From Limnovirga soli (GTDB lineage: Bacteria; Bacteroidota; Bacteroidia; Chitinophagales; Chitinophagaceae), in the NCBI RefSeq assembly GCF_013106755.1, contig NZ_WHPF01000002.1, forward strand, positions 310,001 to 374,000: 64,000 nucleotides of DNA, given 5' to 3'. Below are positions 1 to 64,000 of this stretch, piece by piece (within the stretch, counting starts at the first letter, position 1; each line of letters opens with the position of its first letter). Under the pieces are notes generated by a model that was not told the DNA's origin, did not search any database, and was given only the letters and a program-made list of their open reading frames with translations. The translations under genes were made by a program, and so were the position numbers.

Positions 1-147
1 TCTGTAGGCATCTTTTACAGCTTCGGCTATCGCACTGTCTTCAGGTACAATATAAGTATTAGTATCTACCACTTTTACTTCGTTAGTAGTAGTATTACAG
101 GCAAATAAGAAAATTAAAATAAAGCAAAGCGCAGTTATTGTTTTCAT
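1..147 (-). CDS. N-terminal fragment of a putative lipoprotein (cut by window edge)
   Basis: Reading the minus strand from an ATG at 147 gives 49 codons open to the window edge. The first residues are MKTITALCFILIFLFAC, a short basic start, a hydrophobic stretch and a Cys in a lipobox-like setting (LFAC), followed by a polar Thr/Asn-rich region. This looks like an exported lipoprotein whose body lies outside the window. Function cannot be judged from the fragment. It shares orientation with the metalloprotease gene upstream of it but is separated by 173 bp holding a type C repeat, so co-transcription is uncertain. Confidence 0.6.
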   Translation of the reverse strand, partial: MKTITALCFILIFLFACNTTTNEVKVVDTNTYIVPEDSAIAEAVKDAYR

Positions 148-260
148 AAATACTTTTTTTTGAAAATAGCTTTTTTAGGGCAAATAGCGGCTTAAAATCA
201 GCAATATCAATAACAAATTATATATACCATGTTTTGTTATCAACTAATTACAAAAAGCAG

Positions 261-304
261 CTTTACTTGCCACGCTCGGTTCAAGGTTCCTCTTTCATGG
301 CAGC
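261..304 (+). repeat. dispersed intergenic element, core type C (copy 1)
   Basis: Contains CTTGCCACGCTCGGTTCAAG and ends in CATGGCAGC; preceded by GCAGCTTTA. Nearly the same block recurs at 37041, 50902 and 57918. It lies in the gap between two minus-strand genes. Confidence 0.85.
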
Positions 305-320
305 AGAATAAATGCAATGC

Positions 321-2744
321 TTAATAATCACCATCAAAACAACCAATTGGCGAACCCGGAGGTGGGGCTTCATGCGTCGTTGGTTTGGCATCTTCTGGTG
401 CTTTAATTCTTTCCATGGTTAATTGCAAGTATCCTTTATATACCACATCTGTATTTGTTTTTAGCTGGGCTTTTGCATATTCATTGATATTTTCAATAGC
501 AAATTGCATAGCTGCCTTTGTAGCAAATGAAGCATCATTATTAATACTGGTAGCCAATAAATAGGTAAGTAAGATTTGCTCATTTTGCTTTTGTATCATT
601 CCTGCCATTCCCTTTAACCTTGGGGCCTTCCAGGTTTTGGCAATTAAGGTTTTTATCATTTCATCAGCGCCCAAACCGGATCCCGTTTCTTTTTGCTGCA
701 CCATTCTGTTTAACCGACTGGTATTAAATAAAAAAGATAAGGGTAAATCCGCCGCTGTTTCAGCAGCTGCCAGAGGGTCAAATGCCAGACCGGTCCTGCG
801 GTTAAACAGCTCACGGGTATAATCATAACCTGCAGGCCTTGGTGGAATTAATTTGGTAACCGACTCAGGTATTGATAAAAATGCTGGATCAATACATTCA
901 ATAATAGCATTAAGTGCCTGTTGCTGTTGCTCTTTGGTCACTGTTTTAGTCACCATTTGTCCATCACCCTTAATCGCATAAGTATAATACATTCCGCCAA
1001 CCACCTTGGTAGCCGCTTCAACCTGGTAGCGATGCATTAAATACACTGGCACCAGCACATCTTCCAGCATAGCAAGGGGAGTGCCTTTTTGGATATTATT
1101 TAATCCAAAATTATTCATGGCAACTGCTCTTATTTTCATTACATCCTTTAAGCCGGTAACCGGGTCTGTGCCATTATCCCATAAATGTGCATTCGGGTGT
1201 AACCCGCCTGCATCCCGTGCATCACGATCAGAAATAAAACTAAGTCCGCTATTGGCAGCATCCACCAATATCTTATTTAATGCAGTGGCCTCATCCGTAC
1301 CGGCAACAAATTCAGCATAGCCGTACCGAATACTCACCTTATCCCACGCTCCTATTTTGTTATCATATGCATCTGCCAAGGTAATCTTATTATCTCCTGT
1401 CAATTTCACCATGGGGTGGGGATAATCCATCACACTGGCCATGCCTTCGGCACTGGCAATATAGTTATGCATTAGCCCTAAAGTATGCCCCACTTCATGT
1501 GCAGCCAATTGTTTTAAACGGGCTAAGGCCATTTGAAGCATAGCATCATCTTTTGGTAAACTATCAGTATCAAATGGCGCCAGTAAACCCTGAGCAATTA
1601 AATAATCCTGTCTAACCCTTAATGATCCCAGGGATACATTGCCTTTAATAATCTCCCCAGTTCTTGGATCAACCACTGCATCTCCAAACGACCAACCACG
1701 CGTGGAGCGGTGCACCCAATTAATCATATTATACCTTAAATCCATTGGGTCGGCACTATCAGGCAATATTTTTACCTGAAAAGCATTGATAAACCCAGCC
1801 GCTTCAAAAGCCTGATTCCACCAACTGGCGCCTTCCATTAATGCGCTGCGGATAGGTTCCGGTGTACCATTATCCAAATAATAAACAATGGGTTTAATGG
1901 CTTCACTTCTTGCCGCCAGCGGATCTTTTTTCTGTAGCCGGTGACGAATAATAAAATTCTTTTGAATAGGTGATGCTACCGGTGTACTATAGTCAAAATA
2001 GCTATTGGTAATAAAAGGCGAACGGGCATCGTATAAACGGGGTATATAATTATTATCAGGTAACTGCACAAAAGAATGGTGTATGCGTAATGTAATAGCT
2101 TCGGGCACAGGGGTTACGGCATTTACAAAAGCGCCTGGCCTGCCATCTTTTATTTGAAAAGTAACAGTAGATTCAAACTCTGTATTTAATGGAAAATTTT
2201 TCGTGCGTGGCAGGTACATCGCAGTTCTGGAAGCATCCAGAAAATAGTTGCCTTGTTTTGCGGCCTGTAATTTACTGGTGATTTGCAATGCATCCCGGCA
2301 TAAAAAATCGGTAGCATCAACCAGATAAGCACCATTGGATGAAGCGGCAATAGTAAAACCCCAGATTACTGATTGTGCAAATGATTGTTCTACGGCCCTT
2401 TTTTCAGCTGCATCGCCACTAACGGCTCGGTAGGCAAAATTGGGTTCCTTCATCAATATTTTATTGCCAACTTTGCTAAATGTAACAATATAAGTAGTGC
2501 CCATAATACCTCGATCCAGTCCTACATCATTAGAGCCGAGACCGGCTGGCAATGAGGTTTGGTATAAAATTTCCGAATCCAGTTTATCTATCTGTAGCCA
2601 TATTTTACCCGTACTATCATCCCAATAAAAATTAAAAAAGCCCTTATAAGCTGTCATTCTTTTGGCCTTCTCTTCGATACTGGTACCAGATTGCGCTTGT
2701 ATAAACAAGGGTACCAACAATAACAGGATACAAAGCTTTCTCAT
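321..2744 (-). CDS. Secreted zinc-dependent metalloprotease (DUF5117/DUF5118/DUF4953-type)
   Basis: 807 residues. An N-terminal signal peptide (MRKLCILLLLVPLFIQAQ) points to export. The extended zinc motif HEVGHTLGLMH spans residues 416-426, giving zinc ligands H416, H420 and H426 and catalytic E417, as in metzincin-like peptidases; a downstream MDYPHP may be the Met-turn region. The N-terminal region (KRMTAYKGFFNFYWDD, then LPAGLGSNDVGLDRG) and the long C-terminal part match my recollection of the DUF5118, DUF5117 and DUF4953 domains, which occur together in Bacteroidota periplasmic or surface proteases. The substrate is unknown. It is transcribed alone: the next gene upstream is divergent. 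Confidence 0.88.
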   Translation of the reverse strand: MRKLCILLLLVPLFIQAQSGTSIEEKAKRMTAYKGFFNFYWDDSTGKIWLQIDKLDSEILYQTSLPAGLGSNDVGLDRGIMGTTYIVTFSKVGNKILMKEPNFAYRAVSGDAAEKRAVEQSFAQSVIWGFTIAASSNGAYLVDATDFLCRDALQITSKLQAAKQGNYFLDASRTAMYLPRTKNFPLNTEFESTVTFQIKDGRPGAFVNAVTPVPEAITLRIHHSFVQLPDNNYIPRLYDARSPFITNSYFDYSTPVASPIQKNFIIRHRLQKKDPLAARSEAIKPIVYYLDNGTPEPIRSALMEGASWWNQAFEAAGFINAFQVKILPDSADPMDLRYNMINWVHRSTRGWSFGDAVVDPRTGEIIKGNVSLGSLRVRQDYLIAQGLLAPFDTDSLPKDDAMLQMALARLKQLAAHEVGHTLGLMHNYIASAEGMASVMDYPHPMVKLTGDNKITLADAYDNKIGAWDKVSIRYGYAEFVAGTDEATALNKILVDAANSGLSFISDRDARDAGGLHPNAHLWDNGTDPVTGLKDVMKIRAVAMNNFGLNNIQKGTPLAMLEDVLVPVYLMHRYQVEAATKVVGGMYYTYAIKGDGQMVTKTVTKEQQQQALNAIIECIDPAFLSIPESVTKLIPPRPAGYDYTRELFNRRTGLAFDPLAAAETAADLPLSFLFNTSRLNRMVQQKETGSGLGADEMIKTLIAKTWKAPRLKGMAGMIQKQNEQILLTYLLATSINNDASFATKAAMQFAIENINEYAKAQLKTNTDVVYKGYLQLTMERIKAPEDAKPTTHEAPPPGSPIGCFDGDY

Positions 2745-2845
2745 ATTAATTATTTAGCTAACACAAAATACAAACTATTTTAGGGCTTACCTATTCATCC
2801 CTTTTGTTTTATTTGAGGCATTTAAAAGCTGCATAATGCGTTGCA

Positions 2846-2865
2846 GTACAAGTGAGTGACACAAC
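2846..2865 (-). repeat. dispersed intergenic element, core type B (copy 1)
   Basis: Minus strand reads GTTGTGTCACTCACTTGTAC followed by TGCAACGC and TATGCAGC. It has the same 3' half and the same flanking TATGCAGC as the A elements but a different 5' half. It lies in a divergent gap. Confidence 0.7.
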
Positions 2866-2947
2866 CATGCTAAATAGACTTTTATGGCCCGGCAAATAAT
2901 TGTAATTCATCCAACCGAGCAAACTGCTTAAGCTAAACGCATTGCAT

Positions 2948-2955
2948 TACCTTTG
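2948..2955 (+). promoter_or_regulatory. Bacteroidota -7 box (TACCTTTG) of the S1-domain gene
   Basis: TACCTTTG fits the TAnnTTTG -7 consensus of Bacteroidota promoters. It ends 6 nt before the ATG at 2962, so the transcript would be leaderless or nearly so. No convincing -33 TTTG was found at the usual distance. Confidence 0.5.
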
Positions 2956-2961
2956 CGCCTT

Positions 2962-3810
2962 ATGACAGAGAACTTAATTAATATTGGCGTATACAATACC
3001 CTTACCGTTTTACGCTTTGTAGATTTTGGTGCTTATCTTGATGATGGTGCCGAAGGCATTTTATTACCCAAACGTTTTATGCCTGCCAACCTTGCTGTGG
3101 GTGATGCCATAAAAGTTTTTTTATACCACGATTCAGACAACCGCATTATTGCCACCACACAGGAACCATATGGCATTGTAGATGATGTGGTGCAATTAAA
3201 ATGTGTGGATGTTACCCCACAAGGCGCTTTTCTTGACTGGGGTTTGATGAAAGATATTTTTGTACCAAAATCGCAGCAACTAACGGGCATGCATATTGGC
3301 GGCCAATACCTGGTACGCATTTATATTGATAAGCAAACCGGCCGTGTGGCTGCAACCGAAAAAATTAATGCCCAGTTTAGCAATGAAGTGCTTACCGTTA
3401 AGGAAATGGAACTGGTAGACCTTGTTGTTCAACGCCGCAGCGATTTAGGTTATGTGGTAATAATCAACAACAAACATATTGGACTTATTCATTTTAGCGC
3501 AGTGTTTAAAGACCTTAAACCCGGCGATAAATTAACCGGATATATTAAAACCATCCGACCCGATAATAAAATTGATGTAATGCCAGGCAAACCCGGCTAC
3601 CAGCGGGTGGAAGAAGAAACTGATAAAATCATCCGCCTGCTAAAAGAGCACAATGGCTATCTGCCTTTTCACGATAAAAGTGATCCTGAAGAAATTTATA
3701 CTTTCTTTGGCATGAGCAAAAAAGTGTTTAAAATGACTATTGGCACTTTATATAAACAACAAAAAATAGCTTTTGCCAAAGCTGGTATTCAACTTACCCA
3801 GGAAGATTAA
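2962..3810 (+). CDS. CvfB-like S1 RNA-binding protein
   Basis: 282 residues from the ATG at 2962; an in-frame TTG at 2953 lies inside the -7 box and is unlikely to be the start. Three successive S1/OB-like units are visible: residues ~1-65 (VLRFVDFGAYLDDG), ~66-140 (VTPQGAFLDWGLMKDIFV) and ~145-215 (LGYVVIINNKHIGLIH), followed by a C-terminal winged-helix-like region (FFGMSKKVFKMTIGTLYKQ). This order matches the CvfB/YitL family of conserved RNA-binding proteins, whose precise role is poorly defined. It is a single gene followed by a type A repeat. Confidence 0.85.
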   Translation: MTENLINIGVYNTLTVLRFVDFGAYLDDGAEGILLPKRFMPANLAVGDAIKVFLYHDSDNRIIATTQEPYGIVDDVVQLKCVDVTPQGAFLDWGLMKDIFVPKSQQLTGMHIGGQYLVRIYIDKQTGRVAATEKINAQFSNEVLTVKEMELVDLVVQRRSDLGYVVIINNKHIGLIHFSAVFKDLKPGDKLTGYIKTIRPDNKIDVMPGKPGYQRVEEETDKIIRLLKEHNGYLPFHDKSDPEEIYTFFGMSKKVFKMTIGTLYKQQKIAFAKAGIQLTQED

Positions 3811-3851
3811 TTTTTTTTGTTGAACCAGGCAAAACAAGATGATGCAGCTGT

Positions 3852-3872
3852 ACTTGCGTCGCACTCTTGTAC
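3852..3872 (+). repeat. dispersed intergenic element, core type A (copy 1)
   Basis: Contains CTTGCGTCGCACTCTTGTAC, preceded by GCAGCT. It would be translated as YLRRTLVR if the next gene were started too far upstream, which argues for the later start. Confidence 0.9.
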
Positions 3873-3907
3873 GGCAACAATACTATTCAACTTTAAAAAC
3901 AATTTAT

Positions 3908-4165
3908 ATGTCTGATTGTAATTTTTCTTTTACACTGTCGCAACCGGCAAGCATAATGGTAAATAAAGCCAAAACAGCCATTGAAAATGCCGGCGGCAGC
4001 TTTGCAGGTAATGATGATTCAGGTTCATTTACCCTATCTACCATGGCTGGTAAAATCGAAGGCAATTATAGTATAAACAACACGCATTTTGACATAAACA
4101 TTACCAGCAAACCCATGTTTGTACCCTGTAGTTTAATAGAAAATGAGTTAAAGAAATTCTTATAA
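3908..4165 (+). CDS. Small conserved-looking protein of unknown function
   Basis: 85 residues from the ATG at 3908 (MSDCNFSFTLSQPASIMV). An upstream in-frame ATG at 3839 exists, but the extra residues would be translated repeat A, so 3908 is preferred. The product has no signal peptide or membrane segment. It reads as an alternating beta-rich fold (GSFTLSTMAGKIEGNYSIN, HFDINITSKP) with two Cys residues. I recall similar small proteins in Bacteroidota but cannot name a function. It is convergent with the SMP-30 gene, 17 bp away. Confidence 0.6.
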   Translation: MSDCNFSFTLSQPASIMVNKAKTAIENAGGSFAGNDDSGSFTLSTMAGKIEGNYSINNTHFDINITSKPMFVPCSLIENELKKFL

Positions 4166-4184
4166 AAACTGTTATACAAGTTTT
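4165..4184. terminator. weak bidirectional terminator between convergent genes
   Basis: AAAACT (4165-4170) and AGTTTT (4179-4184) form a short A/T-rich hairpin in the 17-bp gap of a convergent gene pair. The stem is weak, so this is tentative. Confidence 0.3.
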
Positions 4185-5199
4185 AGCGCAGCCTTATTTT
4201 TAGCAGGTAATCATCTGCTGTAACAAATAATACGGTTTCATTATAGGCCAATGCACAATTGGATACCCGGCCATTTATTTTTATTTTACCCAGCACTTTA
4301 CCGGTTTTATCAAATATCCAAATGCCTTCGGGGCCACTGCTGTATACATTGCCTTTTGAATCTACTTTAAAACCATCTGGTCCGCCACCTTTTTCCATGG
4401 CAATGGCAGAGGCATCATAAAAAATATGGGGGTTGGTAAATAAACCATTCTTATCCAAATCGTAAGCATACCATATTGCTTTTTCTGATTCTGAATTGGA
4501 GATAAGGATGGTAGTATCGCCCGGTAAAATACCAATTCCGTTGGGCCGGTTAATGGTATCTGTTAATAAGGTTACTGTGCCATCAACCGCCAGTTTATAT
4601 ACACCCTGATAAGGCGCATCTTTAGCTGTATCATCAATATAAAATTCAAGTCCATAAGGAGGATCAGTAAAATAAATATCGCCGTTGCTGCGCAAAGCCA
4701 TATCATTTGGGCTATCGAATCTTTTGCCTTTATAATTATTGGCCAGTGTAATAAAATTGGGTTTTGGGGCCTGTATGGGCGCATTCATCAGGGCTACCCT
4801 CCTGTCGCCATCCTGTGCCAGTATCAATTGGCCCTTTTTATTTAACAGCAATCCATTCGACCCCATTTCACCACCGCGTGGTTTGGTGCTGGTATAGCCT
4901 GATGGTTTTAGATATACCTCAATACCTTTTTTGGGCGTCCATTTATACACGGTGTTTTTGGGTATATCACTAAATAAAAGCATTTCTTTATCGGCTACCC
5001 AAACCGGGCCCTCACACCAGTCGAAACCTTCGCCGGCAACTTCAAAAGAAAATTTATTTGTTATCATGGCATCGAAAGCAGGATCAATACGTTCAACACC
5101 TGCAAATAAGGAATCCTTTTTTGTTTGGGCATATAAACCTGTCTGTGTAAACAGGATAATTACCATGAGGCAAATAATAGCGGGGTATTTCTTTATCAT
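4183..5199 (-). CDS. Exported SMP-30/gluconolactonase/LRE-family protein
   Basis: 338 residues with a signal peptide (MIKKYPAIICLMVIILFTQTGLYAQ). The six-bladed propeller signatures of the SMP-30 family are present: the metal-ligand Glu in DWCEGPVW (E63), SPNDMALRSNGDIYFTDP with the Asn-Asp pair, NRPNGIGILPGD, and GGGPDGFKVDSKGNVYSSG near the C-terminus. Family members hydrolyse sugar lactones or related esters with a divalent metal, so a periplasmic lactonase is the best guess; the substrate is not evident. It ends 17 bp from the convergent small gene. Upstream is RNase R, separated by a repeat A. Confidence 0.88.
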   Translation of the reverse strand: MIKKYPAIICLMVIILFTQTGLYAQTKKDSLFAGVERIDPAFDAMITNKFSFEVAGEGFDWCEGPVWVADKEMLLFSDIPKNTVYKWTPKKGIEVYLKPSGYTSTKPRGGEMGSNGLLLNKKGQLILAQDGDRRVALMNAPIQAPKPNFITLANNYKGKRFDSPNDMALRSNGDIYFTDPPYGLEFYIDDTAKDAPYQGVYKLAVDGTVTLLTDTINRPNGIGILPGDTTILISNSESEKAIWYAYDLDKNGLFTNPHIFYDASAIAMEKGGGPDGFKVDSKGNVYSSGPEGIWIFDKTGKVLGKIKINGRVSNCALAYNETVLFVTADDYLLKIRLR

Positions 5200-5295
5200 A
5201 TATCAGCAATGATTATTTAATGCAAGGAGACAGCTACCATAAATTTACATAAACGAAACTACTATATTGCTTTTTTGCCGAATAGTATTGTTGCC

Positions 5296-5316
5296 GCACA
5301 AGTGTGCGACGCAAGT
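5296..5316 (-). repeat. dispersed intergenic element, core type A (copy 2)
   Basis: Minus strand reads ACTTGCGTCGCAC then ACTTGTGC, a variant in which GCACA and TGTGC can pair. It lies 3' of the RNase R gene. Confidence 0.85.
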
Positions 5317-5367
5317 TAAGCTGCACCAATTGTTGTTGTTTGGCTAAAAAACAAAAACACTATGCGT

Positions 5368-7380
5368 TTATTTCTTTTTCATCCTGCCACGTTTGGGCTT
5401 TTCATCCTCCTCGGTTTTAGCAGACTGTAACACCCATTCGTAATCTAACTGTCGTTTATCCAGGTTGGCAGCTACAACACGTATAAATACTTTATCACCC
5501 ATGCGAAAAGTGCGGCCACTGCGGCGGCCCGTTAAACAATATTCGCCTTCAACAGATCTAAAATCATCAAAATCGCTTAGGCTGGTAATGCTAACCAAAC
5601 CTTCGCATTTATGCGCAACGGTTTCTACCCAAAAACCAAAATTCGATACACCGCTGATGACGCCCTCAAATACTTCGCCCAGGTAATTTTTCATAAATTC
5701 CACCTGCTTGTATTTATTGCCGGCACGTTCACATTCCATGGCGGCTCGTTCCCTTTCGCTGGTATGTTTACATTTCTCTTCCAGCTTTTTGTCAACCAGC
5801 GGTTTATCCATCAGGCATGACTGCAATATGCGGTGCACCTGTACATCAGGATAACGGCGAATGGGTGAAGTAAAATGGCAATAATGCTCAAAACCAAGTC
5901 CGTAGTGGCCAATATTTTCTGTGGTATAAGCAGCTTTTGCCATGGTGCGTATACCCAATTGTTCCAGCACATGCTGCTCGGGTTTACCTTTTACATCGGC
6001 CAGCATGGTATTAAAGCTGCTGGCAATATTCTCGGGGGAGCTGGTATCAAATACATGGCCATATTTTTTGGCAAAAATGATAAATGGATCCAGCTTTTTC
6101 TCATCCGGTGTGTCGTGCACCCTATACGGGAAAGGCACCGGGCTTTTATTCTGTTTTACCTTTGATACATTTTCGGCCACAGTTCTGTTGGCCAATAACA
6201 TAAACTCTTCAATCAGCTGGTGAGCCTCTTTGCTTTCTTTTACCACAATGCCTGTAGGTTTGCCTTTTTCATCAAGTGTAAACCTTACTTCCTGAGAGGA
6301 AAAATTGATAGCACCCTTGTCAAACCTTTGCTTGCGCAGGGTTTGGGCTATACGGTTTAGCAGTAAAATCTCGTCACTGTAGGGGCCTTCACTGCCTTCT
6401 ATAATACTTTGCACATCTTCGTAAGTATAACGGTGCTTACTGTGAATAATGGTTTTACCCAGCCAGTATTGCTTTACCTTACCCTTTACATCCATTTGAA
6501 ACACTGCCGAGAAAGTCAGCTTGTCTTCATGAGGCCTAAGCGAACATAGTACATTCGAAATATGCTCCGGCAACATGGGGTTTACCCTATCTGGCAAATA
6601 CACTGAGGTGGCCCGCTTATAAGCTTCCTCATCCAATTTGGTATCGGGCTCTACATAATGACTTACATCTGCTATGTGTACCCCAATTTCGTATAACCCA
6701 TTTTTTAGTAAACGTATTGAAATGGCGTCATCAAAATCTTTGGCATCAACAGGGTCAATGGTAAAAGTGAGTATATCCCTGAAGTCTTTTCTCGATGCAA
6801 TTTCTACCGGACTGATGGTATCTGGCAGGCGGGCACTTTCTTCCAGCACATCATCACTAAACGAAAGGGGAAACCCACTTTCGGTAAGTAATTCTTTCAT
6901 AGCCATATCATTCACATCTTCGGCCTTCATTACCCCTACCACTTCGCCTACGGGTTTCTTATCCCCCTTATCCCATTTTACCAGCCGCACAATTACTTTG
7001 TCCTTATGTTTGGCGCCCTTTAAATTTTCCAGGGGAATAAATAAATCGGGCATGGGTTTATCTGTGTCCGGAACAAAAAAAGCAAAATTGGTGCTTATTT
7101 GTAGCGTACCAACAAACTCTGTTTGCCGGCGGGAAATTACTTCGGTTATGCGGCCTTCTTTTTTGCCTGTACTCAGGTTTTCCTTTACAATTTTTACCCG
7201 CACGGTATCGCCATGAAGCGCATTATTAAAATCGCCTGGGCGTACCAATACATCACCGGTACCGCCTGTTATTACTACATAACCCATGCCGCTGCGGGTA
7301 ATATCCAATGTACCTTTCTGTACAAGTTCGGCAGATTTATGTTTGTGTTTTGGTTTGCTTTTACCCTTACTCTTACTCAT
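5368..7380 (-). CDS. rnr: Ribonuclease R (RNB-family 3'-5' exoribonuclease)
   Basis: 670 residues. A lysine-rich N-terminus (MSKSKGKSKPKHKHK) leads into cold-shock OB domains (~20-150), the RNB catalytic domain and a C-terminal S1 domain (~590-650, FEGVISGVSNFGFWV), then a basic tail (KRGRMKKK). The catalytic motif TIDPVDAKDFDDAIS carries the four Mg-binding acidic residues D209, D215, D217 and D218. It lacks the N-terminal helix-turn-helix extension of the E. coli enzyme, which explains the shorter length. Role: processive degradation of structured RNA in the cytoplasm. Same strand as lpxK upstream, separated by 192 bp with a repeat A. Confidence 0.96.
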   Translation of the reverse strand: MSKSKGKSKPKHKHKSAELVQKGTLDITRSGMGYVVITGGTGDVLVRPGDFNNALHGDTVRVKIVKENLSTGKKEGRITEVISRRQTEFVGTLQISTNFAFFVPDTDKPMPDLFIPLENLKGAKHKDKVIVRLVKWDKGDKKPVGEVVGVMKAEDVNDMAMKELLTESGFPLSFSDDVLEESARLPDTISPVEIASRKDFRDILTFTIDPVDAKDFDDAISIRLLKNGLYEIGVHIADVSHYVEPDTKLDEEAYKRATSVYLPDRVNPMLPEHISNVLCSLRPHEDKLTFSAVFQMDVKGKVKQYWLGKTIIHSKHRYTYEDVQSIIEGSEGPYSDEILLLNRIAQTLRKQRFDKGAINFSSQEVRFTLDEKGKPTGIVVKESKEAHQLIEEFMLLANRTVAENVSKVKQNKSPVPFPYRVHDTPDEKKLDPFIIFAKKYGHVFDTSSPENIASSFNTMLADVKGKPEQHVLEQLGIRTMAKAAYTTENIGHYGLGFEHYCHFTSPIRRYPDVQVHRILQSCLMDKPLVDKKLEEKCKHTSERERAAMECERAGNKYKQVEFMKNYLGEVFEGVISGVSNFGFWVETVAHKCEGLVSITSLSDFDDFRSVEGEYCLTGRRSGRTFRMGDKVFIRVVAANLDKRQLDYEWVLQSAKTEEDEKPKRGRMKKK

Positions 7381-7491
7381 CTTTTCTATTTTTTATTGGG
7401 TGTTTTTCTACAATTTTTAAAATTAAACAGTTCACTCAAAACAAGTGAAAATGCTTTTTTTGGCCCGTCATTTTACGCATCATTGGGCTTT

Positions 7492-7512
7492 ACTTGCGTC
7501 GCACTCTTGTAC
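7492..7512 (+). repeat. dispersed intergenic element, core type A (copy 3)
   Basis: Exact CTTGCGTCGCACTCTTGTAC in the 192-bp gap between rnr and lpxK; followed by ATGGCAGC about 15 nt later. Orientation is opposite to the surrounding genes. Confidence 0.9.
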
Positions 7513-7572
7513 TGCAGTATTTGATGGCAGCAAAACAAAGCGCCATTATATAAGCACTGCTACCCCGCAGTT

Positions 7573-8688
7573 TTAAGCAGATTGTTCTTCGTTAAACGGC
7601 GATTGAACAATTACTTGTGGGCCTTTAAAATCGCTGATAAAATCTATTACCCCTTTATTAAACAAATGTGCCTCATCAAATAAAAACCGGTGTTGTATGG
7701 GCAATGCATAAATGGGCATTTCAGCCAGTTCTTCACTAAACTTTATTAAACGCACCGCATCTTTTTCTGTGGTAACAATCATTTTTTGCGTGGCAGTAAT
7801 GGCAGTGAAACGCTTTTTTATTTCCTTTAAATCATCAATACGGAAAATATGATGGTCACTATAATCAATCTGGTAATAAGTAGCTGCCTGCTCAGATAAA
7901 TACTGTTTTAATGGCCTGGGGTTTGCAATACCGCATACCAGCAACACTTCCTCTTCCTGGGTAATGGCTTTCAGTTCCTTTGTGATGATATGATAAGGCT
8001 TTCCATATTCAATAGCTGTAAAAAACACTTCCTGAAACTGGTGTGGGTGCAACTCCTTCCGTATTTTATTTTTTTCTTCCACAGAAAGATCTGGCGGACA
8101 TTTGGTAACCACAATCATCTGTGCTCTTTTTGCCGAGGAGCGCTGGTCACGCAAATCCCCGGTAGGCATAAAAAAATCACTGGTATACAAATCGCCATAT
8201 TGCGTAAGTAAAATATTAAACCCCGCCGCAATCTCCCTATGTTGAAATGCATCATCCAGAATAATAGCCTGTGTTTGTGGTCGGTCATGTAATAATTGTG
8301 GTATTGCCACTATCCGCTCCTCTCCTACAGCCACAGGTAAATCCGGATATTTAAGGTGAAATTGCATAGGTTCATCGCCTATTTCAATGGCTGTGGTATT
8401 TTCTTTAGCCAATGCATAGCCCTTGGTTTTACGTTTATAGCCTCGGCTAAGTGTGGCAATATTAAAATGCGGTTGTAATAATTCTACCAGGTATTCTACC
8501 ATGGGCGATTTACCGGTACCGCCCACCACTAAATTACCCACACATATAAGCGGAAAACTAAAATTGGCGGAACGAAATTTTTCCTGATTATATAACCAGT
8601 TACGAATAATGATTACAGCACCATACAATAAGGCAAACGGCAATAACAATACCCTGAAAGATTTAAGAAAGAAACTATTAAAATTCAT
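7573..8688 (-). CDS. lpxK: Tetraacyldisaccharide 4'-kinase
   Basis: 371 residues. LpxK phosphorylates the 4' position of the lipid A disaccharide precursor at the inner membrane. The N-terminus has a membrane-associating hydrophobic helix (~12-28, VLLLPFALLYGAVIII), followed by the Walker A motif GGTGKSP (56-62) in the context CVGNLVVGGTGKSP and by DEPMQFHLKYP and LDDAFQHRE, all typical of LpxK. It overlaps the 3' end of the formyl-THF cyclo-ligase gene by 11 bp and is the last gene of a tightly packed minus-strand cluster. Confidence 0.95.
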   Translation of the reverse strand: MNFNSFFLKSFRVLLLPFALLYGAVIIIRNWLYNQEKFRSANFSFPLICVGNLVVGGTGKSPMVEYLVELLQPHFNIATLSRGYKRKTKGYALAKENTTAIEIGDEPMQFHLKYPDLPVAVGEERIVAIPQLLHDRPQTQAIILDDAFQHREIAAGFNILLTQYGDLYTSDFFMPTGDLRDQRSSAKRAQMIVVTKCPPDLSVEEKNKIRKELHPHQFQEVFFTAIEYGKPYHIITKELKAITQEEEVLLVCGIANPRPLKQYLSEQAATYYQIDYSDHHIFRIDDLKEIKKRFTAITATQKMIVTTEKDAVRLIKFSEELAEMPIYALPIQHRFLFDEAHLFNKGVIDFISDFKGPQVIVQSPFNEEQSA

Positions 8689-9247
8689 ACAGTTGCTGTG
8701 GAGTTACACAATAATTTAAAGGTACATCAAATGCATCTTTGTCTTCAATTATTTCAATCGGGTCAAAATAGCTAAACCCAATTTTGATAATATCTGAACG
8801 GCAATTAGCCAGATATTTATCATAAAAACCTTTGCCATAACCAACACGATAACCTTGTATATCCACCGCGAGCAAAGGCACAAAAACAACATCAATCAGA
8901 TAAGGTGCAACTGGTATGCCTTCTTTTGGCTCGGTAATATGAAGTGACGAAGTTGTATATACAGTATCCTCATTTACGGCAATGGCTTCCATTGTACCCC
9001 TGCCAAAATCTGTTAGGGGATAACAAATTTCTAATCCCGGTACCATATGTCGCATATAACCGGAAAACAGGTGGGTATTGGGTTCCTGCATATGTGCCAT
9101 TGGCCAATAAGTAAGTAAATGCCGGGTTTCATCAAAATAAAACTGCTGAAACTGAATAAGTAATAAATCATCCAGTTTCAGCTTTTCTTTGTCGCTTAGG
9201 CTATTGCGTTTCTCTTTATATAATTTCCTGACATCTTTTTTAATCAT
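8678..9247 (-). CDS. 5-formyltetrahydrofolate cyclo-ligase
   Basis: 189 residues. The enzyme converts 5-formyl-THF to 5,10-methenyl-THF using ATP. Diagnostic features are the basic N-terminus with KLYKEKRNSLSDKEK, the central TEPKEG, and the phosphate-binding RVGYGKGFYDKYL (134-146). It overlaps bioD upstream by 4 bp (ATGA-type junction) and lpxK downstream by 11 bp, so translational coupling in one transcript is likely. The mixture of folate, biotin and lipid A functions suggests co-transcription rather than a shared pathway. Confidence 0.93.
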   Translation of the reverse strand: MIKKDVRKLYKEKRNSLSDKEKLKLDDLLLIQFQQFYFDETRHLLTYWPMAHMQEPNTHLFSGYMRHMVPGLEICYPLTDFGRGTMEAIAVNEDTVYTTSSLHITEPKEGIPVAPYLIDVVFVPLLAVDIQGYRVGYGKGFYDKYLANCRSDIIKIGFSYFDPIEIIEDKDAFDVPLNYCVTPQQLYEF

Positions 9248-9888
9248 AACAACTCCAGCAATCTGGGTTTTAATTTAAGTGCTTCTTCCCGTACAAAAGC
9301 CCTTGTTATTTCTTCCATAAATGGTATGCAACCAATTTCAGGATAGCCCGACCAATCCACAATCTCCTTTTCGTAATTCATATAATGATCGTTAAACAAC
9401 CAACCTACCACCGGTAATTGTCGTTGCTTACACAAGGCTGCTGTTAAAAGGGAGTGATTAATACTACCCAGGTAATTGCGGCTCACCAACACCACTTTAG
9501 CATGTAGTTGTTGTATTAAATCTATAATAAACTCCTTCTCATTTAGTGGTACCATTATACCTCCTGCGCCCTCTATTACAATGAATGGATTATCCGATTT
9601 AAATTCCTTAAACTTATTGGTAATCACATCCAGATTTATCTTGGTATCTTCCTCACGGGCAGCTATATGCGGCGATGCGGGTAATATCAGTTCATATGCT
9701 TCCCCATGTATAACAGACTTGCTATTGCTTATTAAAGATTTCACCTTAAAGGCATCCGTACCATTATCAAAACCAGCCTGAACAGGCTTCCAGTAATCAG
9801 CTTCCAATGCCTCGGTAATAATCGCCGATGCCAGTGTTTTACCCACATCGGTACCCGTGCCAGTAATAAAAATCGGAATTGATGTCAT
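9244..9888 (-). CDS. bioD: Dethiobiotin synthetase
   Basis: 214 residues. BioD carboxylates 7,8-diaminopelargonate to dethiobiotin with ATP and CO2. The Walker A motif TGTGTDVGKT (9-18) directly follows the first beta strand, as is standard for BioD; KPVQAG and EGAGGIMVPL (the GAGG signature) follow. No other biotin gene is visible in the window. It overlaps the cyclo-ligase gene by 4 bp and starts 16 bp after rsmD. Confidence 0.95.
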   Translation of the reverse strand: MTSIPIFITGTGTDVGKTLASAIITEALEADYWKPVQAGFDNGTDAFKVKSLISNSKSVIHGEAYELILPASPHIAAREEDTKINLDVITNKFKEFKSDNPFIVIEGAGGIMVPLNEKEFIIDLIQQLHAKVVLVSRNYLGSINHSLLTAALCKQRQLPVVGWLFNDHYMNYEKEIVDWSGYPEIGCIPFMEEITRAFVREEALKLKPRLLELL

Positions 9889-9904
9889 CGTTATTTATTT
9901 CAAA

Positions 9905-10444
9905 TTATTCAGCAGTAAAAAAAGAAAAAACAGTAGTACCATAATTACGCATAAAGCTAAAACCGGGAGCTTTCTCATAATTATTTCTTGGAGTGTGCTC
10001 CAATACAAAAAAGCCATCTTCGGCAATTAATTTTTTAGATACAATAATGGCTGGCAAATCATCAATCGTATTTAAGGCATAAGGTGGTCCGGCAAAAATA
10101 AAATCAAATTGTTCGGTGCAGGAAAGCAGATAACCAAATACATCCATCTTTAATACTTTACAGTTTTCCACACCCAGCATGTCTATATTCTTTTTTATAA
10201 ACCCATGCATTACAGTATCCTTTTCAACAATGGTTAAATCTGCCGCTCCCCGGGATGCCACTTCATAACTTATACAACCGGTGCCCCCAAACAAATCCAA
10301 TGTTTTGGCATCCTCAAAAACAAATCGGCTTTGCAGAATATTAAAAAGGCCCTCTTTTGCAATATCGGTTGTTGGCCTGGTATAAGGCATTTTTGCCGGC
10401 GGACTAATTCGCCGCCCCCCATATTTCCCTGATATAATTCTCAT
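9905..10444 (-). CDS. rsmD: RsmD-family 16S rRNA guanine-N2 methyltransferase
   Basis: 179 residues, close to the usual RsmD size. The start MRIISGKYGGRRI, the TRPTTDIAKEGLFNIL segment and the SAM-binding LDLFGGTGCISYEVASRGA are characteristic. RsmD methylates G966 of 16S rRNA during 30S assembly. The catalytic motif IV, normally DPP[FY], reads GPPY here (G119-P120-P121-Y122), so the first Asp is replaced by Gly; this may be a lineage variant, but the residue normally contacts the target amino group. It is 8 bp from the DUF3822 gene, an association I recall as recurrent in Bacteroidota. Confidence 0.92.
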   Translation of the reverse strand: MRIISGKYGGRRISPPAKMPYTRPTTDIAKEGLFNILQSRFVFEDAKTLDLFGGTGCISYEVASRGAADLTIVEKDTVMHGFIKKNIDMLGVENCKVLKMDVFGYLLSCTEQFDFIFAGPPYALNTIDDLPAIIVSKKLIAEDGFFVLEHTPRNNYEKAPGFSFMRNYGTTVFSFFTAE

Positions 10445-10452
10445 GATTCAGC

Positions 10453-11253
10453 TTAACAAAATGATGCAAAATAATGCAATGGATACGCTAAAAATTCTGC
10501 TGAGGAAAAACGATTTTCCGGCACCACAGCTATCGATAATTTAGGCAGGTAAGCATACAATTTTTCGTACATGGAAGAATCGGTTGTTATAAAACCCGCA
10601 GCAGTAATCTGTGTAGTTTCCAATGGCAGATTTTGCGTTGCACAAACATTTAAAATATTATACAACACATCATCCGGGGTTTGATAGGCAAACTGTTGCA
10701 TTAATAAAAGCTGGCTATTCTTAACAGCCAGTACCAACACATTGCTTTTATAAAAAAACACCTGAATTCCTGTACCGGTAATGCCCAGTCTTGTTAATAT
10801 ACCCATATAAGCATGGCTATGAGAATCCACTTCAAAATGCTCATCATATTCCATTCTGGCAATTTGAGGAATGGTAGACAATACCACCATATCTTTTATT
10901 TTCTCCACCAATAAAGTATGTGGTTGCTGTACACCAAACAACAGGTAGCCATACTCGGCCAAAGAAGACCTGGTATAAACCGTTTCAGGTATAAAAGTAC
11001 ATTGCGCATGCCCCCAAATACAATGTACCTTGCTAAAACCACTGGTTAATAAGCGGGAATAAAGCTTTACATTTTTATATAGTTCATTAAAATCTGTTGC
11101 AGCGGTAACAGCATCAAAATCAAATAACTCAAATGCTTCCATACTGCCAGCAGCATTATTGCACCAGCAGGCAATATAATCATTACCTGTTTCTATAAAC
11201 AGTGTGCAATCTGTTAAATCACTATTATAAATACTAAAAGATTTTTGCACCAT
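10453..11253 (-). CDS. DUF3822-family protein
   Basis: About 266 residues from the ATG at 11253 (MVQKSFSIYNSDLTDCTLF); ATGs at 11262 and 11349 are also in frame, but the longest version would translate a hairpin-containing upstream region. No signal peptide or obvious transmembrane helix. The pattern (FIETGNDYIACW, FSKVHCIWGHAQCTFIP, YEKLYAYLPKL) fits the DUF3822 family of Bacteroidota. Function is unknown. Its position just upstream of rsmD, with an 8-bp gap, suggests it is the first gene of the minus-strand cluster. Confidence 0.78.
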   Translation of the reverse strand: MVQKSFSIYNSDLTDCTLFIETGNDYIACWCNNAAGSMEAFELFDFDAVTAATDFNELYKNVKLYSRLLTSGFSKVHCIWGHAQCTFIPETVYTRSSLAEYGYLLFGVQQPHTLLVEKIKDMVVLSTIPQIARMEYDEHFEVDSHSHAYMGILTRLGITGTGIQVFFYKSNVLVLAVKNSQLLLMQQFAYQTPDDVLYNILNVCATQNLPLETTQITAAGFITTDSSMYEKLYAYLPKLSIAVVPENRFSSAEFLAYPLHYFASFC

Positions 11254-11301
11254 CTGCAACATATTAATCTGCAATGTTACAAAAAAAATGGCGCCAGCCT
11301 G

Positions 11302-11320
11302 CAGCCCATTTTTTGGGCTG
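11302..11320. other. strong hairpin in divergent promoter region
   Basis: CAGCCCA (11302-11308) and TGGGCTG (11314-11320) form a perfect 7-bp stem with a TTTTT loop; a second GCCAGC/GCTGGC pairing overlaps it. On the minus strand a run of eight T follows about 14 nt later, so an attenuator-like role for the DUF3822-rsmD transcript is possible but unproven. Confidence 0.5.
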
Positions 11321-11452
11321 GCAATACAAAACAATAAATGGTGCAGCAATTGGCCTTAATAGAATTTGCTGAAAAAGATTTCATTAAGCCCTTGCCAAAA
11401 CTGTTAGTTCTAGTTTATTTTTACCGATATTTACCAACAGAAAACCGTATAT

Positions 11453-11851
11453 ATGTTACAAAGAATTCAAACAGTGTGGTTATTGCTGGCAGCTGCTTTT
11501 GCCTTTATTTCGTTGCAAACCAATTTTTATGTGGCTACCGTACCGCCTGTTTTTTTCACCGGCCAAACCGAAATGTTTATTCTTATTCTTACAGTCATCA
11601 GTGGCACTTTATCGCTGGTAAATATTTTTTTATACAAAAACAGACCATTACAGCTTAAACTTACCCTCGCCAATCTGGGTGTAAGCATCGTAGAAATTGT
11701 ATTTTATTTTCTGGCTTTGGAAAATTATACCAGTGGCGCATTTGCCTTAACTTCCGTAGTGGTTTTTGCTTGCCCCCTATTGTTATTACTGGCTGCACGT
11801 GGTATTTATGCCGACCAAAAATTAATTAAAAGTGTAGACAGGTTGCGCTAA
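11453..11851 (+). CDS. DUF4293-family integral membrane protein
   Basis: 132 residues beginning MLQRIQTVWLLLAAAFAFI. Four hydrophobic segments are visible: ~7-27, ~42-62 (MFILILTVISGTLSLVNIFLY), ~72-90 and ~97-117, giving a four-helix inner-membrane protein. The MLQRIQTVWLLLA start and length match DUF4293, a Bacteroidota family with no assigned function. It is divergent from the DUF3822 gene, with a ~200-bp intergenic region that holds a strong hairpin. Confidence 0.8.
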   Translation: MLQRIQTVWLLLAAAFAFISLQTNFYVATVPPVFFTGQTEMFILILTVISGTLSLVNIFLYKNRPLQLKLTLANLGVSIVEIVFYFLALENYTSGAFALTSVVVFACPLLLLLAARGIYADQKLIKSVDRLR

Positions 11852-11932
11852 AATACCTGCTGCTTTTGGAATTATCTACCATTATTCATTGTAATTATTA
11901 TTAGCCCGGCTAAAAATGGCAATGGCATCTTT

Positions 11933-11953
11933 ACTTGCGTCGCACACTTGTGC
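11933..11953 (+). repeat. dispersed intergenic element, core type A (copy 4, left arm of an inverted pair)
   Basis: CTTGCGTCGCACACTTGTGC variant. Together with the copy at 12041 in the opposite orientation it brackets ~87 nt downstream of the first giant gene. Confidence 0.88.
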
Positions 11954-12040
11954 TCTAACGCTAAATGCAGCTGTAAACAGCCAATATCTATCTGAAGATT
12001 TTCTTAGATACTATTCTATTTGCCCGGCTGAATTACTGCC

Positions 12041-12060
12041 GTACAAGTGTGCGACGCAAG
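12041..12060 (-). repeat. dispersed intergenic element, core type A (copy 5, right arm of an inverted pair)
   Basis: GTACAAGTGTGCGACGCAAG, followed by AATGCC. It lies 51 bp beyond the stop codon of the first giant gene. Confidence 0.88.
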
Positions 12061-12111
12061 AATGCCTAATAGCATTGCTTTTGCCCGGCCAATAACTGCA
12101 TTTTTGCCAGC

Positions 12112-15100
12112 TTATTCTACTACTATTTTTTGGGTGTTATGATAATTATTACCCACCACATGCAATTGGTAAATACCATTGGCCCATGTGGCAGGCAATA
12201 CCAGCGGATAAGCTGCGGCACCACCTGTATGTGCTATTTGTGTTTGCAATAACCTGGTCCCATTTACGCCATACACTACCAGAGTGTATGTAGCTGCCGG
12301 CATATTGGTAAACTGTACCATGGCAATGCGCTGTTTTACCGGATTTGGATATACCGCAATGCCTGACGGCAAATTGCCAGTTTTTACAAGCACTATCTGG
12401 CTTTGAATAATATGACCATCTTTATCAACGGCTTTTATGCGGTAATAGTTGGCAGCCGCTAATGGCAACGCATCAGTTGACTGATAAGTACTGCTGCCAT
12501 TGGCTTTTACATTTGCAATAGTGTTGAAATTGATACCATTGCCAGCCCTTTCTACTTCGTAATGATCGGTATTAATTTCAGTGCCAACCTTCCATTCTAT
12601 TTTTACCTGTGTACCTAGTTGCCAGGCTTTTACCTGTACAAAATTTACGGGTAAAATAATGGTACCACTATTTGCAACCGAGAAATTGGCCAGTCCGCTA
12701 AAATCGGTAATACCATTGGCAGTTTGATTGGTAGTATTATCGCCACTGTTGCCAAAAGTATAGGCTGCAAAAACTTCGGTATTATTGGCGCTACCGGTAA
12801 AGTTGAATATATCATTGGCACCATTGGTTCCCCCGCCTGAAGTATTGGCAAAACCGCCATTGGATAAGCTTACAATACGGTGTAATAAACGGGCGTCAGT
12901 CCACACAAAACCATCTTCTACTTCATCTTGTGCAGTTTGATAGATACCCAATCTTTTTAAGAAGAATAATTTCATACTTACCTGACTGCCGCCTGCGGTA
13001 CCTTCTACCACATGCCAGATAAGGTTTACACGCGGTAATGGCGTACCGCCAATATCACCTTTAAACATAGTGATGGTATAGTTATCGGCTGTGCCATTAT
13101 TCTTTAAACTAATACGGTTGGGGCTGGTTACAAAATTGTAACCCACAGGTAAAAACACTTCGGTGGAGCCTAAATTGTTTACCCTAAAGCCTGTTGAGCC
13201 ATCTGTAGTAGTAATAGGGTTGCCACTGCCATCGCATAACGCCACAAAGCTTTGTCGCAGAGAGGTACTATCCGTACCTGCAGCCCAAACGTTTACAGCT
13301 GCAGCTGTGCCATTGGTACTGGTAGTTGACAATAGATTATTACCAATAGCCAGAATACCGTTATTAAAAGTAAGGCTATTGGTAGTAAGGTTACCACCGA
13401 GTAAAACGGAATGTGTTTTTATGCCTGCACTCATGGTTCTGTTGAGCGTAAGATTATTTAAGGTAGCCGGATAACTGTTAAACACCAGCGTACCAATACC
13501 AGTACTGGTACCAGTACCCCCAATGGTAATATTTGAAGAAGAAGTACTTGCCAGCGAACCAGAAACCGTAGTTAATGTACCATTAATGCCAAGGGTATTA
13601 GATTGTATACTCAATATGCCGGATTCCAGCTTAAGTACTTTATCTACAGCCAGATTACGGCTTAAGGTAACACCGGCGCCTGAGTTTTTAATGTGCAGGT
13701 TATTTAAATTAATAGTACCTGTACCTGAAATATCCTGCACCCCATTACGGCTAAGAATTAAACTATCTGTTCCGCCACCATTCAGGTTAAAAGTGCCATC
13801 AACCTGCACATTGCCCTTTACTTCAAAACCAGTACCTGCCGTACCTACTGTGGCACTATTATTCAAAGTATTGCCGCTGCGTACGATCAGGTTACCTACA
13901 ATTTGCATGGGGGTAGCATTGGTATTATCGTTGGTAATGGTAACCGTTCCAGTACCAGTACCACCAATATCAAAATTGCCCTTTACAGTAGCAAACCCGG
14001 TACTGCCCGTAAATCGACTGGTAGCACCTGGCGACCAGGCGCCATTGCTGCTTTCTACGGTAAGATTGGGGTAAACAGTTCCGCCTACTGTGGTAAAACT
14101 AACATCCCCAGCACCGCTATAACGTATAATCCAATTAGAAGTGGAGGGTATATTGGCCATGCCCGTTTCGTAATTATCCCTATACCCTGTTGAAGAAGAA
14201 TTGCGGCATTTTATAAATGTGCCATTACTACCCAAACTCCAGGTTGAAGTACTAAATGTAACGCCTTTACCAGAAGCGGCACTATCTTTAAAAGTACCAT
14301 TTACCACCAAATCAGTACCTGTACCATCATTTAAAGTAAGCGTGGTATTGGCCAAAACAAGAGTGCCTCCTAAATTAATGGTTAACTCATCCAGACTAAC
14401 TGGATTATTTATAGTTACAGTATGACCGTTTAAAATAGTAATACTGGCAGCCGTATTATCCGGTGCGGCAGAAGCCTGTTGGAAAGAACTATTATCTACG
14501 GAAGATAACCAGGTGCAACCGCTCTCAAATTTACCGCTGCCATTGGTTTTATAATATAGTCCGGCAATTAAACTGCTGCTTAAACCAGTTACAATAATAT
14601 CATCAATTCTGCTTGAACCACCACTAGTAATAGATCCACCGCTAACAGAGGTATTGGATGTCATTATCCAACGTAAAAAAACTTGTGATTGATTCTCACA
14701 AGCCACTGGTAAAGCAAGATTTGACAAAACACCAGATGTAAAATTATCAGCAACTGTAATAGTACCGCCGGTTACTGCTGTCCAGGTTCCACCTGAACCT
14801 ACTTTGTATTCAAGTCTAAAATCGCGTGGACCATTAGAAGATGTAGATCTTTGCTTTGAATAAATTTTTAATGTATTATAATTGAGAGTTGAAATGTCAA
14901 TTTGCCAGTATTTTACACCATTTCCAGAACCCCAGGAAGTGGCCGAGGCAGAAAAACCAGTAGCGCCAGCAAGCGTATATCCAATCGCACTTGTACCACC
15001 AACAGTACTTATTACTTTACTCGCATTAGCGACTGTATTAACGTCTACGGTTGCATTTTGGTCATCAAAATTCCATTTTGCCAGCGTAATGGTTGTATTT

Positions 15101-18100
15101 GAAGCAGTGCTCAAAATATCAAACAAATTACTTGTTGCAGCGGTTAAAGGCGATGCAGTGGCAGTTAGTGTAACATTGCTTTCAAAAACCGATAAGGTAA
15201 TATTGGAGAAGGTAGCCAAACCGGCCACAGCGGTAGCTGTATTATTTTGAATACCATTACAACTGGAGCCATCCAGCGATAAAGTAATTAATGCAGTATT
15301 ATTTAAATCCCGGTTACCATTTACATCAGCTGCCTGCACTGTTACGGCAGGAGACATTACCACTGTAGCCTGCGTATTGGAAGGTTGGGTTACAAAAAAC
15401 AAGTTAGTGGCAGCCACATCTACTGCATTATTGTTTGGGCCGGATTCAGTTACACCTGCCCCAGTTCTAAACTGTGTAGATACCCCAAAAGATGGTGTTA
15501 CAAAATTGGTACGGTCTACCTTAAACGCAAAATTCAATCCATCAATTGTAGCAGGTAAAGTACCACCCAGTGAGGTTTTCAACCATATTTTCAGGATATA
15601 GGTTTTATTGGCTTCATCAGCAATATAACCCAAACTGCCACTTGTGGTGGAAATGCCTGAGAAAACAATGCTGGTGGTTTTTATTGTGGCGGTAACCGGT
15701 GTATTAATACCATCGGAAAGTTCTGCTCCCGCAATGGCCTGTGTCCAGTCAGCAATATCATTTCCTGTTCCCTGTAAAAAACTAAGTTTAGAGAATTGTG
15801 TGGGCAGCACATCATCACCCCCGCCAACCCTGTAACCATCATCTGTAACCTGAATATCAAAATTCAATACAGCCCCGGCCTGGGTGGTTATCAGCGATGA
15901 GATGGTAAGCGGTTCGGTACTGCTACCACCTGCAATGGTTGCAAAAGGCACCCCCAAACCGGCAAATTCATCTGCACCAATATCAGGCGTACTAGCATTT
16001 CTTGTATCACCGTCATAATCAGTAGTTACGCCGCTGATATTGGCACCACCACTTTCTATTTGTGTAGGTATTAAAGTGCTAATATGCAGAAAATTGGCAT
16101 TTGCACCATTGGCACTTAAAAAATTTGGAGCTTCGGTAATAGTGGCATTATCCCTTGGATATACTCTTTCCAGGTAAGTATCGATGGTTTGATCGGCGTT
16201 GGTTCCATCATAAAACAACAAATTGGTAGCACTGGCAGCACCTGCATACAATAGGTTATTATTGCTGTTTGCATTGTAATTGGTAAGATCGGTACTACTG
16301 CGTCTATATGCTGCTGTAACACCGGTACCTGTAGCGGTAGATGTGTTTACAATAATATTGTTACGCATATTTAATGCACCGTTATTAGCAGAAGCATTGG
16401 TTGTATGATATACCCCACTGCTGCCAAAATTGGCGCCGCTTGAGCTGGCATTTAAATACACCGTGTTACTATATAGATTAACCGTTGCACCGCCATTACT
16501 GGCACTGATATTAAATGCACGGATAGCTTCATTAGCCGAAGAAGGAGCAAGTAAATTACCAATATAATTATTGGACAAGGTGATACTGTTGGTAATATTA
16601 CCAATAGCATAGCCATATACTGTACCTGCCGCATTGGTTGCCTGTAAATCGTATATTTTATTTTTGGCACTCGTAAAACCAGTTAGCTGGCCCACATTTA
16701 CTGCAGTAATATTGGTACCGGTAGTTACCAGGGTATTGATATTATTGCTGGAAAAATCAACTGCACCATTGCTACAGGAAAAAGCGGTAATATTTCCGGA
16801 AGCAGAAATACTGCTGATGGTATTTCCGGTTACGGTAGCAGCCGTGCTTTTACTAACAATCAATACATCAGTGGTATTACAATTAATCCAGTTACTAAAA
16901 GTATTGTTGGTAATGGTTCTGGTAGGGCCTGCTGTACCTGATGCATCTGTGCTACTCCAGCCCAGCATTTGCGATGTACCACTTGCCAGCGTAATATTAC
17001 TGAAGTTATTACCCGAATGTGTAATTGTACTACCAATAGCAGATGTACCGGAGGCGCTGATATATAAAGTTATAGACCCTCCAGCCCCTCTTTTTCTGTA
17101 TGAAGTACCAATACTATTATTACTAACGGTTTGTGTACCAGATGAAGTAAGGGTAACACCATTATTCGATATGAAAATGATATTGCCGGTGGTATTTACA
17201 TCTAAAAGATTAAAAGCATTACTACTGATATTTTGAGATAAGGTAGAAGCACTGTTTAAAATATAGGTATGTGATGAGGAAGCAGCGGTAATATCAGACA
17301 AGCGGTTAATATTGTTAGTTTGAATGGATAATGCCGCCGCAGCACCACCACCTGTATTACTAAAACCGGTAAATGCACCAGTACTGGCAACACTAAAACT
17401 AATATTGCCACCTGCACCCGCAACACCAATATTATTGCTATTGATATTAATAGCTGTAGCGCAGTTACCTGAATTGGAAAAACCTGTGAAAGCTGAAGTA
17501 GCGCCGCTCATAGTAATATTTTTAATAGTATTACTATTCATATTAAGCGTACCCGGGGCTGAAGTATTAACAATACCCGTAAAATTACCGGCGGTACTGC
17601 AACCGGTAATGGTATTATTGGTAATATTAAAAGTAACACCACTGATGGAGGACAATTGCTCCGTTCTGATTACTTCAAATGTAGGACTGACGCTGGTAGT
17701 AACAGTAAGTGTATTATTACTAATGGTATTGGTAAAACTACCAGAGGAGGGTGATATTGTGCTATAATTTTGATAAATAGCCCTGGTAGCCGCCGATGTA
17801 CTTAAACTGGCACTTGTAATAGTATTATAAGAAATATTGATACCCTGCTGATGATTGGCATATATAGCTGCCACCGTACCTGTTACATTTAAGGGAATTG
17901 AACTTTTTGTATCGTTACCCCAATTGGTAATCGTATTGGCTGTTGCAGCAGAACTGCCTCCAATATCGTTGCCAATATCCTGATAGGTGGAACTGGTACT
18001 TGAACCAACAAATACAATCGCCGTATTTACATTGCTGATATTATTGCTATAAATTTTATTATTACTGTTGGCATTACCCGCACCTGGAAACAAATAAATA

Positions 18101-18780
18101 ACTGAAGTAGATATACTGGCACTGGTATGCACTACATTACTATAAATACCATAACTATTTAAATAATTACGATTAAGCGAAATTGTACAATTCTTTATGG
18201 TATTATTTTGTGAACCTGCCAACCCAAATGTCAACAAATCCGATTCAAGCAGGGCAATACCAAATTCAGTCATATTATTTGAACCGGTAAGGGTTGTATT
18301 TGCTGCATTTTCCTTAATGGTAAAACCATCAATAGTTACATTTGAAGCACCAACCAATTTAAAAACTGCATCAGTTAAACTGCCTGCCGTTTGACCTGCA
18401 CTGGCAGTAAAAGTAGGGTTTGCGCCAGCACCCGATTTTTTAATATTTAAAGTTGCATAGAAAAGTCCAAAAATTGTGTACCCCCCTGCTGGTGCAGTTT
18501 CAGCCCAACCATCCGTTACAGTACAGGTAACAGTGCCAGTATGCGTGCCAGCCATAATGGCATTAATCGCATCCAACAAAGTTGCGTAGGTAGCATTTAA
18601 TGTACCACCTGTTGCAGTTACAGTAATGGGATTGGCGAATGGTGCTGCATTTTCAATTATTTCACTATCTGTGTTGGCCGATGAATGAATCCCTTTTGTT
18701 TTGCCTAAAGACCCGGCATAAACTGAATTTGCAAAAAAAATGAATGAAAATAACGTACAGAAAAATAATACGTTTTTCAT
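12112..18780 (-). CDS. Giant secreted beta-helix protein with T9SS type A sorting domain (1)
   Basis: About 2,222 residues from the ATG at 18780, which starts a signal peptide (MKNVLFFCTLFSFIFFANSVYAG); ATGs at 18843 and 18912 would add a long non-signal extension. The first ~850 residues are Asn/Ser/Thr-rich repeats with NNTI, SNN and GNTI words, typical of a right-handed parallel beta-helix, ending in DIGADEFAG. Then come cohesin-like or Ig-like regions, a carbohydrate-binding-like module (KWNFDDQN to SRIDDIIVTG), more beta-helix, an FnIII-like segment (VKIEWKVGTEINTDHYEVERAG) and a final 83-residue T9SS type A domain (YPNPVKQRI to QKIVVE). It is probably exported through T9SS and attached to the cell surface or released. 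Its C-terminal ~480 residues nearly match the neighbouring giant gene. Confidence 0.88.
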   Translation of the reverse strand: MKNVLFFCTLFSFIFFANSVYAGSLGKTKGIHSSANTDSEIIENAAPFANPITVTATGGTLNATYATLLDAINAIMAGTHTGTVTCTVTDGWAETAPAGGYTIFGLFYATLNIKKSGAGANPTFTASAGQTAGSLTDAVFKLVGASNVTIDGFTIKENAANTTLTGSNNMTEFGIALLESDLLTFGLAGSQNNTIKNCTISLNRNYLNSYGIYSNVVHTSASISTSVIYLFPGAGNANSNNKIYSNNISNVNTAIVFVGSSTSSTYQDIGNDIGGSSAATANTITNWGNDTKSSIPLNVTGTVAAIYANHQQGINISYNTITSASLSTSAATRAIYQNYSTISPSSGSFTNTISNNTLTVTTSVSPTFEVIRTEQLSSISGVTFNITNNTITGCSTAGNFTGIVNTSAPGTLNMNSNTIKNITMSGATSAFTGFSNSGNCATAININSNNIGVAGAGGNISFSVASTGAFTGFSNTGGGAAAALSIQTNNINRLSDITAASSSHTYILNSASTLSQNISSNAFNLLDVNTTGNIIFISNNGVTLTSSGTQTVSNNSIGTSYRKRGAGGSITLYISASGTSAIGSTITHSGNNFSNITLASGTSQMLGWSSTDASGTAGPTRTITNNTFSNWINCNTTDVLIVSKSTAATVTGNTISSISASGNITAFSCSNGAVDFSSNNINTLVTTGTNITAVNVGQLTGFTSAKNKIYDLQATNAAGTVYGYAIGNITNSITLSNNYIGNLLAPSSANEAIRAFNISASNGGATVNLYSNTVYLNASSSGANFGSSGVYHTTNASANNGALNMRNNIIVNTSTATGTGVTAAYRRSSTDLTNYNANSNNNLLYAGAASATNLLFYDGTNADQTIDTYLERVYPRDNATITEAPNFLSANGANANFLHISTLIPTQIESGGANISGVTTDYDGDTRNASTPDIGADEFAGLGVPFATIAGGSSTEPLTISSLITTQAGAVLNFDIQVTDDGYRVGGGDDVLPTQFSKLSFLQGTGNDIADWTQAIAGAELSDGINTPVTATIKTTSIVFSGISTTSGSLGYIADEANKTYILKIWLKTSLGGTLPATIDGLNFAFKVDRTNFVTPSFGVSTQFRTGAGVTESGPNNNAVDVAATNLFFVTQPSNTQATVVMSPAVTVQAADVNGNRDLNNTALITLSLDGSSCNGIQNNTATAVAGLATFSNITLSVFESNVTLTATASPLTAATSNLFDILSTASNTTITLAKWNFDDQNATVDVNTVANASKVISTVGGTSAIGYTLAGATGFSASATSWGSGNGVKYWQIDISTLNYNTLKIYSKQRSTSSNGPRDFRLEYKVGSGGTWTAVTGGTITVADNFTSGVLSNLALPVACENQSQVFLRWIMTSNTSVSGGSITSGGSSRIDDIIVTGLSSSLIAGLYYKTNGSGKFESGCTWLSSVDNSSFQQASAAPDNTAASITILNGHTVTINNPVSLDELTINLGGTLVLANTTLTLNDGTGTDLVVNGTFKDSAASGKGVTFSTSTWSLGSNGTFIKCRNSSSTGYRDNYETGMANIPSTSNWIIRYSGAGDVSFTTVGGTVYPNLTVESSNGAWSPGATSRFTGSTGFATVKGNFDIGGTGTGTVTITNDNTNATPMQIVGNLIVRSGNTLNNSATVGTAGTGFEVKGNVQVDGTFNLNGGGTDSLILSRNGVQDISGTGTINLNNLHIKNSGAGVTLSRNLAVDKVLKLESGILSIQSNTLGINGTLTTVSGSLASTSSSNITIGGTGTSTGIGTLVFNSYPATLNNLTLNRTMSAGIKTHSVLLGGNLTTNSLTFNNGILAIGNNLLSTTSTNGTAAAVNVWAAGTDSTSLRQSFVALCDGSGNPITTTDGSTGFRVNNLGSTEVFLPVGYNFVTSPNRISLKNNGTADNYTITMFKGDIGGTPLPRVNLIWHVVEGTAGGSQVSMKLFFLKRLGIYQTAQDEVEDGFVWTDARLLHRIVSLSNGGFANTSGGGTNGANDIFNFTGSANNTEVFAAYTFGNSGDNTTNQTANGITDFSGLANFSVANSGTIILPVNFVQVKAWQLGTQVKIEWKVGTEINTDHYEVERAGNGINFNTIANVKANGSSTYQSTDALPLAAANYYRIKAVDKDGHIIQSQIVLVKTGNLPSGIAVYPNPVKQRIAMVQFTNMPAATYTLVVYGVNGTRLLQTQIAHTGGAAAYPLVLPATWANGIYQLHVVGNNYHNTQKIVVE

Positions 18781-19044
18781 AGGCAACGCATTAAAACAGG
18801 AATAACCTGTTGGTTTTTTTAAGGATAGAGGGTTATCTAACATATGTAACTCAAACTGATGTTTTATACTTATGGCACCAGAAGAATAAACAAAAATATA
18901 AAATAAATACAATAATAAATTAATGTAAAGGCTTTTTAGTCAATAATTTAAGTAAAAACTAATCCCCTAAATAGTGGAAACAACAACTTTTTAGCCAGTA
19001 TTAATATAGATATTGGGCCCAGCCGCATTACTGTAATATGACTT

Positions 19045-19065
19045 ACTTGCGTCGCACACTTGTGC
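19045..19065 (+). repeat. dispersed intergenic element, core type A (copy 6, left arm of an inverted pair)
   Basis: CTTGCGTCGCACACTTGTGC, identical to the copy at 11933, in the duplicated 3' flank of the second giant gene. Confidence 0.88.
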
Positions 19066-19151
19066 TGTAACACTATATGCAACCGTAAACAGCCAATATT
19101 AACCAGAAGATTTTTTAGATGCCATTTTGGTTGCCCAGCTACCTTTTAGCC

Positions 19152-19171
19152 GTACAAGTGTGCGATGCAAG
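19152..19171 (-). repeat. dispersed intergenic element, core type A (copy 7, right arm of an inverted pair)
   Basis: GTACAAGTGTGCGATGCAAG, one substitution (GCGAT for GCGAC) from the copy at 12041. Confidence 0.85.
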
Positions 19172-19222
19172 AATGCCTGATAGCATAGCTGTTGCCTGGC
19201 CAATAACTGCATTTTTACCTGC

Positions 19223-22200
19223 TTATTCTACTACTATTTTTTGGGTGTTATGATAATTATTACCCACCATATACAATTGGTATATTCCATGGGCCCAGGT
19301 GGAAGGCAATACCAGCGGATAAGCAGCGCCACCGCCAGTATGCACTATTTGGGTTTGCAATAACCTGACCCCATTTACGCCAAACACCACCAGAGTATAT
19401 GTAGCTGCCGGCATATTGGTAAACTGTACCATGGCAATGCGTTGTTTTACTGGATTAGGATATATAGCAATACCTGCCAGCAAATTGCCCGTTTTTACAA
19501 GCACTATCTGACTCTGTATAATATACCCATCTTTATCAACGGCTTTTATGCGGTAATAGTTGGCAGCCGCTAATGGCAAGGCATCAGTTGACTGATAATT
19601 ACTGCTGCCATTGGCTCTTACAGTTAAAATAGTGTTGAAATTTATACCATCGCCTGCCCTTTCTATTTCGTAATGATTGGTATTAATTTCAGCGCCTACC
19701 TTCCATTCTATTTTTACCTGTGTTCCCAGTTGCCAGGCTTTTACCTGTACAAAATTTACAGGTAAAATAATAGTGCCGCTATTGGCAACAGAGAAATTGG
19801 CCAGGCCACTAAAATCTGTAATACCATTGGCTAATTGTGCACCTGTATTGTCGCCACTATTTCCAAACGTATAGGCAGCAAAAATTTCGGTATTGTTGCC
19901 ATTGGAAGTAAAATTAAATATGTCGTTGGCGCCATTGGTACCGCCACCAGAAGTATTGGCAAAACCGCCTGTTGTAGCATCCACAATACGGTGTAATAAA
20001 CGGGCGTCAGTCCATACAAAACCATCCTCTACCTCATCCTGTACACTTTGGTAGGTACCCAATCTTTTTAAGAAGAATAGTTTCATGCTTACATTGCTGC
20101 CGCCGGCGGTACCTTCTACCACATGCCAGATACGGTTTACACGTGGCAAGGGCGTGCCTCCAATATCGCCTTTAAACATAGTTATGGTATAATTATCTGC
20201 AGTACCATCATTTTTAAGACTGATGCGGTTGGGACTTGAAGTAAAATTATATCCTACCGGTAAAAACTTCTCAACATTTCCCACACTGTTTATCCTAAAA
20301 CCCTTTGTACCATCTTTAGTAGTAATGGGGTTGCCGCTTCCATCGCATAAGGCCACGAAGCTTTGGCGCAAAGCAACACTGTCTGTTCCCGATACCCATG
20401 CACTTACCGCCGCAGCGCTACCATTAGTACTGGTGGTTGACAATAAATTATTGCCAATAGCCAGAATACCATTATTAAAAGTGACGCTATTAGTGGTAAG
20501 ATCGCCACCTAATAAAAGTGCATAATTATTTACGCTCATTGTTCTGTCGAGCGTAAGGTTATTTAGTGATGCCGGATAACTGCTAAAAGCTAAGGTACCC
20601 GCAGGAGTACTTTTATTGGTACCTCCAATGGTAAGGTTTGCATTTGCTGAACCTATAAATTTTCCTCCGCCACTAATTTTTCCATTGATGGTAAACGTGT
20701 TATTAATATTGGTTGATAATGCTAAAGTGGCGTTTGTTGCCAGATCAATACTATCGATAGTTATGTTATTACTATTTGCAACTGGTAATACTGGCTTATT
20801 GGTAGTGAGTGGTATGGTAATATTTTTACTGGTTACCGGAATGCCGCATGCCGTCCAGTTGGTAGCAGTATTCCAATCTGCATCAGTGGTACCTGCCCAT
20901 ACATAGGTTGCAGCAGCACCTGTAGTTAAAGCAACCACATTTGAATTACCACTGGTACCGCAAGTACTGGTAGCCCTTACCCTGTAATAATAAGTAGTTG
21001 CATCAGATAAACCACAAACAATTTGGCTGGCAGTGGCTGTGCCGGCAATTGATAAATTGTTATAGCCGGTAACAAAAGATGGCACACTGCCACCATTGTA
21101 GGTGTGGCTACCCAAATTGGCAACATTATCCGTTGCAAATTGCGTCCATTCTGTAGCTAAAGTAGGGAAACCAGCTGTGGGGTTGGTGGTAATACCACCG
21201 GTAACATTGGCATTTCTTACCAAGGTTTTATCCAGCGTTGAAAACGATCCTGATGTCCATGACGCTCCGGGATCTTCTCCAATTCTGCCAAAAATATCTA
21301 CAAATGCGTTTGTTGATATTTTATATAAAGCAACTGCATCATCCCCGTTATAGTTAATAACCTGATTAATTGCAGAACTCGTTTGCACAGTACCCAAATA
21401 TTTAGTTGCACTTGTATTTGCATAAACAATAGTACTGCCATTGTTTAAATTACCACTTAACGTTACTTCATTTGTGACCGTGCTGCTACCATTAGAATAC
21501 AATTGTAATTTGTAATTCGCCAAATTAACAGTAGCTCCAGTACCATTATATATTTCAATATACTTATTAAAACTAGATCCTTCTACATATTCTGATATAA
21601 ACAAATCAGTAGCATTTGAACCAGTGGTTGTAAATGTAGCTGACGTACTTACATCCAGTTTATAATCGGTATTACCTGCTGCGGCAGCCCAGTTAGCAGC
21701 AAATCCAGATTGGCTGATTGTAGTGATTTGAGGGGTTACATTACCATTTGCAATAACGGCGTTGGGCAATGTACAGGTAACACTAACCGACCCGTTAAAT
21801 ATAAAATCATTTACGCTAAAAGTGCCTGCAGCACTACTGGCGCCCCAAGCATATAACCGGAAAGTAATAGCAGTTGTAACCCCTTGAAAAGAAGCTGCAC
21901 TTAAACCAAACACATCTCCTGTTGTAAGCGTTGTGGTAGCTATATCATTTACATATCCATCAGCTGAAGACCTGAATGAAAAATTGGTTGGCCCGGTAGC
22001 AGAAGCCTGGGCAGTATATACCAGGTTGGTAAAATCTATTTTATAACCGCTATTGGGGGTTAGTGTAAACTCAAAATATTTGTTAGCATCAAAAGAAGAA
22101 ACATTCCAGTTATTGGCATTATACCGGTCATTGGCATCTGCACCTACAGTGGTTGCATCACCCCTACCAATACCGGATACGGTAATATTGGCTACCGTTA

Positions 22201-25200
22201 TATCATTATCTGTATAGGGGTTAGAAGTATTTGGGGTAGTGCCTGTGATGGTATTTGACCAAATAGGGCTGGCGGTATTAACAACTAAAGTTGCACCTGA
22301 TGAGGTAGCACTACTACAGGAACCTGTTATCACACAGCGATATTGATTGCCATTTAACCCTGTTGAACTGCTAATTGCAAGCGCAGCTGTTGTTTCACCG
22401 GTATACACGCCACCTGAAATATTACTCCAGTTAAAACCACCATCTGTTGAAACCTGCCATTGATATCCTGTTACCGCTCCTGTTATATTGGCTACGGCAA
22501 AGTTCGCCCCGGCAGGGGATGTAACTGTTACGGTAGAAGGATTGGCACCAATGGCCACAGCACTATTTATAACGATATCAGTACCATTATCATTTCCGCT
22601 GAATGTGGCAGGATTATCATTAATTACCCTTACCCTATACCCTGTACCAGCAAGTAAACCAGCAGGAATAGTAGCCGTAATAGGAGAAACGGTGGTGCCG
22701 CTGCTAATAATGGTTGCACCTGTTGTTACAGCAGTAAACACACCAGCAGCATCTGAAATTTGAACAAAATAATTGCCTGCAAATGTTCCGGTGCTGGTAT
22801 ACGCCAAACTAATATTGTTGGTAGCCGTATTACAAAAAGGCCCAAAAGAAGCCGCCGGTGTAGTTATACTTGTTGCTAAAGGATCGGTTCCAATTACATA
22901 TGTATTAGCACCTGAAGTAAAACCAGTATTCGCTTTAACTTTATAAGGGCCACTGCCAGTTGCTGCTGTTAATGTAGTAGTAGTGTATGGACAAGCAGAT
23001 GTATACCTGTTTAGCTCACAAATACCATTGGTGATAAAGCCGCTATTTTGGTCAGCACTATTCCACTGAAAAGTAACAGAAGCCGGTGCTGCTGTGGAAT
23101 TGATATTCCAGGCAAAATTTAAAGTTGGATTAACCGAGGCACAAGGCAGGGTGGTATTAACAAAAACCGTATAACTGGCACTGCTTGCACTGGTAATAAT
23201 AAGTGGCGCATAAGAACTTGCTGTACCAACAGGTATTGTTTTGGCTGTAGTAATGCCCGTCATGGTAACTGTACCCGTTGCATCTGCTATTATATAACTA
23301 TTGGCTGACCCTGTTGCACTATTGGCCAGCGTTACCGTTTTGGTATTAGTAGTTATTTTACCATTGGTGAGGGTAAGATTGCCTGTGATATTTATGTTAT
23401 TGGTTAGTGTTACACCAACGCTGTTATTAATGGTAAAATTATTTATACTAGCTGCGCCCACTGCATTACCTGCCACCTGTGCTGTACTACCAGTAAAAGC
23501 ATAACTAACGCCGGTATTGGTATAGGTTCTGGTACCGGAAGTTCTTATGCTGCCAGTTGCACCGCTTGTGGTAAAAGCTCCGCCCCCATCTGTATTAGCA
23601 GATATAAGTGAAGCACTGGTGTTTGCTGTAAATGGCCCGCTACCGCTTAAGGTAAAAGTTTGGAAATCTACTGCTGAATTTGCCAAAACAGTAAATGTGC
23701 CCGTACCTGTACCAAGATCTACATTTGTAAGTAATTGTAAAGTATCTGCAACTGTTGCACCGTTACCAACATTCCAGCCAATATTATCCTTTATGGTAGC
23801 ATTCGTCTGTGTAAAAGTTTGTGTACCGGTAGTTTTTGTGAAATTTATATTGGCACTTCCGCTTGATTTTGATAAAGTAACCGTTCCACCCGTATTTGTA
23901 AGACTTATGTTTCCACCAATGTTTAGGGTGGCTGTATTACCTGCACCTCCTATTAAATCTAAAATACTTGAGATACCAGTTGCAGCAGAAACTATTAAAT
24001 CTCCACCTAGTGCCATTGTGAAAGAATTGTTTGTAAGCCTTAAACCGTTAGGCGCAGTACCTGTATTTAAGACAGATAAATTGCCATTAACTGTTGTAAG
24101 ATTTCCTGTAAGATTTATGGTAGCATTTTGAGATGGGCAATTCCAGGTAAAATTGCTAAAGGTTTGGTTTAAACTAGCAGCTACCGGACTATTAGCAGTT
24201 GCCCCCATTATTAAACAAGTGGAGCCTGTATTCCAGGTCACAGCAGGTATGGTACCAGCATTCATATTATGCTCATAGGTTCCGGTACTCGTGAAAACAA
24301 AACTAGCAGCTGAGCTTGTTGTAAAAGTATTATTAGCAGTATTTGCACTTCTTAAAAAACCACTTACGGAAGCTGTTGCACTTGAAATATTGATTTTAAA
24401 TGTACCTAAATCCAACCGGGCAGTTGGATTAATGGTAAGAACCCTGGTATTTGCAATCTGCAAAAAACCAAGTGAACCGGCAACCACTGTTACATTGGCA
24501 GCCGTATTGGCAATGGTTAAATTCTGGTATAATTCTGCTGATAAAGTTTGTGCAGCCGTGCCATTCATGATAACATCTAAACTTGCATTTACTGTAGGCG
24601 CACTTTGAAAACTACCTGTATTTGAAAAATTTCCTTTTACTGAAATGATGCTTACTTTAGAGTTATCCAGCGGCTTTAAGATGGTTGGCGTTATATTAGA
24701 CAGTGAATTAAATGTCATTGTCCCTTTATTAGAAACCTGGCATCTTGTACTGGAAGTGGTTACATTAATTACCCCTCCACCTGCATTTACAAAATTTAAT
24801 ATACCCCCACTTGCCACATTAAAGGTGGTATTATTTGTGCCATCCCAACCAAGGTCTACCGTACCGGTTGCCGGGGCTTGCACTGTTGCCTTCTTATTTA
24901 CAGTTAGGTTACCTATTTTAAATGCTGTATTGGCCGCTGACCCACTAATGGTAGTAGTGCCAAAAGCTGCGGTAATATTTAAAATGCCTGTACCACTATT
25001 GGGTGTTAATGCGCCATTACAGGTTATTGAAGGGGTTTGTGTGGCAGTTGTGCCCAATGTTAAATTTCTGGAAGCGCCTGTACCCACCAGAAAAGTATTT
25101 GAAATGGCTATGAATAATGCATTATTTAAAGTAATAGTACCTGTAGGCGAAAAAGTATTTGTAGTTGAAGCACCTTCAACGGTATAATCCCAGAGAGTGG

Positions 25201-25954
25201 TTGCCGCTTGTGCAAAAGTGGCTGTTGCCCTGCTTTCGTAACTAATTTGTGAAAATGGACTTACTGCTGTGCCTTGTGCTGTATTGGTAACAGAGAAATA
25301 ATAATTATCTAAAGGAGTTGTTCCCGTAAATGTTACAGAACCTCCCGGGTTAAAAGAAGGTAAAGCATTATAAGTATTTCTTGGCGCTATAATAGAAGTA
25401 GCAGCAACCAACCAATTAAAAGAAGTGGGTCTGCCGGCGAGTCCCATATTTGTCCATGCAATTCTTATTTCTCTGTTAGGAGTGCCAATAAATCTATCTC
25501 CAGGTGCAAATGCGGTAGCGGCAGACCAAGCACCGGCTATATCAGTTTTTCTCCATTCAACAGCACTTCCAGTTCCTTGCCAATAAATCATAAAATCGGC
25601 TAAAAAAGGCAAAGTTGGTGTGATAGAATTATAAGTTACTCCAATAGGGTTGCCATTTGCCCCTGCAGTTCCACCGCCAGCAACTGGCACAGCTGGGTTA
25701 ATATCAAAATATGCTACAACAGGATCGGTTGAATTTGCGCCACCCGTATAATTAATATATAAATATGTATTATCCCAGGCTACACTATATAAACCACTGG
25801 TAATGTATGCCGCATCTGCCGCCCCATCAATTGCAATGGCACCTGTGTTAAACTGGGCATTGGCCGTTTTAAAAGAGATTGAAGCACATAAAACAAGAAG
25901 CAGCAACTGCAATAACCGTGTAGTGATTGTGTATTTTATATCGTTTACATTCAT
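19223..25954 (-). CDS. Giant secreted multidomain protein with T9SS type A sorting domain (2)
   Basis: About 2,243 residues from the ATG at 25954, which opens a signal peptide (MNVNDIKYTITTRLLQLLLL, cleavage near TANA-QF); an ATG 54 bp upstream is less likely. Following regions: a possible sugar- or ligand-binding N-domain, long Thr/Asn-rich beta-helix repeats (NLTI, GNLT words), an Ig-like domain (GYQWQVSTDGGFNWSNISGG, with Cys in YRCVITGSC), an FnIII-like strand set, a lamin-tail-like domain (LFISEYVEGSSFNKYIEIYN), a second FnIII-like part, then the C-terminal region shared with the other giant protein, ending in a T9SS type A domain. Probably a cell-surface or released adhesin-like protein. 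It lies directly upstream of the other giant gene on the same strand. Confidence 0.88.
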   Translation of the reverse strand: MNVNDIKYTITTRLLQLLLLVLCASISFKTANAQFNTGAIAIDGAADAAYITSGLYSVAWDNTYLYINYTGGANSTDPVVAYFDINPAVPVAGGGTAGANGNPIGVTYNSITPTLPFLADFMIYWQGTGSAVEWRKTDIAGAWSAATAFAPGDRFIGTPNREIRIAWTNMGLAGRPTSFNWLVAATSIIAPRNTYNALPSFNPGGSVTFTGTTPLDNYYFSVTNTAQGTAVSPFSQISYESRATATFAQAATTLWDYTVEGASTTNTFSPTGTITLNNALFIAISNTFLVGTGASRNLTLGTTATQTPSITCNGALTPNSGTGILNITAAFGTTTISGSAANTAFKIGNLTVNKKATVQAPATGTVDLGWDGTNNTTFNVASGGILNFVNAGGGVINVTTSSTRCQVSNKGTMTFNSLSNITPTILKPLDNSKVSIISVKGNFSNTGSFQSAPTVNASLDVIMNGTAAQTLSAELYQNLTIANTAANVTVVAGSLGFLQIANTRVLTINPTARLDLGTFKINISSATASVSGFLRSANTANNTFTTSSAASFVFTSTGTYEHNMNAGTIPAVTWNTGSTCLIMGATANSPVAASLNQTFSNFTWNCPSQNATINLTGNLTTVNGNLSVLNTGTAPNGLRLTNNSFTMALGGDLIVSAATGISSILDLIGGAGNTATLNIGGNISLTNTGGTVTLSKSSGSANINFTKTTGTQTFTQTNATIKDNIGWNVGNGATVADTLQLLTNVDLGTGTGTFTVLANSAVDFQTFTLSGSGPFTANTSASLISANTDGGGAFTTSGATGSIRTSGTRTYTNTGVSYAFTGSTAQVAGNAVGAASINNFTINNSVGVTLTNNINITGNLTLTNGKITTNTKTVTLANSATGSANSYIIADATGTVTMTGITTAKTIPVGTASSYAPLIITSASSASYTVFVNTTLPCASVNPTLNFAWNINSTAAPASVTFQWNSADQNSGFITNGICELNRYTSACPYTTTTLTAATGSGPYKVKANTGFTSGANTYVIGTDPLATSITTPAASFGPFCNTATNNISLAYTSTGTFAGNYFVQISDAAGVFTAVTTGATIISSGTTVSPITATIPAGLLAGTGYRVRVINDNPATFSGNDNGTDIVINSAVAIGANPSTVTVTSPAGANFAVANITGAVTGYQWQVSTDGGFNWSNISGGVYTGETTAALAISSSTGLNGNQYRCVITGSCSSATSSGATLVVNTASPIWSNTITGTTPNTSNPYTDNDITVANITVSGIGRGDATTVGADANDRYNANNWNVSSFDANKYFEFTLTPNSGYKIDFTNLVYTAQASATGPTNFSFRSSADGYVNDIATTTLTTGDVFGLSAASFQGVTTAITFRLYAWGASSAAGTFSVNDFIFNGSVSVTCTLPNAVIANGNVTPQITTISQSGFAANWAAAAGNTDYKLDVSTSATFTTTGSNATDLFISEYVEGSSFNKYIEIYNGTGATVNLANYKLQLYSNGSSTVTNEVTLSGNLNNGSTIVYANTSATKYLGTVQTSSAINQVINYNGDDAVALYKISTNAFVDIFGRIGEDPGASWTSGSFSTLDKTLVRNANVTGGITTNPTAGFPTLATEWTQFATDNVANLGSHTYNGGSVPSFVTGYNNLSIAGTATASQIVCGLSDATTYYYRVRATSTCGTSGNSNVVALTTGAAATYVWAGTTDADWNTATNWTACGIPVTSKNITIPLTTNKPVLPVANSNNITIDSIDLATNATLALSTNINNTFTINGKISGGGKFIGSANANLTIGGTNKSTPAGTLAFSSYPASLNNLTLDRTMSVNNYALLLGGDLTTNSVTFNNGILAIGNNLLSTTSTNGSAAAVSAWVSGTDSVALRQSFVALCDGSGNPITTKDGTKGFRINSVGNVEKFLPVGYNFTSSPNRISLKNDGTADNYTITMFKGDIGGTPLPRVNRIWHVVEGTAGGSNVSMKLFFLKRLGTYQSVQDEVEDGFVWTDARLLHRIVDATTGGFANTSGGGTNGANDIFNFTSNGNNTEIFAAYTFGNSGDNTGAQLANGITDFSGLANFSVANSGTIILPVNFVQVKAWQLGTQVKIEWKVGAEINTNHYEIERAGDGINFNTILTVRANGSSNYQSTDALPLAAANYYRIKAVDKDGYIIQSQIVLVKTGNLLAGIAIYPNPVKQRIAMVQFTNMPAATYTLVVFGVNGVRLLQTQIVHTGGGAAYPLVLPSTWAHGIYQLYMVGNNYHNTQKIVVE

Positions 25955-26174
25955 GTTGCTCGTTTCAATGGATCTTCTTCTGTACGGCATAATAAATTTA
26001 TTCCACATAATTGTTATTGGTTAAACAGGAAATGGAATATCTCAAAGCCTACAAATTAACAACAAGAAATTTAGTAAAAGATGGCTGGTAACAGGTTTTA
26101 AGGATTATGTAATATTGAATTACGTTTTAGAATAAAATTTTAGCAATTTTAAATTGAACCCAGATAAATAAACA

Positions 26175-26206
26175 AAAAATCACCCAAATGTTTTCGGGTG
26201 ATTTTT
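26175..26206 (-). terminator. rho-independent terminator
   Basis: AAAAATCACCC (26175-26185) pairs with GGGTGATTTTT (26196-26206) around a 10-nt loop. T tracts on both sides make it potentially bidirectional. On the minus strand it follows the 95-residue ORF and insulates the giant gene from upstream transcription. Confidence 0.85.
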
Positions 26207-26284
26207 ATAAATTTTGACCTGAATAAGCCTTCTCAGCTTTTTGGTGAATAATTTGCCTTTACCAGCTGCATAGCATTACCGGCC

Positions 26285-26304
26285 GTACAAGTGTGCGACG
26301 CAAG
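26285..26304 (-). repeat. dispersed intergenic element, core type A (copy 8)
   Basis: GTACAAGTGTGCGACGCAAG followed by AATGCC, as at 12041; upstream on the + strand lies GCTGCATAGCATTACC, the usual flank. Confidence 0.88.
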
Positions 26305-26368
26305 AATGCCCCATAGCTAAACTAAAGTTTGGCTCAAAATAATCTAACTCAACAGGCAAGGAATGAGA

Positions 26369-26656
26369 TTAGCTTAAGTCACATACTAATGCCAGCAGAT
26401 GGTCTTCTGAAATATCTTCATACAGGTTGAATACCTTGGTTTTGGGTTGGGTTAATACAACGGGTTTGATGGTGCCCGTTTTTAATTTACGTTCGGAACC
26501 TTGTTTTTTAGCGTTGAGGCCAAATATCATGGCTGCTTTTTGGTTGGTGTTTAACAAATTTGTAGTTAGCATACTAGGTTTTTTTAAAATCTTTAAAAAA
26601 GTAAAAAAGCTGGCTTTTTCACTGGTCTTGGTGTTTTTTTTGATACAAGTTTGCAT
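26369..26656 (-). CDS. Small orphan protein, unknown function
   Basis: 95 residues (MQTCIKKNTKTSEKASFF start), Lys/Thr-rich in the first 70 residues and ending in an acidic-hydrophobic stretch (LYEDISEDHLLALVCDLS). No signal peptide or transmembrane helix. An internal Met at residue 29 could be the true start, giving ~67 residues. The + strand ORF over the same bases is judged a shadow because the minus frame has the more balanced composition and is followed by a good terminator at 26175. I do not recognise the family. It stands alone between the MATE gene and the giant gene. Confidence 0.45.
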   Translation of the reverse strand: MQTCIKKNTKTSEKASFFTFLKILKKPSMLTTNLLNTNQKAAMIFGLNAKKQGSERKLKTGTIKPVVLTQPKTKVFNLYEDISEDHLLALVCDLS

Positions 26657-26989
26657 AAGGGTTACAGGGTTAGCAAAAGAAACTGATGTTTACACAAAAT
26701 ATTGCATAATACCAATGGCTTTTACATGTTATTGTAAATAATAAATATGGGTTTCAATTTAGCTTTTCTGGTAGTGGATTTTTTTTGGTTAGCCTAACAT
26801 CGTCTGGTGCTGTCAACTTTACTTGCGTCGCACACTTCAGGGTACTACTCATTTTTGAGCCGGAATTAAACAACATATTGGATTAGGTTTTGGGTGTTTC
26901 CAGATTAAAGATAGTAAAACCTGCGACAATGCGCATATATTACCAATTTATTATCAAAAAATATCCGGTTGGGATAGTCCGAAAATCTT
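26657..26989. other. 333-bp gap with an A/C chimeric repeat
   Basis: Apart from the element at 26821-26851 and AT-rich sequence that should include the promoter of the 95-residue ORF, nothing further was recognised. Confidence 0.5.
26821..26851 (+). repeat. chimeric dispersed element (A-type 5' half, C-type 3' half; copy 9 of A)
   Basis: Starts ACTTGCGTCGCACACTT like type A, then continues CAGGGTAC-TACTCAT, close to the TTCAGGGTTCCTCAT of the type C copy at 50902. Confidence 0.65.
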
Positions 26990-28348
26990 TTATATCTTTT
27001 TTCCCTTCCAAATACCGCTTTTCATATAAATAAATGAGGGAATAAGCATAGCAAACCAATAAATCCATTCAGCCATCCATCCGGCAGCCAGCGAGCCTTG
27101 TAAGGTTTCAAGCACTGTATAGGCGTAAATACAGTAGAGTATAATGGCGCCAATTTCAATAAACAAATTTATGCGGGTATTGCCAGTACCAATTACAGCA
27201 TTTAACCAAACGGTAGAAGCCGACATGATAATTAAAGCCAGTGATACAACCCTTACAACGGGAATGGATTCCCTAATAAATTCATCACCTTGTCCGTAAA
27301 TACTAAATAGATAAGGCGCAAAAATATTGAGGATGATAAAAATAGCCAGCGCAAAGCCAGTGCTTAATTTCATGATTTTTACAATAAGCCCAATTACTTC
27401 TTTATACAAACCCTGCCCTATTACATTGCTTACCATGGCATTGGTAGCCGATGCAAATGCCCAGCTGGCGCAGCCAAATAAACCAAAAATATTGCGCATG
27501 GTATTGGAAATAGCCAGTTGTCTTTCGCCATGATGTTCAACAAGAATATAAAAGAACTCCCAGCTACAAACACTTAATACATATTGCAGCATAATGGGAA
27601 AGGATTGTACCAGTATCAGTTTAGTATTGACCGCATCGTAAGTAAACTTTTTATATAACTGTAATTGTTTATTGATACCCCGGCTATGCATTACGGCAAG
27701 CATTACCACCACACCTGTTATCTCGGCCGCAATAGATGCCACTGCGGCACCATTAAAACCCATAGCCGGAAAACCAAAATGGCCATAAATAAGTACATAA
27801 TCCAACACAATATTGGTAACGGTTTCAGCAATGGTTGCAATTATTAAAAAGCGGCTTTGATTGGTACCCACCAATAAAGCATTCCGCATTTGGTATTGGT
27901 ACAAAAATGGCAACCCCCATATGCGTATGCTTAAAAAACTTACCGCCATCTGTACATTGGTTTCGTTATGTAAAGACAGCCTTAAAATAGATGGTGCAAT
28001 GGCATAAGTTATAAAAATACCCAGAGCGGCAAACACCACCGTAATTCGTATACCCTGATTAAATAAATTACCTATTTCATCAATACGGTTTTCACCGGCC
28101 CGGCGGGCAATAAGGGCTTGTACGCCGCTGTTTAACCCAAAACCCAATACAGCAAAAATTAAATAATATACCCCCGTAATGCCAGCGAGTGCCAGCTGTT
28201 GCTCGCCTAAAGCACCAAGAAATATATTATTGGTAATAAAATTTACTTGCGGTACCAATATGGCAGCAGCTATAGGCATAGCAATTTTTAGAATGGCTTT
28301 ATACCCCACTCCTACCTGTAATTGCATTTGGTTTTGCTCGTTTGCCAT
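26990..28348 (-). CDS. MATE-family efflux transporter
   Basis: 452 residues with about twelve hydrophobic helices arranged as two similar halves, the size and layout of MATE (MatE) cation-coupled exporters. Typical words include VPQVNFITNNIFLGALGEQQLALAGI near the first helices and FGLNSGVQALIARRAGE in helix 2-3, a region of MATE proteins that lines the transport path. Located in the inner membrane; it would export drugs or metabolites, substrate unknown. It is divergent from ffh. A -7 box (TAGATTTG on the minus strand) ends about 9 nt before the start, so the message has almost no leader. Confidence 0.92.
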   Translation of the reverse strand: MANEQNQMQLQVGVGYKAILKIAMPIAAAILVPQVNFITNNIFLGALGEQQLALAGITGVYYLIFAVLGFGLNSGVQALIARRAGENRIDEIGNLFNQGIRITVVFAALGIFITYAIAPSILRLSLHNETNVQMAVSFLSIRIWGLPFLYQYQMRNALLVGTNQSRFLIIATIAETVTNIVLDYVLIYGHFGFPAMGFNGAAVASIAAEITGVVVMLAVMHSRGINKQLQLYKKFTYDAVNTKLILVQSFPIMLQYVLSVCSWEFFYILVEHHGERQLAISNTMRNIFGLFGCASWAFASATNAMVSNVIGQGLYKEVIGLIVKIMKLSTGFALAIFIILNIFAPYLFSIYGQGDEFIRESIPVVRVVSLALIIMSASTVWLNAVIGTGNTRINLFIEIGAIILYCIYAYTVLETLQGSLAAGWMAEWIYWFAMLIPSFIYMKSGIWKGKKI

Positions 28349-28356
28349 AAGGGCGG

Positions 28357-28384
28357 CAAATCTACAATTGTTCGTTGAAACAAA
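28357..28384 (-). promoter_or_regulatory. Bacteroidota promoter of the MATE gene
   Basis: On the minus strand, TTTG (28384-28381) and TAGATTTG (28364-28357) are separated by 16 bp, a good fit to the TTTG/TAnnTTTG promoter pair. The start codon at 28348 lies ~9 nt after the -7 box. Confidence 0.65.
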
Positions 28385-28465
28385 TGGCTTTCATATACCC
28401 TACTTTTGTTTTGTTATAGGTAGCCAGGGCCAATAATCGGCAGCGGTGCATCAAATTCTAACACT

Positions 28466-28473
28466 TATATTTG
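28466..28473 (+). promoter_or_regulatory. Bacteroidota -7 box (TATATTTG) of ffh
   Basis: TATATTTG fits TAnnTTTG and is followed by C; it predicts a leader of about 35-40 nt before the ffh ATG at 28516. No clear -33 TTTG was found. Confidence 0.5.
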
Positions 28474-28515
28474 CAACCCAAATAACAGGAATAGTAAAAA
28501 ATAATATACCGGTAT

Positions 28516-29835
28516 ATGTTTAATAATCTTACTGAACGGTTAGAAACCGCATTTAAAAATATTAAAGGCGAAGCCAGAGTTACGGACTTAAATATTGCCA
28601 ATACCATTAAAGACATTCGCCGTGCATTGATAGACGCCGACGTAAACTATAAAATTGCCAAAGAATTTACTGATAAAGTAAAAGACAAAGCCGTTGGCAG
28701 CAAGGTAATTAACTCTATTAGTCCGGGCCAGTTAATGGTTAAAATTGTGCAGGATGAATTAACCGAGCTAATGGGCGGCAACGAAGCGGTTTTTAATATT
28801 ACCGGCAACCCGGCCATTATATTAATTGCTGGCTTACAAGGTAGTGGTAAAACCACTTTTAGCGGTAAACTGGCCAATTACCTTAAAACAAAAAAGGCAA
28901 AAACACCTTTGCTGGTAGCAGCAGATATTTATCGCCCGGCGGCCATTGACCAATTAATGGTATTGGGCGAACAAATTGGCGTAGATGTGTACAGCGAAAG
29001 GGAAAATACCAATGCCATTGAAATTGTTCAAAATGCCATTAAAGAAGCAAAAAGCAAAAACCGCAATGTTGTAATTATAGATACGGCTGGCCGTTTAGCC
29101 ATTGATGAGGTAATGATGAACGAGGTGGCCGGTATTAAAGCTGCCGTTCAGCCACATGAAATACTGTTTGTTGTAGATAGTATGACCGGCCAGGATGCCG
29201 TAAACACCGCCAAAGCCTTTAATGAAAAGCTGGATTTCAGTGGCGTGGTTTTAACCAAACTGGATGGTGATACCCGCGGTGGTGCAGCGCTTTCTATTAA
29301 GTATATTGTTGATAAACCTATCAAGTTTGTAAGTAGTGGCGAAAAGCTGGATACACTGGATGTTTTCTACCCCGATCGTATGGCCCAGCGTATTTTAGGT
29401 ATGGGTGATATTACCACCCTGGTAGAAAAAGCACAGGCACAATTTGATGAAGCCGAAGCCAGAAAACTGGAAAAGAAAATCCGTAAAAACCAGTTCGATT
29501 TTCAGGATTTTATGGAGCAATTGCAGCAGATCAAAAAAATGGGTAATATCAAAGACCTGTTGGGTATGATACCCGGTATGGGCAAAGCCATGAAAGATAT
29601 TGATATCAGCGACGATGCATTTAAAGGTGTTGAAGCCATGATTAGCTCCATGACGCCTTTTGAAAGGGCCAATCCTGATGTGATCAGTCAGGGCCGAAGA
29701 CAAAGAATTGCCAAAGGTGCCGGCAAAACCATCGATGAAGTAAATGCTTTTATGAAGCAGTTTGACCAAATGAAGCAAATGATGAAAATGATGAACAAAA
29801 TGCCTACTGGCAAAATGCCTGGCATGAGAAGATAA
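28516..29835 (+). CDS. ffh: Signal recognition particle protein Ffh
   Basis: 439 residues. Ffh binds SRP RNA and signal sequences of nascent inner-membrane proteins and, with FtsY, targets ribosomes to the membrane. Visible features: N domain (MFNNLTERLETAFKNIKG), G1 GLQGSGKTT (106-114), the DTAGR G3 motif, TKLDGD G4 motif, and a methionine-rich M domain ending KMMNKMPTGKMPGMRR, which binds signal peptides. It is a single gene divergent from the MATE transporter, followed by a type A repeat. Confidence 0.97.
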   Translation: MFNNLTERLETAFKNIKGEARVTDLNIANTIKDIRRALIDADVNYKIAKEFTDKVKDKAVGSKVINSISPGQLMVKIVQDELTELMGGNEAVFNITGNPAIILIAGLQGSGKTTFSGKLANYLKTKKAKTPLLVAADIYRPAAIDQLMVLGEQIGVDVYSERENTNAIEIVQNAIKEAKSKNRNVVIIDTAGRLAIDEVMMNEVAGIKAAVQPHEILFVVDSMTGQDAVNTAKAFNEKLDFSGVVLTKLDGDTRGGAALSIKYIVDKPIKFVSSGEKLDTLDVFYPDRMAQRILGMGDITTLVEKAQAQFDEAEARKLEKKIRKNQFDFQDFMEQLQQIKKMGNIKDLLGMIPGMGKAMKDIDISDDAFKGVEAMISSMTPFERANPDVISQGRRQRIAKGAGKTIDEVNAFMKQFDQMKQMMKMMNKMPTGKMPGMRR

Positions 29836-29911
29836 TAGAGGCTTAGCTTTTTCAACTAAATATGGCATAGTTATTTTTTTGTTAACCCAGCCAGGTAAAA
29901 GCAGCAGCTTT

Positions 29912-29932
29912 ACTTGCGTCGCACTCTTGTAC
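29912..29932 (+). repeat. dispersed intergenic element, core type A (copy 10)
   Basis: Exact CTTGCGTCGCACTCTTGTAC, preceded by GCAGCAGCTTTA and followed by ATATGCAAC; lies ~75 bp after ffh. Confidence 0.9.
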
Positions 29933-30135
29933 GGTTATAACCATATGCAACTGTTGCTAACAGCCAGTAGGGCAATGAATAATATATACAGGCATGCAAC
30001 GGTAAAATCCAACACGCATATTTCGGGCTAAACTGCAATTGTTTATTTATTTTCAAGGTTTTACACATTTGTTTACATGATTATTTTTTAATTTTATATA
30101 GAGGTACGATATTCGCAACATGAATGACTGTTAGT

Positions 30136-31317
30136 ATGGAATTATCTTTTGACAACACCGAGACTGCTTTCGCCTATAAATCTGACAAAGAACTGAAAAG
30201 TGCCAGATTACTTTTACATTCCATGCACTATCCATGGTTGGTAGCATTGGGTACCCGCTTAACTCCATTTGTATTAAAAACAGGTTTACCTGTAAAAAAT
30301 ATTATCCGCAAAACCATTTTCAATCAATTTGTAGGTGGCGAATCACTGGATGAAACCAAAACCGTTTGCAATACGTTGGCACGTTATAATGTGCAGGTAA
30401 TATTGGATTATGGTGTAGAAGGTAAAGAGGACGAAGAAAGTTTTGATCATGCAACTGATGAATTTATTAAGGTAATTAACTACGCAGCTACCCAGCCAAA
30501 AATTCCTTTTATCAGCGTTAAAGTAACGGGTATTGCCAGATTTGGTTTACTGGAAATACTGAATGTAGCACCGCGTTTACGCAGTGGTATACACGATCAT
30601 GAAGAAGAGCTGGAAGAAAGAGACCGTGTGTACGACCGCATGTATCGTATTTGTGAAGCAGCTGCAGAAAAAGGCATTGGTGTATTAATAGACGCAGAAG
30701 AAAGCTGGATTCAGGATCCCGTAGATAGATTGGTGATAGACATGATGTCGATCTTTAATAAGGAGAAACCTATTGTATATAATACCATTCAATTGTATCG
30801 CCACGACAGGTTGCAATTTTTAAAAATGAGCCATCGTATTGCCAAACAAAAGCAATTTAAAATGGCCATCAAACTGGTTCGCGGTGCCTATATGGAAAAG
30901 GAAAGAAATTATGCCATGGAGCATGGTTTACCATCGCCGATACAGCCTGATAAAGAAAGCACAGACAGGGATTATAATACGGCCATCAAGTATTGTATTG
31001 ATAATGTAAATGAAATTGCCTGTATTGTAGCATCACACAATGAAGAAAGCAATACATATGCAGCTCAGTTAATGGCTGAAAATAATTTACCCAAAGATCA
31101 TCCTCATATCCATTTTTCGCAACTATATGGCATGAGTGATCATATCACTTTTAATTTGTCTAAAGCTGGTTATAGTGTAAGCAAATATGTTCCTTTTGGT
31201 CCGTTAAAAGATGTAATCCCTTATTTGATGCGCCGTGCACAGGAAAATACCAGTGTAAGCGGGCAAACAGGCCGTGAATTATCACTGTTGAATAAGGAAT
31301 TGGAACGAAGAAAATAA
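30136..31317 (+). CDS. Proline dehydrogenase (monofunctional)
   Basis: 393 residues from the ATG at 30136 (MELSFDNTETAF); an in-frame ATG at 30124 would add four residues. It oxidises proline to pyrroline-5-carboxylate with FAD, feeding electrons to the quinone pool. The TIM-barrel signatures are present: LIDAEESW, KLVRGAYMEKER, and the substrate-binding LMRRAQENTS near the C-terminus. No P5C dehydrogenase domain is fused, and none is adjacent. A four-codon ORF (ATG at 30120, stop at 30132) sits immediately before the start and could affect initiation. Confidence 0.93.
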   Translation: MELSFDNTETAFAYKSDKELKSARLLLHSMHYPWLVALGTRLTPFVLKTGLPVKNIIRKTIFNQFVGGESLDETKTVCNTLARYNVQVILDYGVEGKEDEESFDHATDEFIKVINYAATQPKIPFISVKVTGIARFGLLEILNVAPRLRSGIHDHEEELEERDRVYDRMYRICEAAAEKGIGVLIDAEESWIQDPVDRLVIDMMSIFNKEKPIVYNTIQLYRHDRLQFLKMSHRIAKQKQFKMAIKLVRGAYMEKERNYAMEHGLPSPIQPDKESTDRDYNTAIKYCIDNVNEIACIVASHNEESNTYAAQLMAENNLPKDHPHIHFSQLYGMSDHITFNLSKAGYSVSKYVPFGPLKDVIPYLMRRAQENTSVSGQTGRELSLLNKELERRK

Positions 31318-31338
31318 TAATAATATTTATTTAATATT

Positions 31339-31361
31339 GCTTCCTTTCCGGGGGCTTTTTT
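31339..31361 (+). terminator. probable terminator after proline dehydrogenase
   Basis: GCTTCC (31339-31344) pairs with GGGGGC (31350-31355), including two G-U pairs, followed by a T run. The stem is short, so confidence is moderate. Confidence 0.5.
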
Positions 31362-31413
31362 ATTGACGGAAAACCCCTCTCATTATCCATTCAAGCTGAA
31401 CAGGATTACTACA

Positions 31414-31434
31414 GTACAAGAGTGCGACGCAAGT
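31414..31434 (-). repeat. dispersed intergenic element, core type A (copy 11)
   Basis: GTACAAGAGTGCGACGCAAG plus T; opposite orientation to the flanking + strand genes. Confidence 0.9.
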
Positions 31435-31538
31435 AATGCTCCATCAACTTAAAATGCCTGGTTCAAAGAATTAACAGTATTTACTGGCAGTTTATAATGC
31501 CGCCCATCACAAATAGCTATTTAACGTATTAAACCATT

Positions 31539-31546
31539 TATTTTTG
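31539..31546 (+). promoter_or_regulatory. Bacteroidota -7 box (TATTTTTG) of the esterase gene
   Basis: TATTTTTG followed by C fits TAnnTTTG; it would give a leader of ~50 nt. An AAAGGA Shine-Dalgarno-like word precedes the ATG at 31607. Confidence 0.45.
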
Positions 31547-31606
31547 CACCCATCAAAATACCCAATTATACAACCCGTTTGGCCTATATAACAGCAAAAG
31601 GATATT

Positions 31607-32599
31607 ATGAAATTTTATTACCCGTTTTTACTTACAGGCACAATTGTTATTTTATTTTTCAGTAATTGTAAGGAGAAAAAAATTGATGCATTTGAGAACC
31701 GCTTTGATAGTTTTGATGGTACTACCATTACCGATATAAATTATGGCGGCAATACCGATTATAAAGGCAAATTTGACTCGCTGGCATTGGATATATATCA
31801 GCCTAAAGGAAGTTCCGCCACCAATAAACATCCATTTATTTTATTTATACATGGGGGTGGCTATGAAGTAGGCGACAAAAAAACTACACAGTCTTTTTGC
31901 GAAATGATGGCTGTAAATGGCTATATAGTAGCCAGTATTAATTACAGGCTAGGCTGGCCCAAAAATGCAGATAACCCCTGCGATGCAGATTCTACAGATG
32001 CTATTAAAGCCTTTTATCGTGCACAACAGGATGCTCATGCCGCCATGCGCTTTTTAATGAGTAATGCCGATAAATATGGCATTGATACCAGCTGGGTATT
32101 TGTGTCGGGCTCAAGCGCTGGCGCTGTAAGTAGTTTGGGGTTGCAATATTATAGTCAGCAGGTTACAGATTCCATTTTTCCTGCGGTAAGTAAAAGTTTG
32201 GGCCCCTTAAACGGAGGTGATAATAATTATACCGGCGGTTTTAAAATAAAAGGTATCGCCTGCATGTGGGGTGCATTAAATACACCAGATTTAATTACCG
32301 CTGCCAATGCGGTGCCAACCATTTTCTTTCATGGGGAAAAAGATAAGTTTATTCCCTGTAATATTGGACATTTTTATAGCTGCAATAATTACCCTATGAA
32401 TTATGGGGCAAAGCCTTTATATAACCGGCTTATGGCGCTGGGCGTTTCGGCCACAGCCTATATAGACCCTAAAGGAGGCCATGGCGTATATAGCCAAAAA
32501 TTCAGGGCCGACAAGATTATTAGCTTTTTCAATAACATTATGAAAAATAAGGCGCAAACTGGATATTTTATATCTGATAATGTTGGAAGAAAGGGATAA
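31607..32599 (+). CDS. Alpha/beta-hydrolase lipoprotein (carboxylesterase-like)
   Basis: 330 residues. The N-terminus (MKFYYPFLLTGTIVILFFSNCKEKK) is a lipoprotein signal peptide with the acceptor Cys after FFSN. The body is a BD-FAE/carboxylesterase-like alpha/beta hydrolase: oxyanion-hole HGGGYEVGD, INYRLGWP, nucleophile elbow G168-S169-S170-A171-G172, and a C-terminal GGHG segment supplying the catalytic His. It would hydrolyse an ester on the outer face of a membrane; the substrate is unknown. It stands as a single transcription unit upstream of thyA-folA. Confidence 0.85.
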   Translation: MKFYYPFLLTGTIVILFFSNCKEKKIDAFENRFDSFDGTTITDINYGGNTDYKGKFDSLALDIYQPKGSSATNKHPFILFIHGGGYEVGDKKTTQSFCEMMAVNGYIVASINYRLGWPKNADNPCDADSTDAIKAFYRAQQDAHAAMRFLMSNADKYGIDTSWVFVSGSSAGAVSSLGLQYYSQQVTDSIFPAVSKSLGPLNGGDNNYTGGFKIKGIACMWGALNTPDLITAANAVPTIFFHGEKDKFIPCNIGHFYSCNNYPMNYGAKPLYNRLMALGVSATAYIDPKGGHGVYSQKFRADKIISFFNNIMKNKAQTGYFISDNVGRKG

Positions 32600-32754
32600 A
32601 GATTACCACCGCTGCCAAAGCTTGTTTAGCTTGATAAATTATTGCCTTTTGCTTAAATATTTGGGCCTGAAAGCTTATAGTATTTAAATTCACATATTCC
32701 CCACAGCCATGCTTAATTGCCGAAAGCATTATAGTTTTTATCTACCTTGCAGGC

Positions 32755-33549
32755 ATGCAACAATACCAGGATTTACTACAACATATTTTAGATAATGGCA
32801 GTGTAAAAACTGACAGAACCGGTACAGGCACTACCAGCTATTTTGGGTATCAGATGCGCTTTAATTTGCAGGAAGGTTTCCCGCTGGTTACTACCAAGAA
32901 AGTGCATATGAAAAGCATTATTTATGAATTGCTTTGGTTTTTAAAAGGTGAAACCAATATCCGATATTTAAAAGAACACAATGTATCTATATGGGATGAA
33001 TGGGCTGATGCCAATGGAGAATTGGGGCCTGTATATGGTAAACAATGGCGCAGCTGGCAAGGAGCCGATGGAACAGTAATTGACCAGATTAGCGAGGCGA
33101 TACAACTGATAAAAAAATCTCCCGACAGCAGAAGAATATTGGTAAGCGCCTGGAATGTTGCAGAATTGCCACAAATGGCATTAATGCCCTGCCATACCAT
33201 GTTTCAATTTTATGTGGCGGATGGTAAACTTAGTTGCCAGTTGTACCAACGCAGTGCCGATGTGTTTTTAGGTGTACCCTTCAATATTGCCTCTTATGCT
33301 TTGCTAACCATGATGATTGCACAGGTATGCGGATTAGCAGCCGGAGATTTTGTACACACATTTGGTGATGTACATATATACAGTAATCATATGGAGCAGG
33401 TTCAACTGCAATTAAGCCGTACTCCATTTCCATTACCCACTATGAAAATTAATCCTGCAGTTACAGATATTTTTGGATTTGCATATGAGGATTTTACTTT
33501 GGAAAACTACCAATGCCACCCGGCCATAAAAGGCAAAGTGGCGGTTTAA
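32755..33549 (+). CDS. thyA: Thymidylate synthase
   Basis: 264 residues, the same length as the E. coli enzyme. It methylates dUMP to dTMP using 5,10-methylene-THF. The catalytic Cys is C146 in [13 protein letters not shown], and [30 protein letters not shown] and [10 protein letters not shown] are all present. A -7-like TACCTTGC ends ~8 nt before the ATG. Its product dihydrofolate is recycled by the dihydrofolate reductase encoded 48 bp downstream, so the pair forms a functional operon. Confidence 0.98.
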
Positions 33550-33597
33550 CAGATTGCATTCATTCGTCACCCGTTTTAAAAAATTAGCATAACCTGT

Positions 33598-34095
33598 ATG
33601 ATTATTACTCTGGTAGTAGCTGCATCTGAAAACAATGCCATTGGTAAAAACAACCAGTTATTATGGCATTTACCCAACGACCTTAAATTTTTTAAAAACA
33701 CTACCTGGGCTATGCCGGTGGTGATGGGCAGAAAAACTTATGTATCTCTGGGTAATAGTCCGTTAAATGGCCGTTTTAATATAATAATTACCCGCCAGCA
33801 GGATTTTACGGCACCAGGCATTACCGTTGTAAACAGTCTTGAAGCGGCCATTGCCCTTGCCCAAAGCCACGATTACAAAGAGCTGATGGTATTGGGTGGT
33901 GGCGAAATTTATGCTGCAGCCATGCCTGTAGCCACAAAGATGGTAATCACCCGTGTGCATGCCATATTTGAGGATGCAGATACTTTTTTCCCTGTTATCG
34001 ATGAAAATATTTGGTCGCTTAGCTCCCATCAGGATTTTGAAAAAGATGAGAAACATGCTTATGCTTATAGTTTTCAGGTATGGCAAAGAAAATAG
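33598..34095 (+). CDS. folA: Dihydrofolate reductase
   Basis: 165 residues. It reduces dihydrofolate to tetrahydrofolate with NADPH, regenerating the cofactor used by thyA just upstream. Typical words are IGKNNQLLWHLPNDLKFFK (substrate-binding acidic residue in PNDL), VVMGRKTYVSL and VLGGGEIYAAAMP (NADPH phosphate region). The start ATG at 33598 agrees with the usual MI-xxVVAxxxNxxIG beginning. A possible weak hairpin follows the stop. Confidence 0.97.
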   Translation: MIITLVVAASENNAIGKNNQLLWHLPNDLKFFKNTTWAMPVVMGRKTYVSLGNSPLNGRFNIIITRQQDFTAPGITVVNSLEAAIALAQSHDYKELMVLGGGEIYAAAMPVATKMVITRVHAIFEDADTFFPVIDENIWSLSSHQDFEKDEKHAYAYSFQVWQRK

Positions 34096-34223
34096 GTGGG
34101 TGATTTTATTAGATACAAAACATCCCATTTTTTAAAATACATAAAATAGCACCTCTATTCATTATTTCACATTTTTCATACACCAATCTTCCTTACTTTG
34201 CCATTTTAATTACAGTAGTAAGT

Positions 34224-35549
34224 ATGAATGAAATTATAGAGCAATTAAAACAGGCTGTTAGCATATCTCCCGACAATACTCCCCTGCGCCTTCACCTTGC
34301 AGTAATGCTGATGCAGCAACAAATGCCCGCCGAAGCAGCCGTAGAATATGCCGAGATTCTTAAACGTGAACATGGCAATATCAAGGCATTGGCAGGTTTG
34401 GCAGAAGTATATATCCTGCAAAAAAAATACTCGGCCGCTATCATTTTATTCGAGCAATTACAACAGCAACATGCGTTGGATTTTGATGCAAAAATTAAAA
34501 TGGTGCGTTGTCTTTTGCAGCAAAACGATATTGCCCAGGCCAAAGAAATTTATGCTTTGGCATTGCAGGAACAACCACAATTTCGTGATACAGAAATTGA
34601 TGGTGCCTTAAGAATGACAGGAGTTGAAACCGGCATGGATGCAGATAGCCTGTTGGAAGAGCTATCCACTACAGGTAACTATTTTATGGAAAAACCCACT
34701 ACAAAATTTAGTGATGTGGGTGGCATGCAAAAACTTAAAAATGAAATAGCATTAAAAATAATACAACCACTCAAAAACCCTGAGCTTTATAAAGCATTCG
34801 GTAAAAAAATAGGTGGAGGTATTTTAATGTATGGCCCTCCCGGCTGTGGCAAAACTTTTATAGCCAAAGCAACAGCCGGTGAAATTGATGCCCGCTTTAT
34901 TACCATTGGCTTGCACGATATTTTAGATATGTGGATGGGCAATAGCGAGAAAAACCTGCACGAAGTATTTAAAGTAGCCCGTAAAAATACTCCCTGTGTA
35001 TTGTTTATTGATGAGGTAGATGCCCTCGGCGCCAGCAGAAGTGATATGCGCCAAAGCTCTATGCGGCAAATTATTAACCAGTTCCTGGCAGAACTAGATG
35101 GGGTGAAAGACAATAATGATGGTGTGTTGGTCCTGGCTGCCACAAATGCCCCATGGAGCGTAGATAGTGCATTTCGCCGCCCAGGCCGTTTCGACAGGGT
35201 AATATTTGTGTCACCGCCAGATGAAACCAGCCGGAAAGAAATACTGGAAAGCCTGCTAAAAGAAAAACCTGTAGAAAAAATTGATGCCGGCGATATTGCC
35301 AAACTAACCAATGGCTATTCCGGCGCCGATTTAAAAGCCTTGATTGATATTGCAACCGAAAGCAAACTGGAAGAATCTTTTGCCAAAGGCAGCTTACAGC
35401 CTATTACACAAAAAGACATTGTAAAAGCGGTAAAGCAACATAAAGCCACAACCAGCGAATGGTTTAGTACGGCACGTAACTATGCATTGTATGCCAATGA
35501 AACGGGCCTATACGATGAGATTTTACAGTACATGAATATTAAGAAATAA
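34224..35549 (+). CDS. TPR-AAA+ ATPase (Cdc48/proteasomal-ATPase-like domain)
   Basis: 441 residues. Residues ~1-130 form TPR-like helical repeats (PLRLHLAVMLMQQQMPAEAAVEYAEIL, KALAGLAEVYILQKKYSAAIILFEQL). A single AAA domain follows: VGGMQKLKNEI, Walker A GPPGCGKT (204-211), Walker B CVLFIDE (258-264), the second-region-of-homology segment ATNAPWSVDSAFRRPGRFDR with arginines R319/R322/R325, and a NGYSGADLKALI C-domain. The AAA part resembles Cdc48/FtsH-type unfoldases, but there is no protease domain or membrane anchor. A 43-bp gap separates it from a TPR membrane protein gene, suggesting a paired function. Substrate unknown. Confidence 0.85.
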   Translation: MNEIIEQLKQAVSISPDNTPLRLHLAVMLMQQQMPAEAAVEYAEILKREHGNIKALAGLAEVYILQKKYSAAIILFEQLQQQHALDFDAKIKMVRCLLQQNDIAQAKEIYALALQEQPQFRDTEIDGALRMTGVETGMDADSLLEELSTTGNYFMEKPTTKFSDVGGMQKLKNEIALKIIQPLKNPELYKAFGKKIGGGILMYGPPGCGKTFIAKATAGEIDARFITIGLHDILDMWMGNSEKNLHEVFKVARKNTPCVLFIDEVDALGASRSDMRQSSMRQIINQFLAELDGVKDNNDGVLVLAATNAPWSVDSAFRRPGRFDRVIFVSPPDETSRKEILESLLKEKPVEKIDAGDIAKLTNGYSGADLKALIDIATESKLEESFAKGSLQPITQKDIVKAVKQHKATTSEWFSTARNYALYANETGLYDEILQYMNIKK

Positions 35550-35592
35550 TACCCCATTTTGAACGTTTTGTGAGAAGTGATTAAACCATAAC

Positions 35593-36858
35593 ATGAGCGA
35601 TTTAGGCAAACAGCAACATATAGAAAGGGCCCGTCTTTTATTGTATCAAAAAAGATATAAAGATGCTGAAGATCAGGCTGGCATTGTTTTACGGGATAAT
35701 CCAAATGACTCAGATGCCTTACAGATCATAGGCCATTGCAGGTTAGATACACGCCGCTACGATGAAGCACTTACCCTGTTTGAGCAATGTATTGGCATTG
35801 TACCCGATGACGATTATGTGCATTATTTACTGGCATTTTGCTGGTATAGAAAAAACAATATTCCCAACGCAAAAAAATTCCTGGAGCAGGCCATTGCTTT
35901 ATACCCTTATAATGCAGGGTATTTTTCACTGCTCTCCAATATTCTTATTGCAGAAAGAAACTATGCAGATGCTTTGTATGCAGCCAATCAGGGATTGAAT
36001 GTAAACGCTGAAGATATTTCCTGCCTTAATGCCCGCAGTACGGCGCTGTTTAGGTTAAACAAAAAAGAAGAAGCCTATGAAACCATCAACGAGGCGTTGA
36101 GTATTAACCCCGAAGACGATTATACCCATATCAATTATGGCTGGCATTATCTGGAAAAAGGTAAACACAAAGAAGCTTTCGATCATTTTAAAGAAGCACT
36201 GCGCATTAACCCTAATAACAATAGCGCCAAAGAAGGTTATAAATCATCACTTAAATCTAAATTGCCTTTTTACCGGTGGATTTTACAATACAGCCTTTGG
36301 CTAAACCACCAAAACCGTAATACCAGACTTATAATGATTTTTGGTTTATGGGGCGTTGTACAGGCAACTTCCTGGGCAGGTAAAAATTCTCCGGAGTGGT
36401 GGAAATATATCAGCGGCGGTATTGTATGTATTTATTTGTTGTTTGTGCTTAGCTCCTGGCTGGGTAGTTCACTGGCCAACCTGTATTTATTAAGTTCATC
36501 ACATGGCAAGCTGGCATTAACCGAAGCCGAGAAAAGCAGTGCACGGGCCGTTGGTATTACACTTTTGGCCGGTATTGCACTTATGATTACAGGCGCCTTT
36601 GTAGATAAAACCTTTATTTATGCGGGTTTACTGGCTTGCTCTTTTGCTATCCCCTTTAGCTTTATTGATTTTCCCATACGTTGGTTTAAGGGTGGTGGTC
36701 GGCAAACAGTGGCGCATATCATGTTATTTCTTGGTGCTATTACACTTGCCTTATTATTTATCAATAAAGATGATGCCATGCTATCAGGCATTTTATATTT
36801 CATCTTTTTTGTGGGATATATGTGGAGTGGTTCTATCATCAGCCTGCGCAGAAAATAG
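35593..36858 (+). CDS. TPR protein with six C-terminal membrane helices
   Basis: 421 residues. The first ~210 residues are TPR repeats (QHIERARLLLYQKRYKDAED, DALQIIGHCRLDTRRYDEAL, YTHINYGWHYLEKGKHKEAF). After a basic linker, about six hydrophobic segments follow (IMIFGLWGVVQATSW; GIVCIYLLFVLSSWLG; VGITLLAGIALMITGAF; YAGLLACSFAIPFSF; HIMLFLGAITLALLFI; ILYFIFFVGYMWSGS). The soluble TPR part should face the cytoplasm, since there is no signal peptide. It probably shares a transcript with the TPR-AAA+ gene 43 bp upstream and could dock it at the membrane (inference). No named family recognised. Confidence 0.8.
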   Translation: MSDLGKQQHIERARLLLYQKRYKDAEDQAGIVLRDNPNDSDALQIIGHCRLDTRRYDEALTLFEQCIGIVPDDDYVHYLLAFCWYRKNNIPNAKKFLEQAIALYPYNAGYFSLLSNILIAERNYADALYAANQGLNVNAEDISCLNARSTALFRLNKKEEAYETINEALSINPEDDYTHINYGWHYLEKGKHKEAFDHFKEALRINPNNNSAKEGYKSSLKSKLPFYRWILQYSLWLNHQNRNTRLIMIFGLWGVVQATSWAGKNSPEWWKYISGGIVCIYLLFVLSSWLGSSLANLYLLSSSHGKLALTEAEKSSARAVGITLLAGIALMITGAFVDKTFIYAGLLACSFAIPFSFIDFPIRWFKGGGRQTVAHIMLFLGAITLALLFINKDDAMLSGILYFIFFVGYMWSGSIISLRRK

Positions 36859-36900
36859 TTGCCGTGTTTGTATTTTAAAAGCTGCATAGCATTACCAAAC

Positions 36901-36921
36901 GTACAAGAGTGCGACGCAAGT
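36901..36921 (-). repeat. dispersed intergenic element, core type A (copy 12)
   Basis: GTACAAGAGTGCGACGCAAG plus T, preceded by AGCTGCATAGCATTACC and followed by GCAGCTC. Confidence 0.9.
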
Positions 36922-37040
36922 GCAGCTCAATAGTACTACCAAAACCGGGCTCAAAAAAATACAGGTACAAAATAATATTTGATTAATTCTTTATTATCAT
37001 TTTCTTTTTTTTGGTAGCCTGCAGTTGATAATTAATGCAG

Positions 37041-37084
37041 CTTTACTTGCCACGCTCGGTTCAGGGTTCCACTTTCATGGCAGC
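37041..37084 (+). repeat. dispersed intergenic element, core type C (copy 2)
   Basis: CTTGCCACGCTCGGTTCAGG followed by GTTCC and TTTCATGGCAGC; preceded by GCAGCTTTA. It differs from the copy at 261 at only a couple of bases. Confidence 0.9.
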
Positions 37085-37111
37085 AAGGCGTTTTATTTGG
37101 TATAGGCTGCT

Positions 37112-37119
37112 TACATTTG
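37112..37119 (+). promoter_or_regulatory. Bacteroidota -7 box (TACATTTG) of the sulfotransferase-like gene
   Basis: TACATTTG fits TAnnTTTG, ~43 nt before the ATG at 37163; no well-spaced -33 element was found. Confidence 0.45.
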
Positions 37120-37162
37120 TAACCCCCTATTTAAAAACATTGTGAACTTTTAAAGTTATCAT

Positions 37163-37885
37163 ATGCCAAACACCAGAATTTGTTTATGGAGCAGTCCAAG
37201 AAATATATCTACCGCCATGATGTATTCCTTTGCGCAAAGGCCCGATACCATTGCATTTGACGAGCCACTATATGCTCATTACCTACGCGTAACCCGCATT
37301 ATACATCCCGGCAATAATGAAATACTGGCATCGCAGGAAAACGATGGCAATAAGGTAGTAAAGGAAATTATGCTGGCCGATTATGATGCTCCGGTTTTAT
37401 TTTTTAAGCAAATGACGCATCACCTGATGCAAGTTGATGAAACTTTTTTGGGGCAAATGAAGAACATTATTTTTATACGCAATCCCAAACAAATTATCAG
37501 CTCTTATGCACAGGTAAGACCCGATGTAACCATGCAGGATATTGGTATTGAAAAACAATGGCATTTGTATAATCAGCTAAAAGCCAATAACCAGCATTGT
37601 GTGGTATTAGATTCGAACGAAATGCTACAAAACCCCGTAAAAGTACTTGGCAGCCTTTGCGAAGCGCTGGAGATTCCTTTTTATACCGAAATGCTTACAT
37701 GGCCCGCCGGCCCTAAAAAAGAGGATGGCATTTGGGCAAAATACTGGTACCAGAATGTGCATCAATCTACAGGATTTGAAAAGCAGGCAACCAGCAGCCG
37801 CGAATTGCCGGCATATCTGGAGCCTTTATACATGGCAAGTAAAAAATATTACGATCAATTATTTCAACATTCTATAAAAGCTTAA
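37163..37885 (+). CDS. Sulfotransferase-like P-loop protein
   Basis: 240 residues. The N-terminal ICLWSSPRNISTAMMYSFA resembles the 5'-phosphosulfate loop of PAPS-dependent sulfotransferases, and IIFIRNPKQIISSYAQ resembles the 3'-phosphate-binding segment. No membrane segment or signal peptide. The next gene, a class IV aminotransferase, begins 12 bp downstream, so they are almost certainly co-transcribed. I recall plant proteins annotated as branched-chain aminotransferase-like in which a domain of this kind is fused to a class IV aminotransferase, which suggests the two activities act together. The acceptor molecule is unknown, and true sulfotransfer has not been shown by the sequence. Confidence 0.75.
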   Translation: MPNTRICLWSSPRNISTAMMYSFAQRPDTIAFDEPLYAHYLRVTRIIHPGNNEILASQENDGNKVVKEIMLADYDAPVLFFKQMTHHLMQVDETFLGQMKNIIFIRNPKQIISSYAQVRPDVTMQDIGIEKQWHLYNQLKANNQHCVVLDSNEMLQNPVKVLGSLCEALEIPFYTEMLTWPAGPKKEDGIWAKYWYQNVHQSTGFEKQATSSRELPAYLEPLYMASKKYYDQLFQHSIKA

Positions 37886-37897
37886 TTCTTAGTTATT

Positions 37898-38797
37898 ATG
37901 CAACAACCATACAATCCAAAAAATGAAAATATCCAGGTATTTGTTGGCGGAAAACTTTACCACCGCAACGAAGCCAAAGTATCGGTATTCGATAGTTCAG
38001 TACAAGGTGGCGATGCCGTTTGGGAAGGCCTGAGGGTATACGATGGCAAAATATTTAAACTGGATAATCATATTGACCGTTTACATGCATCGGCTAAAAC
38101 GCTTGCGTTTACTGATATTCCGGATAAAACCTATATAAAAGATGCCATCAAGCAAACACTGGCTGCCAATAGCATGTTTACTGATACACATATACGTTTA
38201 ACCCTTACCCGCGGTGAAAAAGTTACCTCGGGAATGGATCCGCGTTTAAATCAAAAAGGATCTTGCCTGATTGTGCTGGCAGAATTTAAACCACCGGTAT
38301 TTGATAATGCAAAAGGCATTAAACTGATTACCTCGCATATGCGCCGTAACTCTCCTATGCACCTTGATTCTAAAATTCACCACAATAATTTATTAAATAA
38401 TATTCTGGCAAAAATAGAAGCCAATTATTGTGGGGCCGATGCAGCTATTATGTTGGATAATCTTGGCTTTGTTTCTGAAACCAACGACTGCAATATTTTT
38501 ATGGTTAAAAAAGGCACCTTGCTTACACCCCATGCAGATGCCTGTTTAACAGGTATTACCCGCGAAACAGTGCTGGTATTGGCAGAAACACTGGGTATAA
38601 AGGCAATTGAAAGAAATATATCTATCAGCGAGTTTTACAATGCAGATGAAGTATTTATTACCGGCACCATGGGCGAGTTAACTCCTGTTTACGAAATTGA
38701 TGGCCGCATCATTGAAAATAAAAATAATAGCGATTTAAGAGGTATTTTGTATAAAGCATTTAAAGCACTCACAGCAACTGATGGTGAACCTATTTAG
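37898..38797 (+). CDS. Class IV PLP aminotransferase (branched-chain aminotransferase-like)
   Basis: 299 residues of fold-type IV PLP enzyme. GDAVWEGLRVYDGKIFKLDNH is the N-domain signature; the PLP lysine should be K159 in DSKIHHNNLLNNILAK; LGFVSETNDCNIFMV and LTGITRETVL supply cofactor-phosphate contacts. Family members transaminate branched-chain or D-amino acids, or act as 4-amino-4-deoxychorismate lyases. The sequence is not a close match to canonical IlvE, and the link to a sulfotransferase-like gene 12 bp upstream suggests a specialised role. Cytoplasmic. A type A repeat follows. Confidence 0.85.
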   Translation: MQQPYNPKNENIQVFVGGKLYHRNEAKVSVFDSSVQGGDAVWEGLRVYDGKIFKLDNHIDRLHASAKTLAFTDIPDKTYIKDAIKQTLAANSMFTDTHIRLTLTRGEKVTSGMDPRLNQKGSCLIVLAEFKPPVFDNAKGIKLITSHMRRNSPMHLDSKIHHNNLLNNILAKIEANYCGADAAIMLDNLGFVSETNDCNIFMVKKGTLLTPHADACLTGITRETVLVLAETLGIKAIERNISISEFYNADEVFITGTMGELTPVYEIDGRIIENKNNSDLRGILYKAFKALTATDGEPI

Positions 38798-38847
38798 GTA
38801 GCATTTTAAGGATTAAACCTTGTTATAAGCTGCTTAAAGTACCGGAA

Positions 38848-38868
38848 GTACAAGAGTGCGACGCAAGT
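38848..38868 (-). repeat. dispersed intergenic element, core type A (copy 13)
   Basis: GTACAAGAGTGCGACGCAAG plus TAAAGC, with AAGCTGCTTAAAGTACC upstream. Confidence 0.9.
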
Positions 38869-39038
38869 AAAGCCGCGATAAGAGCCAATGCCCGGCCCAA
38901 TATTGGCTTTAAGCTTTTATACCAAGTAAAGAACCGAATTGCTGTATAATGGCTTTAATACAAGGCTCATTAAAAAATAACTGTATTTTTAAAAATATTT
39001 TTTCCTTTTTCGAGTTAGTATAACAGAATTTTTACTGA

Positions 39039-42002
39039 ATGAAATATGTTGCGTTATATACGGTGTTTTTACTGCTTTTTTTTATAGTTTCAACAGAGGC
39101 ACTGGGGCAACCCGGCACTACCATTGATATAAAAAAGCCGGAAAAATATGAAAACAGAACATTGACTTCGGAAAAATCGGGCGATAAAAAATTCAGTTTC
39201 CCTAAAAAGCTTACCCAAAATGCCTTTACGCATTACAACTATTATTTTAACGCCAATAACATACTCAACAATATTGTAGCCGAAGCCAAGAAGAATTTTA
39301 TAGATGATTATACCCGTCTACTACCCTTTTACAATTATACGCTGGAAGAAACATCTACCAACAGCGAAATAGATTCGGTTATTTATAAAACCAATGCCGG
39401 CATTTTATTACACGATTTGCGCAGCGATTGGGTTGATAATATGTATCTGCTAATGGGCAAAGCCTATTTTTATCGTAAAGATTTTGATTCTGCCAGCCAG
39501 GTATTTCGCTACATCAATTATGCATTTGCCCCTAAGGAAGAAGGTGGCTATGATATTCCAATTGGCAGCAGTGCCGCCAATACCAATGGCTCTTTTTCTA
39601 TTGCCACCAAAGAAAAGAACAGTTTACCCCAAAAAATATTTGCTACCCCACCCAGCCGTAATGATGCGCTTTTATGGCAGGCCAAAAATTATATAGCCAC
39701 CGATCATATGGGCGAAGCGGCAGGCATTATTGAAATACTTAAAAACGATCCCATTTTTCCTGCCCGCCTAAAAGCCGAATTAAACGAAACGCAGGCTTAC
39801 TGGTTTTATAAAACCAATTTGTATGATAGTGCTGCTAATCACATTATTTCCTCTTTAGATAATGCCACCAGCAAACAGGAAAGGGCCCGTATGGAATTTT
39901 TGGCTGCCCAATTATTTCAGCTAACGGGGAATAATGATCAGGCGGTTTTTTGGTATAACAAAAGTGCTTCACATACTACCGATCCCATTTTGGAAGTGAA
40001 TGCCAATCTAAATAGCATTAAGGCTTTTAAAGATAGCAGTAGCAACCTGCTTAAAGAAAAACTGGATAACCTGTATAAAATGGCCCACCGCGATAAATAT
40101 CTGTCTAACAGGGATATTATTTATTATGCCATTGCACAGGTTGAGCTGGAAGCCAAAAACAATACAGGTGCGGTTGCTGCACTTAAAAAAAGCATCCTGA
40201 ATTTTAATGAGGATAATCCGGAACAAAGAAGCCTTTCTTTTATGTTGCTGGCCGATATTAATTACGATAGTCAGGATTATGCCAATGCCAAAAACAATTA
40301 CGACAGTGTTAGCCTGGCCGATTTGAAAGATGAAAAAGATAAAGCCCGTTTCAGCCAGCGGCAGGAGGCCCTCACCATTATTGCAGCTAACCTGCAAACC
40401 TTACACGAACAAGATAGTCTGCAACATACTGCCCTTTTACCCAAAGACCAGCGGGATGCATTAATAAAGAAAACCGTGCGTTTTCTGCGTAAACAACAGG
40501 GGTTGAAAGAAGAACCTGATGTTCCTTTTGTAAACCCAGCCATTCAACAGCAAACACAAGTAAACATTTTTAATACAGCTACAGGTGCCGATTGGTATTT
40601 TAATAACCAGTCGCTAAAAGGTACCGGCTATTCGGAGTTTAAGCAAAAATGGGGCAACCGGCCCAATACCGATAATTGGCGCCGCCAGGCAGCTGTAGAT
40701 GCACAAAATACCGCCACTGATAGTCAGGATGCTAATGACAATGGTGATGACCAAACTGTGGCAGCAGGTGGCAAACCAGCGCCAAATACGGATGAGAACG
40801 GTGAAATTACCTTTGAGTCATTATTGGCAAATTTACCCATAACTGAGGAGCAATTAAATGCCTCGAACGATAAAATAATTGAGGCCCTGTTTACAAATGG
40901 TCAGGCTTTTCAAAATAAGCTGGAAGATTATCCATCGGCCATTACTGCTTACGAAACGCTGATGCAAACTTTTCCGGCCAATGGCAATGCAGAGCAGGCC
41001 TTATTTAGCCTGTATTACTGTTATAATAAAATGGGGCGCACCAAATCTGCCGACTCGGTGTTGGCGCTCTTAAACGGCAAATATGCCAAAGGCCAGTACA
41101 CTGCAAAAATCAATAATCCCAAAGCGGTGGTAACGGTAAAAGAGAATGTAAACGATCCGGCTACCAAGGCATACAACCAAATTTATAACCTTTTCCTGGA
41201 GGGTAATTTTGAAGCAGCCGTACAAGCCAAAGCCAATGCAGACAGTACTTATGGCAAATCTTATAGGTCGCCGCAGTTATTGTATATAGAGGCCATTTAT
41301 TATGTTTCCAAAAAAGAAGACAGCACCGCCATTGAAGTATTAAACAATTTATCTGAGCTATATGGCGATTCTCCCCTTGCCGAAAAAGCAAGTACCATGA
41401 TTGATGTACTAAACCGACGGCAGGAAATTGAAGATTACCTAACCAATCTGCAAATTACGCGAAACGATAAGGAAACCTCCTTGCCCGTGGTAGACCTTAC
41501 CGCCGTAAATACCACTATAGAAAAAACTGAGATAAAAAGAGAAACCACCGTTTCAAAACCTATTACCCAACTGGCCAATACCAAGGTAGACACTACTTCA
41601 AAAGTGAACAACGTATCCCGTTATTTATTCAATGCCAACGACCCGCAATATGTGGTAATACTTTTAAACAAAGTAGCTCCAGTTTATATTAACGAGGCCA
41701 AAAATGCATTTACCCGGTATAACCAAACCACTGCAGCCGGGCAAAAACTGGAAATAAGCCCGCTTAAATTAGATGATAATTATAATCTGGTACTCATCGG
41801 TCCGTTTAATGATGCGGAGGCGGCTATAGATTATGTTGACAAAACAAAGCCGATTACCAGCAGTCGTATTTTGCCATGGTTAACGGCAGATAAATACACT
41901 TATACCATCCTTAGCAATAGCAATCTGGCCATATTAAAAGATTCCAAAGATGTAGAGGGTTATAAAGCCATGCTTAACCAGGTATTACCCGGCAAATTTT
42001 AA
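39039..42002 (+). CDS. porW: PorW/SprE-like TPR protein of the type IX secretion system
   Basis: 987 residues with an N-terminal signal peptide (MKYVALYTVFLLLFFIVSTEALG). Residues ~30-110 (RTLTSEKSGDKKFSFPKKLT, HYNYYFNANNILNNIV, YTRLLPFYNYTLEE) match my recollection of the conserved start of PorW/SprE, followed by many TPR units (LLMGKAYFYRKDFDSASQVFRYI, YPSAITAYETLMQTFPANG, ALFSLYYCYNKMGRTKSAD) and a C-terminal domain with LVLIGPFNDAEAA. PorW/SprE is an outer-membrane-associated accessory of T9SS. Most homologues are lipoproteins, but no lipobox Cys is visible here. It fits the two T9SS cargo proteins in the window. Single gene. Confidence 0.72.
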   Translation: MKYVALYTVFLLLFFIVSTEALGQPGTTIDIKKPEKYENRTLTSEKSGDKKFSFPKKLTQNAFTHYNYYFNANNILNNIVAEAKKNFIDDYTRLLPFYNYTLEETSTNSEIDSVIYKTNAGILLHDLRSDWVDNMYLLMGKAYFYRKDFDSASQVFRYINYAFAPKEEGGYDIPIGSSAANTNGSFSIATKEKNSLPQKIFATPPSRNDALLWQAKNYIATDHMGEAAGIIEILKNDPIFPARLKAELNETQAYWFYKTNLYDSAANHIISSLDNATSKQERARMEFLAAQLFQLTGNNDQAVFWYNKSASHTTDPILEVNANLNSIKAFKDSSSNLLKEKLDNLYKMAHRDKYLSNRDIIYYAIAQVELEAKNNTGAVAALKKSILNFNEDNPEQRSLSFMLLADINYDSQDYANAKNNYDSVSLADLKDEKDKARFSQRQEALTIIAANLQTLHEQDSLQHTALLPKDQRDALIKKTVRFLRKQQGLKEEPDVPFVNPAIQQQTQVNIFNTATGADWYFNNQSLKGTGYSEFKQKWGNRPNTDNWRRQAAVDAQNTATDSQDANDNGDDQTVAAGGKPAPNTDENGEITFESLLANLPITEEQLNASNDKIIEALFTNGQAFQNKLEDYPSAITAYETLMQTFPANGNAEQALFSLYYCYNKMGRTKSADSVLALLNGKYAKGQYTAKINNPKAVVTVKENVNDPATKAYNQIYNLFLEGNFEAAVQAKANADSTYGKSYRSPQLLYIEAIYYVSKKEDSTAIEVLNNLSELYGDSPLAEKASTMIDVLNRRQEIEDYLTNLQITRNDKETSLPVVDLTAVNTTIEKTEIKRETTVSKPITQLANTKVDTTSKVNNVSRYLFNANDPQYVVILLNKVAPVYINEAKNAFTRYNQTTAAGQKLEISPLKLDDNYNLVLIGPFNDAEAAIDYVDKTKPITSSRILPWLTADKYTYTILSNSNLAILKDSKDVEGYKAMLNQVLPGKF

Positions 42003-42108
42003 AACCAATCTCAGGTAACCGGCAATAGTAATGCATGGAAGTGCCGCTTGCTACGTATTTGCTGCTTTGTCATACAAATACCTCAATTATGCGTTCAGTA
42101 CATTTTTG

Positions 42109-42230
42109 GACTTTAATCTAAGCAACAATTAATGCGGCAGCTGCTTGTCAGGAAACCAACAGCGGCAAGGGAAGCAGTTATTTTTGGAAACGCCATTTAG
42201 TTCCGTTATTTTCGAATTAGCACATACTTT
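42109..42230 (+). repeat. diverged ~120-nt upstream region, copy 1
   Basis: Shares TCTAAGCAACAA-TTAAT-CG, GGGAA-GCAG, TTTGGAAA-GC and TATTTT-GA-TTA words, in the same order, with 42747-42870. It lies directly upstream of the 118-residue membrane protein gene. Confidence 0.6.
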
Positions 42231-42263
42231 TCTGCACCCACTTAATCACTTAACAATCATATC

Positions 42264-42620
42264 ATGACAAAATCTGCTAAGTCTCTCTACTATTTTGGGT
42301 TTTATGTTTTGTTGACAGGTATCACCATTTGCGTTATCCCCGACAATTTTATGGCGCTTCTTAAATTACCAGAAATTTCAACCGGTTGGGCAAGAGCCAT
42401 TGGACTTTTGGTAATTATTATTGGAAGTTATGATATCCTCAGTGGCCGAAACAATGTAAAGCCCCTCATCAAAGCTTCTATTTATTTACGCATTCTCTTT
42501 TTTATTGGCATATTGGTTTTATTTCTTTCTGGGCAAATGCCTAAAGAAATTCTTCCGCTGGGTATTATAGATTTATTGGGTGCCATATGGACAGCCTTTT
42601 CGCTCAAAGCAGAATCATAA
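42264..42620 (+). CDS. Small four-helix membrane protein, unknown function
   Basis: 118 residues (MTKSAKSLYYFGFYVLLTGI). Four hydrophobic segments are visible: ~10-27, ~43-58 (AIGLLVIIIGSYDIL), ~73-90 (LRILFFIGILVLFLSG) and ~96-113 (ILPLGIIDLLGAIWTAF). No catalytic motif. The family is not recognised; the layout resembles small DoxX-like or DUF-type inner-membrane proteins. Its upstream region is a diverged duplicate of the one before the next small membrane protein gene, suggesting a duplicated regulatory segment. Confidence 0.7.
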   Translation: MTKSAKSLYYFGFYVLLTGITICVIPDNFMALLKLPEISTGWARAIGLLVIIIGSYDILSGRNNVKPLIKASIYLRILFFIGILVLFLSGQMPKEILPLGIIDLLGAIWTAFSLKAES

Positions 42621-42709
42621 ATATGCATTTTGTTTCCTGTTGTTTGCACCAAGCCATAATACCCATGTGGCTTTTTGTTAACAGGGCTTTTGTAATTCTA
42701 TGCAACATC

Positions 42710-42729
42710 GTTGTGTCACTCACTTGTAC
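42710..42729 (+). repeat. dispersed intergenic element, core type B (copy 2)
   Basis: GTTGTGTCACTCACTTGTAC, the same core as the minus-strand copy at 2846. Confidence 0.7.
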
Positions 42730-42746
42730 GTTTAGATTATTAATTG

Positions 42747-42870
42747 GGCTTTTATCTAAGCAACAAATAATACGCTGTGAGAATGTATGTAAACCTGCAG
42801 CTGTGGGAAAAGCTGCAATTCTTTGGAAAAGCTATTGAGTTCGTCTATTTTGAGTTATAGTACATTTGAG
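42747..42870 (+). repeat. diverged ~120-nt upstream region, copy 2
   Basis: Counterpart of 42109-42230, here upstream of the 139-residue membrane protein gene. Both copies end in a TATTTT-GA word resembling a -7 box. Confidence 0.6.
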
Positions 42871-42890
42871 TACTAATTGAAAGTTTATTA

Positions 42891-43310
42891 ATGAAAAGAT
42901 TTCTTCTAGCCGCTTATAAAATAACCTTGTTTCAAGTACTATTTATTTCAGTAATGACTGGACTGAAATTTATACTAACTGTTTATAAAATTGAAATTCC
43001 TTTTTTTTGGATTTGTCTTGGAACAGGTGTAATATTTTTCTTTTCTTTAATCATTATGGGCATTATTGAAAATCGTGGAAAGTCATTTAAGGAATGGAGT
43101 TCAGAGCCTAATAAGTCAACCATAGAGAAATTTATAGCAAGCTTTATTTCTTGGGGAATTGCAATCCCTTTGGCCTTAACTTATGTTTTATTTTTTTACA
43201 TAATCACCCCAACATCTTTTCTTATGTTTATTAGTCTTTATGCTGGAATTGTTATAGGTAACTGTATTTCCTTCTTTTCTGGGAATCAGACGCACAAGAC
43301 TATTGATTAG
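42891..43310 (+). CDS. Small AT-rich membrane protein, possible cassette-borne gene
   Basis: 139 residues (MKRFLLAAYKITLFQVLFIS). Four hydrophobic segments: ~8-27, ~38-57 (FFWICLGTGVIFFFSLIIMG), ~85-105 (WGIAIPLALTYVLFFYII) and ~108-128 (TSFLMFISLYAGIVIGNCIS). No known motif. Codons are visibly more A/T-rich (TTT, TTA, ATA, AAA) than in neighbouring housekeeping genes, pointing to a different origin. The 300 nt that follow look like a gene-cassette end. Function unknown. Confidence 0.65.
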   Translation: MKRFLLAAYKITLFQVLFISVMTGLKFILTVYKIEIPFFWICLGTGVIFFFSLIIMGIIENRGKSFKEWSSEPNKSTIEKFIASFISWGIAIPLALTYVLFFYIITPTSFLMFISLYAGIVIGNCISFFSGNQTHKTID

Positions 43311-43560
43311 CAAAGGGCTCACAACAAAAAGTTTTTCGCAAACATGGCAGGACAAACAAACTTAAGCTAATTACAAATCCAGGCTTTGCTTTTGGGCCGA
43401 CGCTTCAACTATGTGCATTAATTCTGTGCCTCTGTTGGTCGCCTAACCAACAGCACTCATTCTGGTAGAAGTGTGCAGCCAAGCCATTGCAATCTTGCGT
43501 ACTTTAGCCTTTGCAAACCTAATCATTCCTACCTTTATTGGTATGCTAACCGTGCTTCCA
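43311..43560 (+). other. hairpin-rich noncoding tract resembling a Bacteroidota gene-cassette end
   Basis: No plausible gene in the 305-bp gap 43311-43615. The tract begins GGGCTCACAACAAAAAG and CGCAAACATGGCAGG just after the stop codon, then holds a perfect 8-bp hairpin at 43432-43453 and a looser one around GCACTCATTCTGG and AAGTGTGC. It carries none of the A-D elements that fill most other gaps. The resemblance to cassette-associated sequences is from memory and needs a search. Confidence 0.45.
43432..43453. other. perfect 8-bp hairpin
   Basis: CTGTTGGT (43432-43439) and ACCAACAG (43446-43453) with loop CGCCTA. There is no T tract after it, so it is not a standard terminator. Confidence 0.8.
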
Positions 43561-43615
43561 ATGGCAGTGCGGTAACAGTAGCTTTTAAATTGAACACTTT
43601 CTAACATATAAAGCA

Positions 43616-44230
43616 ATGAAAAAGAAAATAACTACATTTTTTGCAGCAGTAATGATAGCGAATTTAATGGGTTGTGATAATGCTGAACAGCATGATACCA
43701 ATAACAGTAATACAGATACGATTAGCACCGCAACTGTACCAAAAAAACTTGATTCGATTAAGCATAAAATAACACCTTCTCTTTGGGTGGACAAAGATGC
43801 AAAGGCAGTTGCTGATTATTATCTTTCAATCTTTAAAGATGGCCAACTAAAGGAATTTCACCAATATAAAAATCCACCTCAGGAAAAAGGACAGGCCGGT
43901 CAAGACAGTTTTGAAACTGCGATTATAGATATCGGTGATATAGAATTGAGTATTTTGGCTGCTGGCCCATACTTCAAGTTTAATGAATCGGTTTCGTTTG
44001 TGATTAATTGCAAAGACCAGGCGGAAGTAGATTATTATTGGAATGCATTGACTGCCAACGGAGGAGAAGAAGGATCTTGTGGGTGGTGTAAAGACAAATA
44101 TGGTTTATCGTGGCAGGTTGTACCCGTTGAATATTTTGACCTGATTAACAGCGATGATGCTGCAGTTAGAGAAAAAGCAATGAAGAATACCTTTAAGCAG
44201 AAAAAGCTAATCCTTGCAGAGCTTAAATAA
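43616..44230 (+). CDS. PhnB/YjdN-type VOC-fold lipoprotein
   Basis: 204 residues. MKKKITTFFAAVMIANLMGC is a lipoprotein signal with Cys at position 20, followed by an Asn/Thr-rich linker. From ~50 onward it matches the 3-demethylubiquinone-9 3-methyltransferase-like (PhnB) branch of the VOC superfamily: ITPSLWVDKDAKAVADYYLSIFKD, LSILAAGPYFKFNESVSFVI, and EEGSCGWCKDKYGLSWQVVP. These proteins are usually cytoplasmic; a lipid-anchored version is unusual. The enzymatic role is unknown. It ends the accessory stretch that starts after porW. Confidence 0.82.
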   Translation: MKKKITTFFAAVMIANLMGCDNAEQHDTNNSNTDTISTATVPKKLDSIKHKITPSLWVDKDAKAVADYYLSIFKDGQLKEFHQYKNPPQEKGQAGQDSFETAIIDIGDIELSILAAGPYFKFNESVSFVINCKDQAEVDYYWNALTANGGEEGSCGWCKDKYGLSWQVVPVEYFDLINSDDAAVREKAMKNTFKQKKLILAELK

Positions 44231-44351
44231 TAATAGAAAAAGGCAAAGCAGCATTTGATTTGAATAAACTGTTGCGCCACTGTGGGTTAGTTTACCTAAA
44301 TTTCCCCTTACCTACTCCATTGGCCAGCTTATGCTGCCATATAACCGGAAC

Positions 44352-44371
44352 GTACAAGAGTGCGACGCAAG
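44352..44371 (-). repeat. dispersed intergenic element, core type A (copy 14)
   Basis: GTACAAGAGTGCGACGCAAG, with GCTGCCATATAACCGG upstream. Confidence 0.88.
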
Positions 44372-44475
44372 AGGCGATGCCATAAGATTATTTGACGGGC
44401 AACAAAACTCTTAATCATATTTTATTGGCTGTTTTTTTAAAGTGATTATATTGCAAGTGTTTGAAACTCTCAATT

Positions 44476-46353
44476 ATGAAGAAAGCATTTTCTGCCCTTT
44501 ACCCATGGATTCTTATGTGCGTTTTGGTACCCAATGTAAACTTTGCACAAACTGAAAGCAATAATATTTCCATCTCGGACAAATCTGCAACTTATGAGTT
44601 TGTAAAAGGTACGGTTAACTCACCGGTACTGGTGAAAGAAAAAATTACTACCACTTATAAATGCAATGGCTACAGAACCAATATTCCTTTTGTTGAGTTC
44701 TATGATGATAATACTAGCATAGAAAACGTAACTGTTTATGTTAACGGCGACAAATCAAAAGATATAAAACCTGCTTACAGCTATTACTCCGTAAACGATA
44801 TTTTTTACTCTGATGCACGTATCTGCTATCTGGAGCTGCCCCTTGAAAAGAAGAACAGTGAAAGCCAGGTAGCTGTTGAAAAAACACTAAATGACCCCCG
44901 ATATCTTACTTCTGTTTATTTCAGCGAGATGTATACTGTTGAAAATATGCAGTTGGTATTTAAGGTACCGAAGTGGGTGAATATTGAAATAAAGGAATTT
45001 AATTTTCCGGCAAAAGGTATTACAAAAAATATTGAGCAAAATGCTGATGCCACCATTTATAGTTATACCGCTAAAAATATCGGAGCCCGAAAAAATAATA
45101 ATTATGCCCCTGGTCCATCTTATATTTATCCGCACCTGCTGATTATGACAAAATCTGCACAGCCCGAAGGGCTGCCTGCAACTACTTATTTTAAAAACCT
45201 GCAGGAGCAATACAACTGGTATAAGTCATTGGTTAAGCAAATTGGTAATGACCCGGCCACTTTTAAGGATAAAGTAAATGAAATAGTAAAGGACAAAAAG
45301 ACCGACGCAGAAAAAATTCAGGCGGTGTATAGCTGGATGCAGGCAAATATCCGCTATATAGCATTTGAAGATGGCATTGCAGGTTTTAAACCGGAAAAAG
45401 CACAGGAAGTATACAGGCGTAAATATGGTGATTGTAAAGGCATGGCAAACCTTACTACAGAAATGCTGAAGGTGCTGGGATATGATGCAAGGCTTTGCTG
45501 GATTGGCACCAATCATATTGCTTACGATTATTCAACACCATCACTGGCTGTAGATAACCATATGATCTGCGCATTGAAATTGAATGGGAAATTCTCATTT
45601 CTTGACGCTACAGAAAAGTATATTGGCTATGGTGAATATGCAGAACGCATTCAAGGCAGGCAGGTGCTTATTGAAGATGGCGCTAAATATATTCTTGAGA
45701 AAATTCCCGTACCTGCGGGCACTCAAAACACACAAACCGTTAAACAGGTTTTGAAAATTGAGGCAGCAGCTATTACCGGTAATGTTGAACTAAATTACAA
45801 AGGAGAAAGTAAAGAATACATGCTATTTCAGTTAAACAGTATCACACAACAGAATAGGGATGCGGCATTGGTTCAATACCTGGGTGACAATAACAATAAT
45901 TATAAGATTGACAATATAAAAACAGATGGGCTGCAGGATTGGAATAAGGACCTTTCAATAAAATACGACCTGCAATATGCCAATGCCGTTACAGAATTTG
46001 GCGATGAAAAATATATTGATGTAGACATAAAAAAAGAGTTTGGTGGTTTGAATATAGATACAGCCCGTAAACAGGATTATTTGATGCCGTACAAATTTCA
46101 TATTAGCAATATTACTGAACTGCAATTACCGGATGGCTTTACAGTTGCAGAACTTCCCAAACCGCTGGAAATAAAAAACAGCACTTATAGTTTTGACCTT
46201 AGGTATGCGCTTAACGGGAATAAACTGGTGTATAAAAAGGAATTGATGATACTAAACCCACTTATTAAAGTAAACCAGTTCAACACCTGGAATGCAGACA
46301 ATGCAAAATTGAATAATTTTTACAACGAACAAATAACATTAAAAAAACGATAA
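44476..46353 (+). CDS. Exported DUF3857/transglutaminase-domain protein
   Basis: 625 residues from the ATG at 44476 (MKKAFSALYPWILMCVLVPN, signal peptide ending NFAQ); an upstream TTG is not needed. An N-terminal DUF3857-like beta domain is followed by a transglutaminase-like papain-fold domain with a complete triad: C320 (RRKYGDCKGMANL), H362 (VDNHMICAL) and D377 (FLDATEKY). A C-terminal beta domain follows. Such Bacteroidota proteins are periplasmic; whether they act as crosslinkers, proteases or binding proteins is not established. The next gene, 10 bp downstream, encodes a related protein without the catalytic Cys. Confidence 0.86.
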   Translation: MKKAFSALYPWILMCVLVPNVNFAQTESNNISISDKSATYEFVKGTVNSPVLVKEKITTTYKCNGYRTNIPFVEFYDDNTSIENVTVYVNGDKSKDIKPAYSYYSVNDIFYSDARICYLELPLEKKNSESQVAVEKTLNDPRYLTSVYFSEMYTVENMQLVFKVPKWVNIEIKEFNFPAKGITKNIEQNADATIYSYTAKNIGARKNNNYAPGPSYIYPHLLIMTKSAQPEGLPATTYFKNLQEQYNWYKSLVKQIGNDPATFKDKVNEIVKDKKTDAEKIQAVYSWMQANIRYIAFEDGIAGFKPEKAQEVYRRKYGDCKGMANLTTEMLKVLGYDARLCWIGTNHIAYDYSTPSLAVDNHMICALKLNGKFSFLDATEKYIGYGEYAERIQGRQVLIEDGAKYILEKIPVPAGTQNTQTVKQVLKIEAAAITGNVELNYKGESKEYMLFQLNSITQQNRDAALVQYLGDNNNNYKIDNIKTDGLQDWNKDLSIKYDLQYANAVTEFGDEKYIDVDIKKEFGGLNIDTARKQDYLMPYKFHISNITELQLPDGFTVAELPKPLEIKNSTYSFDLRYALNGNKLVYKKELMILNPLIKVNQFNTWNADNAKLNNFYNEQITLKKR

Positions 46354-46363
46354 CCCCACTATT

Positions 46364-48589
46364 ATGAGAAGAGTTGTTGTGTTAACATTGCTGTTAGTAT
46401 GCATACTTATATCGCAGCATTCAAATGCCCAGCTAAATGAAGCAGATTACCGTAAACAGGCTGAAGAAGTACGTAAATATGTATGGGGGCTTAATATAAA
46501 AGCTTTCGGGGAAAGAAATGTACCCGCTGAATATGCCAAATATTCTAAAGTTGTATTAGCTAAATATGAAGAAGTTACTGGTCTTACCAAATCAAAGATT
46601 AAATGGATAGGCTTTGGTTTACTACCCCTAAGAGATCTTACCTATACCCATACTACACGTGAACTGGTAAAAATTAATGATGCCGCTGCGCTGGAAGAAT
46701 ATTCAGAAATAAGCTTTCAGAAATTTGCACAACGTTATAATAACAAGCTGACTACTTTTCTGGGAGTAAGGGTTATAAAAGCAGATGGCACCATGAAGGA
46801 GATTAATCCCGATGAAATTATACTTACAAATAACACCAATAAGGATAAAAAAGGAAAGCTGGCTGTTTCTGAATTGCAGATTGGTGATATGCTGGATTAT
46901 TTTATTCAAACAGTAGAATTTTATAATGGTGGCAGCACACTTGATTTTGAAAATTTTGTATTTGCAGATGAAAACCCTATCATGCACTATTCTGTTCATG
47001 TAGAAGCAAGTAAAAAATTATCCGTTGAATTCAGGGCTATGAACGGTGCTCCAGATTTTAAAGAAACCAGAAATGAGGAGAATGATATTATCCTGGATGC
47101 AGAAAAAACTAATATCCCTCCTTTTCCCTCAAACCTTTGGACTTCTGCATATAGACAAACCCCTTTGCTAAGGTTTCACATGGTAATGGGTTATAAAGGA
47201 TTAGGCGCAAATTATATGAATGCCCGAAAACCAGGGATTATATATAAGAATCTTGATGCAGAGGAAGTGGTAGAGGATTACAAAGCAACGTTGAAAAATT
47301 ATGTAGTTAGTTTGCGCCATGAAGTTGAAATCTACGACAATAAGCTTAAGAAAATAGCTCAGTCCTATCTTGAAGCCAATGGCGGTGGTAAAGTAAAAGA
47401 TAATTCAACCGCATTGTACTATGCTACCCGGCACCATTTTTTTCTTGAACCAGATAAGGAAACAGTTGCTGCGGTAGATAAAAAACGTAATTACAGTTCG
47501 CCAAGCGATATGGTATTTTTAGCATTGCTGGAAGCATTGTTTAAGGAGTTTGGAATCGGCTCCAAATTTGTATTAATCCCATCGAAATATGGGCCCAAAG
47601 CGGCTGAAGTGATGTCTATGAGCGACCTGTCTCTTGCCCTGCTTACTGAAGACAATCATATTTTCACTGCCATATCTGTATTCGATTCCCCAGATGTTAT
47701 TCCTTATTACCTGGAAGGGCAACAAGCTACCACACTTGATTTCCATTTGGGGCTGGGTAATTCAAAAGCAGAGAAAGGCAGTTATTCTACCAACTACACA
47801 CCTGCCGCTAAAAATGTGCATACAGAAGACCTTGTTTATTATTTTGACCCCGCAAATCCACAAAAAATAAAAGTAGACCGCAAAGCTACCATCACTGGAT
47901 TATTGCGCCTCGATTATCAGCAGCAGTTAAGTTTGTTTGAGGATTTTTACGAGGAAGAGCGCAAAGGAATGGGTATTGAAGAATCTTTCTACGAGGAATT
48001 AAAAGACAGCAGAAAAGGTAAAAAAATTGTTGAAGAATACGAACATGCTTTTGAAGAAGCCCGTAAACAATGGAAGGAAAACTTTAAAGCTGAAATAGAA
48101 GATCAGTTTAATGTAAAGCCGGAGGAGCTATTGGGTTGCAAAATAGAGCAGTCAGGTATTTTTGAAACAAAGCCTGCTTTTAAATTTAATACGCAGTTCA
48201 CGGTAAATGCATGGGTAAAAAAAGCCGGCAATAATTTTATTTTAGATGCGGGTAAAATGATTGGTGAGCAATTAAAAATAAAGGCCGATCAGCGCGACAG
48301 AAAGGTGGATATATATATGCCCAATGCCAGAACATCTCAATACAATTTGTCTATTCCTGTACCAAAGGGCTATACAGCAGAAGGACTTGACAAACTCAAT
48401 ACAAGTCTCGATAATTCAACAGGCAGCTTTATAACTACTGCAAAACTAGATGGAGCAAACGTAAAAATAACTGTAACGAAAGTGTATAAAAATGCATTTG
48501 AAAAGGCAGAAAAATGGCCAGAGCTTTTAAAGATGCTGGATGCAGCTGCTGCTTTTGAAGAAGCAAAGATTATGTTCAGAAAATCTTAG
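46364..48589 (+). CDS. Exported DUF3857-like protein with a degenerate transglutaminase domain
   Basis: 741 residues, signal peptide MRRVVVLTLLLVCILISQHSNAQ. Like its neighbour it has an N-terminal DUF3857-like region (LTTFLGVRVIKADGTMKEINPDE) and a helical region corresponding to the transglutaminase core. Aligning LLEALFKEFGIGSKFVLI with TTEMLKVLGYDARLCWI of the neighbour places S381 (in SSPSDM) where the catalytic Cys should be, so it is probably not a thiol enzyme. A Lys/Glu-rich coiled stretch lies near 530-590. The 10-bp gap to the active paralogue suggests a catalytic/non-catalytic partner pair (inference). A terminator follows. Confidence 0.78.
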   Translation: MRRVVVLTLLLVCILISQHSNAQLNEADYRKQAEEVRKYVWGLNIKAFGERNVPAEYAKYSKVVLAKYEEVTGLTKSKIKWIGFGLLPLRDLTYTHTTRELVKINDAAALEEYSEISFQKFAQRYNNKLTTFLGVRVIKADGTMKEINPDEIILTNNTNKDKKGKLAVSELQIGDMLDYFIQTVEFYNGGSTLDFENFVFADENPIMHYSVHVEASKKLSVEFRAMNGAPDFKETRNEENDIILDAEKTNIPPFPSNLWTSAYRQTPLLRFHMVMGYKGLGANYMNARKPGIIYKNLDAEEVVEDYKATLKNYVVSLRHEVEIYDNKLKKIAQSYLEANGGGKVKDNSTALYYATRHHFFLEPDKETVAAVDKKRNYSSPSDMVFLALLEALFKEFGIGSKFVLIPSKYGPKAAEVMSMSDLSLALLTEDNHIFTAISVFDSPDVIPYYLEGQQATTLDFHLGLGNSKAEKGSYSTNYTPAAKNVHTEDLVYYFDPANPQKIKVDRKATITGLLRLDYQQQLSLFEDFYEEERKGMGIEESFYEELKDSRKGKKIVEEYEHAFEEARKQWKENFKAEIEDQFNVKPEELLGCKIEQSGIFETKPAFKFNTQFTVNAWVKKAGNNFILDAGKMIGEQLKIKADQRDRKVDIYMPNARTSQYNLSIPVPKGYTAEGLDKLNTSLDNSTGSFITTAKLDGANVKITVTKVYKNAFEKAEKWPELLKMLDAAAAFEEAKIMFRKS

Positions 48590-48607
48590 CTTCTAAACTG
48601 AAAATAG

Positions 48608-48638
48608 AAAAATCCCGTTACCATGTAGCGGGATTTTT
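48608..48638 (+). terminator. rho-independent terminator
   Basis: AAAAATCCCG (48608-48617) pairs with CGGGATTTTT (48629-48638), 11-nt loop, T run after. It ends the DUF3857 operon 19 bp after its stop codon. Confidence 0.88.
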
Positions 48639-48706
48639 TTATTATTATTAGACATTGTTGTTTCGCTACCTTACCCTGTTCTATCCTGCTGCCATATTAT
48701 CTATCA

Positions 48707-48727
48707 GCACAAGAGTGCGACGCAAGT
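48707..48727 (-). repeat. dispersed intergenic element, core type A (copy 15)
   Basis: GCACAAGAGTGCGACGCAAG plus T; GCAC and GTGC can pair here. CTGCTGCCATATTAT lies upstream. Confidence 0.88.
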
Positions 48728-48763
48728 AAAGCTGCATGATGTTTCTAAAGCCGGGTACACAAT

Positions 48764-50221
48764 TTATATGGTGCTTTTAGGGCAATTAACTGCATCTTTT
48801 GTTTTGGGCTTAAACGGATGAATATTGAGTAACAGGTAACCGCCACCATTATAGGTTTGGGTACCGGTTTTTAACCAATTAAACATGTCTAAATTATGCA
48901 GTCCCAACAGCAATGGGCCTAGTTTTAAGGCACCACCTACCCATAATTGCCCCTGTGTATTGTATTGCACAGGAAAGTAAATGCCCAGTTGGCGGGTTTC
49001 CCAGCGTGGGGTAACGGTTAGCAGGTTTATTTCCCTTGTTTTTATAGCATCCCATGGTTGGGTAGAAAAGAAATTGATGTTTAATTGTGTGTTTACATAA
49101 AAGTGATTGCCCAGGTTTTTATCAACACTCATTACCATTCGGGTAGGATTGGCAATAACAAAATTGGAGGTAAGGGAATCGATGGTATTTACATATGTAG
49201 ATAACGTATTGCGTAAACCTCTGATGGAAGACACATTATTATTTGAGGAGGTTAACGCAGAACTGGTAGCCTGCGAAGTTGGATTGGATGCTTTAAAAGA
49301 ACCATCTGCCGGGGTAAAAATATTTTTACCAATATCCATAATGCTTACCCCAATTTTCCATTCATAATTTTCTGCATTTAGTGCTTCTTCTTCATAGGCA
49401 GATCCCTTTCTAAACAGATATTCAAAACCCACATTAAGGTTAATAGAAGAATGGGTGTTTTTATAAAAGGCTTTCAGGTTATCGCCTATACTTTTATTCT
49501 CGTCAAGCAACGCATAATTAGAAGAATATGCTGCTTTTATGGAGCCACCGGTAGCCGCATAATCGGGGTTGCCATTAGGGTCTATAATATCCATATAATT
49601 TAACTGGTAGGCATTGGCATTTAACCCGGATAAAGCCTTGGTATACCCTGCGGTTAAACCAATGGTAAAGCGGTCGTTATCACTTTGCTGAATAACCCGG
49701 GAATAGTTTAGGTTCAGCTCCAGCCAGCCACTATGGGTGCCATAACCCTGCAGGTAATTGGTGCCTTTATTTGCTTTTAAAAAATCGGGCACATCGGCAA
49801 TAGAATCAGTAAATACAAATGGTTCGGCTTTGGCATTTACCAAACACCGGCCCCTGATTCCAAATGCAATAGCAGATTTACTGTTAATGTTAAACCTGGC
49901 ATTTAATAAAGTGCCGTCAAAATTGCCTTGTAATGATCTTGTTTTAAATCCGCTGGTAATAGCAGCACTGGCCTGCGAATAATCCGTTAACGACATATTG
50001 TTTACCACAAAACCGGTATTGCTTAATACTTCTTGTATGGATAACAGATTTACATCCCATTTATACGCCGAATTAACTGTGGCAGCAGGGTTTACAAACA
50101 TGGCATTTACACCGGCATAGGGCGAGCCATTTAATGCATGATAACTTTGTGCCTGACTACTTGCAGCCATCATTAACAGCAAAGCCATTAGGGTATTTTT
50201 TGAAAGGATAGGGTGCTTCAT
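48764..50221 (-). CDS. DUF5723-family outer-membrane-type protein
   Basis: 485 residues from the ATG at 50221 (MKHPILSKNTLMALLLMMAA, cleavage after SSQAQ); an upstream TTG is ignored. The mature part is rich in alternating aromatic/polar beta strands (WLELNLNYSRVIQQ, RFTIGLTAGYTKALSG, INLNVGFEYLFRKG, FYVNTQLNINFF) typical of an outer-membrane beta-barrel. The SYHALNGSPYAGVNAMFVNPA start fits DUF5723. Such proteins resemble PorV/FadL-like barrels; the role is unknown. Its 3' end faces the DUF3857 operon. Confidence 0.8.
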   Translation of the reverse strand: MKHPILSKNTLMALLLMMAASSQAQSYHALNGSPYAGVNAMFVNPAATVNSAYKWDVNLLSIQEVLSNTGFVVNNMSLTDYSQASAAITSGFKTRSLQGNFDGTLLNARFNINSKSAIAFGIRGRCLVNAKAEPFVFTDSIADVPDFLKANKGTNYLQGYGTHSGWLELNLNYSRVIQQSDNDRFTIGLTAGYTKALSGLNANAYQLNYMDIIDPNGNPDYAATGGSIKAAYSSNYALLDENKSIGDNLKAFYKNTHSSINLNVGFEYLFRKGSAYEEEALNAENYEWKIGVSIMDIGKNIFTPADGSFKASNPTSQATSSALTSSNNNVSSIRGLRNTLSTYVNTIDSLTSNFVIANPTRMVMSVDKNLGNHFYVNTQLNINFFSTQPWDAIKTREINLLTVTPRWETRQLGIYFPVQYNTQGQLWVGGALKLGPLLLGLHNLDMFNWLKTGTQTYNGGGYLLLNIHPFKPKTKDAVNCPKSTI

Positions 50222-50381
50222 AACTGTTTTCAACGGTATTTTTAAGTAGGGTTACACCCATGCTTCTAATATGGTTGAACAACATAAAAGTACTAAAACA
50301 ACCCTGGTAGCTTTGTAGAATTATACCTGCAAAATTGTAGATATGATATAGAAAATACCGCTAAACACACCCGTATTTGGT

Positions 50382-50792
50382 TTAGAGTATCTGGTTAAAC
50401 TCCAGTCTTTCCCCATCGGGGCCAAGTATATTAAAAAACCGGGTGCCATTTTTCCAAAACGCCAGGTATACGGGCTCCTTTTCAACAATCCTAAAACCTG
50501 CTGATTGCATAGTGGCAAAACAAGCATCAACATCATCAGTGTCAAAAGCAATATGGTCAATATGTCCGTTGGTGCGGTTTCTAATGGCTTCCAATTCATT
50601 CGCCGGCATTTCATACAATTCAATAATCATATCATTTTGCTGCATCATGGCCACATGCCCGGTATCGCCATTAAATTCAAAACTGGTACCCATTACATTT
50701 TCAAAACCAAGGCTTTTATAAAAAGCTTCAGATACTTGTAAATTGGTAACTGGTATGCCAATATGCTGTAGTTTACTAATTGTAATGCTCAT
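50382..50792 (-). CDS. VOC-family protein (glyoxalase-like)
   Basis: 136 residues. Two beta-alpha-beta-beta-beta units give the VOC fold, with candidate metal ligands H10 (LQHIGIPV), E58 (DMIIELYEM), H80 (GHIDHIAFDT) and E131 (GERLEFNQ), the H-E-H-E pattern of glyoxalase I and related lyases or dioxygenases. Which reaction it catalyses cannot be told. Cytoplasmic, single gene between the DUF5723 gene and a type C repeat. Confidence 0.87.
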   Translation of the reverse strand: MSITISKLQHIGIPVTNLQVSEAFYKSLGFENVMGTSFEFNGDTGHVAMMQQNDMIIELYEMPANELEAIRNRTNGHIDHIAFDTDDVDACFATMQSAGFRIVEKEPVYLAFWKNGTRFFNILGPDGERLEFNQIL

Positions 50793-50901
50793 ATTACTAT
50801 TGTTTATGGCAGCTAAAATAAGGCTATCCTTTTATAAAATATCGCGTAAAAAATAATTAGGAAATATTTGGTGGCAGGCAATAGTTTTCATGGCATCGCC
50901 G

Positions 50902-50940
50902 CTTGCCACGCTCGGTTCAGGGTTCCTCATATATGGCAGC
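50902..50940 (+). repeat. dispersed intergenic element, core type C (copy 3)
   Basis: CTTGCCACGCTCGGTTCAGG then GTTCCTCATATATGGCAGC, in a divergent gap. Confidence 0.88.
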
Positions 50941-51019
50941 GCCTGCCTTTGATATATAATTTTCGCAGTAGTGTTATTACTGTTTTCTATTTTTGAAGGC
51001 AATAGTTAAAAAATCATCT

Positions 51020-51763
51020 ATGAAGGCCAACTCCATAATAGAAGTTATACAGCAACTCGATAGTATCATAGCAGATTGTCGCAAATCATCTTCAAGGCTG
51101 GGCTATTTTGCCTGCCTTTACCGCAATATGACCATCGCCGTGCAGTCAGGCATAGAAAACAACTTATTTGAGGACGGCCCGCGTATGGAAAAACTGGATG
51201 TATGTTTTGCCAATCGCTACCTGGCTGCCTATACCGCCTATACAAGCGGGCAAAAACCTACAGCCGCCTGGCAAAAAGCTTTTGATGCCGCTGCTTCCAA
51301 CCAATGTATTGTTTTACAGCATTTGCTACTGGGCATCAATGCACATATAAATTTGGATTTGGGAATTGCCGCTGCAGAAATAAGTAAAGGTGGAGATTTA
51401 CAAGCATTGGCAAACGATTTTAATAAAATCAACGATATCATCAGCAACCTCACCGGCGAAGTACAAAATGACCTGGAAAGCATCAGCTGGCCAATGAAAT
51501 TTTTAAACAATATCAGGCAGGAAAAAGCAGTTATAAATTTTAGCATTACCATTGCCCGCAAAGCTGCGTGGACTAATGCACTTGCATTATCTGCCATTCC
51601 ATTAAACCAGCAGGAAAATTATATTGTAACATTAGATACGCAGATAGCAGCCATTGCACAAAAAATAATATCACCGGGCTTCTTTGTAAGTTTGCTGTTG
51701 CGCAGCATTCGTTTATTCGAAAATGCCAACATTAATAAAAACATAGATTTCTTATATAACTAG
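51020..51763 (+). CDS. DUF5995-family protein
   Basis: 247 residues from the ATG at 51020 (MKANSIIEVIQQLDSIIADC); an in-frame TTG at 50993 is less likely. All-helical, no signal peptide. LGYFACLYRNMTIAVQSGI, FANRYLAAY and LLGINAHINLDLGIA match DUF5995 as I recall it; the His-containing GINAHINLDL segment suggests a metal or substrate site. Function unknown. It ends 1 bp before pdxJ, so the two genes are translationally linked. Confidence 0.78.
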   Translation: MKANSIIEVIQQLDSIIADCRKSSSRLGYFACLYRNMTIAVQSGIENNLFEDGPRMEKLDVCFANRYLAAYTAYTSGQKPTAAWQKAFDAAASNQCIVLQHLLLGINAHINLDLGIAAAEISKGGDLQALANDFNKINDIISNLTGEVQNDLESISWPMKFLNNIRQEKAVINFSITIARKAAWTNALALSAIPLNQQENYIVTLDTQIAAIAQKIISPGFFVSLLLRSIRLFENANINKNIDFLYN

Positions 51764-51764
51764 C

Positions 51765-52481
51765 ATGACAAAACTGAGCGTTAATATCAACAAATTCGCC
51801 ACTTTACGTAATAGCCGTGGTGGCAATAACCCAAGTGTAGTACAAGCCGCTATTGATGCACAGCGTTTTGGGGCAGACGGTGTTACCGTTCATCCACGCC
51901 CCGATGAACGCCATATACGCTACCAGGATGTATTTGATATTGTACCCATTATTACTACAGAGTTTAATATTGAAGGCAATTGCACCGAACAAAAATTTGT
52001 TGATCTTGTACTGGCAGCCAAACCACATCAGGTAACATTGGTGCCGGATGCATTAGGCCAAATAACCAGCAACCACGGATGGAATACCATTGAGCATAAA
52101 GCCTACCTTACCGAAATTATAGCCGTATTTAAAGCTGCCGGCATAAGGGTTTCTATTTTTGTAGACCCTGTGGTAGAAATGGTAGAAGGAGCCGCATTAA
52201 CCGGAACTGATAGAATAGAATTATATACCGAAAGTTATGCAACAGGTTTTGCCACTAATAAACAGTCCGCTATTGCGCCCTATATTGCCGCAGCCCAAAA
52301 AGCAAAAGCACTGGGCCTGGGCTTAAATGCCGGCCACGACCTTGACCTGCAAAACCTGCAATTTTTTAAGCAACAAATTCCCTGGCTGGATGAGGTTTCT
52401 ATTGGTCATGCCCTGGTATGCGATGCCATTTATCTTGGTTATGAAAACACGGTTCAAATGTATAAAAGGCAGCTACAATAA
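51765..52481 (+). CDS. pdxJ: Pyridoxine 5'-phosphate synthase
   Basis: 238 residues. PdxJ condenses 1-deoxyxylulose 5-phosphate with 3-amino-2-oxopropyl phosphate in vitamin B6 synthesis. Signature words: LSVNINKFATLRNSRG, GADGVTVHPRPDERHIRYQDV, TLVPDA, RVSIFVDP, ELYTESYA, GLNAGHDLDLQNL and EVSIGHALV. The TIM-barrel core and catalytic His/Glu residues appear intact. It starts 1 bp after the DUF5995 stop codon. No other B6 gene is in the window. Confidence 0.97.
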   Translation: MTKLSVNINKFATLRNSRGGNNPSVVQAAIDAQRFGADGVTVHPRPDERHIRYQDVFDIVPIITTEFNIEGNCTEQKFVDLVLAAKPHQVTLVPDALGQITSNHGWNTIEHKAYLTEIIAVFKAAGIRVSIFVDPVVEMVEGAALTGTDRIELYTESYATGFATNKQSAIAPYIAAAQKAKALGLGLNAGHDLDLQNLQFFKQQIPWLDEVSIGHALVCDAIYLGYENTVQMYKRQLQ

Positions 52482-52570
52482 ACCATTTATATAACTGGCA
52501 AGCATATTTATAAAATTTAACACCCTGTTTTATGGTTGATTTTGTAGTTTAAGCCATCAAAATAAACTTT

Positions 52571-53677
52571 ATGAGAAAAGCACTACTATTATTTGCAGCC
52601 GTTGCTATTGGCCAATTGGTGCAAGCACAACTTAGCACCACCCCCAATGGTGGCAATAAAAAAGCCATGGTGGGTGAACGAATTGGTATTACCGATGTAA
52701 CCATACATTACGACAGACCAGCAGTTAAAGGCCGTGAAGGCAAAATTTGGGGTGAACTGGTTGCTTATGGCTTTACCGATCTTGGTTTTGGCACCAGCAA
52801 AGCTGCACCATGGAGAGCAGGCGCCAACGAAAATACTACTATAGAATTTACTGATGATGTAACCATTGAAGGCAAACCATTGCCTGCAGGTAAATATGCT
52901 TTTTTTATAGCTGCCGGTGCTGATGAATGCACCCTAATTTTCTCGAAAAACAATACCAGCTGGGGCAGTTTCTTTTATAACGACAAAGAAGATGTACTTC
53001 GCGTTACAGTAAAACCCGTTATCCAAAATACCAGCCAGGAATGGCTGCAATACCAGTTTGAGCAGGAAACAGATAATAGCGCCGTAATTGCCCTTTATTG
53101 GGAAAAATGGAAAATACCTTTTACCGTTTCAGTAGATTATATTGCTACACAAATGGCTTCCTTCCGCCGGGAACTCAGGTCCGACAAGGGCTTTACCTCC
53201 GCTGCCTGGCAGCAGGCTGCACAATTTTGCGCAGATAATAATACCAACCTGGAAGAAGGTTTAGTGTGGGCAGATTATGCCATTAGTGCCGAATTTATTG
53301 GTGAGAAAAATTTTCAAACACTTTCTACCAAGGCCGGTATTTTAACAAAGCTTAACCGCGGCCCAGAGGCAGATGCCATTATGAAAGAAGCCTTGCCATT
53401 GGGTAATATGAACCAGGTGCACAACTACGGCAGACAACTGCTTTTACAAAAAAGAAGCAAAGAAGCTTTTGATATTTTCAAAGCCAATTTTTATAAATAC
53501 CCCAATACTTTTACCACCAATATGGGTATGGCACGTGGTTTTTCGGCTATTGGAAATTATAAAGAAGCACTAAAATATGCTATAGCAGCATTGCCACAGG
53601 CACCAGACCCTGGTAATAAGGTTAGTGTACAAACTATGATAGATACATTAAAAGTTGGTAAAGACATTAATCAATAA
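52571..53677 (+). CDS. Exported DUF2911/TPR protein
   Basis: 368 residues with signal peptide MRKALLLFAAVAIGQLVQAQ. Residues ~25-185 carry the DUF2911 pattern (VTIHYDRPAVKGREGKIWGELVAYG, PWRAGANENTTIEFT, LPAGKYAFFI, WGSFFYNDKEDVLRV); the C-terminal ~150 residues are TPR-like helices. A periplasmic location is likely; function unknown. It is a single gene with a strong terminator. Confidence 0.85.
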   Translation: MRKALLLFAAVAIGQLVQAQLSTTPNGGNKKAMVGERIGITDVTIHYDRPAVKGREGKIWGELVAYGFTDLGFGTSKAAPWRAGANENTTIEFTDDVTIEGKPLPAGKYAFFIAAGADECTLIFSKNNTSWGSFFYNDKEDVLRVTVKPVIQNTSQEWLQYQFEQETDNSAVIALYWEKWKIPFTVSVDYIATQMASFRRELRSDKGFTSAAWQQAAQFCADNNTNLEEGLVWADYAISAEFIGEKNFQTLSTKAGILTKLNRGPEADAIMKEALPLGNMNQVHNYGRQLLLQKRSKEAFDIFKANFYKYPNTFTTNMGMARGFSAIGNYKEALKYAIAALPQAPDPGNKVSVQTMIDTLKVGKDINQ

Positions 53678-53693
53678 TAACCATTACTGTACT

Positions 53694-53728
53694 AAAAAAA
53701 GCACACGGTTTTACTGTGTGCTTTTTTT
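53694..53728 (+). terminator. strong rho-independent terminator
   Basis: AAAAAAAGCACAC (53694-53706) pairs with GTGTGCTTTTTTT (53716-53728), 9-nt loop; usable in both directions. Confidence 0.92.
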
Positions 53729-53783
53729 GTGCCTTTACACAAGGTAATATTTGTAGCCAGGCGAAATCTCAATAGTTAACTTT

Positions 53784-53804
53784 ACTTCCGTCGCACTCTT
53801 GTAC
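53784..53804 (+). repeat. dispersed intergenic element, core type A (copy 16)
   Basis: CTTCCGTCGCACTCTTGTAC, one base off the consensus, followed by TATGCAGC and, 28 nt later, by element D copy 1. Confidence 0.88.
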
Positions 53805-53840
53805 TGTAGTAATACTATGCAGCTTTATAAAATGGCTGTT

Positions 53841-53929
53841 GCGTTAGGGATTGCAGCGGAAAGCCCGCAACGAAGCGCAGCGACGTGAGGACTTGTAGCG
53901 AAAAGCCCGGGCCCAAAGGGCAACGCCCA
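53841..53929. repeat. GC-rich element D (copy 1)
   Basis: Begins GCGTTAGGGATTGCAGCGGA and ends GGGCAACGCCC; GAGGACTT and AAAGCCCG words lie inside. It is much more GC-rich than its surroundings and shares order and words with 57787-57865. Confidence 0.85.
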
Positions 53930-53942
53930 AAATACATTACAC

Positions 53943-55043
53943 TTATTTTACAAATTGTTGCAAAGCTGCCAACAATGCCGGCCCACGCAAATCTCTGGCT
54001 ATAATGGTGCCGTTGGGATCAATTAAAAAATTCTTTGGGATAGATTGTACACGATATAATTGTGCCACTGCATTACTAAAATATTGCAAATCGCTAATAT
54101 GTGTCCAGGTTAACTGGTCTTTATGTATTGCCTGTAGCCAACTATTTTTATCCTGATCGAGAGATACACCAATAATGGTAAAATTTTTATTTTTAAATTG
54201 GTTATACGCCGATACTACATTGGGGTTTTCTTTGCGGCAGGGGCCACACCAGCTGGCCCAAAAATCGATGAGTACATATTTTCCTTTAAACTGTGCAAGA
54301 CTCACCTGTTTACCAATGGTATCTGTTTGGGTAAAATCCATGGCCTGTGTACCAACTGCACCTACTTTTGCGCTTTCAATTACCTGCTTTATACCACTGG
54401 CATAACGGCTGGTAGTTGCGGCAGACTGTAAAATGTTAAAGCGTTTTTCCAGCAGTTTAGCGTCTTTATTAGGATCCATATCGTAACTATACGCCAGTAT
54501 TAAGGAAGCTACCGGCGAACTATTGCGGCGGCTTAAAAAACGGTCGATACTGGTTTGGTAAATGTTATACGAGGTATTTAGCATGATGGCAAAAGAATCC
54601 TGTGCAGATTTTGTGCCTGCCTGTTGCATTTGGGTACGGTAATAATTTACAAAATCGCTTAAGGGCTTTATTTCGTATAAAAACTCTTCGTAATCTGCAT
54701 GGCTTGATGAGCCTGTTATAGTAACATCCTGTAAATCTGCAGTTGAGGCCGAAATGGTAATTTGATCATTACCCATAAATAAAAACAGCCTTCTTTGTAT
54801 GCTGGATAAAATCAGCATTCTGCCATCTGCATTATTTAATTTTCCGGTTAACCTGAAATTGCCATTATGCGCTGTTGTTGCAGCAATGGTATCGGCTTCG
54901 TTATTTCCGGCCAGGTACACCACACTTTCTTCAGCAAGGCCGTTTATATGACCGTTAATTACAAATGCGCTGGTACTGTCTGGCTGCGCAAAAGCAGCAG
55001 TACTTAAAAAACAGGTAAACAAAAAGAAAACAGAAAATCTCAT
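53943..55043 (-). CDS. TlpA-like thioredoxin-fold protein with DUF4369-type N-domain
   Basis: 366 residues with signal peptide MRFSVFFLFTCFLSTAAFAQ. Residues ~26-125 look like a DUF4369 beta domain (FVINGHINGLAEESVVYLAG), a helical middle follows, and the C-terminal ~135 residues are a TlpA/ResA-type thioredoxin domain with active site W265-C266-G267-P268-C269 (FWASWCGPCRKENPN). It is a periplasmic thiol-disulfide oxidoreductase, probably reductive; the partner is unknown. The ATG begins 1 bp after the hisIE stop codon, so expression is probably coupled to histidine synthesis by position. Confidence 0.92.
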   Translation of the reverse strand: MRFSVFFLFTCFLSTAAFAQPDSTSAFVINGHINGLAEESVVYLAGNNEADTIAATTAHNGNFRLTGKLNNADGRMLILSSIQRRLFLFMGNDQITISASTADLQDVTITGSSSHADYEEFLYEIKPLSDFVNYYRTQMQQAGTKSAQDSFAIMLNTSYNIYQTSIDRFLSRRNSSPVASLILAYSYDMDPNKDAKLLEKRFNILQSAATTSRYASGIKQVIESAKVGAVGTQAMDFTQTDTIGKQVSLAQFKGKYVLIDFWASWCGPCRKENPNVVSAYNQFKNKNFTIIGVSLDQDKNSWLQAIHKDQLTWTHISDLQYFSNAVAQLYRVQSIPKNFLIDPNGTIIARDLRGPALLAALQQFVK

Positions 55044-55044
55044 A

Positions 55045-55644
55045 TTATTTTTTTGAATGGCGTTGCTGCAATATAGTAAGCACCTCTTGCAAATTATGAC
55101 CTTTAGCGTTAAGTAAAATTAAATAATGAAAAAGCAAGTCGGCCGCTTCGTTTAAAAAAAGTGATTCATTATTATCTTTTGCTTCAATAACCAGTTCTAC
55201 GGCTTCTTCCCCAACTTTTTGTGCAATTTTATTGATGCCTTTGGCAAACAAGGAAGCTACATAGGAACTATCCGGCGTGGCTTTACGGCGCAGGTTGATT
55301 ATTTCTTCCAGATAGAGTAGAAAATTACTGTCGTGGTTGGTTTCGCTCCAGCAGGTATCAGCCCCTGTGTGGCAAACCGGGCCCAGTGGATGCACTTTAA
55401 TCAGCAGCGTATCATTATCACAATCAACTGCCATGGTTTTTAATTCCAGAAAGTTACCACTCTCTTCACCTTTTGTCCAAAGTCTGTTTTTGCTTCTGCT
55501 AAAAAAAGTAACTTTTCCGGTTGATTCAGTTTTATGCAAAGCCTCTTCGTTCATAAACCCCAGCATCAATACTTTTTCTGTATCAAAATCCTGTATAATT
55601 GCCGGCACAAGTCCATCGGCATATTTTTTAAAATCAATCTTCAT
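55045..55644 (-). CDS. hisIE: Bifunctional phosphoribosyl-AMP cyclohydrolase / phosphoribosyl-ATP pyrophosphatase
   Basis: 199 residues from the ATG at 55644 (MKIDFKKYADGLVPAIIQD); a longer frame upstream runs into repeat sequence. The HisI half (1-~105) has LMLGFMNEEAL, SRSKNRLWTKGEES and the zinc cysteines in VDCDND and PVCHTGADTCW. The HisE half has SYVASLFAKGINKIAQKVGEEAVE and NEAADLLFHYL. It catalyses steps 2 and 3 of histidine synthesis. No other his gene is in the window. One bp separates it from the thioredoxin-like gene. Confidence 0.96.
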   Translation of the reverse strand: MKIDFKKYADGLVPAIIQDFDTEKVLMLGFMNEEALHKTESTGKVTFFSRSKNRLWTKGEESGNFLELKTMAVDCDNDTLLIKVHPLGPVCHTGADTCWSETNHDSNFLLYLEEIINLRRKATPDSSYVASLFAKGINKIAQKVGEEAVELVIEAKDNNESLFLNEAADLLFHYLILLNAKGHNLQEVLTILQQRHSKK

Positions 55645-55772
55645 AATAATAAATAAAGCCGCGAAGTTAACATATTTAAATAGAGATTGCTGCCGAATGC
55701 CTTTACTGTGTACCCGGCTGTAGCAACAATATTCGCCTTTACCTGCACAGTTTACCCCGGAATTGATACGGG

Positions 55773-55784
55773 GCACTCTTGTAC
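55773..55784 (+). repeat. truncated core type A element (copy 17)
   Basis: Only GCACTCTTGTAC of the core remains, preceded by an unrelated ACCCCGGAATTGATACGG. Confidence 0.55.
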
Positions 55785-55807
55785 TAAACAGCTTTATACA
55801 GCTAAAA

Positions 55808-57079
55808 TTACCCTTTACGCAAAATGGCATTTCCAACTGCGCAGCTTAAGCAATGCTTGTATTTACAATAGTTATTTTTTAACTCAATAAGTGCCTGCGA
55901 GTCGAAGGCATTGGTGTTGCCCACTTGTTTTGCCTTCCATTGTTTGGTAATAGCATTTTCCTCTGGCTTAAGCCAGGTTAAAAACTGTATAGCCCTGTCT
56001 TTATACATCTGCTCTTTATGGTGCATCCCATAGGCAAACAACACAGGCACTATGGTATTGATAATAATGTTATTCATCATTTCTGCTCCCAAAGTTTTGG
56101 GTTTAAAGGCGGTAGATTCATCAAAAACATAGTGGTAATGCCAATAGTCGTTGGCAGTAATATCCAGTAAATGTTTTAATGCTACCATGGTATCTATCTC
56201 AAGCACTTTTGAAAACAAATGATTGCTTTTATAAACCAGCATGGCCAATTGGGCCAGCCTGATAGTTGGAAAATTTGCTGGCCGCATTCGTAGAAAATCT
56301 GGTGATTTTGGCAAAGCCGTTAAGCCAAATTTTGCTGACAGAAAGCGATATTCCCTTTGTAATAACTTAGGATAATCATCAGTAAAATCGCCTTTTAATA
56401 AACCTGCCTGCCCCATTAACAAAGCTTCCAGTTGAATTACCTGGTTTTTATGTTTGGCTAAAACGTTTACAGGCAAACTGGCTGCCATTTGCTGAAAATG
56501 ATCGGCATTTACTTTTGCCCCAAAGTTTTTGGCCAGTTGCCACCAAAAAACCTCCTCCCAATGGTTATTGGATTGTTGTAGCAATGCCAATACTACTGCA
56601 GATTTTCTTTGCAATCTTTCCACCAGCAAACGTTCTTTCCAGGCCAGCCAACCCATTTCACTTAACACAGGCAACTGATGATAACAGGGCACCACCATGG
56701 GTGTTTCCATCAATTGTTGGTATTGCTGTAACAGTATTTTGGGAACAAGTGGTTCTAATTCTATGGTAGCAATATTATTTTTATAAGCGTCCTGCACTGC
56801 CATATCGTGCTGCCAAACTACATGTAGTATTACATTATTATAATTAACGTCTGCCGCATGTTTATGCGTTATCCAATCAGACGATTTTACGTGCAATTCT
56901 ATATTGCCGGCCCAAATGGTATTATCAATTTTTATGCGTGCAGAAAGAAAATCGGGGCCCTGATTATGATTAATGGTACCATGCTGCATAATGGCTATGG
57001 GGTTGCCATCAATTGTAACAAGCTGCTGCTTATTAAAGTATTGAAACTGCCATATAAATTGTAATAATTTTTCGTTCAT
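55808..57079 (-). CDS. DUF2851-family protein
   Basis: 423 residues, no signal peptide. The start MNEKLLQFIWQFQYFN and the segment GTINHNQGPDFLSARIKI, WAGNIELHVKSSDWITHKH, NVILHVVWQHD are characteristic of DUF2851; the histidine/acidic residues here resemble a nuclease-like metal site (inference). The C-terminus carries a Cys cluster, C-x4-C-x2-C in YCKYKHCLSC, that could bind metal. Function unknown. Cytoplasmic, upstream of hisIE with a 163-bp gap. Confidence 0.82.
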   Translation of the reverse strand: MNEKLLQFIWQFQYFNKQQLVTIDGNPIAIMQHGTINHNQGPDFLSARIKIDNTIWAGNIELHVKSSDWITHKHAADVNYNNVILHVVWQHDMAVQDAYKNNIATIELEPLVPKILLQQYQQLMETPMVVPCYHQLPVLSEMGWLAWKERLLVERLQRKSAVVLALLQQSNNHWEEVFWWQLAKNFGAKVNADHFQQMAASLPVNVLAKHKNQVIQLEALLMGQAGLLKGDFTDDYPKLLQREYRFLSAKFGLTALPKSPDFLRMRPANFPTIRLAQLAMLVYKSNHLFSKVLEIDTMVALKHLLDITANDYWHYHYVFDESTAFKPKTLGAEMMNNIIINTIVPVLFAYGMHHKEQMYKDRAIQFLTWLKPEENAITKQWKAKQVGNTNAFDSQALIELKNNYCKYKHCLSCAVGNAILRKG

Positions 57080-57168
57080 AGCCGTACTGTTAGGGTTGTA
57101 ATGCTAATGTTTGCCATTTCAAGTTAATAAAAACAATAATTTCTTTAGCTTAAAAGGCCCAATTATAA

Positions 57169-57732
57169 TTACAATTCCTGTAAAGCCTGCACAACGCGGC
57201 TTACGGGTAAACCCATAACATTATAAAAATCTCCGTTAATTGATTTTATACCCACAACGCCAATCCATTCCTGAATGGCATAGGCACCCGCTTTATCATA
57301 AGGTGCATATTTATCTACATAAAAAATAATCTGCTCCCCGGTAAGCGAATGAAATTCCACTTCAGTAATATCAGCGAAAGAGATTGTTTTAGTGGCACTC
57401 ATAATAACCACGCCGGTAATAACCCGGTGTTTTTGGCCAGACAAAGAAGATAAAATGCGGATAGCATCTTCTCTGTTTGTGGGTTTATTAATAATAGTAT
57501 TACCCAATACCACCACGGTATCAGCTGCCAGTACAGGTACTTGGTTACCTACCATTGCCTGAACGGCTATAGCTTTATTAGTGGCAATATATACAGGTAC
57601 TTCTTCAGGTGGCATGGTGGCCGGAAAACTTTCATCGGTTGATTGAATGACAATAGTAAATGGCACTTCGGCCCATTCTAATAATTGCTTGCGGCGTGGC
57701 GACTGAGAGGCGAGTATTATGGGAGCTATCAT
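57169..57732 (-). CDS. maf: Maf-family nucleotide pyrophosphatase
   Basis: 187 residues from the ATG at 57732 (MIAPIILASQSPRRKQLLEWA); an upstream in-frame ATG at 57768 adds 12 residues without family support. Maf proteins hydrolyse dTTP/UTP or modified nucleotides. Signature words: LASQSPRRKQLL, STDESFP, AADTVVVLGNTIINKP, GQKHRVITGVVI, YDKAGAYAIQ. The exact substrate class (YhdE-like or YceF-like) cannot be assigned with certainty; the AADTVV and DKAGAYAIQ words favour the dTTP/UTP type. Single gene. Confidence 0.93.
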   Translation of the reverse strand: MIAPIILASQSPRRKQLLEWAEVPFTIVIQSTDESFPATMPPEEVPVYIATNKAIAVQAMVGNQVPVLAADTVVVLGNTIINKPTNREDAIRILSSLSGQKHRVITGVVIMSATKTISFADITEVEFHSLTGEQIIFYVDKYAPYDKAGAYAIQEWIGVVGIKSINGDFYNVMGLPVSRVVQALQEL

Positions 57733-57786
57733 GCCAGCAATATTATTATTTAATGCGCATATTAGCAATTTGAAACTGCTTTTACT

Positions 57787-57865
57787 GCGTTAGGGATTGC
57801 AGCGGAAAGCCCGCAGCGCAGCGAGGACTTCCAGCGCAAAGCCCGACCCGTTAGGGTAACGCCCA
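57787..57865. repeat. GC-rich element D (copy 2)
   Basis: Begins GCGTTAGGGATTGCAGCGGA and ends GGGTAACGCCC, so GCGTTA and TAACGC form terminal inverted ends. It lies ~50 bp from a type C element. Confidence 0.87.
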
Positions 57866-57917
57866 ATTATGCTACTAGATTTTTATGTAGCCGGCTATAG
57901 ATTAAGATGCAGCTGCT

Positions 57918-57956
57918 CTTGCCACGCTCGGTTCAGGGTTCCAGCCCTGTGGCAGC
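57918..57956 (+). repeat. dispersed intergenic element, core type C (copy 4)
   Basis: CTTGCCACGCTCGGTTCAGG, then GTTCC and GTGGCAGC; preceded by GATGCAGCTG. Confidence 0.88.
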
Positions 57957-57962
57957 TATATA

Positions 57963-59339
57963 TTATGGTCGTATAAACATAATGGAAAAACGGTTGGTAT
58001 TTTCGTCTAAAGCATGATACTCAATAATGCCGCGGTGTAACTCAATAATGCGTTTTACAATAGGCAAACCCAAACCAAAACCTTTTTGTTTTTGTGAATT
58101 CTCGCCCCTGAAAAATGGCAGGAATAAATGGGGTGTTTCTTTTGGTTTCATTACGGGCCCATCATTATCAAAATGTATATGTATACGATGGGCATGGGTT
58201 TCCAGCGCTATCCGCACTTCTTTACTGGCAGAATATTTATAGGCATTTTTTATTAAATTTCTAAAGGCCGATTTTAGCAAGGTTTCGTTGCCATTTATAG
58301 CCAGATAATCTTCATTATCCGGGGCATTGATAAAATCGAAATTGGCGTTTAAATCGGGCAATGTTTTTTGAACAGCTGCAATTGAATCGTACACCAGTTC
58401 GTCTATACGCACCAATGGCCAATCTGGCGAGTACCTTACTGTTTCGTATTGGGATAATAACAATAGTGAATTGGCCAGATCTATCATTTCCTGCTGATCT
58501 TCCTTTAAAGATTCCAGTACTTTTTTATATTCTTCTGCAGTTTGATCTCTTCTTAAAGCAGATTCGGTTTGGGCCATCATAGTAGCCAATGGCGTACGCA
58601 ACTCATGGGAAGCGTGGTGTACAAAATTCTTCTGTATTTGAAATGCCCGCTCCAATCTGTCGAGCATATCATTAAAATTGGAGGCAATTTGTACAATTTC
58701 ATTATTCTTAATATTACCCTTACCCACATTTACCCTTTGCTTAAGATTGGTTTCGGTAATACGGCGCATTTGGGCACTAAGGTTTACCAGTGGTCGGGAT
58801 ATTATAATTACATAAAAGAATGCGAATAAGCCAATAGTTAAAATACTACCCAATGCAACAAAAATCATGATAAACTTAAGTGTATTAAGTCTGGACAAGC
58901 CATATTTATCATAAGCAGTTGCAATAACAAAATATTCTTGTCCCTGCTTATTTAAATACAGGCCAACACCCTCATTTACACCTCTGGTAAATGAGTACAT
59001 TTTTTTCTCCTTTATTTTAATAAGTAGACTGGTATCAATTTTTACCTTGGTTTCAGTAGGTTTTGGCCTGATTAATTGAAAAGAAGGGCTAACAATAAAA
59101 AACTGGTAATTGATAGGCTCACCTGGTAAGAAGTTTTTTAGCTTGGCTTCTATTGCACTATCAGATTCTTCAATAGAAAAATAGTGCATATACTCGCTAT
59201 ATGCATGCGCCCAAAGCCTTTTATTAAAGTCTTGCTCCCGGGAATGGGCATATAAAGTGTATATGATAAAAAATGAACTAAGGAGGATTAAAGATACCAC
59301 CAAAGTAAGCGTTAAAACAAACCTTAACCTAACACTCAT
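57963..59339 (-). CDS. Sensor histidine kinase
   Basis: 458 residues. Two membrane helices (~7-29 and ~157-180) flank a ~125-residue periplasmic sensor region. A HAMP linker follows (SAQMRRITETNLKQRVNV), then HisKA with phosphoacceptor H245 (HASHELRTPLATMMAQ) and a HATPase domain with N box (AFRNLIKNAYKYS), DNDGP and GFGLGLPIVKRI. It overlaps the response regulator gene upstream by 4 bp, so the two form a classical two-component pair. The signal is unknown; CusS/ArlS-like kinases have this layout. Confidence 0.95.
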   Translation of the reverse strand: MSVRLRFVLTLTLVVSLILLSSFFIIYTLYAHSREQDFNKRLWAHAYSEYMHYFSIEESDSAIEAKLKNFLPGEPINYQFFIVSPSFQLIRPKPTETKVKIDTSLLIKIKEKKMYSFTRGVNEGVGLYLNKQGQEYFVIATAYDKYGLSRLNTLKFIMIFVALGSILTIGLFAFFYVIIISRPLVNLSAQMRRITETNLKQRVNVGKGNIKNNEIVQIASNFNDMLDRLERAFQIQKNFVHHASHELRTPLATMMAQTESALRRDQTAEEYKKVLESLKEDQQEMIDLANSLLLLSQYETVRYSPDWPLVRIDELVYDSIAAVQKTLPDLNANFDFINAPDNEDYLAINGNETLLKSAFRNLIKNAYKYSASKEVRIALETHAHRIHIHFDNDGPVMKPKETPHLFLPFFRGENSQKQKGFGLGLPIVKRIIELHRGIIEYHALDENTNRFSIMFIRP

Positions 59340-60034
59340 GACAGCGGGGCCTCCCTTACATAATAACCAAATCCGGGTTTTGTATGAATAAGTTTGGTTT
59401 CATAAGGTTTATCAATTTTATTGCGCAGAAAACTGATATATACTTCAATGGTATTGGTTCCTGTATCGAAACTCAGGTCCCATACCTTTTGCATAATTTC
59501 CTGTTTGGGTATTACTTTTCCTTTGTTACGGGAAAGCAGTACCAGTAAGGCAAACTCTTTAGCGGTAAGGTTTATATTCTTTTCATTACGGGTAACCGTT
59601 TTGTTATTCATGTCAATTACCAAATCAGCCACCACAATTTTATCAGTTTCTATAGTGCCGGATTCTGCTCTTTTCAAAAACACTTTAATCCTGGCAAAAA
59701 GTTCATCAAAGTGAAATGGCTTTACAATATAGTCATCCGCACCAAGCGAAAAAGCATCTACCTTATCCTGTAATTCACCCAAAGCGGTTAACATGATAAT
59801 AGGCACTTTACTATTTTGCTGCCGAAATTCCTTGCACAAAGCAAGCCCGTTTTTATAGGGTAGATTGATATCCAGCAATACTATTGAATATGGATGCTGG
59901 CTAAATAATTTTTCTGCAACTGCGCCATCATAAGCTACATCGGCCTGATAGCCCTGACGTATCAGCTCTTCCTGAATAACCTGACTAAGTTTGGGTTCGT
60001 CTTCTGCAATTAATATCCTGTAGTTGTTTTCCAT
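59336..60034 (-). CDS. OmpR/PhoB-family response regulator
   Basis: 232 residues from the ATG at 60034 (MENNYRILIAEDEPKLSQV); an in-frame ATG at 60043 adds three residues. The receiver domain has the acidic pair E11-D12, the phosphoacceptor D55 (VLLDINLP), a Thr in MLTALG and the Lys in IVKPF. The C-terminal winged helix (LTAKEFALLVLLSRNKGKVI, GTNTIEVYISFLRNKID) binds DNA. It acts with the histidine kinase whose gene overlaps by 4 bp. The M14 peptidase gene starts only ~30 bp away in the opposite direction and could be a regulatory target. Confidence 0.95.
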   Translation of the reverse strand: MENNYRILIAEDEPKLSQVIQEELIRQGYQADVAYDGAVAEKLFSQHPYSIVLLDINLPYKNGLALCKEFRQQNSKVPIIMLTALGELQDKVDAFSLGADDYIVKPFHFDELFARIKVFLKRAESGTIETDKIVVADLVIDMNNKTVTRNEKNINLTAKEFALLVLLSRNKGKVIPKQEIMQKVWDLSFDTGTNTIEVYISFLRNKIDKPYETKLIHTKPGFGYYVREAPLS

Positions 60035-60064
60035 TATCTTCATCTAAAATTGATAGGACAATTT

Positions 60065-61795
60065 ATGAAAAAAATTTTGTTTAACATTATTCTTCTTTTT
60101 TCTATTACCTGTTTTTCCCAGAAAAACGCGATCACCTTTGAAAAAAGTAACGGAAAACAAAGCAGTGACTACTTTGAATGCATCAAATTTTATAAGGATT
60201 TAGATGCGCTTTATCCTACAGTTCAAATAAAATTATTCGATGCCACTGATGCCGGCGAACCGCTGCATTTAGTGCTTTTTAGCAAAAACGGGCAATTCAA
60301 TCCAGTACAATGGCATAACCAAAACAAGGTGGTAATTTTAATAAACAATGGCATCCATCCCGGGGAACCCGATGGTATTGATGCCAGCATGTTATTACTG
60401 CGAGACCTAACCAATGGAACTATAAAAGCACCCGACAATGTAGTAATAGGTATAATACCCGTTTACAATATTGGTGGCAGTTTAAACCGTAGCCCTTTTT
60501 CAAGGGTAAACCAGCAAGGGCCTGAATTGTATGGCTTTAGGGGTAATTCACAAAACCTTGACCTGAACAGGGATTTTATTAAATCAGATACCAAAGAAGC
60601 TGTTGCTTTTGCCCGAATTTTTCATTGGATGAATCCGGATATTTTGGTTGACAATCATGTAAGTGATGGTGCAGATTACCAGCATACCATGACCCTGCTA
60701 ACCACTCAGCATAATAAATTAGGTGGTGCTATTGGCAGTTTTTTGCATAATACTTTTGAACCTGCCCTTTTTGCAGGGATGGATGCCAAAAACTGGCCAA
60801 TGTGCCCCTATGTAAATTTTGAAGAAGGTAACCCCGGCAAAGGCTGGGAAGCTTTTTACGATCCTCCGCGTTATAGCAGCGGCTATGCGGCCTTATTTCA
60901 AACCATGGCTTTTATGCCCGAAACGCATATGCTAAAGCCATTTGCCGACAGGGTTAAAAGTACCTATGCCTTATTAACCACCTTTTTAGAAAAAACCTCT
61001 TTGTATGCAAACGATATAATTACAAACCGTAAAACGGCCATAAGCGAAGTAATGCGGCAACAAAGTTTTGGGTATAACTGGAAAGCAGATACCTCCAAAT
61101 TTGATATCATCAAATTTAAAGGGTACGCAGCCGATTCGGCCATTAGTGCCGTTACGGGTTTTAAACGATTATTTTATAATCACGAAAAACCTTTTGAATT
61201 ACCAGTGCGGTTATACGACTATTTTCAACCCACAGTTATGGTTAACAAGCCAAAGGCCTATATTATTCCAAAAGGCTGGCATAAGGCGCTTGACTTGCTT
61301 AGGCTTAATGGCATTGCGATGCAAACGCTGAAAAAAGACACAACTATTCTGGTAGAATATTACCATATCGACAACTATAAATCTTACTCAAAACCCTACG
61401 AAAAACATCATCCCAACTATGATATTCAATTAAGCACCAAAAAAGATAGCATTCATTTTTTAAAAGGCGATTTGCTGGTTTATACTGGTCAGCCTGGAGA
61501 TGCCTATTTAATGGAAGTGCTGGAACCTTTAAGTGATGACAGTTTTTTTAGATGGAATTTCTTTGATGCCGTATTACAACAAAAAGAAGGCTACAGTAAT
61601 TATAGGTGGGAAGATGTAGCTGCATCTTTTTTAGAACAACATCCCGAAATAAAACAACAGCTGGAGGAAAAGAAACAAGCGGATAAAACATTTGCCGCAT
61701 CGGCTGATGCACAGTTGTATTTTGTATATACACATTCCCCTTATTACGAGCCGGCGCATTTAAGATACCCGGTATACCGGCTTACAAACAATTAA
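60065..61795 (+). CDS. Exported M14-family zinc carboxypeptidase-like protein
   Basis: 576 residues from the ATG at 60065 (MKKILFNIILLFSITCFSQ, signal peptide); an in-frame TTG 15 bp upstream is not needed. The M14 metal site is complete: H98 and E101 in GIHPGEPDG, H198 in VDNHVSDGADYQ, and the catalytic Glu E286 in FMPETHMLKP. RSPFSRVNQQGPELYGFRGN and LDLNRDFIK supply substrate-binding residues. A ~200-residue C-terminal extension has no recognised domain. It probably trims peptides in the periplasm. It is divergent from the two-component genes. Confidence 0.92.
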   Translation: MKKILFNIILLFSITCFSQKNAITFEKSNGKQSSDYFECIKFYKDLDALYPTVQIKLFDATDAGEPLHLVLFSKNGQFNPVQWHNQNKVVILINNGIHPGEPDGIDASMLLLRDLTNGTIKAPDNVVIGIIPVYNIGGSLNRSPFSRVNQQGPELYGFRGNSQNLDLNRDFIKSDTKEAVAFARIFHWMNPDILVDNHVSDGADYQHTMTLLTTQHNKLGGAIGSFLHNTFEPALFAGMDAKNWPMCPYVNFEEGNPGKGWEAFYDPPRYSSGYAALFQTMAFMPETHMLKPFADRVKSTYALLTTFLEKTSLYANDIITNRKTAISEVMRQQSFGYNWKADTSKFDIIKFKGYAADSAISAVTGFKRLFYNHEKPFELPVRLYDYFQPTVMVNKPKAYIIPKGWHKALDLLRLNGIAMQTLKKDTTILVEYYHIDNYKSYSKPYEKHHPNYDIQLSTKKDSIHFLKGDLLVYTGQPGDAYLMEVLEPLSDDSFFRWNFFDAVLQQKEGYSNYRWEDVAASFLEQHPEIKQQLEEKKQADKTFAASADAQLYFVYTHSPYYEPAHLRYPVYRLTNN

Positions 61796-61846
61796 AAGTG
61801 CAGTAATTAAAGTATTGGCCAGAGGTACGCCTAAGCATGAGGCATT

Positions 61847-61866
61847 CTTGCGTCGCACTCTTGTAC
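61847..61866 (+). repeat. dispersed intergenic element, core type A (copy 18)
   Basis: Exact CTTGCGTCGCACTCTTGTAC followed by GGCAACAAAACTGGCAGC, in a convergent gap of 97 bp. Confidence 0.9.
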
Positions 61867-61892
61867 GGCAACAAAACTGGCAGCAAATACAA

Positions 61893-62498
61893 CTATCTGG
61901 TAAAAAAATATAAGGCTATAATTGCTATGCCAATAGCGGCCAGTATAAGCGCATGTTGCAGCCATTTTTCTTTTGGGGGAGCATCATCATCTGTTAATCC
62001 ATCCTCAGTTAATGCTGTATCGCTTACAATGCCTAGCTGGGTATGCATTTCGGCCGAGGTTTTGTCCTCCTCGCCTACCCTAACCTGGTGAATGGCATTT
62101 TGCCTGATTACTTTTTGAGCAGCCATTGGTGCAAAAAACAAACCGGATGCAGCCAATGGTTTAAATTGAACTACTTCATTTTGTTTGGATAAGGAACCAA
62201 TGCCATGCAGCACAAATACAAGTCCGCTGTTTAGTTGCGCCTGCATATCGTTTATAAAAGCAGAAAACTGCTCAGTAATTTCATCAATGGTTAGCCCTGT
62301 GCAGGAAGCTATATATCTTACCAAACCAGAGTCGTACAATGAATTGGAAGGTACAAACGCAATGGCTTTGGAGGGTGCATCTATCGTTTTATCCGCAAAT
62401 TGCAGCGATGCCGGTTTATGTTCTACTGTAAATGACCCCAAACCCGGCAATACCAGGTTTTTATACAGGGAAAGATATGAAAGACAATATTGATGCAT
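61893..62498 (-). CDS. Membrane-anchored CCDC81-like HU-domain protein
   Basis: 201 residues. The N-terminal ~120 residues match the prokaryotic CCDC81-like HU domains: YCLSYLSLYKNLVLPGLGSFTVEHKPA, then a second unit IASCTGLTIDEITEQFSAFINDMQ and LVFVLHGIGSLSKQNE. An acidic linker follows, and the C-terminus has one transmembrane helix (ALILAAIGIAIIALYFFTR). The topology implies an HU-like domain on the cytoplasmic side of the membrane, possibly linking DNA or another ligand to the envelope (inference). It lies 147 bp downstream of a barrel protein gene, with a repeat A between. Confidence 0.82.
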   Translation of the reverse strand: MHQYCLSYLSLYKNLVLPGLGSFTVEHKPASLQFADKTIDAPSKAIAFVPSNSLYDSGLVRYIASCTGLTIDEITEQFSAFINDMQAQLNSGLVFVLHGIGSLSKQNEVVQFKPLAASGLFFAPMAAQKVIRQNAIHQVRVGEEDKTSAEMHTQLGIVSDTALTEDGLTDDDAPPKEKWLQHALILAAIGIAIIALYFFTR

Positions 62499-62579
62499 GT
62501 GTGTATTGTAACAGTTACCCTGAAAATTACAAATTTTTAATCAGGTATATCAATTGTATTTGCCGCCCAAAGATATGTG

Positions 62580-62599
62580 GTACAAGTGTGCGACGCAAG
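62580..62599 (-). repeat. dispersed intergenic element, core type A (copy 19)
   Basis: GTACAAGTGTGCGACGCAAG between the barrel gene and the HU-like gene. Confidence 0.88.
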
Positions 62600-62645
62600 G
62601 AACGATACAGAAAAGTGCTTTTGCCTGGCTACAAAAAACTTTAGC

Positions 62646-64000
62646 CTATTTAAGCTGGGCTATTTTAGTTTTTATATCACCAAATGAAAAAACCACACCT
62701 GCCAATACGTTAAAGCCAAGTGCCTCATATTGGTTCCAGCGCTGGTATTTGTTGTTAAGCAGATTGTTCATTTGTACCCAACCATTAAGATTAGGTAGAA
62801 TGGTGAACTCTACCCCCACATTTAAATCTGCTGCAGGTTTTAATTTTTGGCTGCCTAAACTTTTATTGCGGTATTGGGCACCATCCCAAAAATAAATATC
62901 ACTTTTAACCAGAAAATCTTTTACAACCTGCCATTTAAGTGAGCCATTTAATTCAATAGGTAATAGTCCCCATGCTTTTTCATTATCCTGCAAACTACTA
63001 TACTGGTTAAAAGTAACACCAGCCAGCAAAGACAATTTTTCCTGGAGGGTATAACCAATTTCGCCATGCACCCTGAGTGCATTCATTTGCGCCTCGTTAA
63101 CCACCTGAAACGATTTGCCGGTAATGGTATCATTTACAAACAACGGCTGATTGCTAAACTGCAGATAACTAACTTTTGCATTATAAGTAACATGCTTGCC
63201 TGCGGAACCTTTAAACCCTGCATATTGTTCTTTTATCCTGGTATTTAATAAAAATTTAGGTTGTTGTAACCAGGGATTTAAAGAGGCGAGGTATTGATAA
63301 TTGGTTTTATTAAAGCGGCCAACCCAGCCAGCCACCAGTATGAATTTATCGTTTTTAATTTTTGCTTCTGCTGTGATGTTTGGCAAAAATGAAAGCACCT
63401 CATTATCCCAGGTTGGCGAAACGCCTGCAATTACTTTAACGTTAGGCGTTTTAAATTGCAAGGCAGGTGTTAAACTATATAAATTATTATTTACTGTACC
63501 TGCACTATCACTTTTGTAAGTTGTAATGTCAGCCGTTAGACCAAGATTGAATGCGAAAATTTTACCAAAGGTTTTAGACATGGGCGCACTTATAATTAAA
63601 TTACTTTCTGTGCTACCATGGTTATCACTAAAATTATTGAGTGTAATGGCCGGATTATAATTAATACCAGCAGGGTTTTGTTGCTTATTGCGTAAGGCAA
63701 TGCTACCGCCGAAAGTGGTAAACCGTTGCCTTAAGTCATCTTTGGTAAATACAAGCGTATCGGGCAAAAATCCATATTGGTACTGGGTATTATTATCATA
63801 CAGTACGTTTGCCGTCCATTCGCTTTTATTATTGGAACTATTAAAAATGCCGGTACCATCAATATTCATTTTACTAAACTGCTGAAATGGAACGCTGCTT
63901 TTAGAGGAAGTATAACGCCCCTTAATGTTTACTACAGACCTGATTCCATCACCCATAGAAGCACCAATTTGCAGATAGGGAGTGGTATAATTACCATAGC
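62646..64000 (-). CDS. C-terminal part of an outer-membrane beta-barrel protein (cut by window edge)
   Basis: The reading frame stays open to position 64000: codons upstream of the Met at 63956 read YGNYTTPYLQIGAS, so that Met is internal. About 451 residues are visible, made of alternating beta strands with turn residues (SEWTANVLYDNN, FILVAGWVGRFNKTNY, HVTYNAKVSYLQFS, RVHGEIGYTLQEKLSLLAGVTFNQYS) and ending in a barrel-like LNVGVEFTILPNLNGWVQMNNLLNNKYQRW then VLAGVVFSFG. The NLLNNKYQ-W motif and final strand resemble TonB-dependent receptors. No plug domain is visible because the N-terminus is outside the window. Ligand unknown. Confidence 0.8.
   Translation of the reverse strand, partial: YGNYTTPYLQIGASMGDGIRSVVNIKGRYTSSKSSVPFQQFSKMNIDGTGIFNSSNNKSEWTANVLYDNNTQYQYGFLPDTLVFTKDDLRQRFTTFGGSIALRNKQQNPAGINYNPAITLNNFSDNHGSTESNLIISAPMSKTFGKIFAFNLGLTADITTYKSDSAGTVNNNLYSLTPALQFKTPNVKVIAGVSPTWDNEVLSFLPNITAEAKIKNDKFILVAGWVGRFNKTNYQYLASLNPWLQQPKFLLNTRIKEQYAGFKGSAGKHVTYNAKVSYLQFSNQPLFVNDTITGKSFQVVNEAQMNALRVHGEIGYTLQEKLSLLAGVTFNQYSSLQDNEKAWGLLPIELNGSLKWQVVKDFLVKSDIYFWDGAQYRNKSLGSQKLKPAADLNVGVEFTILPNLNGWVQMNNLLNNKYQRWNQYEALGFNVLAGVVFSFGDIKTKIAQLK

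What the first reader, a model, noticed from the sequence alone, without database searches (positions are those of the whole stretch)
261..62599. Modular intergenic element family with three alternative cores occupying most gaps
Seen in sequence: about 25 copies in 64 kb of a short element whose core is A (CTTGCGTCGCACTCTTGTAC, 19 copies including two partial), B (GTTGTGTCACTCACTTGTAC, 2) or C (CTTGCCACGCTCGGTTCAGG, 4). Many full copies sit in a shared frame, GCAGCTTTA before the core and ATGCAGC or ATGGCAGC about 12-17 nt after, often with GCCCGGC or GCCTGG 25-40 nt further out. None lies inside a gene I consider real. Orientation relative to genes is mixed. Exchangeable cores in a constant frame are unlike a simple REP sequence. 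Inference: a mobilised or conversion-prone element, possibly a binding or processing site.
Basis: seen in the sequence. Interest (0 to 1): 0.72.

Follow-up and report, generated by a model that had tools for sequence, protein, structure and literature searches.

The report
Bracket-like intergenic repeat in alternating orientation
A short DNA repeat sits between genes well over a thousand times in this bacterium and occurs in many of its relatives and some phages; neighbouring copies point in opposite directions far more often than chance, like opening and closing brackets, which suggests an undescribed system that marks or moves small gene segments.

Summary
Own genome (Chitinophagaceae, 5.48 Mb): 1126 exact A cores, 133 C, 77 of a fourth core D, 1486 for the combined A/B pattern; reversed control patterns 0. 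Copies are intergenic (14 of 491 in predicted genes), occur in 191 of 394 genomes of the family and in some viral contigs. No RNA fold was found; a RAYT link is weak.

New findings. (1) Core type is coupled to a motif about 30 nt upstream (309:4 against 11:74). (2) Neighbouring copies alternate in orientation: in 12 other genomes 50:0 within 300 bp, 66:7 at 0.3-2 kb; the own genome likewise, for like and unlike cores, beyond a gene-context null. (3) Genes inside '+...-' segments have lower GC than genes inside '-...+' segments. (4) One subfamily with inverted ends is dispersed in two congeners; 9 copies are 86-96% identical.

Best reading: an old, non-autonomous mobile repeat acting as inverted pairs that are empty or enclose genes; enzyme unknown. 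Rivals: oriented protein-binding boundary; self-DNA/uptake signal.

The parts
227..302 (+). element, core C (core 266-285)
2829..2904 (-). element, core B (core 2846-2865)
3814..3889 (+). element, core A (core 3853-3872); with 5296 a '+...-' segment enclosing a 338-aa SGL-family gene
5279..5354 (-). element, core A (core 5296-5315)
7454..7529 (+). element, core A (core 7493-7512)
11895..11970 (+). element, core A (core 11934-11953); left member of an inverted pair
12024..12099 (-). element, core A (core 12041-12060); right member of an inverted pair
19007..19082 (+). element, core A (core 19046-19065); left member of an inverted pair
19135..19210 (-). element, core A with changes (core 19152-19171); right member of an inverted pair
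26268..26343 (-). element, core A (core 26285-26304)
26783..26858 (+). element, hybrid core (A 5' half, C 3' half)
29874..29949 (+). element, core A (core 29913-29932), downstream of an ffh-like gene (name recalled)
31397..31472 (-). element, core A (core 31414-31433)
36884..36959 (-). element, core A (core 36901-36920)
37007..37082 (+). element, core C (core 37046-37065); with 38848 a '+...-' segment enclosing a sulfotransferase-family and an aminotransferase-family gene
38831..38906 (-). element, core A (core 38848-38867)
42671..42746 (+). element, core B (core 42710-42729)
44335..44410 (-). element, core A (core 44352-44371)
48690..48765 (-). element, core A (core 48707-48726)
50863..50938 (+). 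element, core C (core 50902-50921)
53746..53821 (+). element, core A with one change (core 53785-53804), after a terminator-like hairpin (by eye)
57879..57954 (+). element, core C (core 57918-57937)
61808..61883 (+). element, core A (core 61847-61866); with 62580 a '+...-' segment enclosing a 201-aa gene with weak HU-like matches
62563..62638 (-). element, core A (core 62580-62599)

Best explanation
A family-wide, non-autonomous mobile DNA repeat. Each copy is an oriented 'end' of about 75-80 nt: T-tract, CC-motif, variable linker, a 19-21 nt core in one of four versions (A-D, plus hybrids), variable linker, often GCRGC. The CC-motif and the core are read together as one bipartite recognition site (shown: their types are coupled; inferred: by one protein). 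Copies work in inverted pairs, '+' then '-', T-tract ends outward and core 3' sides inward (shown: orientation alternates). A pair is empty (about 50-250 bp) or encloses one or a few genes (shown as a statistical pattern; that the pair moves as one unit is inferred). Insertion is tolerated after stop codons and behind terminators, so the repeat fills 3' gaps. It is old: in the window's genome most sampled copies have diverged except in the core; a subfamily with inverted ends is, or recently was, dispersed in two congeners. The moving enzyme acts in trans and is unknown; a RAYT is not shown. What keeps the cores intact is not shown.
For: Copy numbers: own genome 1486 for the A/B pattern, congeners 1974 and 1490, 0-1783 elsewhere in the sampled family; within genus g141 from 1 to 1109. 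No hit in 59 genomes from other families of the order. Inverted pairs: within 250 bp +- 91, -+ 5, same 1. Alternation: own genome, single neighbours 182 opposite, 66 same, p 1e-13; 12 other genomes <=300 bp 50:0, 0.3-1 kb 20:1, 1-2 kb 46:6, 2-4 kb 54:24, >4 kb 17:13; viral contigs <=4 kb 18:3. Gene-context null 0.498, maximum 0.641 of 2000, observed 0.795 at 0.3-2 kb; at 2-4 kb 0.596 observed, null maximum 0.612. Genes in '+...-' segments: GC 0.380 against 0.404 (p 5e-7), codon score lower (p 3e-4); length-matched 400-1400 bp p 6e-5. A NotI-type endonuclease gene and a D12 methylase gene lie alone (ORFs of 120 aa or more) in one '+...-' segment; no DNA match to them among the candidates scored in G001 and G002 (40 each), and in G002 the gap before the orthologous right-hand gene holds a '+' and a degenerate '-' about 165 nt apart without them, but the left-hand gene differs. 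Dispersed subfamily with inverted ends, 86-96% identity, shared end words of 8-11 nt in 3 of 9 copies. Viral contigs: in L188 against L198 the replaced stretch begins in the element's right arm and ends next to the outer end of an inverted partner. At least one group of real phages carries complete elements.
Against: In the own genome no dispersed pair among 490 copies is near-identical; the close pairs are local duplicates. Small samples of ten other genomes gave mostly the same, with some dispersed C-core pairs at distance 0.21-0.26 in G002. Cores do not decay: A 108 exact, 12 with one and 4 with two mismatches in 464 kb, which passive transposon remnants should not show. Pfam hits do not differ between the gene classes (22 of 30 in '+...-', 25 of 30 in '-...+', Fisher p 0.53), and '+...-' segments include HisB and DnaJ types. 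By length bin the GC difference is uneven: 600-1000 bp p 0.2 (GC3 p 0.009), 1000-2500 bp p 0.046 (GC3 p 0.18). A 44-kb ICE-like stretch and a 17.8-kb integrase island hold no copy. The inverted ends belong to one subfamily: 1 of 515 own-genome copies has both. Target duplications are irregular (4-7 nt shared words in 6 of 9 copies) and no chance control was run. The alternation extends over kilobases where no joint movement was seen. No enzyme was identified.
Confidence: 0.42

Rival explanations
1. An oriented protein-binding site kept by selection at gene boundaries: a boundary, looping or supercoiling anchor. Two inverted sites are bridged by the protein, so neighbouring sites alternate.
For: Cores nearly invariant while linkers are near random. 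Bipartite coupling. Like-core and unlike-core neighbours alternate equally (100:20 and 86:16 at 0.3-2 kb), and same-direction copies two steps apart are common at 1.5-3 kb (99 same, 49 opposite), so it is not purging by recombination between identical sequences. Orientation depends only weakly on the flanking genes. Convergent gaps richest.
Against: 203 of 394 sampled family genomes have no A/B match and counts vary from 1 to 1109 within one genus, odd for a housekeeping anchor. Does not predict lower GC inside '+...-' segments or the dispersed subfamily.
Confidence: 0.25
2. A self-DNA mark, such as a DNA uptake sequence, kept by selection or molecular drive.
For: Number, orientation independence, intergenic place, strict core with variable flanks, and different dominant cores in different genera resemble uptake sequences as described in PMC2397512 (passages read). 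Absent from two acquired islands with 22 gaps of at least 100 bp; only the longer island (44 kb) exceeds the longest gap expected by chance (95th percentile 23 kb).
Against: Phage contigs carry it. The 75-80 nt span with a coupled distant motif, and strict alternation, are not features of the uptake sequences in the passages I read. Four versions coexist in one genome.
Confidence: 0.15
3. A RAYT-mobilised REP/REPIN family.
For: High copy, intergenic, inverted pairs; one PF01797 gene in the genome, and it lies inside a '+...-' segment (elements about 0.9 kb and 0.3 kb away).
Against: The gene has its own palindromic repeats right beside it, and very many other genes also lie in '+...-' segments (116 in the sample). 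G026, G054, G073, G074 have 160, 48, 76 and 20 copies and no PF01797 match. No stable hairpin.
Confidence: 0.06
4. A transcribed RNA element (terminator, processing site or small RNA).
For: Close +/- pairs would often form strong hairpins (66 pairs up to 130 bp apart, median -31.9 kcal/mol). Many copies follow stop codons directly.
Against: Single copies do not fold; orientation relative to genes is mixed; pairs combine unlike cores about as often as core frequencies predict (38 A-A of 91, about 47 expected by hand), so a matched stem is not what is kept. No Rfam match in the window.
Confidence: 0.07

Closest known systems
REPINs and BIMEs (paired REP sequences)
   Same: Hundreds of short intergenic copies; inverted pairs at short distance; alternating orientation inside BIMEs is stated in the abstract of PMC2817692 (seen in the listings).
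   Different: No conserved hairpin; RAYT link weak; here alternation runs over kilobases and across genes, and the site is bipartite with coupled alternatives. Absence of the GTAG tag was judged by eye.
MITEs and mobile insertion cassettes
   Same: A 123-145 nt subfamily with inverted ends and shared end words at some copies; inverted ends that can enclose passenger genes without a transposase (MIC: recalled; listing).
   Different: Most copies lack these ends; the conserved part is internal to them; segments are not shown to move.
DNA uptake sequences (DUS/USS)
   Same: Over 1000 strictly conserved, orientation-independent, mostly intergenic copies.
   Different: Longer, two coupled blocks, several cores per genome, strict alternation, present in phages; uptake untested.
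CGTC-tagged REPs (PMC3733652, passages read)
   Same: Core A contains CGTC inside a 9-nt palindrome (TGCGTCGCA); [quoted passage not shown]
   Different: CGTC repeats are 20-40 bp stem-loops tagged at one end; here CGTC is central and no larger stem-loop is conserved.
Lambdoid phage boundary sequences (recalled)
   Same: A conserved short sequence at the border of an exchanged phage gene.
   Different: Here also in host chromosomes, in alternating orientation.

Membership tests
RAYT-associated REP/REPIN | palindrome that folds into a stable hairpin | tested here: not met
   RNAalifold consensus energy -0.30 to -1.79; single-sequence mean z -0.35 to -0.91
RAYT-associated REP/REPIN | RAYT (PF01797) gene flanked by the repeat | tested here: inconclusive
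   The only Y1 gene has its own repeats adjacent, yet lies between a '+' (0.9 kb) and a '-' (0.3 kb) copy; four copy-bearing genomes without a PF01797 match
RAYT-associated REP/REPIN | inverted pairs at short distance | tested here: met
   +- 91, -+ 5, same 1 within 250 bp
MITE | terminal inverted repeats | tested here: inconclusive
   Present in a congener subfamily; 1 of 515 own-genome copies with both
MITE | target-site duplication | tested here: inconclusive
   Shared end words of 8-11 nt in 3 of 9, 4-7 nt in 6 of 9 copies; no chance control
MITE | near-identical dispersed copies | tested here: inconclusive
   Met for the subfamily (9 copies, 86-96%); not met among 490 own-genome copies
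mobile insertion cassette | passenger genes between inverted ends, absent as a unit from relatives | tested here: inconclusive
   Restriction-modification genes inside a '+...-' segment, no match among 40 scored candidates per congener; G002 has a '+' and a degenerate '-' without them before the orthologous right-hand gene, but another left-hand gene, so no clean empty site
DNA uptake sequence | specific uptake of DNA carrying the motif | not testable with these tools
   needs transformation assays
DNA uptake sequence | strict core conservation with few one-mismatch copies | tested here: met
   108 exact, 12 with one mismatch in 464 kb for A
known RNA family (Rfam 15) | match above gathering score | tested here: not met
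   0 matches in the window

The most novel reading that the evidence does not exclude
A bracket system: oriented bipartite sites, in interchangeable versions, divide the chromosomes of many Chitinophagaceae and the genomes of some phages into alternating segments. '+...-' segments hold exchangeable accessory genes, '-...+' segments the backbone. An unknown DNA enzyme or bridging protein reads two inverted sites at a time up to about 4 kb apart and either moves the enclosed segment or holds it as a loop.
Probability: 0.3. Interest if true: 0.92.

Novelty: new variant of a known kind. Interest (0 to 1): 0.76.

Why it matters
A repeat that fills most sizeable convergent and codirectional gaps of a genome, is found in hosts and phages, keeps an almost invariant core, and obeys an orientation rule over kilobases is unlike the dispersed repeats I know of (recalled). 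If the segments move, it is a genome-wide gene-cassette system with inverted ends; if they are bridged, it is a candidate bacterial boundary element. Either is directly testable, and the coupled core and CC-motif versions give a handle for finding the protein. Six core strings gave six papers, none about such a repeat by title and abstract start.

Tried and rejected
RNA structure: MFE, RNAalifold on both strands, mutual information on 491 copies: no conserved fold; the few pair-like covariations inside the core rest on three core types. Coding: some frames are open in single copies, but linkers vary by 1 nt and stops occur (by eye; not a formal test). Replichore bias: a first listing of G006 seemed all '+', which was a sorting artefact. 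T-tract as terminator remnant: T content is the same (54%) whichever way the upstream gene points, so the T-tract belongs to the element; copies at least 75 nt from the stop do follow hairpins (29% against 1% shuffled). Left and right linkers as direct repeats: identity 0.422 within elements, 0.410 shuffled, no clear effect. Purging of direct repeats by homologous recombination as cause of alternation: rejected, unlike cores alternate equally and copies two steps apart are often parallel. Alternation by local inverted copying: neighbours are no more similar than random pairs. Gene context as cause of alternation: rejected by simulation up to 2 kb. Self/non-self mark by absence from islands: weakened by phage copies. 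Other cores in relatives without A-C: in a 13-mer survey of 79 ffh loci the 60 words shown recur at matching places, as conserved genes would give.

Limits: whole-genome counts are exact-pattern counts; one other genome (G221) had one match to the reversed control. The 485 of 491 figure uses a search pattern that already allowed little else. Gene context rests on my own ORF caller. Of G000 1.264 of 5.48 Mb was read, contigs chosen by me; other genomes were read in small samples. The Pfam test used 30 of 76 and 30 of 77 eligible genes. D and genic copies are left out. The 33 and 18 rows are my count of its printed, capped list (one further weak G001 row left out); only 9 were read, and shorter rows may match one arm only. 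The IMG/VR contig with most matches (2920066549_000001) is not confirmed as viral: of six of its proteins, five were scanned with Pfam (no hit) and five with PHROGs (one weak match of unknown function).


Full report
Check of the observation. The three cores are in the window at the stated places: A 17, B 2 and C 4 at up to three mismatches, against practically none expected. The whole genome (5.48 Mb, 77 contigs; the window is C12:310001-374000) has 1126 exact A cores, 133 C cores and 1486 matches to the combined A/B pattern; the reversed control pattern gives 0 there. A fourth core, D (TTGCGTCGCADTMMNTTYATC), has 77 copies. In 1.264 Mb the 5' half of the core is one of three strings in 485 of 491 copies (A 371, C 65, B 49, whose pattern allowed few others). 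Hybrids exist, for example the A 5' half with the C 3' half.

Anatomy. An alignment of 120 A copies shows a T-tract, CC(N)GGC, a weak linker, a GC, the core and GC(A/G)GC. Linkers are nearly random and vary by a nucleotide in length, but the core is almost invariant: in 464 kb 108 exact A cores, 12 with one mismatch, 4 with two. Core type and upstream motif go together although a variable linker lies between: A with CCNRRC 309, with CCRGC 4; B, C and D together 11 and 74; Fisher p 5e-63; D prefers ATA before the motif. This leaves out copies where neither motif was found (58 A, 23 B, 26 C, 5 D).

Place. 14 of 491 cores lie in predicted genes while 84% of bases are coding. Gaps of at least 100 bp with a copy: convergent 86 of 101, codirectional 233 of 357, divergent 53 of 115. 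Copies often begin directly after a stop codon; those further away tend to follow a hairpin, but the T-tract is the element's own.

Spread. 42 of 147 genomes (own one included) have the A/B pattern; none of the 59 genomes of other families in the order does. In the family 191 of 394 genomes have it, with 0 to 1974 copies, and 1 to 1109 within genus g141. Named records place the family as Chitinophagaceae. IMG/VR gives 24 stretches; at least one group is a real phage with replication-initiation and primase/helicase genes, and a profile search lists 51 elements in these 24 loci, homologous contigs counted repeatedly.

Turnover. In congeners at about 66-83% identity, the same gaps hold elements of other orientation and core. 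In genus g25 (G026 against G249 and G181, about 79-89% identity), several elements stay in place; in two gaps the core differs between what look like orthologues (B and A; A and C-like) while both arms remain recognisable. Some gaps have an element in one species and none in another.

Alternation. Within 250 bp, '+-' occurs 91 times, '-+' 5, same direction once. Single neighbours are opposite in 182 and same in 66 cases; up to 2 kb 103 and 17; beyond 4 kb the effect is gone. In 12 other genomes the figures are 50:0, 20:1, 46:6, 54:24 and 17:13 for the bins up to 0.3, 1, 2, 4 and 20 kb. Viral contigs show 18:3 up to 4 kb, identical pairs counted once. Like and unlike cores behave the same (100:20, 86:16 at 0.3-2 kb), and copies two steps apart at 1.5-3 kb are mostly parallel (99:49). 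So recombination between identical repeats is not the cause; the order itself is + - + -. Simulated orientations drawn from gene context give 0.498 opposite at 0.3-2 kb (maximum 0.641 in 2000), observed 0.795; at 2-4 kb 0.596 with a null maximum of 0.612. A row of '+-' units, each empty or split by genes, gives this order by itself.

Content of the segments. Genes inside '+...-' segments of 0.3-3 kb (116) have GC 0.380, those inside '-...+' (148) 0.404, p 5e-7; codon score and length are lower too. Matched for length 400-1400 bp the difference stays (p 6e-5), but not in every bin. Pfam hit rates do not differ, 22 of 30 and 25 of 30. By eye '-...+' holds IF3, ParA/ParB, a sigma-70 factor, molybdenum-cofactor genes and DnaJ, while '+...-' holds a NotI-type restriction pair, a sulfotransferase and an LRR protein, but also HisB and a DnaJ type; this listing is not a test. 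The genome's only Y1 transposase gene, with its own repeats beside it, is also inside a '+...-' segment.

Mobility. Among 490 own-genome copies the close pairs are local duplicates; no dispersed pair is near-identical. Small samples of ten other genomes show mostly the same, apart from local duplicates, overlapping loci and some dispersed C-core pairs in G002 at distance 0.21-0.26. Against this, one own-genome copy (L152:5702-5845) matches 33 listed places in G001 and 18 in G002 by my count. Nine of these read in full are 86-96% identical to each other over about 123 nt, have inverted ends (GATTTTGCAGT...ACTGCAAAATTT), and share end words of 8-11 nt in 3 of 9 and 4-7 nt in the others. Only 1 of 515 own-genome copies has both ends, so this is one subfamily. 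In viral contigs, L188 differs from L198 by a replaced stretch that begins in the right arm of a shared element and ends where an inverted partner's outer end meets common sequence.

Islands. The longest element-free stretch is a 44-kb ICE-like region (large serine recombinase, coupling proteins, next to a Mg-chelatase/ChlI-type gene; identification as comM is recalled), well beyond chance (95th percentile of the longest gap 23 kb). The next, 17.8 kb with a tyrosine integrase and a C5 methylase, is not longer than chance allows. Their 14 and 8 gaps of at least 100 bp hold no copy. Phages do hold copies, so absence from foreign DNA is not a rule.

What it is not, as far as tested. No conserved RNA fold, no Rfam match in the window, no clear link with the RAYT gene, which has its own repeats and has no match in four copy-bearing genomes.

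Verdict. Most likely an old mobile repeat that acts as inverted pairs, with an unknown enzyme; an oriented boundary or bridging site is the strongest rival, an uptake or self mark the next. Shown: numbers, bipartite coupling, core constancy, alternation, GC difference, one dispersed subfamily, phage copies. Inferred: one protein reads both blocks, pairs act together, segments move. Literature: the core strings appear in six papers, none about such a repeat by title and abstract start (listing only); searches for repeats in this group (listings only) showed no description of it. PMC3733652 and PMC2397512 were read in passages. The library holds open-licence papers only.

Noticed in passing
window:12112-18912 and 19223-26008: Two adjacent giant ORFs of nearly equal length (2266 and 2261 aa) on the minus strand; similar inverted element pairs (11934/12041 and 19046/19152) follow each, as if duplicated with the gene. 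Paralogy was not tested.
   Followed up: no
G000:C1:59182-103432 (L033-L036): Element-free ICE-like stretch with a large serine recombinase and conjugation coupling proteins, beside a Mg-chelatase/ChlI-type gene that looks truncated.
   Followed up: partly
G000:C5:109338-127122 (L157, L158): Element-free island with a tyrosine integrase and a C5 DNA methylase.
   Followed up: partly
L108, around 11066-11410: The genome's only Y1 (PF01797) transposase gene sits among its own GCTCCGTAGGAGC-type repeats, a separate REP family, and between a '+' (10150) and a '-' (11710) copy of the element.
   Followed up: partly
L152:8000-9756: NotI-type restriction endonuclease gene and D12 adenine methylase gene alone between a '+' and a '-' element.
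   Followed up: partly
L213 (gap aligned to L080:840-960), L214 and L063:7238: Elements interrupted by extra, hairpin-like sequence (by eye) just before or inside the core; one G249 copy has a long hairpin in place of the core's middle.
   Followed up: no
L041:12928-16209 and the next ORFs to 226670 of C1: Four tandem ORFs of about 1100 aa; the first has WD40 repeats and a caspase (Peptidase_C14) domain; they form a 14-kb stretch without elements (length within chance).
   Followed up: no
L066, L102, L103 (G002) between paired elements: Spacers between paired elements carry short palindromic tandem words (GTCGACCGTT types, by eye), a further repeat inside the pairs.
   Followed up: no
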